Assembly (NCBI GenBank): GCA_950295325.1 | Contig: OX485803.1 | Span: forward strand, 30,566,001 to 30,630,000 | Direction: 5' to 3' | Length of the DNA: 64,000 nucleotides | Source: Polytrichum commune | Lineage: Eukaryota > Streptophyta > Polytrichopsida > Polytrichales > Polytrichaceae | Shown: positions 1-64,000 of the stretch, one piece after another | How positions within the stretch are numbered: position 1 is the stretch's first letter | Layout of the letters: each line of letters starts with the position of its first letter | The notes under the pieces: model-generated | Databases searched by the model: none | Told to the model about the DNA's origin: nothing | The model's input: only the letters and a program-made list of their open reading frames with translations | Made by a program: the position numbers and the translations under genes

Positions 1-659
1 GTACAATGTTTTATCTAGTACATTTTAGTGCTTAATGATATCACAAAAGTTGTTAGGAGACACCGTCTGGAAGTTTGGTCTTGAGTTTTGTATCCTGCAT
101 TCACTGTATTGGTTGTCCAACCTGCCCACTTATACTGGCTTATTTGTTCCCTTTACTCTGGGTTATAGAGAGCAATGAAGCTGTTCTTAAATCCTTGCTT
201 ACATGGACAACGCTACACTTCTTTTGGACGACATTTTACCTTAAAGGAAAAGTTAGTGGAGGTATGTATATTGAGTTCTGTACTTTAATTTTGGCATCTG
301 CAGACGAGGACTATACTTTGAGAATTCTTGAGGTACACAATATGATCAGATCTTAGACTCAATACTGGCTTAGAAGATGTATCTGTATAAATCTCTATCT
401 ATAATATACCTGAGCTGTGTCAGCTTCCTTAAATGATGAATATGGCCCATCCCAGTTCCAGACTGGAATTTTCTTTGGAGTTTTGTGGCCCTTGACGGTT
501 CCAAAATGAAGTCCACCCTCTTCAAATCTGCTGAAGCTGCCTATACACTCAGAGCACAAATCTTGCCAATTCATAGCCCTTTTACACGGCTGCCCCGTGC
601 AGGTACTGCACAGGCCAGGCTAGTATGCTTATGTCAATAACTGAGTCTACTTTGTGCAG
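1..659. other. Upstream part of EDM2-like gene, no exon assigned
   Basis: This stretch precedes the first exon I can assign to the EDM2-like gene. It should be intron and possibly a diverged exon of that gene, because the family has its PHD-finger half upstream of the methyltransferase-like half. A stretch around 420-600 looks somewhat coding but I could not match it to EDM2. The upstream exons must lie to the left of the window, unless the gene is truncated. Confidence 0.4.
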
Positions 660-3600
660 GTTGTGGATAGGCTGCAGTGGTATATTGATGACGGAGATAT
701 GGTAAGTATCACCTATTTGCAGTGCTCTTTTTGTATCATGGACATTCATTGAGCCCCTTGGTCCTTGAAGGGCTTAGTGATAAGGTACTTGACAAAAAAA
801 TATTGGGTTGTATATTTTGTGATTAATCTAGGCGTCAAATGGTTCTAACATGGTTCCCTTGCATGTGAAGGTGGCTGACTTCTGTTGCGGTGCAAATGAT
901 TTCTCAATTGAGGTCAGGAACAAGTTGTTAAAGGCAGGAAAAAATAACTGCGAATTCAAAAACTTTGACATCTTGGCACCAAAAGTAGGTGTCCTCATTG
1001 TTGTATTCTCAGTTGTACCTTCAAAGTGGAAGTTTCCTTTTGAATTAGTTTGATTATGCATCCTCTCTATGTGGGATACAATTCTGGAAATCTCAGGTCT
1101 AACTGTTGTGGTTGTGAAGGATTTATTCATATTTTTCGTCAGGAATTATGTCCAAGTTGGGGGCATGCAGGACTGGACCTGACCATTCCTGTATGTATTT
1201 GCCAGAACAATTTTCATTTTGAGCAGCGAGACTGGTTCACAGTGCAACCTGGCGAGCTTACATCTGGGGATAGGCTGGTCAGTGCTGGTCTGGTGGTCAG
1301 ATATTCAAAGTTATGATTTGTTTTATTACTGTTTTCTTTGTTCTTGAATAGGCATGCCCATATTAGGCACATTGGTTTCGACTCTTGCAACAAGGGAGTA
1401 GTTGGCGTTGGGTAGTGTCAAGCTAAAGTTCAATAATAGTTCTTGTATTGTGCGTTTGGTGCAGATCATTGGCTTGAACCCTCCATTTGGTGTCATGGCA
1501 AACAACTTCATAGACTGGACATTAAAGTTCAGGCCCAAAATAGTGCTCCTAATTGTTCCAGAGGAGACAAAGAGGTGATTCTTTTCTTTGCTAATATGCC
1601 ATGTATAAAAAGGTTTTCAATTTAAATTGTATGCAGCCTAATATAAGTAGTTCATTGCTAATATTAGGTATTGGTATTGAGCATAAATTTTGGTAACTTG
1701 CAGGCTTGAACCTGATTACAGCCTTATCTGGTCAGATTCCAATTTGATGAGTGGGAAGGTATGTGCAACTGTTATTTTACTCATGTACTGAGTCATTTGT
1801 GCTGGATAGTGGATTCTTCAATCTGTACTTCCTTATTAGAGGCATAAATAATTAGTTGCTACTGAACAGTTGGCCGGGGGGGGGGGGCTTCTATTGAGGT
1901 TGATCTGTGAGTCTAGTGTTTAGTGTTCCGCTCCACCATTTCTGGTGGTAGTTCTGGGCTTAGCTACAAACAATATTGGCAGAAGTAGTTACAAGATATG
2001 TTTCCATTTTATTTATATATAATGAAATATCTTCTGTGACTTGTTTATAATTAAGTTTTATAAGAAGGTGGCTTGAGCACTGTCCTCCTTAGAAGTGTTC
2101 CTTTATTGAGTACTGGTGATCCAAAAAGTGGTCATAGGAGAAGCCTTGATTTTTCTGCCACCTGATACTGGCTACATCGTCTGCAGTCATTCTATTTGCC
2201 AGGTTCCGTGGACACATATAGTACCATGCTGGAGGACTGGAATAAGAAAGCACCTCCTTTATATCTCTGGAGCCGTGTTGATTGTGCAGAGAAACATCGT
2301 CAAATTGCGCTGCTCCAGGGGCACATTAAAGATCTCACATCTGACATGATGCATCCCTTTCTGAATGATGAAGTGCCTCATCATCGAATTCACTCTGGGT
2401 CTGAAAGCCAAGGCATACCTTACAACTCTAAAGCTGTGCAGGTTGCAGATTGTGCAGACAAGTGTCTTGCAATTGCACCAGAGTCTGGCCAAGGAAAAGC
2501 ATACCACACTGCACTCCCCTTGCTGCATCAGGAAAGGCAACTAATCTCATCGCATTCTCAAATTGAGACCACAAGCATTGTGCTCATTCCTGAAGCTCTG
2601 CAGGTGAGTCCTTAGTTATGTTAGTTTCTTTGCTGCAGGTCCTACAGTTATTTGTGCATATATATTCAACATGTGGTCTACTCCTTGCTTTCAAATATTC
2701 CAGCTTGAAATGTTAGTACAGAGATTGTACTGTCAAAATAAACTTGTATGGATCTTACCATAAGAGGTTCCACCATTTGGTACCAAATTATTTGTTTTAA
2801 CAGTGTTTGGTTGTTCTACCTTAATATAAGTCCATTGCTCTGTAGGGATCACCTCAGGTAGATGGTGGGTTTCAAGATCCAAAAGATGGTGAGTTTCTAG
2901 CTTGGAAGCAAACAAGTGGAGAACGTGAATTGGATCCTTCAGACGATCTTGGCACAAGGCCATTTATGTTGAACAATCATGATACTTTGCACCAAGCCAA
3001 GCTCAATGCTTCCTATAAACCTGTGGGACCAAGGAAGAGACCTTTTAGTACAACTGGTGGCATGTCAAACAAATCTACTAGATCAAAGAAACAATGTATG
3101 AACTCTCACCAACATGGGCAAGGTTTATTGCAAAGAAGCAATTTAATTTTGCAAGACAAAGGTATTATTAGCTCAAGGGATGCACTTGGAAAGGCAAGTA
3201 AAAGTCCACAACATCATGACCCTGATACAGTGATAGGCAGAAACAGGGATGTTGAAATTGGACAAGGAAGGTTAGTTGGCGGTGGTATTTGTAGAGAAAG
3301 GAGGGATATGGAATATGCAGAAGGCTCTGCTAATGGGAACCATTGTAGTTCTAAGAATATGGAGAAGCCTTGTGTGGGAGGTGATGGATTTCACAGAGAT
3401 CCTCGGAACAGTGGCACCGAGAGGAGGGCCTATGAAGGTGAGGCAACCTTATGATTGCAAAGGATAATTTCCGACAGTGGTAATCAAAAAAGCAGTGCTG
3501 AAGTTTATAGTTTCTTTATACTGTTGGAAGGGATTTTTTTTCTTTAATTTTGACAGCGTCATTCATGTGTTGGGGACCCTGCCAAAAGAGGAAATCTTTG

Positions 3601-4594
3601 GTCTGCATAAAACTTAAAAAGATCAATTTCTGGAAAGATCAATAGTTCTTGGGAACATTCTGAGAAGGGTCTCATAGTGAAGAATAGATAAAACTCCTAC
3701 AGGTTAGATTATGTCTGTAGTGGTCTCTGTAGAATAGAGTTCTTGTGAACTTTATAACATAGCTTAATGGATGAGAGGATGTTAAAGAACTGGTCCCTGA
3801 GGAGAGGTACAGATTTGTAGATAGTTCCCACGAAGGCTTAGAAAGGAATCTAAAAAATCTGATGTAGGTACAATGAAGGTTTCAGATGCTTAATAAATAA
3901 AACTTTCTCATGTTGTACAGGAGAGGAGAAAGCAGATCTGAGAGTGCCAAAGTGGTACAAAAATCAGTTGGAGAAGAAAGCGGGTCGATGGGAGGACTTG
4001 CAACCCTCTGATGGGAAGGCTGAAGTGCTACAGATAGATTTCGATGCGGCCCCAACGCCACATAGAAGCTTTTCAACTTATGATGGTTCAATGCCACACA
4101 TGTCCTCTGAGGATCCCAAAGAAGATGAAGTTTTGAATTGGCAAGAAAATCCACCTCGAGATACACATGCATCAGAATATCAAGGAAGGAGTGGACATTT
4201 TTTGCCACCTGCAACAGGTTATGATGAACCTCCTAGTAATGGTGTTCGCACAAATGAGATGCATAACAGAGGTTATGGTGGACCAGGCTGGGAAAGGTCT
4301 ACTGGAATGCCCCATGTTTGCCCTTCCAGTCTTGGTGGAAATGGAGGTTTTCAAACAAACAGGCACGTATATCCTTACCAGAACGTGTACAATTTACCTC
4401 CGAGCCATACTTATTATCCATATCCCCACAATTATGTGGCTCCCAGACACCCCTCGAGGATGATACAAGACGGTTTGTATAATTATGGTCCTCTTCCTCA
4501 ACACACCAACCAACTGTTGTATACTAATGTGGTGCCTCCTTCACCAGGCTGGGGAGGACCTCCACCGGTCTGGCATATTGACAATTGTTTGTAG
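660..4594 (+). CDS. EDM2: EDM2-like PHD/methyltransferase-like protein, 3' part
   Basis: Eight exons can be joined in phase: 660-701, 832-984, 1206-1277, 1465-1574, 1704-1758, 2187-2603, 2846-3437 and 3921-4594, giving 704 residues and a TAG stop. All introns have GT-AG ends. The signature is the Arabidopsis EDM2 C-terminal half: WYIDDGDM, then ADFCCGANDFS (methyltransferase motif I-like), NFHFEQRDW, IIGLNPPFG (the NPPF catalytic-type motif of N6-adenine methyltransferases), SFYLPGSVD and APPLYLWSR. The last two exons are low-complexity, rich in G, P, Y and N. In Arabidopsis EDM2 is a nuclear protein that reads histone marks on intronic heterochromatin and controls poly(A) site choice. The PHD-finger half is not visible, so this is the C-terminal half of a protein usually about 1,300 residues long. 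The last intron and exon are duplicated at 21336-22352. Confidence 0.88.
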
Positions 4595-5216
4595 AGCTTA
4601 TTGTTCACGCTCGATTGAGGTGACAGTCTCCCTGGTTGCACATGTGCACAGATTTTTGAGTTACTTTGGTCCAAGTGGTTTCAATTTGTTTATATTGTAT
4701 GATATTCTGCAGAGAACATCGATGTGCTTCCATCTGTCCCTGCTAATTTGGAGGCATATGGAGATTTTAATCTGTTGGAGTCATTTTCAACGATTGAGAG
4801 TACTGTGTTGAGTATTCACCTGTGTCAAATTAAATTTCCATGATTTCTTTTGCAATGAAAGTAATGGAAAGATGTCCCATATATACATAGAATCCACAAT
4901 GTGGCTGTGTAATAAGGTATGTGGTCCTTGAGTGTAACCCCCAGGTTTTTTCGCTTGTTTCAGTAGGTTAGCAAATGTCACAACAAACGTTGATTGTCAA
5001 AACCGAGGTCCAAGGCACTCGGTTGGTTGTGGACATCCACCTTTTTGCTGATCCTAAGCCTCACTTTTTGTTGTTGCCATACACAATCAACTCCACCCGT
5101 GTTTACTCTGCACATGCAATTAATTGGTGGAAACTTGACCATGTTAAGGTTTGTTGACTATTTATATCAAATGATGCAGACTAGACTAATTCATGATCTT
5201 TGAAGTTCATTCCAGT
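4595..5216. other. EDM2 3' flank, duplicated downstream
   Basis: This is the 3' UTR and downstream sequence of the EDM2-like gene. It matches 22,353-22,880 at high similarity. Short open frames starting with MSQQTLIVKTEVQG (4975) and its counterpart at 22734 arise from this shared sequence and have no recognisable family. Near 5120 the two copies part: unit A continues for about 100 bases to the hAT insertion, while unit B holds about 19 kb before homology resumes at about 42,110. Confidence 0.6.
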
Positions 5217-5393
5217 GTCGAAGCCAGGGTTCGGGAGATTTTTGAGCTCAACCAGCTAAAATCCTTCCCTTCATAATTTCTACCGGTTTTTTTAGGATTC
5301 GATCGGTTGCAAACTTGTTGTCATTAATTTGGATCGGCCAATATCCTATATTTTCTTTCAAGTGCCGGTTAATATCCTCTTCATTGTAATGAC

Positions 5394-5764
5394 TGTTAAG
5401 ATAGCCATTTAGCTAAGCAACCAGGTGTTAACTACATCTAGGAGTAGAACAGTAATAGGGGTCCAGGGTATTAGCCTGGATACCCGCCTGAACAATAGTC
5501 TATAATCAGTACAGTTAGTGGGTTAACCTGGACATGAGTACCACAGACCATAGCTTCAGCTGGCCATTGCCGGGTATCTACCAGTACAGTATGAAGTAGA
5601 CAATGTGCCAGTATACGGTGCAGCTAGGTTGTTGACACCTGGCCCTTATACGTTAAGGCCATATGTTTGTTATATATACCCCTTATTCTGTCATTAAGGG
5701 TAGTTAATTCATCGAAGTATTTATGCACCTAAACTCTCACTAGCAACCTGTCTTACTTCCAACA
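5394..5764 (+). repeat. 5' LTR of copia element
   Basis: 371 bases, starting tgttaagatagcc and ending cttccaaca. It matches 12716-13090. It lacks four bases (gtct) present in the 3' LTR near its end. A possible TATA-like stretch, tatatatacc, lies at about 5672-5681. Confidence 0.93.
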
Positions 5765-5784
5765 CGTTATTAGCACGCTCCTGG
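5765..5784 (+). other. Putative primer binding site
   Basis: The bases straight after the 5' LTR read cgttattagcacgctcc. This resembles the internal initiator-tRNA-Met half-molecule site used by some copia elements more than the usual TGGTATCAGAGC form. The assignment rests on position and partial resemblance only. Confidence 0.4.
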
Positions 5785-6192
5785 CATATTAGTTTTCTTC
5801 ATAGTCTTGCTACTCCTGTGCATCCTCTTATTTGATATACATCTAGATGCTATACTCTGTATACACTTTATTCTAGTGAGGAAAAACGAACGATCACATG
5901 AGAGAATTCTGTAGATAGTTTTGCACCATATTCACAGATATTCTACCACACACTTCTTCACTATCCTGTTGCACATCGGCTTATGTTTTCTGTTTATCTC
6001 ACATATACTGTTATGCTCCACAGATTTCTTGAGAGTTAGTAATCACAGAAACAAAGTGCTGCCAAAATTTTTCACACTGTTCCACTAACGTCTGCTGTTT
6101 ATGTTTATACTTGCTGATTGTATACTAACATACCTACTGATGTTGTGATTTACTCTGGTCTGTCCTAACCAACATACTGATCATCCTTGTAA

Positions 6193-6410
6193 ATATATAT
6201 ATATATATATATATATATAATCTTGCTAACGGACTGTATCTGATCCTAACAGTGGTATTTTGTTCAATACTAACCTTTTTATAATATATGTATACACGTA
6301 TCTATATATATATTATTGCTGTTCTTATATATATATAATATATATACATACTAACATACTTTTTTTTTGAAACAACTAACACTTATTGATATATATATAT
6401 ATATATATAT
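6193..6410. repeat. (AT)n microsatellites in copia leader
   Basis: Several alternating AT runs (about 6193-6220, 6302-6352 and 6389-6415) lie in the untranslated leader between the 5' LTR and gag. The leader (5765-6665) holds nothing else I recognise. Confidence 0.85.
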
Positions 6411-6665
6411 ATATATTGACACAGATTGTACTCTGTTTTTCTGTCATACTAACATCTCTGTTTATATATACATATACTATATATACGTATGCTGTTATGT
6501 TTACCTAACTAACTCGTGTATACAGAATATAAGGGATATACTCCTCAGTATATCTTCAATATCTGTCTATACTTCTCTGTACGTGTTTAATATCTGTTTG
6601 TACTAACTAATATATTTGTGATATATCTTGTATTACTCTACATACTGTAAATATATCTTGTCTAT

Positions 6666-7835
6666 ATGGCTAAAAGGCCACCTGTAATAAAGGCCCTGTC
6701 CACACAACCTACGTTTATTGAGAGCAGAATGCAATCTCTAATGTTTGCTCCTTTAAACGCTGATGGGTCAAACTTTTTAGAGTGGGTTAATGACGCTAAG
6801 ACAGTACTAAGCACAGACGATTTAGCTAGGACTCTTACTATACAACAAACTTCTACTTCTGGTGCTCCTCCACAACCGATACTTCCTGCAATGCGATGGC
6901 AGGCCTTGTTACAACTCCGAAGACATCTGGATCATTCTCTACGCCTGCAATACTTACAGATTGAGGATCCAGCCGAACTCTGGGCACTTTTGCATGCTCG
7001 GTTTTATCATCAACATACTCTATTTTTACCACAGGCTAGATCAGACTGGATTAACTTAAGAGTTTTAGATTTTCCAGATTTTGCTACATTCAATTCTGAA
7101 CTTCACCGAATTACAGCACAACTGCGCCTGTGTGGGGAGACAATATCGGAGGTTGAATTGATAGAGAAGACTCTATCTACTTTTCCCCCTGTCACTTCAA
7201 TTTTATCCCAACAATACCGTAATATGAAATTTAAGAAGCACGCTAATATGATGTCTAGTTTACTTTTGGCAGAAAAACACCATCAGCTTCTCTTGAGGAA
7301 TGCTGACTCACGTCCAACTCGGGAGATACATAACACTACAGCTGCACCTGTTGATTACTCCCGAACCTACTCTATTGGTGGACCTGTAACTGTTGCTGCT
7401 GCCGGGATGAGGGGTCATGCTGCTGCTGCCTACAATACTACCACCCAACATGCTGCTGGAGCTGCTGACTGGAGGGGTCCTGTTGGAGCTGCTGGTTTTA
7501 GAGACCTTGCTGGAGTAGCCGAACAGTATGCAGAAGTTCATGCTGCAGAGGCATCCAGGAGACCTCCAAGAGGTTCTTTTCGCAGACCCCACCCTAAACC
7601 GCAGAGAGCGATGCAAAGAGGGAATCAGTATAGACCTAGACTTCCACCAATACCCTTCCCAAACAAACCTGCTAAGGGTAACTGTCATAAATGTGGACGC
7701 AAAGGTCATTTTGCGAAAGAATGTAGAGCTCCTCCCTACCTGATCAATATGTATAAGAAATTCCAACAGTTACGAATTCAACCCCGTCAAAATTACAACT
7801 TCCAAACTGAAAAAATCCTCATCCTCTACCCATGA
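6666..7835 (+). CDS. gag: copia Gag polyprotein
   Basis: This is an open frame of 389 residues starting MAKRPPVIKALSTQ. The N-terminal two thirds is the helical UBN2-type Gag domain: LNADGSNFLEWV near residues 32-43, with LWALLHARF and LRLCGETISEVE further on. A region rich in alanine, glycine and arginine follows, then a CCHC zinc knuckle, CHKCGRKGHFAKEC, at 7683-7724, which binds RNA. The frame ends just after an A-run near 7810, and the protease frame lies at +1. That is either a single-base lesion or a programmed shift; I favour a lesion because the rest of pol is also damaged. Gag forms the cytoplasmic particle. Confidence 0.9.
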   Translation: MAKRPPVIKALSTQPTFIESRMQSLMFAPLNADGSNFLEWVNDAKTVLSTDDLARTLTIQQTSTSGAPPQPILPAMRWQALLQLRRHLDHSLRLQYLQIEDPAELWALLHARFYHQHTLFLPQARSDWINLRVLDFPDFATFNSELHRITAQLRLCGETISEVELIEKTLSTFPPVTSILSQQYRNMKFKKHANMMSSLLLAEKHHQLLLRNADSRPTREIHNTTAAPVDYSRTYSIGGPVTVAAAGMRGHAAAAYNTTTQHAAGAADWRGPVGAAGFRDLAGVAEQYAEVHAAEASRRPPRGSFRRPHPKPQRAMQRGNQYRPRLPPIPFPNKPAKGNCHKCGRKGHFAKECRAPPYLINMYKKFQQLRIQPRQNYNFQTEKILILYP

Positions 7836-7991
7836 TATTGAGAGTTTTATGACTATCTATGAGAAGCAAGCATCGGACCCGGATGTAGCTCTCCTAGACA
7901 GTGCATCTACTCATACAATATTGACCAACCCTAAATTCTTCCATTTCATTGAAAATGAGAAGTCCTGGCAACATTGTAAGCTTATCACAAT

Positions 7992-9300
7992 CTCGGGGGG
8001 GGGGCACTCCCTTGTATATTTTGCATACACCTGCGATAATGACCTATTAAAATGGGGGCTATTTACCTATGAGAAAGGATTATAAGGGATGCTAATTTTT
8101 GAAATAATGGTAAATTGTTGTGATTATTTGCACCCTATTGGTAATTATAAATTCTTGGATGGTTGATTTTATGGTACCCTATATTACTTATATGTATTTT
8201 TTCCCTTGATTTCCCTCATTCCTTAAAGTGTATGATACAGTAGAATTCTTGTTAGAAGCACATGTACAGAGTCAGAGAAACAAACATTTACTAGGGTTTA
8301 GGGTTCAGGGTCACACTGAAGTCCGGGCAAAGCAAAACACTAAGCAATAACAACAAAAGATTGCAATTACATGTCATTAAGCAACACGAGCCAACGAATA
8401 AAAGTTGTGTTGGATAACACAGTTAGAAACCTTGAGGTCTTAGGGAACAGGCCAGCCACATGTGTCTCAAAGTCACATTTACAAGGTTTGCAGAATCCCT
8501 ACAATTGATGCCTTGATCTTCCAATCCTACACATTGGAGGAAAATCCCACGCCATGCAAGCAAAATCCACCTAAACTAGCTAGGCTACCATTTACACATG
8601 TGGGAGATATGAGGGTACTCGAACTAAATTGACTACTACAGATTTCAAGGTATACTAATGATCATTCAGCCCTTTTTTCAAATTATATCTCCACATGTGT
8701 GAGATAGTACAAATTTAGCAGGTTTTATTTTTTATTTGAAATGAACTCATTCAATGAATTTGCATCTACCTCATCTAAGGTGTAGATTTTGCTAGTTGAT
8801 TCATACAATAGAGACACAGTTGAGATAATAGCATCCACATCAACCCACACACAACCACTCTCAACATACTTATATTTGTTGAGACCCGGCTGTTTTTTGA
8901 ACCAATGGAGGTAAGCCATAGCAGTTGGGAAGAGCGTTTCTCTATTTCCGTTCTGGACTACACGTTTCATCAAGTCAATGGGTTGCCAACAATTGCCCCA
9001 CTTAGTACCAACCTTCACCCTTATCTTTTGAACCCTTCCTCTATAGAACATGCCATATTTTGGTGGCAAAGTATTTAATTTTTGAAACTATCGCTTTTTC
9101 TCCATGCTATTTTATATGTACCACTTAGGTAATTTAATCATGTTTTGTCAAATGCTATATTACATATAATCATGTTTCACAATCCCAAAGCACCCTATAC
9201 TACATCTAATAATTTACAAATTTTACGCCAAATTTTTATACAAGACCCTATATTTTATTGCACGTAGTTCCTACGTTTTTCGCCAGTGCCCCCCCCCGAG
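7992..9300. mobile_element. DNA transposon with 8-bp TSD and oligo-G termini
   Basis: A 1,309-bp insertion within the copia protease. Its ends are inverted: CTC, ten G, CACT on the left; AGTG, nine C, GAG on the right. It is flanked by an exact 8-bp duplication, atcacaat, at 7984-7991 and 9301-9308. The copia protease reading frame is the same on both sides, which fixes the ends. Eight-base duplications are typical of hAT (and P) elements, but the G-rich terminus is not a usual hAT end. Inside are AT-rich subterminal repeats (accctatattac on the left, caccctatactac on the right) and one small minus-strand frame. No transposase is visible, so the element is non-autonomous. Confidence 0.85.
8725..9069 (-). 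CDS. Unrecognised small ORF inside the DNA transposon
   Basis: A minus-strand open frame of up to 114 codons. The first ATG is at residue 7 (MFYRGRVQKIRVKVGTKWG). It is the longest frame in the 1.3-kb element and has a protein-like composition with several Trp, Tyr and charged residues. I do not recognise the family. It may be a captured exon fragment or chance. Confidence 0.2.
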   Translation of the reverse strand: MPPKYGMFYRGRVQKIRVKVGTKWGNCWQPIDLMKRVVQNGNRETLFPTAMAYLHWFKKQPGLNKYKYVESGCVWVDVDAIISTVSLLYESTSKIYTLDEVDANSLNEFISNKK

Positions 9301-12300
9301 ATCACAATGGCCGGAAGCCGAAATATGAGATTTCGGGAGGGCCAGGCAACGGTAGTCTTGCCCGGGGGTTTCCCCCTCATTTGCGCGAATGCAATGTACG
9401 CTCCAGATGCGCCTCGTAGCCTGATCAGCTACAAGGATATGAGAGCGAGGAAGATCCACGTTTCCACTGCGATGGAAAATGATGAAGAGGTTCTGGAGCT
9501 CAGGCAAGGGCAGGAGATCCTTGCCACCGCAAAAGCGAGAGACGACGGCCTGTATAAGATTGTCATAAAACCCTTAACATGTAGCCCTATCTCTCTGATA
9601 GATGAGGAAAAAGTTTGTATGGCTGCTTGGACTGGAGACCCTGAAGCAAAACGCCACAACCTGGCATAGGGAGTATCTTTAGATACTATAGCTAAGCCTG
9701 ATTTATGGCATATGAGGTTAGGACATCCGGGAACCACATTATTTCGCCGGATGTTTTCTTTAATAACAGGCCATAACCTGTTGACAGCCGATGCTGAGAA
9801 AACCCATGACTGTGTAGCATGCATTAAGGGAAAATTTATTAAGAGACCATCTAATTGGATTCTACCCAAAGAACTTCCCCCTCCCCTTTTCAGAATTCAT
9901 GGGGATATTTGTGGGCCAATTAATCTACCATCTGGCATATTTAGATATTATTTTGTGCTTGTGTATGCCTCGGGGAGTCACCTAGAAGTCTCACTCCTTC
10001 CAACCAGAAACATGGTCTTCCCTAAGCTGCTTGCTATCGTACTTAGGTACCGGAATCATTTTCCAAAAAGTCTAATAAAATACCTAAGAATGGATAATGC
10101 CCAGGAATTCCGCTCGCATGCATTTGACGACTACTGTACAGCCATGAGAATAACACTCACCTATATAGTACCCTACGAGCACAACCAAAATGGACTGGCA
10201 TAAGCCTTTATTAAAAAGATTCAGCTCATAACTAGACCCCTGCTACTGCATGCAAATTTACCTTCTGAGTTATGGGGCCATGCAGTCTTACATGCAGCTG
10301 CATTGTTAAGGTTAAGACCAACCTTACTAAATATTCAAACCCCATACAAGCTGGTTGCAAGGAGGCCACCGAATGTGGCACACATTCGAATTTTTGGTTG
10401 TCAGGCCTGGGTCCCTGTCACTGAACCTAAAAGACACACAATCGAGCCTCATCGTCGAGAAGGGATTTACATTGGGTTCGACTCTACATCCATCATCAGA
10501 TATCTAGATCCTATTACAGGAGCCTTACTTAGAGCCAAATTTGTGAATTGCAGATTTATAGAATCTGTATTTCTAGCCTTACAGAAAATTCCTAACCAGC
10601 CACCTGAAAATCTTAACTTCCTAGCTCCTGAAACCTTGACAATGAACCTTGGTCCTCCAACATCCTTACCCAATACAGAAGTTCTTAAAGTTTTGAACCT
10701 TAAATCCTTGGCTGAGAATACCCCAGATGGTTTCTCATATGAAACCAGAATAATAAGACACCATTTTCCTGGTACCGGGAATACCCTACCCAAAGGACAC
10801 CTTGAAAACCCACCCATTATCCATCATCCAACCAAAAGACCCAAATCCCACTTTACAGCTGAAGACGTCCAAGACCTACATTTGAAGACTGAAGACATCC
10901 AAGATAAGACTGAAGACATCCAAGATAAGACTGAAGACAGGGATATTTACTTTGGGGAAACATCTGAACCTGAAATCCTTACATTAGACCCGAACCTGGA
11001 TTCTAACCCAGCCACCCTTAAACAGGCCATGTCCAGACCCGACTGACCACAATGGCAACAAGCAATTAAAACTGAATACACATCTCTCCGCAAACACAAA
11101 GTCTTTGGTGAAATTTCACTTGACCTTGAACAACCACATGTAGGTCACAAACTTATATTCACTAGAAAGTTTGATGCTAAGGGTAATGTGATTAAGTACA
11201 AGGTCAGACTCGTAGCTCAGGAATTCACACAAAGACCTGGAATTGACTATGAGCACACTTATAGCCCAATAATGGATACTATTTCTTTCAGATACTTATT
11301 AGCCTTGACAGTCCATATGTCTTTACATATCTATTTGCTAGATGTTGTTACAGCCTATCTACATGGTACATTAGATTCTGTTTTGTATCTAGCACCTCCA
11401 CCTGGATTTCTGAATCAAGTTCCTAATCCAAAGCCAGGCAGATTTGCAGGATTAAGAATTTATAAAGCCTTATATGGCCTGAAACAGTCAGGCCGCACCT
11501 GGTACCACCATTTATGCAATTTTCTAATTGCACAAGGTTTTATATATAACCCTAATTTACCCTGCATTTTTACTCTTACTAAAGATTTTGATTTTGTTAT
11601 CCTGGCTGTATATTTTGACGATTTAAACATTATTGGTAAATCAGAACTATGTCAATATCCGCAAAATATTTTAACCCATAAATTTGACATGAAATTCTTA
11701 GGACCTACCTCCTTCTGCCTAGGACTTCAGGTTCATCATGTACCAAATGAAGGCATACTTTTACATCAGGAGGCATATGTGAATAAAATTCTTAAAGAAT
11801 TTCAGATGGATAAGGCCAATCCATTAGCCACTCCAATGATTGGACGCAGTAAGACTAATGAAGATCCATATCAACCTCGTGAGGAGGAGGAGGAGGAGGA
11901 GATTGTAGATAAATCTAAGTACCTCACAACGGTTGGGATTTTTTACATATTTAACAACTCATACTAGGCCTGATATAGCATTTGCGATTAGCATATTAGC
12001 CAGGCATAGTCAGAATCCCACAATCAGACATTGGAATGATGTTAAGCATCTTATGAGATACCTTCACGGGACTTATGATCTTGGCTTGTTTTACAAAAGA
12101 ACTAACAATCCTGAAATTTCAGGTTTTGCAGACTCTGGTTTCAGGACTGATATGGCTGCAGGAAAGTCACAGACTGGTTATATGTTTCTGAAAAATGGTG
12201 CTCCTATTTCTTGGAAATCCACAAAGCAAACAATAACTGCTACATCGACTAACCACGTAGAGCTTCTGGCATTCCATGAAGCTGCAAGGGAATGCGTCTG

Positions 12301-12706
12301 GCTACGAACTATGGAGCAGATTCTGGTGAAGCAATGCAGGTTGCAGATCAAGGATTAGCCAACAGTTATCTTCGAGAATAATGTTGCCTGCATCAGACAA
12401 ATGACTTCTAGTTTCATCAAGGCCGATCGCACAAAGCACATCAGTCCACACATATTTACATATAGTTAGGACTTAATAGAAAAGGGCCAGCTAGAAATTA
12501 GGAAAGTACAATCTGAACATAACTTAGCAGATATGTTAACTAAGGCTCTACCAGCCTACAAACTTAGAAAATTAATAGAAGTAGCTGGAATGAAGACACT
12601 CCACTCACTGACCTCTCCTGGCTGTTAATACTATTTTCTTTATCCAAGGTTTTATCCCAAACTGGGTTTTACTTGGAAATTTTTTTAACGAGGTTAACAC
12701 CAGGTT

Positions 12707-12715
12707 GAGGAGGAG
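12707..12715 (+). other. Polypurine tract of copia element
   Basis: The purine run gaggaggag lies directly before the 3' LTR, where plus-strand DNA synthesis is primed in LTR retrotransposons. Confidence 0.75.
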
Positions 12716-13090
12716 TGTTAAGATAGCCATTTAGCTAAGCAACCAGGTGTTAACTACATCTAGGAGTAGAACAGTAATAGGGGTCTAGGGTATTAGCCTG
12801 GATACCCGCCTGAACAATAGTCTGTAATTTGTACAGTTAGTGGGCTAACCTGGACATGAGTACCACAGACCATAGCTTCAGCCGGCCATTGCCGGGTATC
12901 TACCAGTACAGTATGAAGTAGACAATGTGCCAGTATACGGTGCAGCTAGGTTGCTGACACCTGGCCTTTATACCTTAAGGCCATATGTTTGTTATATATA
13001 CCCCTTATTCTACCATTAAGGGCAGTTAATTCATTGAAGTATTTATGCACCTAAACTCTGTCTCACTAGCAACCTGACTTACTTCCAACA
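12716..13090 (+). repeat. 3' LTR of copia element
   Basis: 375 bases matching 5394-5764, with the same TGTT and AACA ends. The 5-bp duplication atgac follows. Confidence 0.93.
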
Positions 13091-13948
13091 ATGACAACCG
13101 GCCAAAAACTCGGGCATTGATAAGTAAGTTGGTTTTCCAATTATATCTACAAACAACATACACCATTCAACAACAATGTCCAAAGAACATATTAGCATAC
13201 AACAATAATATGTAATGATATCAACATCCAACAAGAATGATCAACAATTTATCCGTAGCAGGAGTTGAACCTAAAATAAGCCATCAACCGGTTGATGGCC
13301 ATGGATAAACTCTTCTATCATACCTAGGTCTTAAAACCTCATATTAGATTTGAGGCCACAACATGATAAAAGAGTAACCTAACATACCATACTATATACA
13401 AAAATGAAATTCACCAACTGTTAGAGTCAAAATCAACAATATCATCTTCACCTTCAAGAGAAAAACGCCCTAAAAGGTATCTTTGTGGATGTGAAAAAAC
13501 CATCTAAACTTTGTAGAGTTCCTTCATAAAGCTATGGCTTCCATTAGTACATTATCAAGATCACCACAAAGATCTTCCATAGACACACTCATAATACATT
13601 CTAAACGCTAGCCGTCAACAATGAAATGCAATAATGAAGCAAAAGCATCGTTAAGTTTCCTATGACCTACACGGCTGAGAACCTCCCTCATTCAATATCC
13701 GTCCATACCCTCGGGAGACCAACCAATATCCGCCTATACCCTTGGGAGACCCAACTCATTTCCGCCATTTTTTGAGCCTGAGGGGTTAAATTTCCTACAT
13801 TATCTCATATTGGTCGGTTGATTTCCTATACTCTTCATATTTAACTCGGTTATACGGCCGAAATCTCCCCCAAAAAATCGGTAATTTTGCAATTTCACTC
13901 GGTTAACTTACAACTAGCTGCCGGATCTCCCCGATCATTGGTCGAAGC

Positions 13949-16900
13949 AACCCAAAATCATAATCTCCGGACGGCATACTATTTCAAGGTTTTATGTTGG
14001 ATGAATGAGATACGGTTGTATACAACAATCCCCTCTCTTTCTCTTGATTATTGATCCCTTTTCACAACCATCCCAACAACATCAACCACCACCACCACCA
14101 CCACCACCGAATCTCCTAATGTCACATTCACTTCTCATACATGTTCTGCAGATCCAGCCAAAGAATGTTCCCTAGTGGATCATTGAAGCAGGTGAACTAT
14201 AAGAATGTGACACCGAGTGTGATGTAGTCAGCGTTCTCTATATTGTAGCACGTGACCCTTCATTTCAAATTGGAAAGCTAGGAATGTTGTACATTGATAC
14301 TTATCTGAGAAAAAAGTGTTGGTTTTATAAGCCCACATGCCATTCCCATGGCATAATATGTTGGTATAAACTAGGCAGTCCGAAGAGCGATCCCAAAACA
14401 AAGAGTCCAAGATCCTTAGAGCTCTACCTGAACATTACTTTATTGCATCCCCTTCTTCTTCTTCTTTTGGAAACTATCCTTTATGAGCACTACGTACGCA
14501 TCCCTTTTCCGAGCCAAACAGATTCAGAAAAAAAAAGGGATATTTTAATATCAAGGAAATCCATGTGAGTCATGGCAAGTGAAATAAAGGGGCAACCATA
14601 CCCTGACAACACGGCTTACGTGCAAATGATAATTGCACACAACCCCGTTTTCAATCGGATATTTGCAGTGACAAACTTGCTTGGAAGTCAATTGCTTTAC
14701 ATCGAGTATAGACAACTATCCACATGTTTGTTCAAGCTCACCTTCATGTGTGGGTTTCTTCTCGTGGTTGGTGAGAGGGATTTAGTGCATATGTATGTAC
14801 CTCTCATTTATACAATAAAAAAAGCCCAAAATTAACATGTAGACATGAGGCTAGCTTTGGAAGTCGATTTGATGCCGGAATTGACTTCAAAGACTCTAGA
14901 TTTGTCGAGTCACAATTGTTCAGAATGAATCAACCACAAACATTTAAGGGGTCAAATTTTTATGTTGGATGTATGAGAAGTGTGTTAATTGGAGGTTTGT
15001 GACACACAATGGGGGAGATCTTGAAGGTGAAAAAATTGAATGTTTTTGTAGAGCTTGGGGATTGTTATTTCTAGCCAAATTAACCCTAATTTGGGGGTAG
15101 AGATCATGAACAAGTTAAGTAAGTTTAAATTGAGATGTATCACCTGTAAACAAATAAGGGGCATGTCCAGAGGGTGGCTTGAGTCTTCATTGGAAACCTA
15201 AATGATGTGCATGGGTCACTATGAAATTAAAACCCTTATATATGAGAGGGTTGTATAGAAGATTAAATGTATATGTACTAGTGGCATGCTAGAAAATGAA
15301 CATGCATTTATATTAAGATTTTCATTTTCTATGATAAATGCCTCCACTCAGTATACAAATAAGAAGTCATGCATTTAAATAAGCCTACATTATATGTAAA
15401 ATCTACTTTCGCTTTCCAAATGAGAAAGTCATTGAGCCATTTTTCATCCAAGGCATGTAACTCAACAATTGCATCAAAACCCGGGGGATTGACTCTTCTT
15501 TGGAAACTTAAATGACATGCACGGGTCACTATGAAATTAAACCCCCCTATATATGAGAAGTTTATAGAGAAAACAACAAGTGTATATGCACTAACGGCAT
15601 GCTAGAAATGAACTCATGTATTTATACTTAGTTTTTTTCAATTCAATGTGATAAAAGCCTCTACTACATATACAAAATCTAAACCATGGATTAAATAGGC
15701 TTTTGTTACATATAGAATCCACTCTCACTCTCCAATGAGAAAGTTATTGAATACATTTTCATCCTTAGCATACACTAACTCAACGATTACATCAAACAAA
15801 CAAAGATGAGAGAATACTAATTTAGCCAAGATCAAGAGAGCAAAACTCAAGGGAGCCCATGAGTGCTTCAACAACCTCATGGGTAAAAAACAAGTACTCC
15901 AATGCATACCCTAACAAGAATGGATAGGGTAGTCATTGAGGACGATTACCATATGCCAACAATCAATGATAAAGTGTATTAGATGAAACTAACACATCTA
16001 TTGTCAAAAATTTCTCTAAACCTTATAATCCCATTCTACACATATACCTTTACTTCAAAACTATTGATAGCCTTTTTAAATGTACACACTAGAGAAAATT
16101 TATACCTCTCCCTTATGTGTACTATGTACACTAATGCCTCAAATAATACCCCTTCTTACACTCACGTTAGTTTGTATGTGATATGAAGAGTCCCCCCACA
16201 CCATATGGGGTGGGGGGCATGTAACTTACATCCCCCTCGATAGATGATGTGAGCAAAATTCTAAGTAAGATCATATGCAACGTTACCAGTCCCTCTCAAC
16301 CCATGGTTTAGCACATGGTGAAGTGAATCAACGATCAATAGGAGATTTTTCACAATACATACCACAAATGTTGACTACTATTGTAGAGCCCATGGTTTAT
16401 CAATTCAAACCAAGTTAACTTGAAACAAGGGTTGGATTCCTTAAATCACTTAACTGACTTAATATTGCATAATTAAGCCACAAAAATAAGAGGGACGAGT
16501 TTTTAGTGGGCCCACCTTTGGTAGGGGATGTGAACAAAATTCTAAGTATGATCATATCTCACAATCTCCTCTAGGCCTATGGTTTTGCCACATGCTTTAA
16601 ACGAATCATCGACCAATAGAAGCTAGACAACCACTTACTAGACGAATTTGGAGTCTATCACCCCAATTTAGAAGTTGATTTGGCTCCAAACACCAACCCC
16701 CCCCCCCCCCCCCATTCCACAATAACTATCAACATCTTCACCCTTCCCCTCTCCTAAGGTAGATGGGTTTTAAGTGGCTCGGTTTCTTAAACGGACCCCT
16801 CGATTTGATTAGTATGTGGTTTGGTGAGGATCAAAGAGCAAACATTATAAAAGACACGTGTTTGAAAGAGATAGGACTACATCTTCAAATGCTATTAACT

Positions 16901-17265
16901 ACTCTACATTCAATGCTGAAAACAAGTGAGAGGACCTAGATATGTATCCATCCGCATACATGTACTTCCGATAAACATAACTAGATTAGGGTAGGTCTGA
17001 TTTTCAATCCGGTTTTTGCAGATGTTTCATCTTAGATTTGTCAATACAAAACGAGTTTTGTTGTGTAAATCTAGTCGGTAGCAATTGGAGAACATGAAAA
17101 AAAACCAAGTAGCACCCACATACCTTAGTTCGCCCTCCACCTTGAAAGATGTTATGAACAATCAACCCCATGACAATCCCCATCAATCTCCCGAAGTAGA
17201 ATATTCTCACGATGTCATCGTAGACTTTGGCCCCTTTCTATGTCGAAGGCACTCCGGGATGACAC
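13949..17265. repeat. Repeat-rich spacer of unit A, homologous to 42,210-48,270
   Basis: Collinear with the unit B spacer but without several insertions found there, so it supplies empty sites. It contains a CCA-repeat (about 14088-14107), a C17 run (16697-16713) and a pair of diverged repeats (about 15170-15330 and 15480-15650). Two short frames, MLYIDTYLRKKCWFY (14284) and MASEIKGQPYPDNTAY (14572), recur in unit B at 44441 and 44768, with a partial copy at 42983. I recognise no protein family and take them as repeat sequence. Confidence 0.65.
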
Positions 17266-18281
17266 ACCAGATATCATGTAGTAGCCGTCCCTTTACCTCT
17301 CTTTCCGCACAAGAATGTTCGCTTCATTGTGTGCTCTTGAATGTCCTCCTCAATTATATTTTTAGTAACATTCGTGCTAATGCGTCTCTTTGGCCAAACT
17401 TCAGTGAGCGCGGTTGTTGCTAACAACTATCGTTTCCTGGTGTGCAAGAGCAATAATGTCATGAATTTGTCAGTATTGTAGTCGCTGTTTCAGACTAGCT
17501 CCAAACAGCATTGTTACTCTTGCGAGGTCGTATTCTTCAAATCTTAGCTGAGGTCGCATTTGTTCTGAACGTGTCTAACTTTCTTGCTGATACTGCTAGA
17601 GTTATTTAGGCGCATGTACCATCACCAAAACCACCTAAAATGTTTCAGTGAAGGTTTTCCCTGTACGTCGAAGTTTGTTCATCCTGTCCACAATCGCATT
17701 ATATAGTTTGGATAAAAAACAGTACAAGATGCCATATTCACTAAGCAGAATCTTTAGCAGCTTGCTAAAACCATGTAAGGAGGCTTCTCTAACATGTCTT
17801 GCAGTCCTCAAACCTCCAATTATTTTAACCTGTGATATGTTTGCTGCAGCGGCACTTGATTTCAAGAACTACAAAGACCGCATCCACTGGTGCACTAGCT
17901 GTTTTTGTTCGGAGCGAATATTCAGCTACTTTGTTGTCTCTCTGTCCACTGTGCGCTCGTTTATAGTTCTAGGCGCAAGAGTTTGGAAAATTATTTAAAA
18001 CTGATAGTTGCGATTCAACCATCTCATTTCAGTAAGCAACTTCTGTCATAGAGCAGAATCCGTCTCCCCAAAAAAAATCCATCTTCAAATTATTGAGCTT
18101 CCTGAATCAGCGCTTGGCGTCTCTTTGGTATATATCAGGATTTCTTGGACCTAGTTGCATTCGTGATTATCTGAGACAATTTCTTACTCTCAACCAACCG
18201 GAGACCACCATGCTCTGATGCAATTGTAAAGCGCATGATAGACTTGCTGTAAGCTTGTCCCTCATTGCATAAACTTTTACT
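17266..18281 (+). other. ABCB 5' flank, unit A copy
   Basis: Homologous to 50,150-51,151, the sequence upstream of the intact ABCB start. A frame of 116 codons (17648-17998) is also open in the other copy (50518-50868), but it crosses a 42-bp inversion and has no family match, so I treat it as 5' leader or promoter sequence. Relative to unit B, about 1.9 kb (48,270-50,140) is absent at the left edge. Confidence 0.55.
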
Positions 18282-20772
18282 ATGGATAATGTAAGGAAGT
18301 GAAGGTCGCTCCGAATTTTTGCTGAGGATTCTAAACCCGAGGTACAACTTAGCAGGCCAAGTATTGGTCCATGGTATTGTTATATTCCAAAGCAATTACG
18401 ACGATGTGAATGTCACAGTAGGTACGTCTTATATGTCCCAGCATTTCTCCTTCTCATTTGGTGCACTTCTTTCGCATCACGACATGCTTCTCATCTGTGA
18501 TCAGGTTTTGAATAGCTTGAGGAGTAGTTCTGCAGTTTTGGTTTGTCAGTTATAGTGTAGTTTGATGACAAAGCCCATGACTGAAATACATCCTCAATAG
18601 GCTAACGGCTTCACTTGCATGCACACAGGCACTCTTGATGACATTTGCCAAAAAAACTGCACTTGCACAAGCAGAGGCAAGTCAGGTGGCCAGCGAGGGA
18701 GTTGCCCAACACCGGACAGTTACCGCTTTCTCAGCACAAGAAAAATTACAAGCACTATTCGAGAAAAAACTCGAAGTTCCAAGAAGGCAAATGCTACGGC
18801 GCTCCCAAATAGCCGGAGTTACGTTAGGATTGGCAAATTTCTGCTCCTTTTCTTCGATGGCTTTGGTGTACTGGTTTGGAGGTCTACTGAGCAAGAAGGG
18901 TTTGTCCGATTTCTCACAGTTTTTCCGTGTCTTCTTGGTGTTCGTGAATACAAGCCGCACTATTGGAGAGGCCGGTGCATTGACCCCAGATATCGCTAAG
19001 GCATCAATTGCAATCAACTCTGTCTTCCATATTCTTGACAGGAAGACTAAGATTGATTCTGATGTTAAAGATGCAGAGATTGTGAAAAAGGTGGATGGTA
19101 GCATTGAGCTTAAAAATGTATATTTCGCTTACCCATCGCGACCAGATGTCATGGTTTTCAAAGGATTTTCTTTGAAGATCCGAGCGGGACAAACAGCAGC
19201 CATGGTGGGTCAAAGCGGTTCGGGGAAGTCCACCATAATTGGGTTGATAGAGCGCTTTTATGACCCTCTACAGGGAAAAGTGTACATAGACGGAAAGGAC
19301 TTGAGGAAGGTGAATCTGCGATCAATGAGACATCATATCGGTCTGGTGAATCAAGAGCCTACCTTATTTGCGATGTCCATTCGAGAAAACATAGCTTATG
19401 GGAAGGAGGGAGCAACAGAAAGTGAGGTCATAGAGGCTGCGCGTGCTGCCAATGCTCACAACTTCATCAGGTATGCGTTCCTTCTCCTTCTGAAGGGTCA
19501 TTTACAGTACAAAGGTGGTTGTGGTTGTGGTTGTGGTCAACCACCAACATCAATCACAACTACAGTTTTTTATCCATTTGCACTTGTCTTGTGTGAGTCC
19601 TTGTCCTTGTGGTTGATGGGGGGGGGTTGGTCTTCTGAATTGCAATCTATCATTGTTGAGGTTCTAGACTCAAGAAGAAATTGAAGTGACTATTATCATT
19701 CTTGGTCTTGGAACTTTCTCTCCTTGTCGTTGAAGCTCTCTAGTGATGCCACATGAGCATGAAGAACCCCCAACGGTGGTTAACCACGCGGAATTGTAGG
19801 GTTGGTGGGGTAGGGCATGGTTAGCATTCATTAGGCCTTTTCTATGGAATGATAACCAAAATAATTCATAAAACCACAACCAAGACCGCCCTTTGTGTAA
19901 ATGACCCTTGAGAAAAGAAGTACTCTTGAGGAACGCTTTGTGAAAATAGGAAGTTGAGATGACACAAAATCTCGGTGTTGGCATTTCAGATGAGGAGGTT
20001 GGAATCAAGAGAGATATCCAGAGTATCGGTGACTCGGTTATGTGTTTGGAATCCTGGAATAGTGAACGATATTGTGCTGAAAACTCTAGCTCTCTGGTGC
20101 TTGCAGTTCTCTTCCAGATGGATACTCCACTTTTGCTGGTGACCGCGGTTTACAGCTATCAGGAGGGCAGAAGCAGCGGATTGCAATTGCACGCGCAATC
20201 CTGAAGAATCCCAAGATTTTGTTGTTAGACGAAGCAACTAGTGCACTGGACGCAGAGTCAGAAAAAGTGGTGCAAGATGCACTGAATGACATGATGGTGG
20301 GCAGGACGACAATCATTGTTGCTCATCGGTAAGAACAACTTGCCATCCATCCTGTTCACTTAAACCAAATTGTTTGCTCACTCAGTAACTTCACTTCTTT
20401 TCACCATTTTTAGAGTTTTAGGGAACCCGTAGATAGAAACAAACTCCCTGTCATGCGCAAGGGCAAACAGTGCTCATAATGAATAAAATTCTTAGCTTCA
20501 TGTGTGAAATATCTGAACGGGTTCTTGCATATTGTACACACAGGTTATCCACGATCCGAAAGGCAGAATCGATAGCAGTTTTGCAAGATGGTGTTATCCT
20601 CGAGCAAGGTAAACACAATGAGCTTCTCGCAAGGGCGAAGGTGGAGCCTACTGTTCCCTTGTCCAATCCCAAGCTGGCGCACACTAAGCGTTTCGACAAT
20701 CCAGTTGTAAGGCAGTGGATGCGCTCTCCGAGCCATTTCTGGAGTCAAAAATCTTCACATCATCCTGTTTGA
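18282..20772 (+). pseudogene. ABCB transporter pseudogene with internal deletion
   Basis: This is the unit A copy of the ABCB gene at 51152-58672. The homologous ATG (18282) is followed by TGA at codon 7. At about 18,360 the copy jumps from exon 1 to the intron before exon 10, removing about 5.1 kb (unit B 51,231-56,351) that encodes nearly all of the first half and part of the second membrane domain. Copies of exon 10 (18629-19470), exon 11 (20107-20328) and exon 12 (from 20544) remain, with splice sites and the second nucleotide-binding domain (Walker [26 protein letters not shown]). One base is missing near 20,631 (aaaggg to aaggg), so the last residues are frameshifted and the frame runs to 20772. 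Transcription of the remnant is possible but unproven. Confidence 0.88.
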
Positions 20773-21335
20773 GTCTTGCCTTTCGCTAATACTTAGTGAT
20801 ATGAAGAGACTACTTAGCTTGGACAGGGACTCTCCTGAAACAAACACAAAAATAGACAAGCAATCAATGTGTGTCCGTAACGGGCACATGGTCGATTTCA
20901 ACAATCCGAATCATTCAGATAAAAGATCAATTCATGGAGATTTAAGGTCATGTCACTTCTGCTCTTACAATGTAGTTGCAAATGAGGCACATTTTGTGAT
21001 GCATCGTCCCCTCTACAACTCTATTAGAGAGAAGTTATGTTTCCTATTTTAGAATGTAACATTGTTCACCCTCTTCATTAAGACACGTTTGGTCACGCAA
21101 GAAAGTGTCGTATTATCCAAATGTTGCATTCTTGAGAATATGACTTTTTAGTTTCGAATGTGGCACTATTGAGGTTTTACAAATCAATGGCCTCTTTCAA
21201 TGTCAAAATGTTATTTTGTGTACATTCTGAAGATACATAAGTATGAAAGAACATTTGTATTGAAAAATGCTCACAGTGTTCCCCAAGGTTCCCCAATGCT
21301 GATGTCATGTCCTCCGTACTGGTCTGCTAGCTATG
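20773..21335. other. ABCB 3' flank, unit A copy, ending at duplication junction
   Basis: Homologous to 59,264-59,790. About 0.5 kb present in unit B (58,750-59,264) is missing here. Between about 21,295 and 21,340 the sequence changes from ABCB 3' flank to EDM2 last-intron sequence: this is the junction between units A and B. I see no gene. Confidence 0.6.
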
Positions 21336-22352
21336 GTTCTGGAAAGATCAATAGTTTTTGGGAACCTTCTGAGAAGGGTCTCATAGTGAAGAAGAGATAA
21401 AACTCCTACAGGTTAGAATATGTTTGTAGTTGTCTCTGTAGAATGGAGTTGTTGTGAACTTTATAATATAGCTTAATGGATGAGAGGATGTTAAAGAGCT
21501 GGTCCCTGAGTAGAGGTACAGATTTGTAAATAGTTTACAATGAACCATCTTTATATAAAGAAGGGGTAACAGTTTGAGGTTCCCACAAAGGCTTAGAAAC
21601 GAATCTAAAAAATCTGATGTAGGTACAATGAAGGTTTCAGATGCTTAATAAATAAAACTGTCTCATGTTGTACAGGAGAGGAGAAAGCAGAACTGAGAAT
21701 GCCAAAGTGGTACAAAAATCAGTGGGAGAAGGAAGCGGGTCGACGGGAGGACTTGCAACCCTCTGATGGGAAGGCTGAAGTGCTACAGATAGATTTTGAT
21801 GGAGTCCCAACGCCACATAGAAGCTTTTCAACTTGTGATGGTTCAACGCCACACATGTCCTCTGAGGATCCCAAAGAAGATGATGAATTTTTGAATTCGC
21901 AAGAAAATTCACCTCGAGATACACATGCATCAGAATATCAAGGAAGGAGCGGACATTTTTTGCCACCTGCAACAGGTTATGATGAACCTCCTAGTAATGG
22001 TGTTCGCACAAATGAGATGCATAACAGAGGTTATGGTGGACCAGGCTGGGAAAGGTCTACTGGAATGCCCCATGTTTGCCCTTCCAGTCTTGGTGGAAAT
22101 GGAGGTTTTCAAACAAACAGGCACGTATATCCTTACCAGAACGTGTACAATTTACCTCCGAGCCATACTTATTATCCATATCCCCACAATTCTGTGGCTC
22201 CCAGACACCCCTCGAGGATGATACAAGACGGTTTGTATAATCATGGTCCTCTTCCTCAACACACCAACCAACTGTTGTATACTAATGTGGTGCCTCCTTC
22301 ACCAGGCTGGGGAGGACCTCCACCGGTCTGGCATATTGACGATTGTTTGTAG
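21336..22352 (+). pseudogene. Orphan last intron and exon of the EDM2-like gene
   Basis: 21336-21675 matches part of the last EDM2 intron and 21676-22352 matches the last exon (3921-4594), with the acceptor site kept. The exon is still open, stops at the same place and is one codon longer. None of the upstream EDM2 exons precede it; ABCB 3' flank does. The encoded stretch is the Gly/Pro/Tyr/Asn-rich tail only, so a functional protein is unlikely. Most residue changes fall in the first 75 codons; the rest is almost identical to the parent exon. Confidence 0.8.
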
Positions 22353-24846
22353 AGCTTATTGTTCACGTTCGACTGAGACGATAATCTCCCTGGTTGCACC
22401 TGTGCGCAGATTTTTGAGTTATCTTGGTCCAAATGGTTTCAATTTGTTTATATTGTACAATATTCTGCAAAGTATATCGATTGCTTCCATCTGTCCCTGC
22501 TAATCTGGAGGCATATGGAGATTTTAATCTGATGGAGTCGTTTTCGACGATTGAGAGTACTGCGTTGAGTATTCAACATGTGTCAAGTTGAATTCCCATG
22601 ATTTCTTTTGCAATGAAAGTAATGGAAAGATGTCCCATATATACATAGAATCCACAATGTGGCTGTGTAAGAAGGTATGTGGTCCTTGAGTATAAGGCCC
22701 CAGGGTTTTTCGCTTGTTTCAGTAGGTTAGCAAATGTCACAACATACATTGATAGTCAAAACCGAGGTCCAAGGCACTCTGTTGGTTGCGGACATCCACG
22801 TTTTTGTTGATCCTAAGCCTCACTTTTGGCTGTTGACATGCACAAACAACTCCACCCGCGTTTACTCTGCACATGCAATGAATCTTGGATCTGCCAAGTG
22901 CACCCATGGTGACTCGATAAATTTTGGCTGGGGTGTCGACTCTTCAATTGATTTGTGTTTCGGTAAGCTTATGGCCAATGCGATATTCTTGCGATATAGT
23001 GGTGGCACTATACTACAAAAACTTACCTACACATCCCATAACTCATAGGAGTATAGGTTTATGGGATTATGAAGGCTTAGGATCCTAAGCAGTCTATTGC
23101 AAATCAAATGCCTTCTGTAATTCTTTCAATGTTTTGATGTCTTAGCTTCTTCCTGTTCCGTCTGCCCACTTGTTGTTTTCCCTTATTGGGCTCCACCTCT
23201 GCTTTCCTTGACGCCTTCACCAACTGCTTTTCAGTCATCGGAGGTTATCAGATTCAACATGCTATAGTTACAATTAAGGAATCACTTAACTGCCTTTGCT
23301 GTGTGGTAAACTATGGTAGTGTAAGTAGTGTCAAAACACGTTAACCGAGATTCTTCACATGCCCTTTTCTCCTTAAACAAGTTCGGTGTGACTTGGCGTC
23401 TTCGAAACAAGTGTTTCGGATCCGATCTTCTTCCACGCCAAGAGTCTCCTATTGTGTTGCACTTGCCTCACCCAATGAGTGCGTTTTGGTGCAATAGTCA
23501 TGAAGAATTGTTTTTGATCATGTTGATGTAGCCTTGCCTGACACCGATCGAGGCCAAACATATGCATACTGATGTTGTAGATGTAGGCCTTGTTTGCACA
23601 AAAACTCCGCCCCTTTCAACACCATCTGCACACATAAGATGTGCATGATCCGGTTAAAATCATCTGCAGAGGAAAAAAAAGTCCTAGTACCGAAATCAAC
23701 AAAAAAGGCGATGCCGAAATCAACAATTTTTTCAGGATGAAGTGATCCTGCTTATTGCGAAGAGAGCTCCAGGAGGAAGAGCAATCACACAAACCCAAAA
23801 TCCCCAACATAGCTTGGGAAACAACTAAGGAGTGTGTTTTTGTCAAAACTAGTCAACTGTGATTGAATGTAATTGTGTGCATTAAGACTAATTACATATA
23901 ATTAAGTCATAAATTATGCTTATCAAAATAATTAAGCCTAATTATATCTTACTTGAATGAATTGAGGTTTAAGTCAGATATGAGATTTGATGTGCTTAAT
24001 TACAGTGTTTTAGGAGTTTTTACGCTCAATTAGGTTTATTGTGCATATTTTCTCTTAATTACGCTGAATTAGTTTGAACGTGTGTGAATACTTGCAGAAA
24101 CTTAGGCCTTGCACTCAATTGCATTCAATAACAGTTATTTATGCTTAATTATATTGAATCACGCTTAATTGGTTTGAATGTGTATGGATACTTGTGAAAG
24201 CAGAAGGCATTAACTAACCTGGTATAAAATAATCAAACTAAATTAGAATACTAATATACGTTTCATTTTAGAAGGACAAAAGGCCCTTTCAAATGGTAAG
24301 TCACATACATTATAACCTCAGTGCTAATGTGGATTTTATAATGTTTTTGACCTTCCAAGTTCATTACATGCTTTGTTGACATTCATTTACACGCTTTCGG
24401 TTTCACGACTTTGAGATCAATTTTATTTCATTTCATTTCATTCCCCTGACAATTTCACTTTGGAATTGGAATCCCAATCAATTGCTTATTTACTAAGGGG
24501 GAATGAACATATATATTCAGTTTGGACTTTCAAGGTGACTTGCACTCAATATGGAATTTGTGGACAGATGGCCTTCAAGAACGGAAATCAAGTGAGGTGA
24601 ACAATACTTTTGGGTCGGGATAAAAGAAATTAGAAAAACTTGGTGGGGTTGCCTAGGAGTGGTGGATCACAGGCCTTGGCCTTGACACCCCCATGATGGG
24701 ATCATGGTTCGGCCGGCTGGGGCCTGCCCATTTGGCATGAGTTCTAGACCCAACCAATGGCTACAATCGCTTTGAGATTTGGACAATATACTCACTGTAC
24801 TAGATGATTCTTATAGGTAGGCCTAATAAAATCGAGTATGACAAAC
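22353..24846. other. EDM2 3' flank copy, then AT-rich repeat sequence
   Basis: 22,353-22,880 matches 4,595-5,120. Beyond that the sequence has no counterpart in unit A. 24,060-24,600 is a diverged, single-armed relative of the foldback element at 32739-34119 (shared blocks such as ttataacctca and cactcaatatgg). Short frames are present, but none that I recognise. Confidence 0.45.
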
Positions 24847-25204
24847 ACTAAATATGATATTTAGTGTCATATGGTATTTTATGTCAATATGGTAATTCTT
24901 ATGAATAAGTGAATAAATTTGTCATGGATGATGGATGAGTTCATCCATCGGCCAAAACCCTACCTCTCTTGTCAGCTACTTGTGATGAAATATTGTCATG
25001 GATGATTGAAATTTGGATGAAAATCCACTTGGTAAGCGATAGTAATTGCACCATAAGAAATCTATAATCCGCCAAACAGAATTACAAGGAGTGACAAATA
25101 ATGTTGGATTAACATTTAGTGTTGGTGACACTACATGGGCGGTTTACAATTAGTATTGAGCAAGACAATTAGAATTGGTGACACTAAATATCATATTTAG
25201 TGTA

Positions 25205-26097
25205 CAGTCTAACCTCATTAATACGACACCCGTTTATACGACACCCTCAATATTACGACACGTTTTTGCGAGACCAAACTTTTTAGTTCTCCCTCTTTTA
25301 TACAGCTACGACACTCGATAATGCAACATTTGAAATCTCCGTTTTGTCATATTAAAGAGGTAGTTAATGCTAACATTCCTTTCATCTTTGTTATGTACAT
25401 TCAAAATACATCCATTTTCACTTGAGAACTACTTGGGAACTTCACTTTATCATTGAGAACTTAATGAGAATTAGGGTTAATAATGTAGAATGGACGTGGT
25501 TAGGGTTAGAGTGGCCTCTTGCCTAGTATGTTGCCTTGTACTCATGGTGATATGGGGAAGAGATTACTGAGCTAGAATTGAACACTGATGAGTTGGTGGA
25601 TGTTGCTTTGGGAACCAATCATGCACAAGACTTTGATCTTAATGTTGATCTAGATTGTTGTAGATGTGGATGATGTTGCTCCACCTACAGGAAAGCTTAG
25701 TGATGCTAATCGTCATGCATCATTGTTGTCTAGTTTCTTATTCGAGAACTCTTTATATTTTGGTGTTAATGAAATCACTAGTTTCCAAAAGCTAGTAGGG
25801 GGTTTAGATAAGATGATAGTTGCTAACTTGGGTAGGCAACACTAAAGATCTTTGGACTCCTCTTTCAAGAGTTCTTGAGAATATTTCTAGTTGTTTGGAG
25901 TTATAAGTTATTATTTCATACCATCTATATTGCTTAAACTCGCTATATATATCTAATTTAAGCTCATATTACTTATATTCTCTTATTCCCTCAATAATAC
26001 GACAACTTTACGCCATTTGCGATATTAATGAGAAGACGACACCTCAATAATACAACTTTTTTTGTGTTTCCCAAATGTGTCATACTAGAGGGGGAGA
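25205..26097. mobile_element. pogo/Emigrant-like element fragment
   Basis: It starts CAGTCTAACCTCATTAATAC after a TA dinucleotide. That matches the terminal pattern CAGT..AACCTC..TTAATA of plant pogo elements (Emigrant/Lemi). The interior has repeated tacgacac motifs and a broken plus-strand frame near 25,700-25,850 (HASLLSSFLFENSLYFGV) that resembles the C-terminal tail of pogo-type transposases. The right end is diverged, and its boundary is a guess. Confidence 0.5.
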
Positions 26098-26267
26098 AGA
26101 GTAGCTTCTATAGCCTTCCATCACACAATGAAGGAAGCAAAGTGACATCACAAGGGTAACATAGTAGTGATGTCATCATCTTACATTTGCACATCCATAA
26201 ATAGCTCCACATTTGCACCACTCCCAAGCTACTCTGTGTCACTAACTAGGCCACATCACACAACTAG

Positions 26268-26763
26268 CGCCACTTCACACACGAGACTGAATGCCCGTGA
26301 CCATAGCACTTCAAGCACTCTCATTGGTGGAAATGGCGGAGCCCGTCCAAGTTCACTTCACACTACGCTTGAGGGACCAACGGAGTATACAAGTGAATGC
26401 AAGATGGATGTAATGTCTGCATGGATTCCTACATGGCATCGAATGGATCATGTTTCATGGTCACTTGGACTATTTTCAAAACCACCTCTTGGAGATAGGC
26501 CTAACACAAAACCGGGAGACCATGGCACTCCGGAATTTCACAACCGTTGATTTATTATATCATGTGTGAGGATCATGCATGAATAGAAATTCATTGAAAT
26601 GGCATTTGGTTTTGGGTTTGGTCACATATGACTTCACACTACACTTGAGGGCCCATGACCACACTACAAGATTTTGGAGGTGTGTTGGGATAGCCATTGG
26701 ACACTTTCCTTGGGCTCTCACAATTTTATGGTCATGGCTCTTGGCTCATGTGTGAAGTGGCCC
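26268..26763. mobile_element. PIF/Tourist-like MITE, family GGGCCACTTCAC, copy 1
   Basis: Relative of the copies at 41573-42079 and 47150-47648. The right end is gtgtgaagtggccc followed by tta. The left end, gccacttcacacacgag, has lost the first bases. The interior matches the other copies over its length. A 127-codon frame across it (26167) is repeat-derived and not a gene. Confidence 0.7.
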
Positions 26764-27241
26764 TTAGTGTCCACCCGCACAACCTAGTTAAGAGAATTGG
26801 CTAACTTTTGAGAACTTTAGTGAAAATCATAAAACCAAAATGTTACACTAAATATTCCATTTAGTGTCACCAATTCTAATTGTCTTGCTCAATACTAATT
26901 GTAAACCGCCAGTGTAGTGTCACCAACGTGAAATGCAAACTGAACATTATTTGTCATTCCTTGGAAAAGAAATTTAGCATTATACATCCACAATGTTGCA
27001 ATTACTGTCACTTACTAAGTGATTTCTCATCCAAGTGTCAATCATTTATGACAATATTTCATCACAAAATGTTAGGATGCAAAATATACCAAAAGTGGAT
27101 GAACTATAAATAAGTTGGGATGACAATATAAGTAAGCTTGAATATAAGAAGTGTCATTAGAAAAGTCACCATAGTGACATAAAACCACATATGATATTGA
27201 ATACAATATTTGGTGTGGTTAACTAAAATCATGGTCAGATC

Positions 27242-27917
27242 GTTGCACCACCTAGTTAGGAGAATTAGCTAACAAAATGACTTAGTGAGAATCAAATAAC
27301 TAACATGCTTGCCAATGGATCTCAAATCCACATCTCCCAATTACAACGAACCAAAGGTTGACCAATTGAAGAGAGCTTGAGTTGAGGTTGACCATCCAAA
27401 CTTTTACTCAACTTGCCCAAGTTTTGAGCATCACACTAATTATGAACATTATGATTTAATGACCCACACCATTTGTGTTTCATTATATTCTATCTCTAAA
27501 TTAGATAATATGAAATATTATTATTTATCTAAACTTGAACTTTGGAAATGAAATTATCATATTATTTTCATGAAACTTTGTTTTTAGGATCTAAAATATA
27601 TGCTAATTTAGGATGATGTAAGAAATAATGTGGTCCACCTCGTAGCAAAATGGAAAGAGATGGGGAAATGAGTGCCGGGCATTCTTAAAAGAAAATTGGA
27701 CTGATCATTGGTAAAAAGTTTGTTAGCATTAGGGGTATGGAGGAGTTAAGATTTCTTCACAAATGCAAGGTCCAAAAAGTCAGCTAACTTATACTTTGAT
27801 AACTTTCATTCAAACCTAAATTTGAATTAGGTGGCACATGCTTGAGATTGATTAGCTCTCATATAGGTTAGCTACCTCTTAAGTTAACTAATTCTCTTTA
27901 TTGGGTGGTGCGGGCAC
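27242..27917. mobile_element. Candidate MITE with TIR of about 30 bases
   Basis: The left end gcaccacctagttaggag and the inverse of the right end (gcaccacccaataaagag) are similar and both continue into agaatta-gctaac/gttaac. A third relative of this terminus lies at about 26,776 (cgcacaacctagttaag). I found no clear target duplication. Confidence 0.4.
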
Positions 27918-28334
27918 ACTATAATTAATTTGAATGGTTACTTACTCTAACCAAATCTTAACTGGGAAGTGCAGATGGACCTTATGAGTTCAAGTTAGTT
28001 GTTAATGACTTAATGTAGAGTAGAGGTGCCCTTAATCAATCATTGAAGAGATTTTGCGCCAAATTTGGAGAAGTACAAGGTGGTGAAAATATTTCCCATG
28101 TAGGAAGATAGAAATTAGGAGGACTGCAATTTTTTCAATAATTGTATTTCTTAAATTGAAATTACAGTGAATTTTTGAAGCCAAAAGCTGGCTCGAACGC
28201 ATTACCAAAGTCTAGAGTTTGCCATACCCGCTCATTTTGAGACGAATTCCTCCTCACTTGAGCACTCAAAATTGGGGACATGTGTCATGGCATTATTGAT
28301 TCCCCGATGATACCATAGCTGAAGTTGAAGACTC

Positions 28335-28460
28335 AAGGCTAGTTTCTATGTAGGTCGCTTTGCCCACCAAATTCTAGTGGAAATATAGATTTTACCTGGT
28401 GGCGTCCTACATTTCCACTAGAATATGGTGGGCGAGAAGCCTATATAAAAACTAAGCCTT
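28335..28460. repeat. Short hairpin-forming inverted repeat
   Basis: Two arms of about 50 bases with a spacer near 28 bases. The inner stem includes cccaccaaattctagtgg against ccactagaatatggtggg. It could be a tiny MITE or a small-RNA precursor; nothing in the sequence decides between them. Confidence 0.6.
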
Positions 28461-31400
28461 AGAAACCGTGAAACATGGAACCTTATTTTAACCACCCATG
28501 AAAAGAAATTACCAAAATCAATCCCAACCTAATGGAAATTATGGCACCCTATAGATTGCTTATGGGGTCTTGATTGAGAATGGGCGCCTCTACTCTAAAT
28601 GGGTCTTTAATGGTTGCTTTCTCACTAGCCCACTTCTCCTAGGATACAATACATGTGATCAGTACAAGATGGTTAGCATTTCCAAATCAAGGCTACGTTG
28701 CTTTCCTCATACTTTTTGGAGCTCATATGAATCTTCATCATTCTTGTACTCATTAAATGGTCATCTAAGTCCCCCTCCCCCAATTATGTCAACTATTGAA
28801 CCTAGAATAGTTATCATATTTGAGCCCGTAGTCCAATCTTTTTTAAACCCATGTCATTTTGGTATATGTTCTTAGATCCTCACCTACATACATACCACCC
28901 AAATTTAGGTGTTCAAAGAAGATAAGTGATTGAATTAGGCATGTCTACCTACCCTTGCTTGAGCCATTCTAGGGCGGAGCTGATTTATTGTGAAGTTGCA
29001 TTGATAAAAACTTATCACAATCCATAATGTATTTGGCCTTATTATGGCCACCTTCAACCCCACAAACATTTATGGCCATTGGATTAGCTTGACAATCTCA
29101 TCTAGCTAGCAAACATGAATAACATAGATTGTTATTTCGAGTGTCAGATGCAAAGTTAAGATGCAATAGTTATAAGAGGTCAAATCAAAGACTCCCAATT
29201 GTTTTTTTGAGTGATCATGTAGGCCCTCCAATTAAGGCTACTATTGACCCTATAGTGATCATCATCTTATGATCACATAGTCCAATGCCATTTTGGTCCT
29301 CATCATAACACTTGTGGTCTTGATGTTAGATAACTATAGGCATCTAATTAAGGAAAGTGACTACATAAGGCTCACATACCTTAGGTCATGGGGTTGCCAC
29401 ATACAACTTTAGCAAAGCTCAAGCTTGTAGGTTTGGTTGGCCAAGGTGCAACAATTTGAGTTGTATATGTGCCTAGGCTTTTGGCTATTTGCTCTATTAT
29501 ATCTAAACTATTTGGTGGAGGTTGGTTCCCAACACTTTTGAAATAACATTCAATCTTAAGCCCAAACTTGAACTTGTAGAATGTTCATGCCCAATGATAA
29601 GGATGTTCAATTCAATTAAAGGCTTGCCACGCACAACTTGGCCTCATGTTCATTGAGTTGTACCAAACCTTTGATTTGATGTGGTAACAAAGTTGATGTG
29701 CCTTGTTGAGCGCATCGATCTTTGTGACTTGTCATGCAACACCAAGTGTCATATGACACCATCTCTACTTGTCACCCAATGATTTAACCCTAATTTAACT
29801 TACAATTGGTAGTGTGGACCACACCAAATCAAAAAGGTTAGTGTAGCAAGTTTGGTGGGCCAAGGTAAATATTTCATGACCTAATACGATGGAGCTTTGT
29901 CTCAAGATTGGTCCATGCTTGTTCTATTTTGGAATGATTTTCAAGTCCAAGTTTAAACTTGACCTTATAGAAATGTCAAGTCTAATGGCAACATGTTCAA
30001 ATTCACATTGACCTAAAAAGCAATTCTAACTAAAGGTGGTCCTTTATTTTTTCGGATTGATTTTGAACTTGTATGATTTCATCCCATAGACTTGCCAAAT
30101 TTTGACTTTGATACATTATATGATACGCCACTAGAAACAAATATGATATGTCACTTGTGCTCACATATTCTCACAATCATGAGGTTTATGAAAGGCCATA
30201 ATAGTTTATCCGAGAGGCTCACGACCTTTTATCCCACGTGCAAGGTGGGGGCTATGACGTAGATGGGTAAGTTTCTCAAGGCTTAAAGAGTACTTGCCAT
30301 TGAAATTTCCAAATCTTGCATCCCTTTTCATTACCCCACCATTTTTTAGTTTGAGAATTGTATGACCAACATAAAATTGCAGGGGATCCACTCCTCATAC
30401 CACTTACAAACTACCGTAGGAGACTCCTATTTCATCTTCATATATGTGTTGGCATGTAGTTTCCACATGGGATACAACTAGGTCGTGGCGAATTTGAGCA
30501 TGACATGTGGCAAATTTTGACGGGAAAATAATTATTATGTGTCAAAATATAAAGCCCCTCATGTGTCTAAAAAAGAATATTATTTCAGGCATTAGCGTAC
30601 ATAGCAACATACAAAGGGGGAGGTATTGTTTTTCTCTATCGTGTACACAATAAGAAGCTACTCAGAATTTCAAAGTAGACTTGGTAGATGGGTCCTAAAA
30701 TCTAGAGAAAGTTGACATATTAGAGAAATAATGAGCACACGTAAGGAATCCAAAAAGACATGTAATCCAAGAAGAGCATGACCTGGCCCATTTTTTGTGG
30801 CGGGGGTTCTACATCCATTGTTGTTGTTGTTGTTTTATTATTATTATTATTAAAATCCTATTTTAAATATAATAATATTTGGGCGAGGGTGAGATAGTCC
30901 TTTCTTGACTCCATTATTTTTTTTTATTGATAGACGTATGTTGTAGGCTCACATTATTACGAGTTTCTTCCTATAGATGAAAAATCTTCAATGACTGTCC
31001 TAATGGAAAGTGAATGTGGATTGTACAAATAATAAACACCTATTTTTCATAATTTATATCTTATGTACATAGTGAAGGCATTCAACACATTAAATTGAGA
31101 GCCTTAGTTTAAATACATGTGATTGTTACTTATGGTACCATTGGTATGTATACGCTTGTTGTCCTCTATGATTTTCTTGTACATGGGGGGTTATAATCTC
31201 ATATTCACCCATGCACATCACCTAAAGTCCCAATGAGGAGTAGACCCAAGGTATATGAATTGCTTATTGATCCATGTCTAACAAGCACATATACCTAGAC
31301 TTAGAGTGATTGAGCCTTCATGCATTGATATAGAAATGGGTTCTCGACGACTAAAAAATTAACTTCATGCATTCTGGCTGAACTTGGATATTTGGGTGGA

Positions 31401-32068
31401 GTCATGCTCCTGGCACTATGCGTAGGACTTATTGACAATCCTACAAATATTCACAGGAGACATAGTTCATCCCAATATGTTTCTCTATCACCACTATTAA
31501 TAAACGAACCTATCATTGAAAATATTGACACTATTCACAATATCCTTACTGTACAAACCGACACTATTCATTATTCGTACATGCGTCAATTTCTTCTTAT
31601 TTTTTAAATCTCTTCGCATGAAGATAAGATAGTGGAGGCCCATGCCAGATGCTAAATATAGAATGGAACTCAACCATGCAATAGTATAATGTTATGCACG
31701 TTTACCTTATAAGAGTCTAAAGCATTGGTCCCAACTTAAGACCATGTTAGTTCCTATTGAATTGTTTTGGGCCCCATTCTAATGACCATGGGTGCCTTTG
31801 ACATGCTTGTTAAGAATAATGTGAAGTTTAGGGTTTAGGGATCTTAACATGGGCATATTTATATAGTGCAACATGGTCCCCGATGGCCTAATTTTGAATT
31901 CAGATATGATAGGGTAAATGTAGTAGGTGATACATGTAACTTTCTAGTGGTAACTTCCAAAGAGTAAATTGAAGAACAATGTTTTATTATGGAATTATTA
32001 TCTCTAGAATTAAACATTATCGAAAAGGCCTCCGCAATTTAGGTGTCTTCGGAAACTTACGAACCTTA
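28461..32068. other. Intergenic repeat sequence, no gene seen
   Basis: AT-rich sequence with diverged dispersed repeats: 28,600-28,960 resembles 34,440-34,870 (shared cccacttctcctaggata and ggcatgtct). 29,560-29,640 and 29,950-30,010 are weak repeats of each other. A ttg/tta microsatellite lies at about 30,817-30,850. I find no convincing coding frame. Confidence 0.5.
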
Positions 32069-32637
32069 GGGTTGGTTTGCACCATGGACCATGAAGTCGG
32101 ACCATGGACCATGAAGATGGCCTTTTTTCATGGTTTGACTTTATGGTCCCACTTCCCTGGTTCAATTTTTTTTTGAAAACCAATTTACAAAGTCTTTGGC
32201 CCCCTCACTAGGTGTAAACCAAATGTAGACCAAGAGAAAAAACCATGCACCCAAAAGTGAATGTGTTGAATTTTTGTTAATATATGTCCAAATAGGGCAA
32301 TGTTGAACAAAAATTCAAGTTTGACCATTCTGTCATCTTCACTTGTCTTCATCTTCTCTTCTTCAAAAAGAAGTTTTCATTCAAAATTTATTACAACAAC
32401 ATTCCTCTGTCACGGGCCCTTACCTTTTTCTACCATAACACCTCTTTTGCCTCTCCCACCGCAAAACCCGCCAGACCATGTCAGTGAATGATACTGGCCT
32501 TAAATTATGTCTTTTGGGGACCTCGACCTCCATGGTCACTCCGACATTTTTCCCTTGGTGTAAATCGAAGTGGTCCCATGACGAGTTATTTTACAGGGCC
32601 TTGGGACGACTTCGTGGTCCATGGTGTAAACAACCCC
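32069..32637. mobile_element. Tourist/PIF-like MITE with TTA target duplication
   Basis: 569 bp. Left end gggttggtttgcaccatgg; inverse of right end ggggttgtttacaccatgg. The inverted repeat extends through ggaccatgaagtcg. It is flanked by tta at 32066-32068 and 32638-32640, the 3-bp duplication of PIF/Harbinger elements. The left terminus holds a short tandem duplication of ggaccatgaag. Confidence 0.75.
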
Positions 32638-32738
32638 TTATCCACTATAAAAGATGCACATAAATAGGGCACGTGCACGACCTTCAAGAGCTCACCACTA
32701 GATTTGCGTAAAAAGTGACACCTTACAATAGCCTTCTT

Positions 32739-34119
32739 GGCTAGGGTGAACCAACTCCCACACTCGTACCTTCGGGGGATGAAGGCCTCGTGGATGACAC
32801 TGAAAACGTCATCCTTCTTTATGGGGCAACCCCCTGACATTTTTTTTGCACCCGACCGAAAACTGCTGCCCGCCCGCCCGATTTCGAAAAAACTAGTGTA
32901 CTTGCATTTTTGAAGCTACTTGTCCACAAATCCCATATTGAGTGCACTTCATTTTCAAGGTCTCAAATCCAATATATATGTTCACTTCCATTGACTAAAT
33001 AAGCAATTGACTAGATTTCATTTTCAAAGTGAAACTGTCAATAAAGCATGCAATTAACTTGGAAGTCAAAAACATTACAAAATCCTCATTAATATTGAGG
33101 TTATAATTTTTGTCACTTACAATTGAAAGGGACCTTGTCATTCTAAAATGAAACTAAAATTTATGATTTATTTGTTTATTTGTTTATTTATAATATAATA
33201 TAATAATTCCAGTATAATATATTTATATATATATATATACACTATTCACAAAGTTTTCATACGCATTTAAACTAGTAAAGTAAGATTGAATGCAACTAAG
33301 TCTAATAATTTCTGGTTAATCGTAATGAATCCTATTCAAGCCCAATTAAATCAGAAAATAGGCGTACCAAATTAATTAAGCCTAATTAATCGTAAATTAT
33401 ATTTACTGGAGTTAATTCCATTTAAATCACGACTAATTCCAGTAAGTACATTTTATAATTAATTAGGGTTAATTAATTTGGTACGCCTATTTTCTGATTT
33501 AATTGGGCTGGAATAGGATTCATTAGGATTAACCAGAAATTATTAGACTTAGTTGCATTCAATCTTACTTTACTAGTTTAAATGCGTATGAAAACTTTGT
33601 GATTGTAGAAGGTATTAAATATATATTATATAGTATATAGTATATTAAATATATATTATACTGGAATTATTATATTATATTATAAATAAATCATAAATTT
33701 TAGTTTCATTTTAGAATGACAAGGTCCCTTTCAATTGTAAGTGACAAAAATTATAACCTCAATATTAATGAGGATTTTGTAATGTTTTTGACTTCCAAGT
33801 TAATTGCATGCTCTATTGACGGTTTCACTTTGAAAATGAAATCTAGTCAATTGCTTATTTAATCAATGGAAGTGAACATATATATTGGATTTGAGACCTT
33901 GAAAACGAAGTGCACTCAATATGGGATTTGTGGACAAGTAGCCTTCAAAAATGCAAGTACACTAGTTTTTTCGAAATCGGGCGGGCGGGCAGCAATTTTC
34001 GGTCGGGTGCAAAAAAAATGTCAGGGGGTTGCCCCATAAAGAAGGATGACGTTTTCAGTGTCATCCACGAGGCCTTCATCCCCCGAAGGTACGAGTGTGG
34101 GAGTTGGTTCACCCTAGCC
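32739..34119. mobile_element. Mutator-like foldback element with 9-bp target duplication
   Basis: 1,381 bp made of two inverted arms of about 670 bases meeting near 33,424 over a loop of about 30 bases. The ends are GGCTAGGGTGAACCAACTCC and its complement. The exact 9-bp duplication agccttctt flanks it at 32730-32738 and 34120-34128, as in Mutator-like elements. By eye the outer 350 bases of the arms are near 98 percent identical; the inner AT-rich parts differ by indels. Each arm encodes the same open stretch MSGGCPIKKDDVFSVIHEA, which may be captured gene sequence. No transposase is present. Confidence 0.85.
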
Positions 34120-34879
34120 AGCCTTCTTTGCCGTGAAGGTGTTTAAATAATTAGGGCACATACATTACAATATACTTCAATACCGCCAATAGATTTCTGG
34201 GCATAATTGGTCAAAATCCTAGTGATTCCAAGTCCAACTTGGTTACGTGTCGTGATAATTTCTTCACCGATTTGAGGTATATTTTATCGATTCCTCTAAA
34301 ATGGCCACTATTTTTCCCTCAAGCCTTGAAGTTTCACCGGCTGTTTCGCAAACTCAAACACAAACACTTCATCTATAACTAGCGGGTCGCTTCTTCCCAT
34401 TCATTGCATCCCGCTCCTTCACTTCGATTGTTTCTCCACATTGATGGGTCTTGAATGGTTACCTTTTCTTTTTCTTTTTCTTTCCCGATTAATCCAACCC
34501 ACTTCTCCTAGGATATGAAATGCGTGAGTAGTACATGACGATTAGCAAATCCAAATCCAACTCCGTCGTGGTCACTTTTTCTCATGAAAGCTGAAGCTCA
34601 ATATGGATATCATGTTCATTATCAAAGTGAAGATTCTCGTGTTCATTAAATGCCCATATAGATTACGTGCACCCAATTGAATGGGTATTAGACAAACAAT
34701 GAACCTAAACGATGTCTAGAATGATCATTGTGTCTTAAGCATGTGGTCCAAGTTCTTATAAAAATGTGTCGTTTTGGTATTTGTTCTTGGAACCCCACCT
34801 AACCACGTAACAGTCAAATATAAGTGTCTGATTGAAATAAGTGACCAAAATAGGCATGTCTCCCTTAGGCGCTTCCAAC

Positions 34880-34912
<33 letters not shown>

Positions 34913-36336
34913 CGCATCCATACAAAGAGGTTTTTAATTAGTTATATTGATAGCAATATTTATGGTTACGTGAAGTAAATGAATCATGATAGTTAGTGTG
35001 ATTCACTCTACTTTTCACGGTAGGAATTAGATGGATGTCACACATATGATTTACAAACGCTTTAAGGTTGACCAAACTAACTCCTTCGATGACATACACA
35101 TGCTTCGTTATTTGTCAACCCACTTTAAAATACGAGAGTGTTCTTCTAGGGTACGAGAAAATATCATATTTTCATGACTCCAACCCTATTATAGCACCGG
35201 TTGAAGCTCATTTAAGTAAAGTCGTGTACTTCAACGGGGTAAAATGTGGGTGGTCCTTAGACAAACAATGACCCTAAACGATGCCTAACACGTAGGTACA
35301 TAATCAAGTTTATAATGTGCATCCTTGGAAGAAAAACATTTAGGAAAGCTAAAGAACAACAAATCAACAAGATATTAGAAAGATATTCACCTTAACTCCA
35401 AAAATTAAAATTTTGATTTTTCTATTATTTTAGTTGAATTTTCCCATCATATTGTATCTCCAAAAGGGAGGAGGCCACTCAATGTAGTCATTATGAACCA
35501 CTTGGGTATACAAAAATTCATTAAGTTGTTGTCGAGCATAATGCATAACATTACTCAACACTAGGGGCAGGCACTCCTAGTGTTGAGAATCTAGGGATTT
35601 TTACAAAAATCATACCCACTTATGATGGGTGCATAATCATGCCCTTTTTCTTTGAAGGAGGGCTGCCATTATGACATTAGGGTCTTATTATTATGACATG
35701 AGCTCTCAGCCACCCTCTACAAACTCAATAGGAGGAGTTGCGTCATCCAATTATGAATGCAATACACATTAATTGACAACCAAAATTGGTTGTTTATTGT
35801 GGATACCTCATCAATTGTGACAGACAAATACTAAGTTTTCTTGACCCACACTTTTCCACCCTGACAAATTTGACTAGTGTTTGGAAGGGGTATCAAGGAT
35901 CTTCAAAAAAGAAAACAATGACTTGAGTGACTTATACTCTATCACAAGCTTGCCGTCTTAAGCAAGTGGAATAAGGTAGAAAATTGCACAATTCTCCTAG
36001 AATAGTATTCATTTCCTGGTCAGCCACACTGGACTTGGAAAACCCAACAAGTTTGGCCTGGCTCAAAGCATGTCTACACAGTTTCGCGTTAGTATGAGGC
36101 CTACCATGTTGCCAAACAACTTCAAGGTCAAAAAAGTTGAGAGTAGCGGGAACTCCAATGGTCAAAAACCATTTACTTTATAGAGTACCTCAAATGGGGA
36201 TTCCAATAGGATAAAGTCCGGTAATATTTAAAGACATCACAAGCATTGCCTCCACGAAGTCCAACCTTTTTGAGTGGCTCAGTATGTCCTCCTGATGAGA
36301 AGGGGCAAGGCCCAAAACCAACCCAAAAAAAAGAAC

Positions 36337-36474
36337 TATGCAAATAGCAGGAACTTTCAAAAGGTTTCGTTGGTTAAATTGCCTTGGACAAAAGCTATTG
36401 TGATGAGAGTTCATCTAGAGGTAGTGCAGTGCAAGGTATGCAACATCATTGGTGGTCGTGATATTACCTTATAG
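36337..36474 (+). pseudogene. Fragment of transposase-associated zinc-finger protein
   Basis: An open stretch with LVKLPWTKAIV followed by VQCKVCNIIGGRD. This matches my recollection of the N-terminal pattern (LPWAEAV...VRCKIC..IEGRDKL) of plant zinc-finger proteins linked to hAT-type transposases. Only about 40 residues remain and no further exon is visible, so this is a relic. Confidence 0.4.
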
Positions 36475-38910
36475 GTCAGCCACACTGGACTTGGAAACCC
36501 AACAAGTTCTTTTTTTAGTTGGAGCATTTTATTACAAATCCATCATTTTCAAAGGTGTGAATGACATTAGTAACATCACATTTGTTCTCGTTCATTTTGG
36601 CAAAACCACGTTGCCATAAGTAATTTTTCTAATTTTTCTTTTTATATAGCCAATTTGCACATGTCATTGTGATGATATCATGAATATTCCACTTTGTGTA
36701 TCAATGATCCTTCCCACCATAAACTATGTGCATGAAAGAATATTTGGTAACCCAATTCTTTATTTAATCAACCATGCTTGTTCTGTAAATTTATACTTAT
36801 AGCTTTACCGCAAATCAAATCAAGCTAACAAAATCTTCCATAATATCAACATGGCCCTATTCTATGGTCTCTTATACAATGATTTCTCCACATCTAAATC
36901 TAGCTTGGCACTCCTTTCTTTGAACCATTGCCCAAAACCTTCCTTAACAACATCAAGATGTTGAGCAATGATGGATGTTCTACAATACCCATAAAAACAA
37001 AAGTTACAACTTATAAAACACATAACATCTGAAATTTTATATCTCACTTCATTGGTTTTTTTACATGTATGTTCTTATTAGACAATACTTGTCTTCATAT
37101 TTCATTGTCATTTTGTCAATGATCACTTGTTCATCCAAATTTTATTAGGTTTCACATGTATTATTCAATTCGTCTAGCAACCACATGGCTTAAACACACT
37201 TATCATAAACTAAGAGTTGACTTATTTTTGTGGCATAGTCATTGTTAATATCATGGAGATATTTTATAATGGTCTTGTACCTCCTACAATTCATCATTGA
37301 AGGAATGATATCATGTAGAGAAAATATTTATTTTTTGATTAACATAAAACTTGATAAAGGAGTCTTTTTGTTTCTATATAAATTTAGACTCTTAGGAATA
37401 TCTTCAACCTTAAGATGATTAATGGCCACCAAGCCTCACCCTTTCTTGTGAGATGTGATCTATTTTTTTATTGTCTTTATTGTTTATTTTTCATGTTAGG
37501 ATCTTGAGGTGGAAACTTTTGCTAGCTTACTTCTTAGTTTCAGCAACAATATGAGAAAGGGCAATGTGCTTCTTCTTATATACCTTGGCCCTTCGTTTCT
37601 GTTAGGATAAAGCAACCTACTATTCACGCAACAAACAAACATATATAATACAATGAATATCCATATTTTCTTGTAAGTTCATCACACATTGAGAATTATT
37701 TTTCCTTTGAGAATATTAAAGCAATGTAAGCACAATGTTAATCCAATAAAAATAATGCATTTCACATTTTTACAAACCACATTGTGGTTGACACATATTG
37801 TTCCCATCTCCTTAGTGTGGTTCAAGGCTTTTAAAAAAAATTAATTCTATTTTGTAATATTAATTGATTTCTTTTTTCCTAGTAGTGTAGTTGAGGTCTA
37901 CTATGTTATGATGTTTGGGTAATTTTAGGTTATCATAATAATTATTCTTTTCTTTTGAGCTTATTGCCAACCTCTCAACTAGCTAATAGTACTCTCAATA
38001 TGATCACTAAATGTAGGTTTAAATTGATGTACACATTTTAAATGTTGTACCTACTCAATAAGAGTTGCTGGAAATATTGTTCTCTACTCACAAAAAAAAT
38101 TAAATTATCATAATAATTTGAGATTCTCAACCATTAAAGCCAAAAAATTATATCATTATATCATTATTTGTCTCAAATTTTGGGTGCACATTGAGAATTC
38201 TAAAATCAAACATAATTTGAAATGGCTCGATATATGAAAAAGTTTGAATCTATGTTACAATGCTTCTTCATAGTATACACATTTGATCACATCTGCCTAT
38301 GCATCTTAAGATATGTCATAAGCATGCATATGACAAATATGCTCACAAAATATCCACACTTGAAATTAATATGTCATTTTTTTTAAATTATGGAAGTGTT
38401 CTAATGAGTTTATGCCAAAAATTCTTGCGTAGAGCTCATGGCATTATATCTAATGTTTAACCTCACAACTGCGATCTTTGAGTTTATGTACAATTTTTCT
38501 ATATGCATGTTTCATATCCTAAGCTTTCAAATCTTACTTTATTGGTGATCTTAAAAATATTGGAATTTGCTCAAATAACATGGGTTGACATATTTTTAAG
38601 ATCTCAAAACATTCAAACATAGAATTTGATTTGAAGGATTATAAGAATTTGATTAATAATAATAACTCGTAAATCACCAACTATCAAAAAAAAAAAGTGA
38701 CATATGTATAAAAATACCTTGGTAAGGTGACATGTTAGTTTACCTATAGTATCTAAATGTGAATGTTTTTGATAGAAAGTCATGCCTACCATTGTAGTTG
38801 GAATCATAAAATTTAGAGCTTGCAAATGCAATACTAAGCTCAATTTTTGGAAAATTTCACATCTATATATTGGAATTGATAATCAATTCAAGGCCGTTAT
38901 GGCAAAGTTC

Positions 38911-38928
38911 GGGGGGGGGGGGGGGGGG
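38911..38928 (+). repeat. G18 homopolymer
   Basis: Uninterrupted run of 18 G. It is one of several long G/C runs in the window. Confidence 0.9.
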
Positions 38929-41572
38929 ACATTTTGTTGTGGCAGTGGACCACTTAATATATTGTCATGGTTAAATGGCAAGTATCAAAGATTAAGATGG
39001 ATGTAGATGATATGCATGGCAAGATGGGGCCCAATGCGCTATTTAGTGATGTTGATGAAGACATCGTAGAGGGTGATAATGTGCTTGTAAGTTGTACATT
39101 TGGAATAAATGATGGGAGAAAGTAAAACATTACAAATTCAAGAGGAACGTACTAGCTTTGAACGGATATGTGCAATTGAAGGGAACTCCTAGGGTAAGGG
39201 TAAAAGGTTTGTCTTACTTGAGGGATACCTTATAATATGGCTATATGAGGCGGCTCTGGTGGCATAATGGTACTATAGATCCACCTTCCTATAATAATGG
39301 CAAGACATGAAGGTAATAAGAAACAACAAAAAAATAAAGTGCAATGACGATGGTGATTAGGGCTTTTCTTTTTGTCAAACAATTACCCTAGTGGACCCCA
39401 CTAGACATATCCTAGTCCAATTATGATCTCCATCTATCATCACAAAACGGTTATGAAGAGGGTAGGTTATTTGTCATGGCTACATGAATCCGTTGTCAAT
39501 TAGGGTCGTGGTGTTAAGAATTTTCAAAGTAGATCATGCATAAGCACATCATAAGCACATACCCACATGTTTACCCAGAGGGTATATCCGGGTTTAAAAC
39601 ATACTTGCCCAACAATTAATGGAACATACCTAGTATGTTGTGGAGCTCATGATAGTGAATCAAATCGCATAGTCCAACAAGAAAAACATAATGATGTTAA
39701 CATGGAATGCAAAAGAGTGTCACATGAGGTGGGGAAACCATTCCATCTTATCATTCTGTATAACCTCCATTTGACACTTTCATGAATTGCACAAAGGTCA
39801 CAATGTCACATAAAACCCCGTGAGACTTGCATCATTGACAACTCAAACAACATCATAATGACCTTAGATGATTATGTTGCATGTCTAGAGCAAAATCAGC
39901 AAAATCTAGGAGCGAGGAGATACCTAGAAAATATCAAGGGATATGAGGGAATATCAAATTGGAATAAAGAGCCTCTGTCTTAACATAAGATCACAGAGTG
40001 GCGGTCACATCACTTGTACCAAACAACAACACAACGTTGAAGTTGGGGTGGATTGTCATGCTTTTAGGCTAAGCACACACCAACATACTTGGTTCTAATT
40101 CATTGACATGTGTATGACCATGTTGTTGATAACTTCCAAGAAAGTTGTCCTCATCCCCCACATGATGAGCCAACAACCCTATACCATAGAGGCATCTCCT
40201 CAGGGATGTACAAATGGACATGACATAGCTTTTGGCCATCACGTCCGTGCGTACGTCGTTAGCGCATTCCCTAGCATTGAACTAACATCTAGTGGATTTT
40301 TTCCCTTCCAATCAATTGCTAATAATAGTTGATTGATGCAATCTATATGAAAAAAAGACCATTAGATCTTGCAGTGATTATTCTAATAGTCCAATATATA
40401 TATATATATATATATGTTATTAGTCAACTCTTGTAGTTGTTGATTGGAGCAATCAATTGAAAAGTAATTAGGAGTGTTAGATTTTACAACCCGGAACATC
40501 CACCTAGACAAGAATATCATAAAATATCTTTCATCAACTACTATTGACAAATGTGACGTGATGTGATGAACACCAATGTTTCAAAATTGTTGCACCTCCT
40601 TGCATGAGAAGCACAAATACAAATGGGAGCGGCAAACGTGTTTGAAGTGAGGTAGATGGTTCTAAAACGTTCAATCTAAGTGTTGAGCACACATACCATC
40701 ATGAGATTTAAGATGTTTTGAATGGTTTTGTTAGCGACTGGCATGGGATTCCAATGCACCAAAAACATGTCTTACTTGAATTCCCTATGCATAAGTTATG
40801 AGGGCTTAGATTTTCATCAGTAGATGTCCTAGACCCAACAGAAGCGTGACCTAATGTTAAGGTGGTAAACATTTATCATAATCAATATTTACTTATTGTG
40901 CAAGATTCAAGTGAATGATCAGAATCCGAATTGGATATGGGCATATGCCTTGGCAACTATTAAACCCAACGAACTTGATCCACAAAGCTTGAAGCAATGG
41001 GAGAAGGTTGGACTAGGAAAACATTCAAGTAGCTAAGGACAAGTCATCCTTTAAATGTGTAATATATTTAAATTCCACCATGACTTATCCCATTTGCTAA
41101 ACCAATTTTGCACACCACTAATCCATGAGGACTCCAAATATTGACTAAAATGCTCAAAATGTTGGTTGAAGCACCCTCTACAATTTGGTTGAAGCAACAC
41201 ATAACAACACATTGACTAAATGTTTAGAGAACTTTTGTTGAGAAACTCTTGAAACACCATTGACTTAATACTTGTGAGCATAAATTATACCAACGGCATG
41301 CGAATGGATAAAATTTTGAAACAACAAAGTGGACCAACACAGTGTGAACACTTCCACCCGACCACAAAATAATGGTCGAGAGATTGGGGGCTATTTCAAG
41401 GAGGATATTGAACGACCATTGAGATAATTTGCATGGGAGTTGCTTGAATTAAGGGCATGCCACTGGGTAAGTTAAAAAAATGGTCTGTCAACATGGTGAT
41501 ATTCTCCACCCTGGTTCCCTAAGATAATGATAACTACATTGGGAAGCATTATTAATGAAGAGAGGGAATTAA

Positions 41573-42079
41573 GGGCCACTTCACACACGAGACTGAGAGC
41601 CCGTGACCAAGTACACTTCAAGCACTCTCATTGGTGGAAAAGGCGGAGCTGGTCCAAGTTCGCTACTTCACACTACGTTTGAGGGACCAACGGAGTATAC
41701 AAGTGAATGCAAGGTGGATGTAAAGTCTACATGCATTCCTACATGGCATCGAATGGATCACGTTTCATGGTCACTTGGATTGTTTTCAAAAACCATCTCT
41801 TGGAGGTGGGCCGAACACAAAACCGGGAGACCATGGCACTCCAAACGCTCACAATTCTTGATTTATTCTATTCTATCATGTTTGAAGACCCGCGTGAGTA
41901 AAAATTCATTGAAATGGCATTTGGTCGAGAGCCCGGTCACATATGACTTCACACTGCAGTTGAGGGCCCGTGACCACACTGCATGATTTTGAGGGGTGCC
42001 TTGGGACGGCCTTCGAACACTTTCTTTTGGGCTCTCACAACATCATGGTCACGGCTCTTGGCTCGTGTGTGAAGTGGCC
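41573..42079. mobile_element. PIF/Tourist-like MITE, family GGGCCACTTCAC, copy 2
   Basis: Left end gggccacttcacacacgag; inverse of right end ggccacttcacacacgag. The interior is homologous to copies 1 and 3. The flanks read ttaa on the left and ttga on the right, so the 3-bp duplication is not exact. The 127-codon frame at 41603 is repeat-derived. Confidence 0.75.
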
Positions 42080-42326
42080 TTGAGCATACCTCTCATCCGT
42101 CCAACAGAAAACCTCGACCATGTATAGGTTTGTCAACGATCCATATATATCAAATGACTCAGACCACACTGTTTATTGATCTTTGACATTCATCCCGGTG
42201 TCGAATCAACCCAACATCGTAACCTTCGGCTGACATACTATTTCAAGGCTTTTATGTTGGATGAATGAGATATGCTCGTATACAACAATCCCCCCTCTCT
42301 CTCTCTCCATTATTGATTCCTTTTAA

Positions 42327-42721
42327 GAGCATCCTCAGTCGATCTAGGTAAAGCTCACTGCAAACCAAGACCTATCTTGCTTAAAATTGCTCAAAATTTA
42401 GAGGGAGTGCACCAAATCTTGCTTAAAAATGGACAGATCCTCCCACACTCCCTCTAAATGTCAAAAATTTGGAGGGAGTGTGGGAGGATCTTTCCATTTT
42501 AAAGCAAGATTTGGTGCACTCCCTCTAAATTTTGAAAATGTGGTGTTTTCAATGAGGGATTTCACCTACATCAAATTTTTACAATTCTTTTTTCTTGAGA
42601 AATATCTCACGTTTATTTAGGTGTGCTTCTAATGATGGTAATTTCAGTTTCTAATTTTAGGTCAGTCAAAAGATAGGTTTTGGTTTGCAGTGAGCTTTAC
42701 CTAGATCGACTGAGGATGCTC
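42327..42721. mobile_element. Tourist/PIF-like MITE, GAGCATCCTCAG family
   Basis: 395 bp with near-perfect inverted ends of about 50 bases, starting GAGCATCCTCAGTCGATC, flanked by taa at 42324-42326 and 42722-42724. The same place in unit A (about 14,062-14,064) is empty, with one tca. The interior folds again: arms built on gcaccaaatcttgctt and gatcctcccacactccc form a second long hairpin, so the whole element can make one extended stem. Confidence 0.85.
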
Positions 42722-43370
42722 TAACAACCATTCCAACAACCATCAACCACCACCACCACCACCCAATCTCCTAATATCATATTCACGCCTCATACACGCT
42801 ATGCATATCTAGCCAAAGAATGTTCCCTAGTGGATCATTGAAGTAGGTGAACTATAAACGTGACTCCTAACATGTGTGACATAGCCAACGTTTTCTAAAC
42901 CATAGCATGTGACCCTTCATTTCAAAACGGAAAGCTATGAATGTTGTATACCAATGCTTAATTATCCAAGAAAAGCATTTGGTTGTATAGGCTCACATGC
43001 CTTTCCCATGGCATCATATGTTGGTATACAACAGGCAATCTCAAGAGCGATCCCAAAACAAAGAGTCCAAGATCCTTAGAGCTCTTCGTGACCATTACTT
43101 TCTTGCATCCCCTTCTTCTTCTTCTTCTTCTTCTTTTGGAAACTTTCATTTATGAGCACGACGTGACGTATCCCACTTCCAAGCCAAAAAGATTCAGAAA
43201 ATTAAAAAAAAAACGCAAAAGGGGATATTTTAAAACCATGGAAATCTATGTGAGTCATGGCAAGTGAAATAAAGGGGAAGCCATACCCCGACAACAACAC
43301 GGCTTACGTGCCAAAAATAAGTGCACACAACACAACCCCTTTTCCGATCGGATATTTGCGGTGACTAACT

Positions 43371-44437
43371 ATCGTACATAGGCCACTTACCACTCACAAC
43401 CACTAACCGTGCACTTTACCGTGCACTTCACCGTTCACTTTTAATCTCGACCGTCCAATCTCCGTGCTTCCATGGTAATTTTGAATCTTTTTATGATTGA
43501 ACAGTTAAGGAAATTGAAGTGGGAGCTCAAAAATGTTACATTTCAAGATTTAGAAGCAAATGCAAAGAGAATAAGCATCAAACAAACAATATTGATGCTC
43601 CAAGGTGGATCAATTTTCTCGTCAAATTCCAATGACAAGTAAGACAATATTTTCAATTTGATTATGTAAACTTGATTTTTGCTTCATTGTATGTCACGTA
43701 TGTTAGTATGTCAACCTCTCAATTTTTACTAGCATTATTGATTTTCAAATATTCGATTTTGTATGTTGTTACAGGAACAATGTCCATCAACAAGAAGACC
43801 TTTCCAACATCTTGAAGATTCCTTCATTCCCTAAAGCTTCTAGAAGAAAACCTAAGAATCCTAAAAGATTGAATCCTCATGGAAAATGCTTAACTTCACA
43901 AACATATACTTTGGAAAGGCAAAGAGTTGCAAACGAGTTGGAAGATGAGTTTAACAAGCAAGAAGAGAAGAAGGAAAGAAGAGCAAACCTTGCAAAAGCG
44001 AAGAATGATGAAAAAATCTGGAAGCAGCTTGAAAGGGAGAAGGTAGCAGAACTGAAGAAGAAAGAAAAACAAAAATGCCCAACAGAAAATAAGGTTGAGA
44101 AAAAACAAGAAATGAGGCTTAAAAGCCAACAACGTCCAACAGTCGTGTTTGCCAAAAAAAAAGAGCTTCTTTTGTAATGTCTCTAGCAAAAGTTGAATGA
44201 ACATTGATAGTGCACGGTTAGTGGTTAAGGTAGTTAATTTCCAATGCCCAATACAGTTGTATAAAGAACTATGAAAAGGTCATGATTTTTCAATAAAAAT
44301 TTCCATTTTACTTTTCAACACTAATATTAAGTGAACCATTAATTTAATTCAAATACCAAATTTGGAAAATTTTGCTACCCACCTCAAAAAATAAAACATC
44401 AAAGTCAAATGTGCACGGTTAGTAGCATGCCTACGAT
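43371..44437. mobile_element. Inserted element carrying a two-exon reading frame
   Basis: Unit A lacks this 1,067-bp segment. The ends are ATCGTA on the left and TACGAT on the right, flanked by aact at 43367-43370 and 44438-44441. The inverted motif aaccactaaccgtgcac / gtgcacggttagtggtt lies near both ends (about 43,398 and 44,211), with one more copy at 44,411. The class is not clear. It looks like a small TIR element that has picked up coding sequence. Confidence 0.55.
43505..44177 (+). pseudogene. Two-exon lysine-rich coiled-coil fragment
   Basis: Exon 43505-43638 joins in phase to exon 43775-44177 across a GT-AG intron and ends at a TAA. The first part starts LRKLKWELKNVTFQDLE without its own ATG. 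The second part is very rich in Lys, Glu, Arg and Gln (EEKKERRANLAKAK, KQLEREKVAELKKK) and should form a coiled coil. It resembles the charged C-terminal tails of pogo/jerky-type transposases, but I am not sure. A frame kept across an intron suggests captured or transposon-derived coding sequence. Confidence 0.4.
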
Positions 44438-47149
44438 AACTTGGAAGTCAATTTGCTTTCCATCGATACCAAGCTAGGAATGTTGTACATCGATGCTTAT
44501 CCGAGAAAAAAGTGTTGGTTTTATAAGCCCACATGCCATTCCCATGGCATAATATGTTGGTATAAACTAGGCAGTCCGAAGAGCGATCCCAAAGCAAAGA
44601 GTCCAAGATCCTTAGAGCTCTTCCTGACCATTACTTTATTGCATGTCCTTCTTCTTTTGGAAACTATAGTTTATTAGCACTATATACACATCCCTCTTCC
44701 GAGCCAAACAGATTCAGAAGAAAAAAAAGGGGGGGATACTTTAAAAACAAGGAAATCCAAGTGAGTCATGGCAAGTGAAATAAAGGGGAAGCCATACCCT
44801 GACAACACGGCTTACGTGCAAATGATAATTGCACACAACCCCCTTTCCAATCGGATATTTGCAGTGACTAACTTGCTTGGAAGTCAATTGCTTTACATCG
44901 AGTATGGACAACTATCCACATGTTTGTTCAAGCTCACCTTCATGTGTGGCTTTCTCTTTGTCGTTGGTGAGAGGGATTTAGTGCATACGTATGTACCTCT
45001 CATTCATACAATATAAAAAGTCCAAAATCAACATGTAGACATGAGGCTAGCTTTGGAATTCGAATTGACGTCAGAATTGACTTCAAAGACCTTGGAAATG
45101 TCGAGTCACAGTTGTTCAGAATGAATCAACCACAAACATTTAAGGGGTCAAATTTTTAGGTTGGATGTGTGAGAGGTGCGTTAAGTGGAGGTTTGTGACA
45201 CCTAATGGGGGAGATCTTGAAGGTGAAAACATTGGATATTTTTGTAGTCTAAGAGCTTGGGGATTGTTATTTACTAACCAAACCAACCCTAATTTGGGGG
45301 TAGAGATCATGAACCCTAAGATAACTAAGTTTAAACTGAGATGTATCACCCGTTAACAAATAAGGGGCATGCCCAGGGGGTGGATTGAGTCTTCATTGGA
45401 AACGTAAATGATGGGCATGGGTCACCATGAAATTAAAACCCCTATATATGAGAGGGTTGTATAGAAGATTAAATGCATATAAACTAACGGCATGCTAGAA
45501 AATGAACATGTATTTATACTTGGATTTTCATTTTAATGTCATAAATGCCTCCACTCAGTATACAAATTATAAGTCATACATTAACATAAGCCTTTATTAC
45601 ATATAAAGTCTACTTTCACTTTCCAAACGAGAAAGTCATTGAACATTTTTTCATCCATAGCATGTAACTCAACAATCGCATCAAGACCTGGGAGGTTGAC
45701 TCTTCATTGGAAACTTAAATGACGTGCATGGTTCACTTTGAAATGAAACCCCCTATATACGAGAAGTTTATAGAGACAAAAAACGGCATGCTAGAAAATG
45801 AACTCATATGTTTATACCCTTCTTTTTCAATTTAATGTGATAAATGCCTATACTGCATATACTGCATATATATTATGGATTAAATAGGCCTTTATTACGT
45901 ATAAGAATCCACTTGCACTTTCCAAAGAAAAAGTCATTGAATACTTTTTCATTCTTAGCATGCACTAACTCAACGATTGCGTCAAACAAACAAAGACAAG
46001 AGCATAATAATTTAGCCAAGATCAAGAACCAAAACTCAAGGGAGCCCATGAGTACTCCAAGAGCCTCCGATTTGTGAAAAGCTATAACCCAAATGCAAAT
46101 TCTAACAAGATTGGACATGATGGTCATTGAGGAGTCATCAAGGATTGCTACCATGTGACACAATGCATGAAAGCATGAATTGAATAAAATTAACACATCT
46201 GTTGTCTATTTTTTCTCTAAACCTTAGGGCACCATTTTGCAAATCTATTTTTACTTCAAAAACAATACTACCCAATTTAGATGTACGCACTAGAGAAAAA
46301 TGATGCCTCTCCCTTATGTATACTATGTACGCCAATGCCTCAAATAATACCCCTTCTTACGCTCACCTTAGTTCGTACGTTATTTGAAGAGTCCACCCCC
46401 GGGCATCAAACAAACCAAGACAAAAGCACAATAACTTAGCCTTAATATGTAGAGCAAAACGCAAGGTAGCCCACGAGTCCTTCAAGAGCCTCATGGGTAC
46501 AAAACTAGTACTCTAATGCATACCCTAACAAGAATGGATAGGGTAGTCATTGAGGGACGAACACCATATGTGAACAAATGAACAAGTGAATTAGATGAAA
46601 CTAACACTGACATTTATTGTCAATATTTTTCTAAACCTTATAATCCCATTCTATACATATACATTTACTTCAAAACTGTTGATAGCCTTTTCAAATGTAC
46701 ACAATACCTCAAACAATACCCCTTCTTACACTCACGTTAGTACGTACGTGGTATGAAGAGTCTACCCCCCCCCCCCCCCCGGCAAGAAGGGGGGGCATGT
46801 AACTTACATCCCCTCGATAGATGATGTGAGCAAAATTCCAAGTAAGATCGTATGCAACAAAAGCCTCTCTGCCCATGGTTTGTTGATTACTATTTTAGTG
46901 TCCATGGTGTATCAAATTTAGCCAAGCTAACCTGAAACAAGTGTTGGAGACCTTGAATTACTTAATTGACTTAATATTTCCTAAATAAGCCACAAAAAAT
47001 TACAAGGGGCAAGTTTTAGTGAGCCCATCTTGGTAGGGATTGTGAACAAAATTCTAAGTATGATCATATCTGACAATCCCCTCTAGGCCTATGGTTTTGC
47101 CACATGCTTTAAACGAATCATTGACCAGCAGGAGCTAGATAACCACTTA

Positions 47150-47648
47150 GGGCCACTTTACACATGAGCCAAGAGCCGTGACCATGAGATTGTGAGAGCC
47201 CAAAAGAACGTGTCCAAAGGCCGTCCCAACACACCTCCAAAATCATGTAGTGTCGTCACGGATCCTCAAGTGTAGTGTGAGGTCATATGTGATTGGGCCC
47301 TCAACCAAATGCTATTTCAATGAATTTCTATTCATGCCAGTCCTCACACATGATAAGTTAGAACAAATCGACGGTTGTGAGCATTCAAAGTGCCATGGTC
47401 TCCTGGTTTTGTGTTAGGCCTATCTCCAAGAGATGGTTTTTGAAAGTAATCCAAATGACCACAAAACACGATCCATTCTATGCCATGTAGGAATCCATGT
47501 AGACTTTACATCCATCTTGCATTCACATACCCCGTTGGTCCCTCAAGGATAGTGTGAAGCGAACTTGGACCAGCTCCGCTTTTCCACCAATGAGATGTGC
47601 TTGAAGTGTAATGGTCACGGGCTCTCAGTCTCATGTGTGAAGTGGCCC
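47150..47648. mobile_element. PIF/Tourist-like MITE, family GGGCCACTTCAC, copy 3
   Basis: 499 bp, inverted relative to the other two copies. Left end gggccactttacacatgag; inverse of right end gggccacttcacacatgag. An exact tta duplication lies at 47147-47149 and 47649-47651. Unit A has the empty site at 16635-16637 with a single tta, so ends and duplication are certain. Confidence 0.9.
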
Positions 47649-48819
47649 TTACTAAACGAATTTGGAGTCTATCACCCCAATTTGGAAGTTCATTTGGCTC
47701 AAAATACCACCCCCGCATTCCACAATAGCTATCAACATATTCACCCTACCCCTCTCCTAAGGTAGATGGGTCTTCATTGGCTTGTTTTCTTAATCAGACC
47801 CCTAGATTTGATTAGTATGTAATTTGGTGAGGATCAAAGAATCACAAAGACACGTGTTTAAAAGCAACTGGATTACATCTTCAAATATTAATAACTACTC
47901 TACACTTAATAATGAAAACAGGTGGGAAAACCTATATATCCAGATAAAAAATCCGCAAACATGTACTTCCGACAACCATAACTAAACGAGGGGAAGTCCG
48001 ATTTTCAATCCAGTTTTTGCAAATGTTTCACCTTAGATTTGCCAATGCAAAACGAGTTTTGTTGTGTAAATCTAGTCGGTAGCAATTGGAGAACACGAAA
48101 AACAAACCAAGTAGCACCCACGTACCTTAGTTCGCCCTCCACCTCGAAAGATGTTATGAACAATGAACCCCATGACAATCCCCATCAATCTCCCGACGTA
48201 TAATATTCTTAGGATGTCACCGAAGGCTTTTGGCCCCATTCTATGTCCGGAAGGCGCTCCGGGAGGTGCCTTCCCCGGCACAAAACCTCACCGAGTCTCG
48301 CGGAGGCAATTTGTAGTAGTAGTGAAGATGAGCACTGGAAATAGGATAAGTGGATGTTGAAACTGTGCAGCTGGGGGAATCATCAGGGGCTTGATGATCG
48401 GGAACCTGGCAGAGCATCTTGTTCGTCACGGACTGTTTTTACGCAGGTGACGACGGATGACATCACTCTTGCTTGCGTTGCTTCTGATGATCTGTGAGCT
48501 TGTGCTACTAAATGTACATATATCGATGTTGTTTGGGATAAAGGTACTTAGTGCCCATTGACCTTTTCTTTAAAATATGTTATAAGCTCCCACTAGAGGT
48601 CGGGAGGTATTCCGGATCCGATAGATTGATCAGAACTTGCGATTTGGCGATACCCGATTGGCTGCGGTTTTGTTGACCTTTGATTATATGCTTCATCAAG
48701 TTAGTCAGTCATGGAAACGTCGACGAGCGATAAATGAGACCCTGCTACGGCGCCATAAGAACCTGCTTTGTCCTGAAACCCCAGATTCGGTCCATCGCTG
48801 CACATACAAATGGGATACA

Positions 48820-49840
48820 TGTAAGTGTGCTTGCCATGTTTGCGGTGTGCCAGACGAGCCAAGAGTGTCACTCATGTCCTCTCACTCATGTCCTCTCAAT
48901 CTCTGTCTCTCTGTCTCTCTGTCTCTCTGTCTCTCTGTCTCTCTTTAGCTCTTGTCTTCCATCTAGAGGCACTCACCGTCAATACTTAAAAGATAACTTT
49001 CTCACCGGCAGAGAAGAAGCTCTGCTGGTTCTTGAAAAAGCGGGCGGGGCGGGGCCGGGCAACGGTTGGCATTGAGCGGAGAGTCGGTGAACGGTGGGTT
49101 TGAGCCAAAGAGTTGTTCATAGAGACGTGATGCGGTGCAAGAGATTCGCAGCTCGAAATTAATATGCTGAACTCGAATACAAGCTGGTAGTATTTCAAGT
49201 GTCTCTAAGTTGTAGCAGAACTGGATTTGGCTGTTGGTGTTTGGTGGATTCTACGATAGCTACAGCGAAATTTATTTGAAGAATTCTGAATGTGTTTTCC
49301 CAGTTTTCTGAGACCATCGTTGCAGATGCAAACCGGGAACATGTAATTGAGCATGTCATTTTTGTGGTGTGCCAGACGAGTGTCTCTGATTTTTTCTCTC
49401 TCACTCTCTATTTCTCTACTTCTTGCCTTCCATCTAGATTCCTTACTCATCGACAGAGAAGAGGCACTGTCAGTTCTTGACAACCGGGCGGGGCCGGGCA
49501 AACGGTTGGTTGGTATTGAGTGCGGAGTCGGTGGACGGTTTGAGCTAGAGTTGATGAGTGGTGTGGATTCAGGGAAGGTCGGTGTGAGTTGCAGAGAGAA
49601 AGAGAGGAACGGTGGAGATATGAGTGGCCAGCTGTGTGTTAGAGTGTTCATGGAGACGCGGTCCGGTGCAAGAAAATCGACGCAGCTCACATTAAAATGC
49701 GGATTTACTCGAATACTCGTTAGGAGCGTTTCACACTTCTTTAGGTTCTAGCAGAATTAGGTTCTGGCTGTTAGTGTCTGGTGGATTTCACGATAACTAC
49801 AACGAAAGTATCTTGAAGAATTCTCCGTATTTTTTTCTCA
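48820..49840 (+). repeat. Local tandem duplication, unit about 525 bp
   Basis: 48,820-49,310 and 49,345-49,840 are diverged direct copies (shared gtgtgccagacgag, gggcggggccgggcaa, ttgaagaattct). The region lies upstream of the ABCB 5' flank and only in unit B. Short frames in it differ between copies, so I do not call genes. Confidence 0.7.
48896..48946 (+). repeat. (CTCTCTGT)n microsatellite
   Basis: About five tandem 8-base units within the first copy of the local duplication. Confidence 0.85.
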
Positions 49841-50140
49841 GTGTTTGCATTTATAACTCGTCGGTCATACTTTGCTTCAAAACCATGAATTCCTGCTTCA
49901 TGAATTCAGCCGAATCTTTTTTGGATGTGTATCCAAGATACTATATCTTGCGGTGACAAGAAGTTCGTGACGCTTCCTTTTGAGAGACATCTTCGAGTCT
50001 TCCTTCGTCACAACTTGCGAGCACTGGTTCCCCCACGAATCATGCCAAGATGTCCGCGTTGTTGAATTTGTCACTTGGTCTTTATTTTCCGCTATTTTGT
50101 GGAAACTAGACAAGTGTCGTTGGTTCAGGTGTTCAGTGAC

Positions 50141-51151
50141 ACAGTAGATACCATGTAGTAGCCGTCGCTATACCTCTCTTTCCGCACAAGAATGTTCGCT
50201 TCATTGTGTGCTCTTGAATGTCCTCCTCAATTATATTTTTAGTAACATTCGTGCTAATGCGTCTCTTTGGCCAAACTTCAGTGAGCGCTGTTGTTGCTAA
50301 CAATTATCGTTCGCTGGTGTGCAAGAGCAATAATGTTATGAATTTGTCAGTATTGTAGTCTCTATTTCAGACTAGCTCTACACAGCATTGCTGCTCTTGT
50401 GATTCTTCAAATCTTAGCTGAGGTCGCATTTATTCTGAACGTGTCTAACTGTCATGCTGATACTGCTAGAGTTATTTAGGCGCATGTATCATCACCAAAA
50501 CCACCTAAAATGTTACAGTGAAGGTTTTCCCTGTACGTCGAAGTTTGTTCATCCTGTCCACATTGGCATGTTATACTTTTTTGTATCCAAACTATATAAT
50601 GCGATATTCACTAAGCAGAATCTTTAGCAGCTTGCTAAAACCATGTAAGGAGGCTTCTCTAACATGTCTTGCAGTCCTCAAACCTTCAATTATTCTAACC
50701 TGTGATATTTTTGATGCAGCGGCACTTGATTTCAAGAATTACAAAGACGGCATTGACTTGTGCACTAGCTGTTTTTATTCGCAGCGAGTATTCAGCTACT
50801 TAGTTGTCTCTCCGTCCACTGTCCGCTCGTTTACAATTCTAGGCGCAAGAGTTTGGAAAATTATTTAGAACTGATAGTTGCGCTTCAACCATCTCATTTC
50901 AGTAAGCAGCTTCCGTCATAGAGCAGAATCCGTCTCCCAAAAAAAAACCCATCTTCAAATTATTGAGCTTCCTGAATCAGCGCTTGGCGTCTCTTTGGTA
51001 TATATCAGGATTTCTTGGACCTAGTTGTATTGGTGATTATCTGAGTCAATTTCTTACTCTCAACCAACCGGAGAGCACCATGTTCTGATGCAATTGTAAA
51101 GCGCGTGATAGACTTGCTGTAAGCTTGTCCCTCATTGCATAAACTTTTACT
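50141..51151 (+). promoter_or_regulatory. ABCB 5' flank, unit B
   Basis: The kilobase upstream of the intact ABCB start codon. It is homologous to 17,266-18,281. Position makes it the promoter and 5' leader, but I see no certain core element. A 43-bp segment at 50563-50605 is inverted relative to unit A. Confidence 0.5.
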
Positions 51152-54100
51152 ATGGATCATGTAAGGAAGTCAAGGTCGCTCCGAATTTTTGCTGAGGATT
51201 CTAAATCTGAGGTACAACTTAGCACGTCAAGAAGCGCAAGACACCACGCGGAGCATCCGGCACATGATGAGCACCGGGATGATGTACAGCCAATAGAGAA
51301 TGCTCAGGGCGTCGGTGGTCCAGGGAGGTTTTTTGACGTGGAAGTAAGCGGCGCTTTGAATGCGGTTGGCTCATTTCGAAGTCAGTCTCAGCGTGTCTAT
51401 GTATCAGAACTGCCTGACTCTTTACAAGAGAAAATTGTGAGAGATAGTGTCGATGAGGACCATAGTCGTCAAGGAGGAAACTTAGACGAAAACGTGGAAA
51501 AGGCTCACAAGAAGAATGTTAAAGCTCACAAGAAGAAGAAGGCCTCCATGGCGAGGCAATCAGTGCCGTACTTGGATCTTTTCAAGTACGCCGATGGACT
51601 GGATTATTTTCTAATGTTTTTGGGCACATCGTTTGCTATTCTGGACGGCTTCATGTGGCCAACCATTGCATTCGTTCAAAGCCATGTCCTCAACAAATTT
51701 GCTAGTCTGGCACTCACTGACCCCGAACTCGCTTATACGAAAGTCTGTCAGGTACTTTCTCTTAAAGCCACATTTCGAAGAGTGCTTGTGCAATGTGTTG
51801 CTAGGAACAAGATGGACCTCAAAAATTTGAGTAGACACCGTACAGCAGGGAGCTATTTTGTTAATTTGATGTATGGAGTTGTGCATGGGTTGCTATATGG
51901 TATATAATAAAAAGGGAAGAGGCATAAAGGTTTCGAAGTAGACAAGGGTATCGGTGAGTAAGTAGGACCTCAATTTTCATGCAGGGAACAGGAATAGTGT
52001 AATTAAGTTTATAATGTCACGGAACTGGCACCTAGATGCCTCAATACCTGCTCCACCATAGCCCATAAGCTCGGTTATGCAGGTATAAAGTTCTCCTTGT
52101 GTTCATCGTCAAAATATGAAGGCTTACATTCCTCTGGTCAAAAGTAATAAGAATTCATTTTCTAGGTCTCTAAAATTACAACCGTTTGTGTATGTGGCCT
52201 AACTCGTTTCTGTGTGTTGGTTATTCTTGCAGTACGCGCTAATAATTGTTTATGTCGCCATTGTCTCAATGGTAGCATCATATTTTGGTATGGGTCTGCG
52301 CATTCTAAGCTTGCCAATTTGCATCCATCTTGTGGATCGACACAATATATCATTTATTTCTATCTTTGATTTCTAGTTTTCTTGATTTCATCAGTCTTTT
52401 TCAACTTTTCGGTAATCTATGACTTCTGCAGAGAGTGAACAACTTGTTTGAATCAGAGCAGTGTTTTTAATTGCTTTCTCAAATCTCGAAGTGCAGAGGT
52501 TTGGTGTTGGATGTATACGGGGGAGCGGCAAGCAGGACGTATTCGAGCAAAGTATGTGCGTGCAATTCTCCGGCAAGATGTTGGATATTTTGATACTCAC
52601 AGCAGCAACATGGCCATTGTTGTAGACAGCGTTTCCAGTGACACCTTGCTGATCCAAGATGCTATTAGTGAAAAGGTATGGTAATGACATTACTTTCTTT
52701 CTGCCTGAGTCTAGGCTTAAAATTCCCACTGAGAAGCAGATTACCGTTTCTGAACATAATGTACTCCAATGGATTGCATATGGCCAGCACTTAGACATAG
52801 AACATACTTATTTGAACTTTCCCCGCGAGGAGGTCCACATAAGAGTGAGTACATGTGATGGTATCAGTAACATGAATCTTTCTGCCCTTTCCACAGGTCG
52901 GCAACACAGTGCAGAATGTGGCTTTATTAGTAGGCGGGGTGGTAGTCGGATTGACCCTCTGTTGGCGTCTCGCTCTCGCCATTCTCCCTTTCCTCCCATT
53001 CTTGTTACTCCCAGGGCTTATGTATGGGCGAGCACTTTTAAGCCTCGCAATTCAAATACAGGTTGCCTATGGAAAGGCCGGGGTACTAGCAGAGCAAGCC
53101 ATTTCATCTGTAAGGACAGTATACTCCTTTGTAGGGGAAAAGCGGACTCTCGACACTTTTTCCGAATTCTTGGAGTCGACAGTGAAATTGGGGAAGAAGC
53201 AGGGGTTGGCTAAAGGACTTGCCATCGGGCTTACTGCTCAAACCTTTTTAATCTGGGCATTTGTATGCTGGTATGGGACTTATCAAATCGTACACGGATA
53301 CTCAAAGGGGAGTTCGGTGGTATTTAGTGCGTTCATCATCCTCTATGCTGGCCTGTAAGCCCACAACACCATTTTTCTTCTCAAAATCTGGCTGTATGTA
53401 TGATGTCACATGTCACCTTTTGCTACCCCGTAAGAATGTGAAACTCAAGGTATTCAATGCACTTTCCCTTTCTTTGGGAAAAGAGAAACGGAAAAAGGCG
53501 TCAAACAGTGGTGAGTGCATTTGAAGCCTCTTTCCATTTCTCTTTGATACGTTTCGAACTTTGAAGCCGTTTCCAGTTACAAAGGCTGACGTGATAGTTA
53601 TGAAACTACTTCAATTGAATCTGATGGGGCCTATCTTGAGAAGTCTAGTGTTTTATGATAGCTTGTATCAACCATACTGATTTCCTACATGTTTTTCCAT
53701 CTCTTGGTGGTAATTGGCAGAGGAGTGGGAAGCATAACACCAAACATTAAGTGCTTCCTGGAAGGCAGGGTGGCAGCATACCGTATCTTCAAAATGATCG
53801 ACAGGATACCTGCAATTGATGTGGAGGATTTAAATGGAGAAATACTTGAGAAAGTACATGGAAATTTGGAATTACGCAATATTGACTTTGCTTATCCTTC
53901 TAGGATGGAAGCTCCAATATTCCAAAACTTCAGCTTACAGATTCCTGCAGGTGATTATAACTCCCTTACCTCGCATTAGCTTCATTCCAAGGTAATAGTA
54001 CGGGGTTCTAGAGATAATTTTAGATTGGACCTTAGCGGGAATTAAACTTATTACTGTTAATTTTTATAGTTATGACTGCCGCCTTTGGAATGGTATGATC

Positions 54101-57100
54101 ACACTTTCCACACCTTTGAGAGTGTACTAAATCCATCATTGGAAAGCAAGTCACAGAAAGATCTTGCCAAGACGTCCACAGAATCACATTCTGACCGATT
54201 GTGTTCGATACTGTAGGTAAGACCATAGCCTTGGTGGGGAGCAGTGGAAGTGGAAAATCTACTGTGGTCGCATTACTTGAGCGTTTCTATGACCCACTAG
54301 CCGGCCAAGTATTATTTGATGGAGTTGATATCAAGGATCTTCAGCTGAAATGGTTACGAAGCCAGATTGGTTTAGTAAGCCAAGAGCCAGCTCTATTCGC
54401 AACGTCCATAGCGGAGAACATAAAGTATGGCAAAGGTTCAGCCACCTTCGAGGAGATCGTTGAAGCAGCCAAATCGGCAAATGCACACACATTCATCTCG
54501 CAGTTACCAAGTGGGTATGATACTCAGGTGGGAAAATTTTATTCTATCTTGTGGTTTGGAAGGGTGTAGGTGTATTGTACATTTGTTACAGAGTGGTGTT
54601 CGCCGTACACATATGAGTCAGACACAAAAGATTGTAACACTTACCGAGGTGTCCAAATATATTACTGTATTCCTGAATACTGTGTAAATTATGCAACGAT
54701 GCAGGTGGGTGAAAGGGGAGTGCAGATGTCAGGAGGCCAAAAGCAGCGCATCGCAATTGCCCGAACCATCATAAAAAGGCCTCCTATACTTCTCCTCGAC
54801 GAGGCAACCAGTGCTCTCGATACAGAGTCTGAACGAGTAGTTCAACAAGCTCTTGAGAAGGCTGCACTTGGACGAACTACTATAGTAGTCGCCCATAGAC
54901 TCTCGACAATTCGTAATGCTGACATAATCGCCGTGTTACAGTATGGCAAGGTAGTCGAGATGGGAAGCCACGAGGATTTATTGAATATAGGCGAGATGGG
55001 AGTATACTATGCAATGATTAACATGCAAACTCGTAGACAGGTACATTTCCCTGAACGACTAAATCTTATGAGCATTCTCCTGACATGTGTGTGACGGTAA
55101 TAACTGGAATTGGCCAAGTTCAGATATTCTATTGTCTCCCTACTACATTTTGAGCCTCTGTGACTGACGTTGTGTGTGAATATATTTGGTGTTTATTTAC
55201 AGGAAGAAGAAGCGGGAGCAGTGGTTGCTGACATTGAGCCTGAGGGCCCTCTAGAGCACGGAGAAGCTGTAAGAGCCAGCTATGGACTCGGTCATTCGAA
55301 GAAGTCCAGCTCCGGAAAGAGTCGGGATAGCTTGGAAGCCCAAAATGCACAACACTTTGACCTTAAAAATATCGCCACCCCGGAAGATATTACTCAATTC
55401 AAAAGCCCTTCATTCACACGCATGTTATGGTTAAACAAGCCAGAATGGAAAGAAGGACTGCTGGGGCTTCTTGGAGCTATTGGTTTTGGATTTACCAACC
55501 CATTCTACGCTTATGTTATCGCACTGATAACAGTAGAGTACTATGCAAACCAACCCACAGCTCATTTATGGCACCAGGTTGGAAAGTTTGCAGGAATTCT
55601 AGTTGCACTGGCGTTTTTCTTCCTTGGAACGAATGTGCTTCAGCACTACAATTTCGCAGCTGCAGGAGAGAAGTTGACAAAACGCATCCGAGAGCGAATG
55701 TTGGGGTCTCTGCTGCAGTTTGAGTTGGGCTGGTTCGATCGTGACGAAAATTCAAGCGGTTCCGTATGCTCTCGTCTTTCAACTGATGCGAATATGGTAA
55801 CGGGAATCTTCAGCCTGTTAACCTCTTTTTTGAAGGCCTACATTTTCTCACATGTAGTATGTGTCACAAGGTTGTGTAGTTCATGTTAACCAAATGACCA
55901 CTTCATGCCAAAGTTATGATCAGAAATTTATTGACGTCTACTTGTTGTCAGGACTAACAATGTATGGGTAACCAGATCATATAGTGGATTTATTAATGTC
56001 ACTCTAATAACTCATTTCTCTACTTGTAGGATTTTTTTTTATGATCATTATAATTTATCAATGATAAATTTTAGTACTGATTAAGAATGATGCTCAATTA
56101 TCCTTGCCTTGTGTAGGTGAGGTCACTCATTGGCGACCGAATCTCGTTGATCACAGGATCGCTAAGTATGGTTGCTATCAGCTGGATTATCTGCTTTTAT
56201 GTCTCGTGGCGTTATGGATTGCTTGTGATATTTCTCCATCCTCTTATAATTTTCTGCTATTACATCAAAAAGGTGAGTATTGCTTGTTTCTGGATACTCT
56301 TGTCCCCCGAGTCCAGTGATACGTTAGTCTCATGTTAATTTAATCTTAAAAGTATTGGTCCATGGTATTTTTATATTCCAAAGCAATTACGACGATGTGA
56401 ATGTCACAGTAGGTACGTCTTATATGTCCCAGTATTTCTTCTTCTCATTTGGTGCACTTCATTCGCATCACGACATGCTTCTCATCTGTGATCAGGTTTT
56501 GAATAGCTTGAGGAGTAGTTCTGCAGTTTTGGTTTGTCAGTTATAGTGTAGTTTGATGACAAAGCCCATGACTGAAATACATCCTCAATAGGCTAACGGC
56601 TTCACTTGCATGCACACAGGCACTCTTGATGACATTTGCCAAAAAAACTGCACTTGCACAAGCAGAGGCAAGTCAGGTGGCCAGCGAGGGAGTTGCCCAA
56701 CACCGGACAGTTACCGCTTTCTCAGCACAAGAAAAATTACAAGCACTATTCGAGAAAAAACTCGAAGTTCCAAGAAGGCAAATGCTACGGCGCTCCCAAA
56801 TAGCCGGAGTTACGTTAGGATTGGCAAATTTCTGCTCCTTTTCTTCGATGGCTTTGGTGTACTGGTTTGGAGGTCTACTGAGCAAGAAGGGTTTGTCCGA
56901 TTTCTCACAGTTTTTCCGTGTCTTCTTGGTGTTCGTGAATACAAGCCGCACTATTGGAGAGGCCGGTGCATTGACCCCAGATATCGCTAAGGCATCAATT
57001 GCAATCAACTCTGTCTTCCATATTCTTGACAGGAAGACTAAGATTGATTCTGATGTTAAAGATGCAGAGATTGTGAAAAAGGTGGATGGTAGCATTGAGC

Positions 57101-58672
57101 TTAAAAATGTATATTTCGCTTACCCATCGCGACCAGATGTCATGGTTTTCAAAGGATTTTCTTTGAAGATCCGAGCGGGACAAACAGCAGCCATGGTGGG
57201 TCAAAGCGGTTCGGGGAAGTCCACCATAATTGGGTTGATAGAGCGCTTTTATGACCCTCTACAGGGAAAAGTGTACATAGACGGAAAGGACTTGAGGAAG
57301 GTGAATCTGCGATCAATGAGACATCATATCGGTCTGGTGAATCAAGAGCCTACCTTATTTGCGATGTCCATTCGAGAAAACATAGCTTATGGGAAGGAGG
57401 GAGCAACAGAAAGTGAGGTCATAGAGGCTGCGCGTGCTGCCAATGCTCACAACTTCATCAGGTATGTGTTCCTTCTCCTTCTGAAGGGTCATTTACAGCA
57501 CAAAGGTGGTTGTGGTTGTGGTTGTGGACCAACATCAATCACAACTACAGGTTTTTTTTCCTTAGTACTTGTCTTGTGTGAGTCCTTGTCCTTGTGGTTG
57601 ATGGTGGGGTTGGTCTTCTGAATTGCAATCTATCATTGTTGAGGTTTTAGACTCAAAGAAGAAATTGAAGTGACTATTATCATTCTTGGTCTTGGAACTT
57701 TCTCTCCTTGTCGTTGAAGCTCTCTAGTGATGCCACATGAGCATGAAGAACCCCCAACGGTGGTTAACCATGCGGAATTGTGGGGTCGATGGGGTAGGGC
57801 ATGGTTAGCATTTATTATGCCTTTTCTATGGAATTATAACCAAAATAATTCATAAAACCACAACCAAGACCGCCCTTTGCGTAAATGACCCTTGAGAAAA
57901 GAAGTACTCTTGAGGAACGCTTTGTGAAAATAGGAAGTTGAGGTGACACAAAATCTCGGTCTTGGCATTTCAGATGAGGAGGTTGGAATCAAGAGACTTA
58001 TACAGAGTATCGCTGACTCGGTTATGTGTTTAGAAGTCTGGAATATTGAACGATATTGTGCTGAAAACTCTAGCTCTCTGGTGCTTGCAGTTCTCTTCCA
58101 GATGGATATTCCACTTTTGCTGGTGACCGCGGTTTACAGCTATCAGGGGGGCAGAAGCAGCGGATTGCAATTGCACGCGCAATCCTGAAGAATCCCAAGA
58201 TTTTGTTGTTAGACGAAGCAACTAGTGCACTGGACGCAGAGTCAGAAAAAGTGGTGCAAGATGCACTGAATGACATGATGGTGGGCAGGACGACAATCAT
58301 TGTTGCTCATCGGTAAGAACAACTTGCCATCCATCTTGGTTACTTGAACCAAATTGTTTGCTCACTCAGTAACTTCACTTCTTTTCACCGTGTTTAGAGT
58401 TTTAGGGCACCCGTAGATGGAAACAAACTCCCTGTAATGCGCAAGGGCAAACAGTACTCATAATGAATAACATTCTTATCTTCATGTGTGAAATATCTGA
58501 ACGGGTTCTTGCATATTGTACACACAGGTTATCCACGATCCGAAAGGCAGAATCGATAGCAGTTTTGCAAGATGGTGTTATCCTCGAGCAAGGTAAACAC
58601 AATGAGCTTCTCGCAAAGGGCGAAGGTGGAGCCTACTACTCCCTTGTCCAATCCCAAGCTGGCGCACACTAA
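51152..58672 (+). CDS. ABCB-type full ABC transporter (ABCB15-like clade)
   Basis: Twelve exons join in phase with GT-AG introns: 51152-51751, 52233-52287, 52497-52675, 52897-53354, 53721-53950, 54217-54527, 54705-55040, 55203-55796, 56117-56272, 56620-57461, 58091-58312 and 58528-58672; 1375 residues. Order: charged His/Lys-rich N-terminus (1-140), membrane domain 1, nucleotide-binding domain 1 (Walker [10 protein letters not shown] near 515-523, signature MSGGQ near 619, [11 protein letters not shown]), linker, membrane domain 2, nucleotide-binding domain 2 (GQSGSGKST near 1167-1175, LSGGQ near 1271, H-loop VAHRLST). All catalytic motifs are present. Family members are ATP-driven exporters, mostly in the plasma membrane; the substrate cannot be read from sequence. 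[18 protein letters not shown] and the [10 protein letters not shown] region point to the ABCB15-22 group. The N-terminus is longer than usual. The ATG at 51152 is the first in frame. Confidence 0.92.
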
Positions 58673-60902
58673 GCGTTTCGACACTCCAAATGTAAGGCAG
58701 TGGATGCGCTCTCCGAACCATTTCTGGAGTCAAAAATCTTCACATCATCAACATGTTGGCATGTTCTCAGGCACATGCTTCTACAATCTCCAGTTGAAAT
58801 CTACAAGCTTTAAAGAGAATTTCTCGGACATCTTTCGGAGGGATTGCGTGTTGTGCAAGATCAAGTTTGGTTGCCCACCACCAACTCATTATCAGCAATC
58901 CCATTCCAGAGGCGGCTGTGAATCCTTCTCCATATCTCTCGGCTCTAGTGCACAAAACTCAAGAGAGTCGTTGTGGATTCTGTCCATCGCCGATGATAGA
59001 TCTGCCATGATATACCATACGATCACGAGTTTATCCTTACTCGATTGCAATCGATTATCCTGCCTGCCAACAAGAGACACTGTAACTTAAATTATTCAAA
59101 CATTTATCAAGCTAACTTACAACGCACATTTGGTTTTCACACACTGGCTGTAGGTTTTCCTAGAGGTGATTCATTTGGAGCAAAGCCTGCTTGACCAGCC
59201 AATTGATCAAACAAAAGTAATCTCCTTCCTGTCGAAAGAACTCCAATATGCAAATGTCAAGTTTCATCCTGCTTGAGTCTTGCCTTTCGCTCATACTTAG
59301 TGATATGAAGAGAATACATGGCTTGGACAGGGACTCTCTTGAAACAAACACAAAAATAGACAAACAATCAATGTGTGTCCGTAACCGGCACATGGTCGAT
59401 TTCAACAATCCGAATCATTCAGATAAAAGATCAATTCATGGAGATTTAAGGTCATGTCACTTTTGCTCTTAGAATGTAGTTAGGCACATTTTGTGATGCA
59501 GTTTCCCCTCTACTACTCTACTAGAGAGAAGTTATGTTTCCTATTTTTGAATGTAATATTGTTCACCCTCTTTAGTAAGACACGTTCGTTCACACAAGAA
59601 AGTGTCGTATTATCCAAATGTTGTATTCTTGAAAATATGACTTTTTAGTTTCGAATGTTGCACTATTGAGGTTTTACAAACCAATGGCCTCTTTCAATGT
59701 CAAAATGTTATTTTGTGTGCGTTCTGAAGATACATAAGTATGAAAGAGCATTTGTATTGAAGAATGCTCACATCGTTCCCCAAGGTTCCCCAATGCTGAC
59801 GACATTCCCAAAGGTTCCCCAATGTTAAAGATATTCCCCAAGGTTCACAATGTACCCCAAAGTTCCCATGAGTGTCCCAAAATACTATATAAACCTGGTA
59901 ATACTTGTGGGTCCCATGACTTATGCACATTAATTACTTGTATTATACAATAGCCCATGCCTAAAAAATGTTGTATTACAAGCATCGTACTCGAAGTATG
60001 CACATAAATTAATACTAGAAAATTTGGTTGACAGGAATTGCATTGTATACTCAAAGTGTCATATAATTGAGTGCCTTAACATGTAGAGTAGATTGGAGTA
60101 AGCAATCTCAAGTCTTTCTTCCAATTTGATCATGAAATTGATATTAGCCTCTATCTCACGAAGCCACTGCCCTCCGTCACTCTAGAGAATTAGCCTCTTT
60201 GTCACCATCTAAATATACTTTTAATCCCATAAGGCATTTGGCTTCCCGGACTTTAATATCTATTTCATTTCATGGAGAACCTCAATAGCCCTTTACAAGA
60301 AGTAAAACCCAACATTAACCAATAAAATATATTTTCAAAACATACACATTTTCAAAACGGAGCTGAGTGAGATTTTTTTTGAGGGGGGGGGGGGTGAGTT
60401 CTCCCTCAAAGTTATGTCCATATAATAGGTGTATTTTGTACCAGGCCATGGGAGGGACATATAGAAATTACTGAACTTATATGCAATAAAAAGTGTAACA
60501 TAATTGTGTCTTGCAATACGCATTTCAGAATCACAGAGAGATGGAGAGGCTTATTATTCAAACCTTCAAAGCAATGAACTCCCCAACAATGCTGCTCCAA
60601 TATCCAATAGACTTGGGAGCCCTGTATATCCTTGGTCCGCAATTACATACAAGTGGCCCAAAAAAATGTCTGTATAGATGCCAAGTAATCTGGAGGTACA
60701 TTTTCCACTTAAATAGTGATGTTGTGTATCATACCCAGTGCTTCCTGTCAGATGCGATTCCTAGTCCGATTCAACAAGTCAATGAACTTGATCACAAAGG
60801 AGATTATTGCTTGGTATCTGTAGAATGCCAGCTCGAACTGTGACCTGCAACTCATGTTCTGTTTAACTAGCAGAAACCTTGAGATAACCAACCACCTAGA
60901 AT
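58673..60902. other. ABCB 3' flank and intergenic region
   Basis: 59,264-59,790 matches the unit A flank 20,773-21,295. 59,776-59,882 is a degenerate minisatellite of roughly 30-base units built on gttccccaatg. From 59,900 the sequence is unique in this window. A G12 run lies at 60383-60394. I see no gene; the deaminase 3' UTR probably occupies the right edge. Confidence 0.55.
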
Positions 60903-62559
<1,657 letters not shown>

Positions 62560-63500
62560 CTCTTCTTCTGGTTCTACACTTACAAAAGAACCAATTCTTT
62601 TAAGACTCCTATTATTTAAGGTCAATAAACGCTCTCAAAGACCACAGAGACATCCCAGATTACTTACTGCATTTCTTCCAATGTCCTCAATATTGGTCAG
62701 CTAGCTATGGTCCAGACCCTTTCAATACTTGCGGTTTCTTGGAGACATACAAAATGGATAATAAGAATAACAACTAAGAATGACGATATTTAGGTCTAAC
62801 TCGTTCAATTCGTCAGATTGAAAACTCAAGGGCACAGGCTTTCTAATGCAATCTGTGGATATCGGAACACCGACTAAATTGCCTCTCACCTTCTTTTGTA
62901 CAGCTTTACCGCCTCCTGCATCAACTTTTTTTTTCTTTATTTACTCTTTACAGTTACTTACACCGAACTTAATAATATGTTTTACATCGATGGAGAAGCC
63001 TCCGAGTCCTCACCTTGATGCAAGTTTCCAATTGCGAGATCTCGCGGACATGTGAACTTATCAAATTCCTACTTCGAGGGAACATTCAAGCAATACTCAT
63101 AGGTACAGGTATCTATCCTTGCCATTTAGAATTCTAAACACTTCATTGAGCACAAAACAGAGTGAAAATGGAGAAACCTGCCTCAAGAAAGAATCGCCAG
63201 ACAAAATTCCTCAGCCGGATCTGCGCACAAAAATCTTGGTAATTTCAACGCTCTGAGGCTCCTCCCATTGCAAACCAAGAAAAAACAAAACAAAAATCTT
63301 TCACAAAATGCAAGCAACAATCGCACACAATCACAGAGAAGCTCACCGTCCCTTTCGACGATCGTTCTTCGCAATGCTAGCATCCTCCGAACAGGGGATT
63401 CTATCCACCGGTCGGAACAGAACTCCCACATGTAACCGGAGGGTTTCTCTTGGACCCAGCGGTCGGGGGAGCTCCGGTGGTAGCGTCTGAGAGCATTGGA
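62560..63500 (-). other. Deaminase 5' leader with probable intron
   Basis: On the minus strand an acceptor-like tgtag lies just upstream of the ATG and a donor-like gcag/gtttct lies at about 63,180. This fits a leader exon from about 63,181 to near 63,500 and an intron between. The frame at 63183-63431 lacks family features and I do not call it a gene. Confidence 0.4.
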
Positions 63501-64000
63501 TGGTGACTCACAGAGTGGTCAGAGGTCTAACTAATTTCATCCATTCCAGTGCACGAGGTTGATGGAAAGCCTTTGGATTTTGGATGATTCACGGATGATA
63601 GTGGACGACGCTCATCTCAATAGGGCACATAGGCCCAAATGGATTTAACTAGTACTTAACCGCTTAACTTTTGTCATATTCCATAGGAACCATAGCTTGC
63701 TTGCTAATAAATGCACTTCCATTGAGAAGCGGAAACAAAACATTACAATGATGTCATCAAGAATCTATGGCACAAATGCATATTTTCTTTATGAATAGGT
63801 AGCCATTTCATAACATTACTCAACGTTCAGCTTTCATTTCGTGGACCCTCTTAATATGATAGTGAGATGGTTGAAAAGTTATGCCGGGAGACTCAGGTTC
63901 AACCTCAACTATCAGCATCTCATTATTACATTCTGAGGGTCCACATCAATGAGTAAATGTTATGTTTGGATAGACATAACATTCACTATATTATTAAGCG
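63501..64000. other. Intergenic sequence with a hairpin
   Basis: No gene seen. 63,808-63,975 contains nested inverted segments: cataacattactca against tgagtaaatgttatg, and gtggaccctc against gagggtccac. It may be a small MITE. Confidence 0.5.

Follow-up and report, generated by a model that had tools for sequence, protein, structure and literature searches.

Breakpoint position and later gene loss in a tandem duplication of EDM2-like and ABCB sequence in Polytrichum commune

Background

When two neighbouring genes are spanned by a tandem duplication and a different complete gene is found in each copy, has each copy lost a gene by decay, or did the position of the breakpoints settle the matter when the duplication arose? 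This question is raised by a stretch of 64,000 nucleotides of Polytrichum commune (the window; contig OX485803.1 of assembly GCA_950295325.1, positions 30,566,001 to 30,630,000, forward strand), for which a preliminary description proposed reciprocal decay of two duplicated neighbours, an EDM2 gene and an ABCB gene. The tandem duplication is real and of an ordinary, known kind. What makes it of interest is that the order of its events can be read from the sequence: the position of a breakpoint, rather than subsequent decay, determines which neighbour each copy retains. No title among those listed in our literature searches describes the locus, and we make no claim that it is unpublished.

Results and discussion

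Two collinear units joined head to tail

Self-BLAST of the window (E up to 1e-10, matches of at least 100 bases reported) returned an ordered chain of plus-strand matches pairing 3628-21308 with 21337-59805, in which single blocks score up to 4055 bits; this search found no third copy of either unit, and the remaining matches are local repeats. The two units, A and B, are adjacent and lie head to tail in direct orientation, collinear but unequal, with one novel join (Table 1). Each contains, in the same order, the last intron and exon of an EDM2-like gene, a spacer, the 5' flank of an ABCB gene, the ABCB gene and its 3' flank. The chain and the fine alignment of the units bear out the earlier claim of two units in one order, and the join falls where it had been placed, at about 21,295-21,340; the bases 21307-21337 belong to neither aligned block.

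Table 1. Features of the duplicated locus (positions in the window)
Feature	Position	Counterpart in unit B	Strand	Remarks
Unit A, aligned part	3629-21306		+	Self-BLAST and fine alignment; with the join bases, unit A is 3629-21337
Unit B, probable full extent	21338-62711		+	Aligned part stops near 59803
Aligned block	3629-5124	21338-22883
Aligned block	5131-5222	42110-42205
Aligned block	13941-14062	42200-42324
Aligned block	14064-14677	42724-43370		Overlaps the next block in A
Aligned block	14275-16197	44471-46398
Aligned block	16369-16637	46881-47149
Aligned block	16634-17259	47648-48264
Aligned block	17260-18360	50137-51230
Aligned block	18362-20764	56352-58749
Aligned block	20766-21306	59270-59803
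Stretch absent from A		22884-42109		19.2 kb; gain in B or loss in A
Stretch absent from A		48265-50136		1.9 kb; gain in B or loss in A
Stretch absent from A		51231-56351		5.1 kb; deletion in A
Stretch absent from A		58750-59269		0.5 kb; gain in B or loss in A
Insertion only in A	5224-13940			GTCGAAG on both sides; single site GTCGAAT in B
Ty1/copia element nested in the insertion	5394-13090		+	Target repeat ATGAC; LTRs differ at 14 of 370 sites
EDM2-like gene, 3' part (methyltransferase-like stretch to proline-rich last exon)	832-4597		+	Open stretches and NPPF-type motif in translations
Left breakpoint of the copied block	3629	21338		Inside the EDM2-like last intron; similarity starts abruptly
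Lone EDM2-like last exon		21618-22352	+	244 codons, no stop
ABCB-B		51548-58672	+	12 coding exons, 1243 residues
ABCB-A remnant	17260-20687		+	Proximal 5' part, then exons 10-12 (18629-19470, 20107-20328, 20544-20687)
Deletion join (5.1 kb; exons 1-9 of ABCB-A lost)	18360-18362			AAG shared
Identity tract, candidate gene conversion	18471-19475	about 56461-57466	+	1005 aligned sites
Join bases, putative remnant of the right edge of A	21307-21337		+	31 bases; 27 of 31 match 62681-62711
Putative source of the join bases and right edge of the block		62681-62711	+
Guanosine-deaminase-like gene		60903-62559	-	Three coding exons: 62559-62269, 61701-61597, 61085-60903

The spacer is likewise collinear: its short aligned block (75% identity) stands directly before A 13941 = B 42200 once the 8.7-kb insertion is set aside, and with that insertion removed and its flanks joined, 231 of 277 sites agree with B. 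The insertion, an element of 1 kb in which a copia element is nested, is the sequence peculiar to A. Unit B holds the longer stretches listed in Table 1, and smaller pieces, without a counterpart in A; the polarity of the 5.1-kb difference is clear (a loss in A), since B has coding sequence there. Bases common to both sides were found at the joins of the 5.1-kb (AAG) and 0.5-kb (TCATC) differences and at the right edge (AT), and the 1.9-kb join has no clear shared bases. The overlap in A between blocks 14064-14677 and 14275-16197 arises because B holds two local copies there.

Edges of the copied block

The left breakpoint lies within a gene that is probably EDM2, the name given in the preliminary description. 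Read by eye, its translation contains an N6-adenine-methyltransferase-like stretch with an NPPF-type motif, followed by the proline-rich last exon; these stretches gave no Pfam match above cut-off and no PDB match, and the remainder of the gene, including the PHD region, lies to the left of the window. On the translated sequence the identity with EDM2 is likely, and the domain order of EDM2, as given in the part of PMC7529245 used here, is the order seen in the window. Just outside the breakpoint 56 of 100 aligned sites differ. As had been described, the 3' end of the gene is complete in unit A and a lone last exon stands in unit B; this exon is a partial gene duplicate, its homology ending at the within-gene breakpoint. 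Its first 113 codons (dN 0.050, dS 0.045, from small counts of 13 nonsynonymous and three synonymous changes) appear to carry no sign of constraint. We considered the open frame of the exon as proof of function and rejected it, dN being about equal to dS in this first part.

Of the span formerly given to the duplication, 3630-59790, the left end stands (at 3629), but the right end probably reflects a later shortening of A, the copied block having run to 62,711. This extension rests on one match of 31 bases: the join bases agree at 27 of 31 positions with 62681-62711, which has the same orientation and is next in order. Positions 62681-62711 lie upstream of a guanosine-deaminase-like gene, 122-152 bp from its start codon (ATG at 62559), and that gene would thus adjoin the right breakpoint. 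The highest score of 1,000 shuffled fillers over the entire window was 23/31; none of 1,615 sampled 31-mers of the window reached 24 against 59804-64000, and of 1,000 reversed window 31-mers compared with the entire window, two reached at least 26 and one at least 27 (that one 31). A copy of the deaminase gene was probably once present in A and later lost with about 2.9 kb. The join bases could instead be filler templated on 62681-62711 in the end joining of a block that ended near 59,803. Such copying at plant breaks is described in the part of PMC7935947 used here, and its outcome looks alike, but the co-orientation and order of the match are required of an edge remnant and not of filler, which we regard as unlikely while giving it serious weight. 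If the edge remnant is the correct reading and the block ended at 62,711, the deaminase copy in A would likewise have been cut from its own upstream region.

Origin of the duplication through recombination between repeats was rejected, the edges of the block sharing at most one or two bases.

Two sequence features near this edge are recorded for themselves. The deaminase-like exon 61701-61597 (minus strand) encodes PCPMS where the solved guanosine deaminase 7dbf has PCPMC; a likely zinc ligand is thus absent, and the gene may be inactive. A 29-base minisatellite (59776-59846) lies exactly at the end of the aligned part of unit B, beside the putative 2.9-kb deletion point.

An intact and a broken ABCB gene

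The claims that ABCB is whole in unit B and broken in unit A both hold. ABCB-B has a full open frame across its 12 exons, with no internal stop and with GT-AG borders at 11 of 11 introns; its residues 3-1239 align to residues 21-1248 of plant ABCB19 (8woi), and each half has Pfam matches to ABC_membrane and ABC_tran, the frame reading TMD1-NBD1-TMD2-NBD2 without interruption. If translation starts at the in-frame ATG at 51152, the protein would be 132 residues longer. In ABCB-A the 5' part passes directly from the counterpart of B 51230 to that of B 56352, so that exons 1-9 are absent; the copy also carries a frameshift (a one-base deletion) in its last exon and a stop shortly after an upstream in-frame ATG, a putative start. 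With introns 10 and 11 kept and its coding capacity destroyed, ABCB-A is by its sequence a non-processed pseudogene, similar to the plant tandem non-processed pseudogenes in the sections of PMC7935947 consulted here, which keep introns and have flanks homologous to the parent locus. The same sections report an excess of tandem copies among plant pseudogenes; unlike that survey, the present case concerns one locus, in which the deletion joins can be read and conversion is probable over one tract.

The remaining exons bear on the time of its death. Exons 11-12 up to the frameshift differ between A and B at two of 310 sites, both synonymous, compared with 44 of 920 in neighbouring noncoding sequence (Fisher P 0.0004; few sites lie outside the identity tract, and the rest of exon 12, beyond the frameshift, with two further, adjacent differences, is excluded). 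None of 233 nonsynonymous sites in these exons has changed (P about 0.004 were A free since the duplication), and since they show no amino-acid change, ABCB-A was probably functional over a large part of its history, and its death was probably late. We find it highly improbable that exons 10-12 of ABCB-A, whose splice sites are kept, are not simply dead and have been kept matched to ABCB-B through some effect on that whole gene, such as serving as its partner in conversion, yielding a regulatory transcript or encoding a short product that contains the second nucleotide-binding domain.

An identical tract around exon 10

Around exon 10, 1,005 consecutive aligned sites are identical in the two units, a run reached in none of 10,000 shuffles, although noncoding sites near the tract differ at 4.8% (the 44 of 920 above). 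Restricted to silent and noncoding sites, the identical run is 294, again reached in none of 10,000 shuffles (the longest shuffled run, 281, is just below it). The identity thus goes beyond what nearby silent sites predict, and this suggests recent gene conversion between A and B over exon 10. The identity of the exon could also have been preserved without conversion, by selection on both ABCB copies until very recently, a reading with which the lack of amino-acid changes in exons 11-12 agrees; however, none of 193 synonymous and none of 158 intron-9 sites within the tract has changed (P 8e-5 and 4e-4 at the neighbouring rate), and we consider selection alone improbable as an explanation. If the conversion tract is real, a date taken from exon 10, with its zero differences, would be far too recent when set against noncoding divergence of about 5-12%. 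The locus further suggests that a duplicate can remain under constraint, and trade sequence with its sister copy, before it dies.

An error of the assembler, affecting the join or the tract, is very unlikely: 1,005 identical sites amid 4.8% divergence are what a local copy error is expected to leave, and a single assembly was available, but hundreds of site differences, several large indels and unit-specific insertions with target repeats show that the two units are not one locus assembled twice.

The second part of the lone EDM2-like exon in B has three differences in 394 sites, with a clean run of 241 reached in two of 10,000 shuffles; it may be another conversion tract, to which selection on the A copy can contribute.

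Truncation at birth and the order of events

Since similarity starts inside the EDM2-like last intron, unit B, as the alignment reads, never received the rest of that gene, and its lone exon was cut off at birth rather than decayed. With the left break in this position, the first unit keeps the whole gene and the second carries a one-exon stub; ABCB, in the middle of the block, was the one gene that either unit could lose, and A is the unit that lost it. Reciprocal decay, in which both genes were duplicated whole and each unit then lost a different one, would leave a different complete gene in each unit, as is found, but is hardly tenable, given that the two genes were not both whole in both units at birth, that ABCB alone has decayed, that B has no EDM2-like trace upstream of the base matching 3629 (the sequence of unit A ends there instead) and that a deletion would have had to stop precisely at the boundary between the units.

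Copies truncated at birth form a described class among the structural classes of gene duplicates in the part of PMC3449122 used here, and as in the partial duplicates of that work an intron breakpoint has truncated the copy at birth; unlike them, a whole gene in the middle of the block died later, and the genes at both edges were cut. The capture of gene fragments beside whole genes is frequent in tandem duplications of D. yakuba, in the portion of PMC5460883 cited here, although those are young polymorphic variants of an insect, studied with expression data. We found no chimeric gene at this locus.

Our preferred history, a single duplication followed by later losses and insertions, has as a whole a probability of about 0.8. 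The block from 3629, in the EDM2-like last intron, to about 62711, just upstream of the deaminase-like gene, would have been copied once, head to tail, through end joining without homology, a step based on the collinearity of the units, the one novel join and the one or two bases, at most, that the breakpoints have in common. By this geometry the copying itself would have given B an EDM2-like stub and severed the deaminase copy of A from its upstream region, with ABCB copied whole. Selection would then have held the amino-acid sequence of ABCB-A over a large part of its history, and gene conversion with ABCB-B would have affected exon 10, before the copy died through two lesions that are both seen, the 5.1-kb deletion and the one-base frameshift, whose place in the order is putative. 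A further deletion of about 2.9 kb would have removed the deaminase copy from A, leaving 31 bases, and mobile elements would have entered the units separately.

Uneven divergence of the ABCB 5' flank

The 5' flank of ABCB (13941-17259 in A, 42200-48264 in B) shows about twice the divergence of the other noncoding parts of the units (355 of 2,894 sites, 12.3%, compared with 211 of 3,308, 6.4%; P 1e-15), a difference that one clock does not explain. CpG decay was rejected as its sole cause, given that non-CpG sites differ at 10.0-13.7% in the flank and at 2.1-6.0% in the other blocks. Hidden paralogy was also rejected: A 14275-14680 is closer to the second of the two local copies in B, and the pair looks orthologous. 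Part of the flank resembles an inverted stretch near 31 kb (60-66%), and the flank may be partly repeat-derived.

Mobile elements and repeats

The element nested in the A insertion is a Ty1/copia LTR retrotransposon, as its LTR pair, target-site repeat and domain order attest: zinc-knuckle, gag-pre-integrase and reverse-transcriptase matches are present, with the integrase before the reverse transcriptase (Pfam gag_pre-integrs and RVT_2 above cut-off; integrase core at E 0.0023, below its cut-off). Some 0.8 kb separate it from the stop codon of the EDM2-like gene, which lies upstream. A COPIA-R7 insertion is mentioned in connection with EDM2 in the part of PMC7529245 used here; a link to the present element is probably coincidence. 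No match to Rfam at gathering thresholds was found in the window, and ARAGORN returned nothing.

A 0.5-kb repeat with inverted ends around CACTTCACACA occurs in three copies about 85% alike (26266-26762 and 41572-42079 on the plus strand, 47144-47649 on the minus strand), the third of which interrupts the ABCB 5' flank in B and not in A. The 19.2-kb stretch found only in B contains a 1.4-kb foldback (32738-34120, 91% self-complementary), and a 145-base hairpin (42391-42535, 92% self-complementary) lies in a stretch of B without a counterpart in A.
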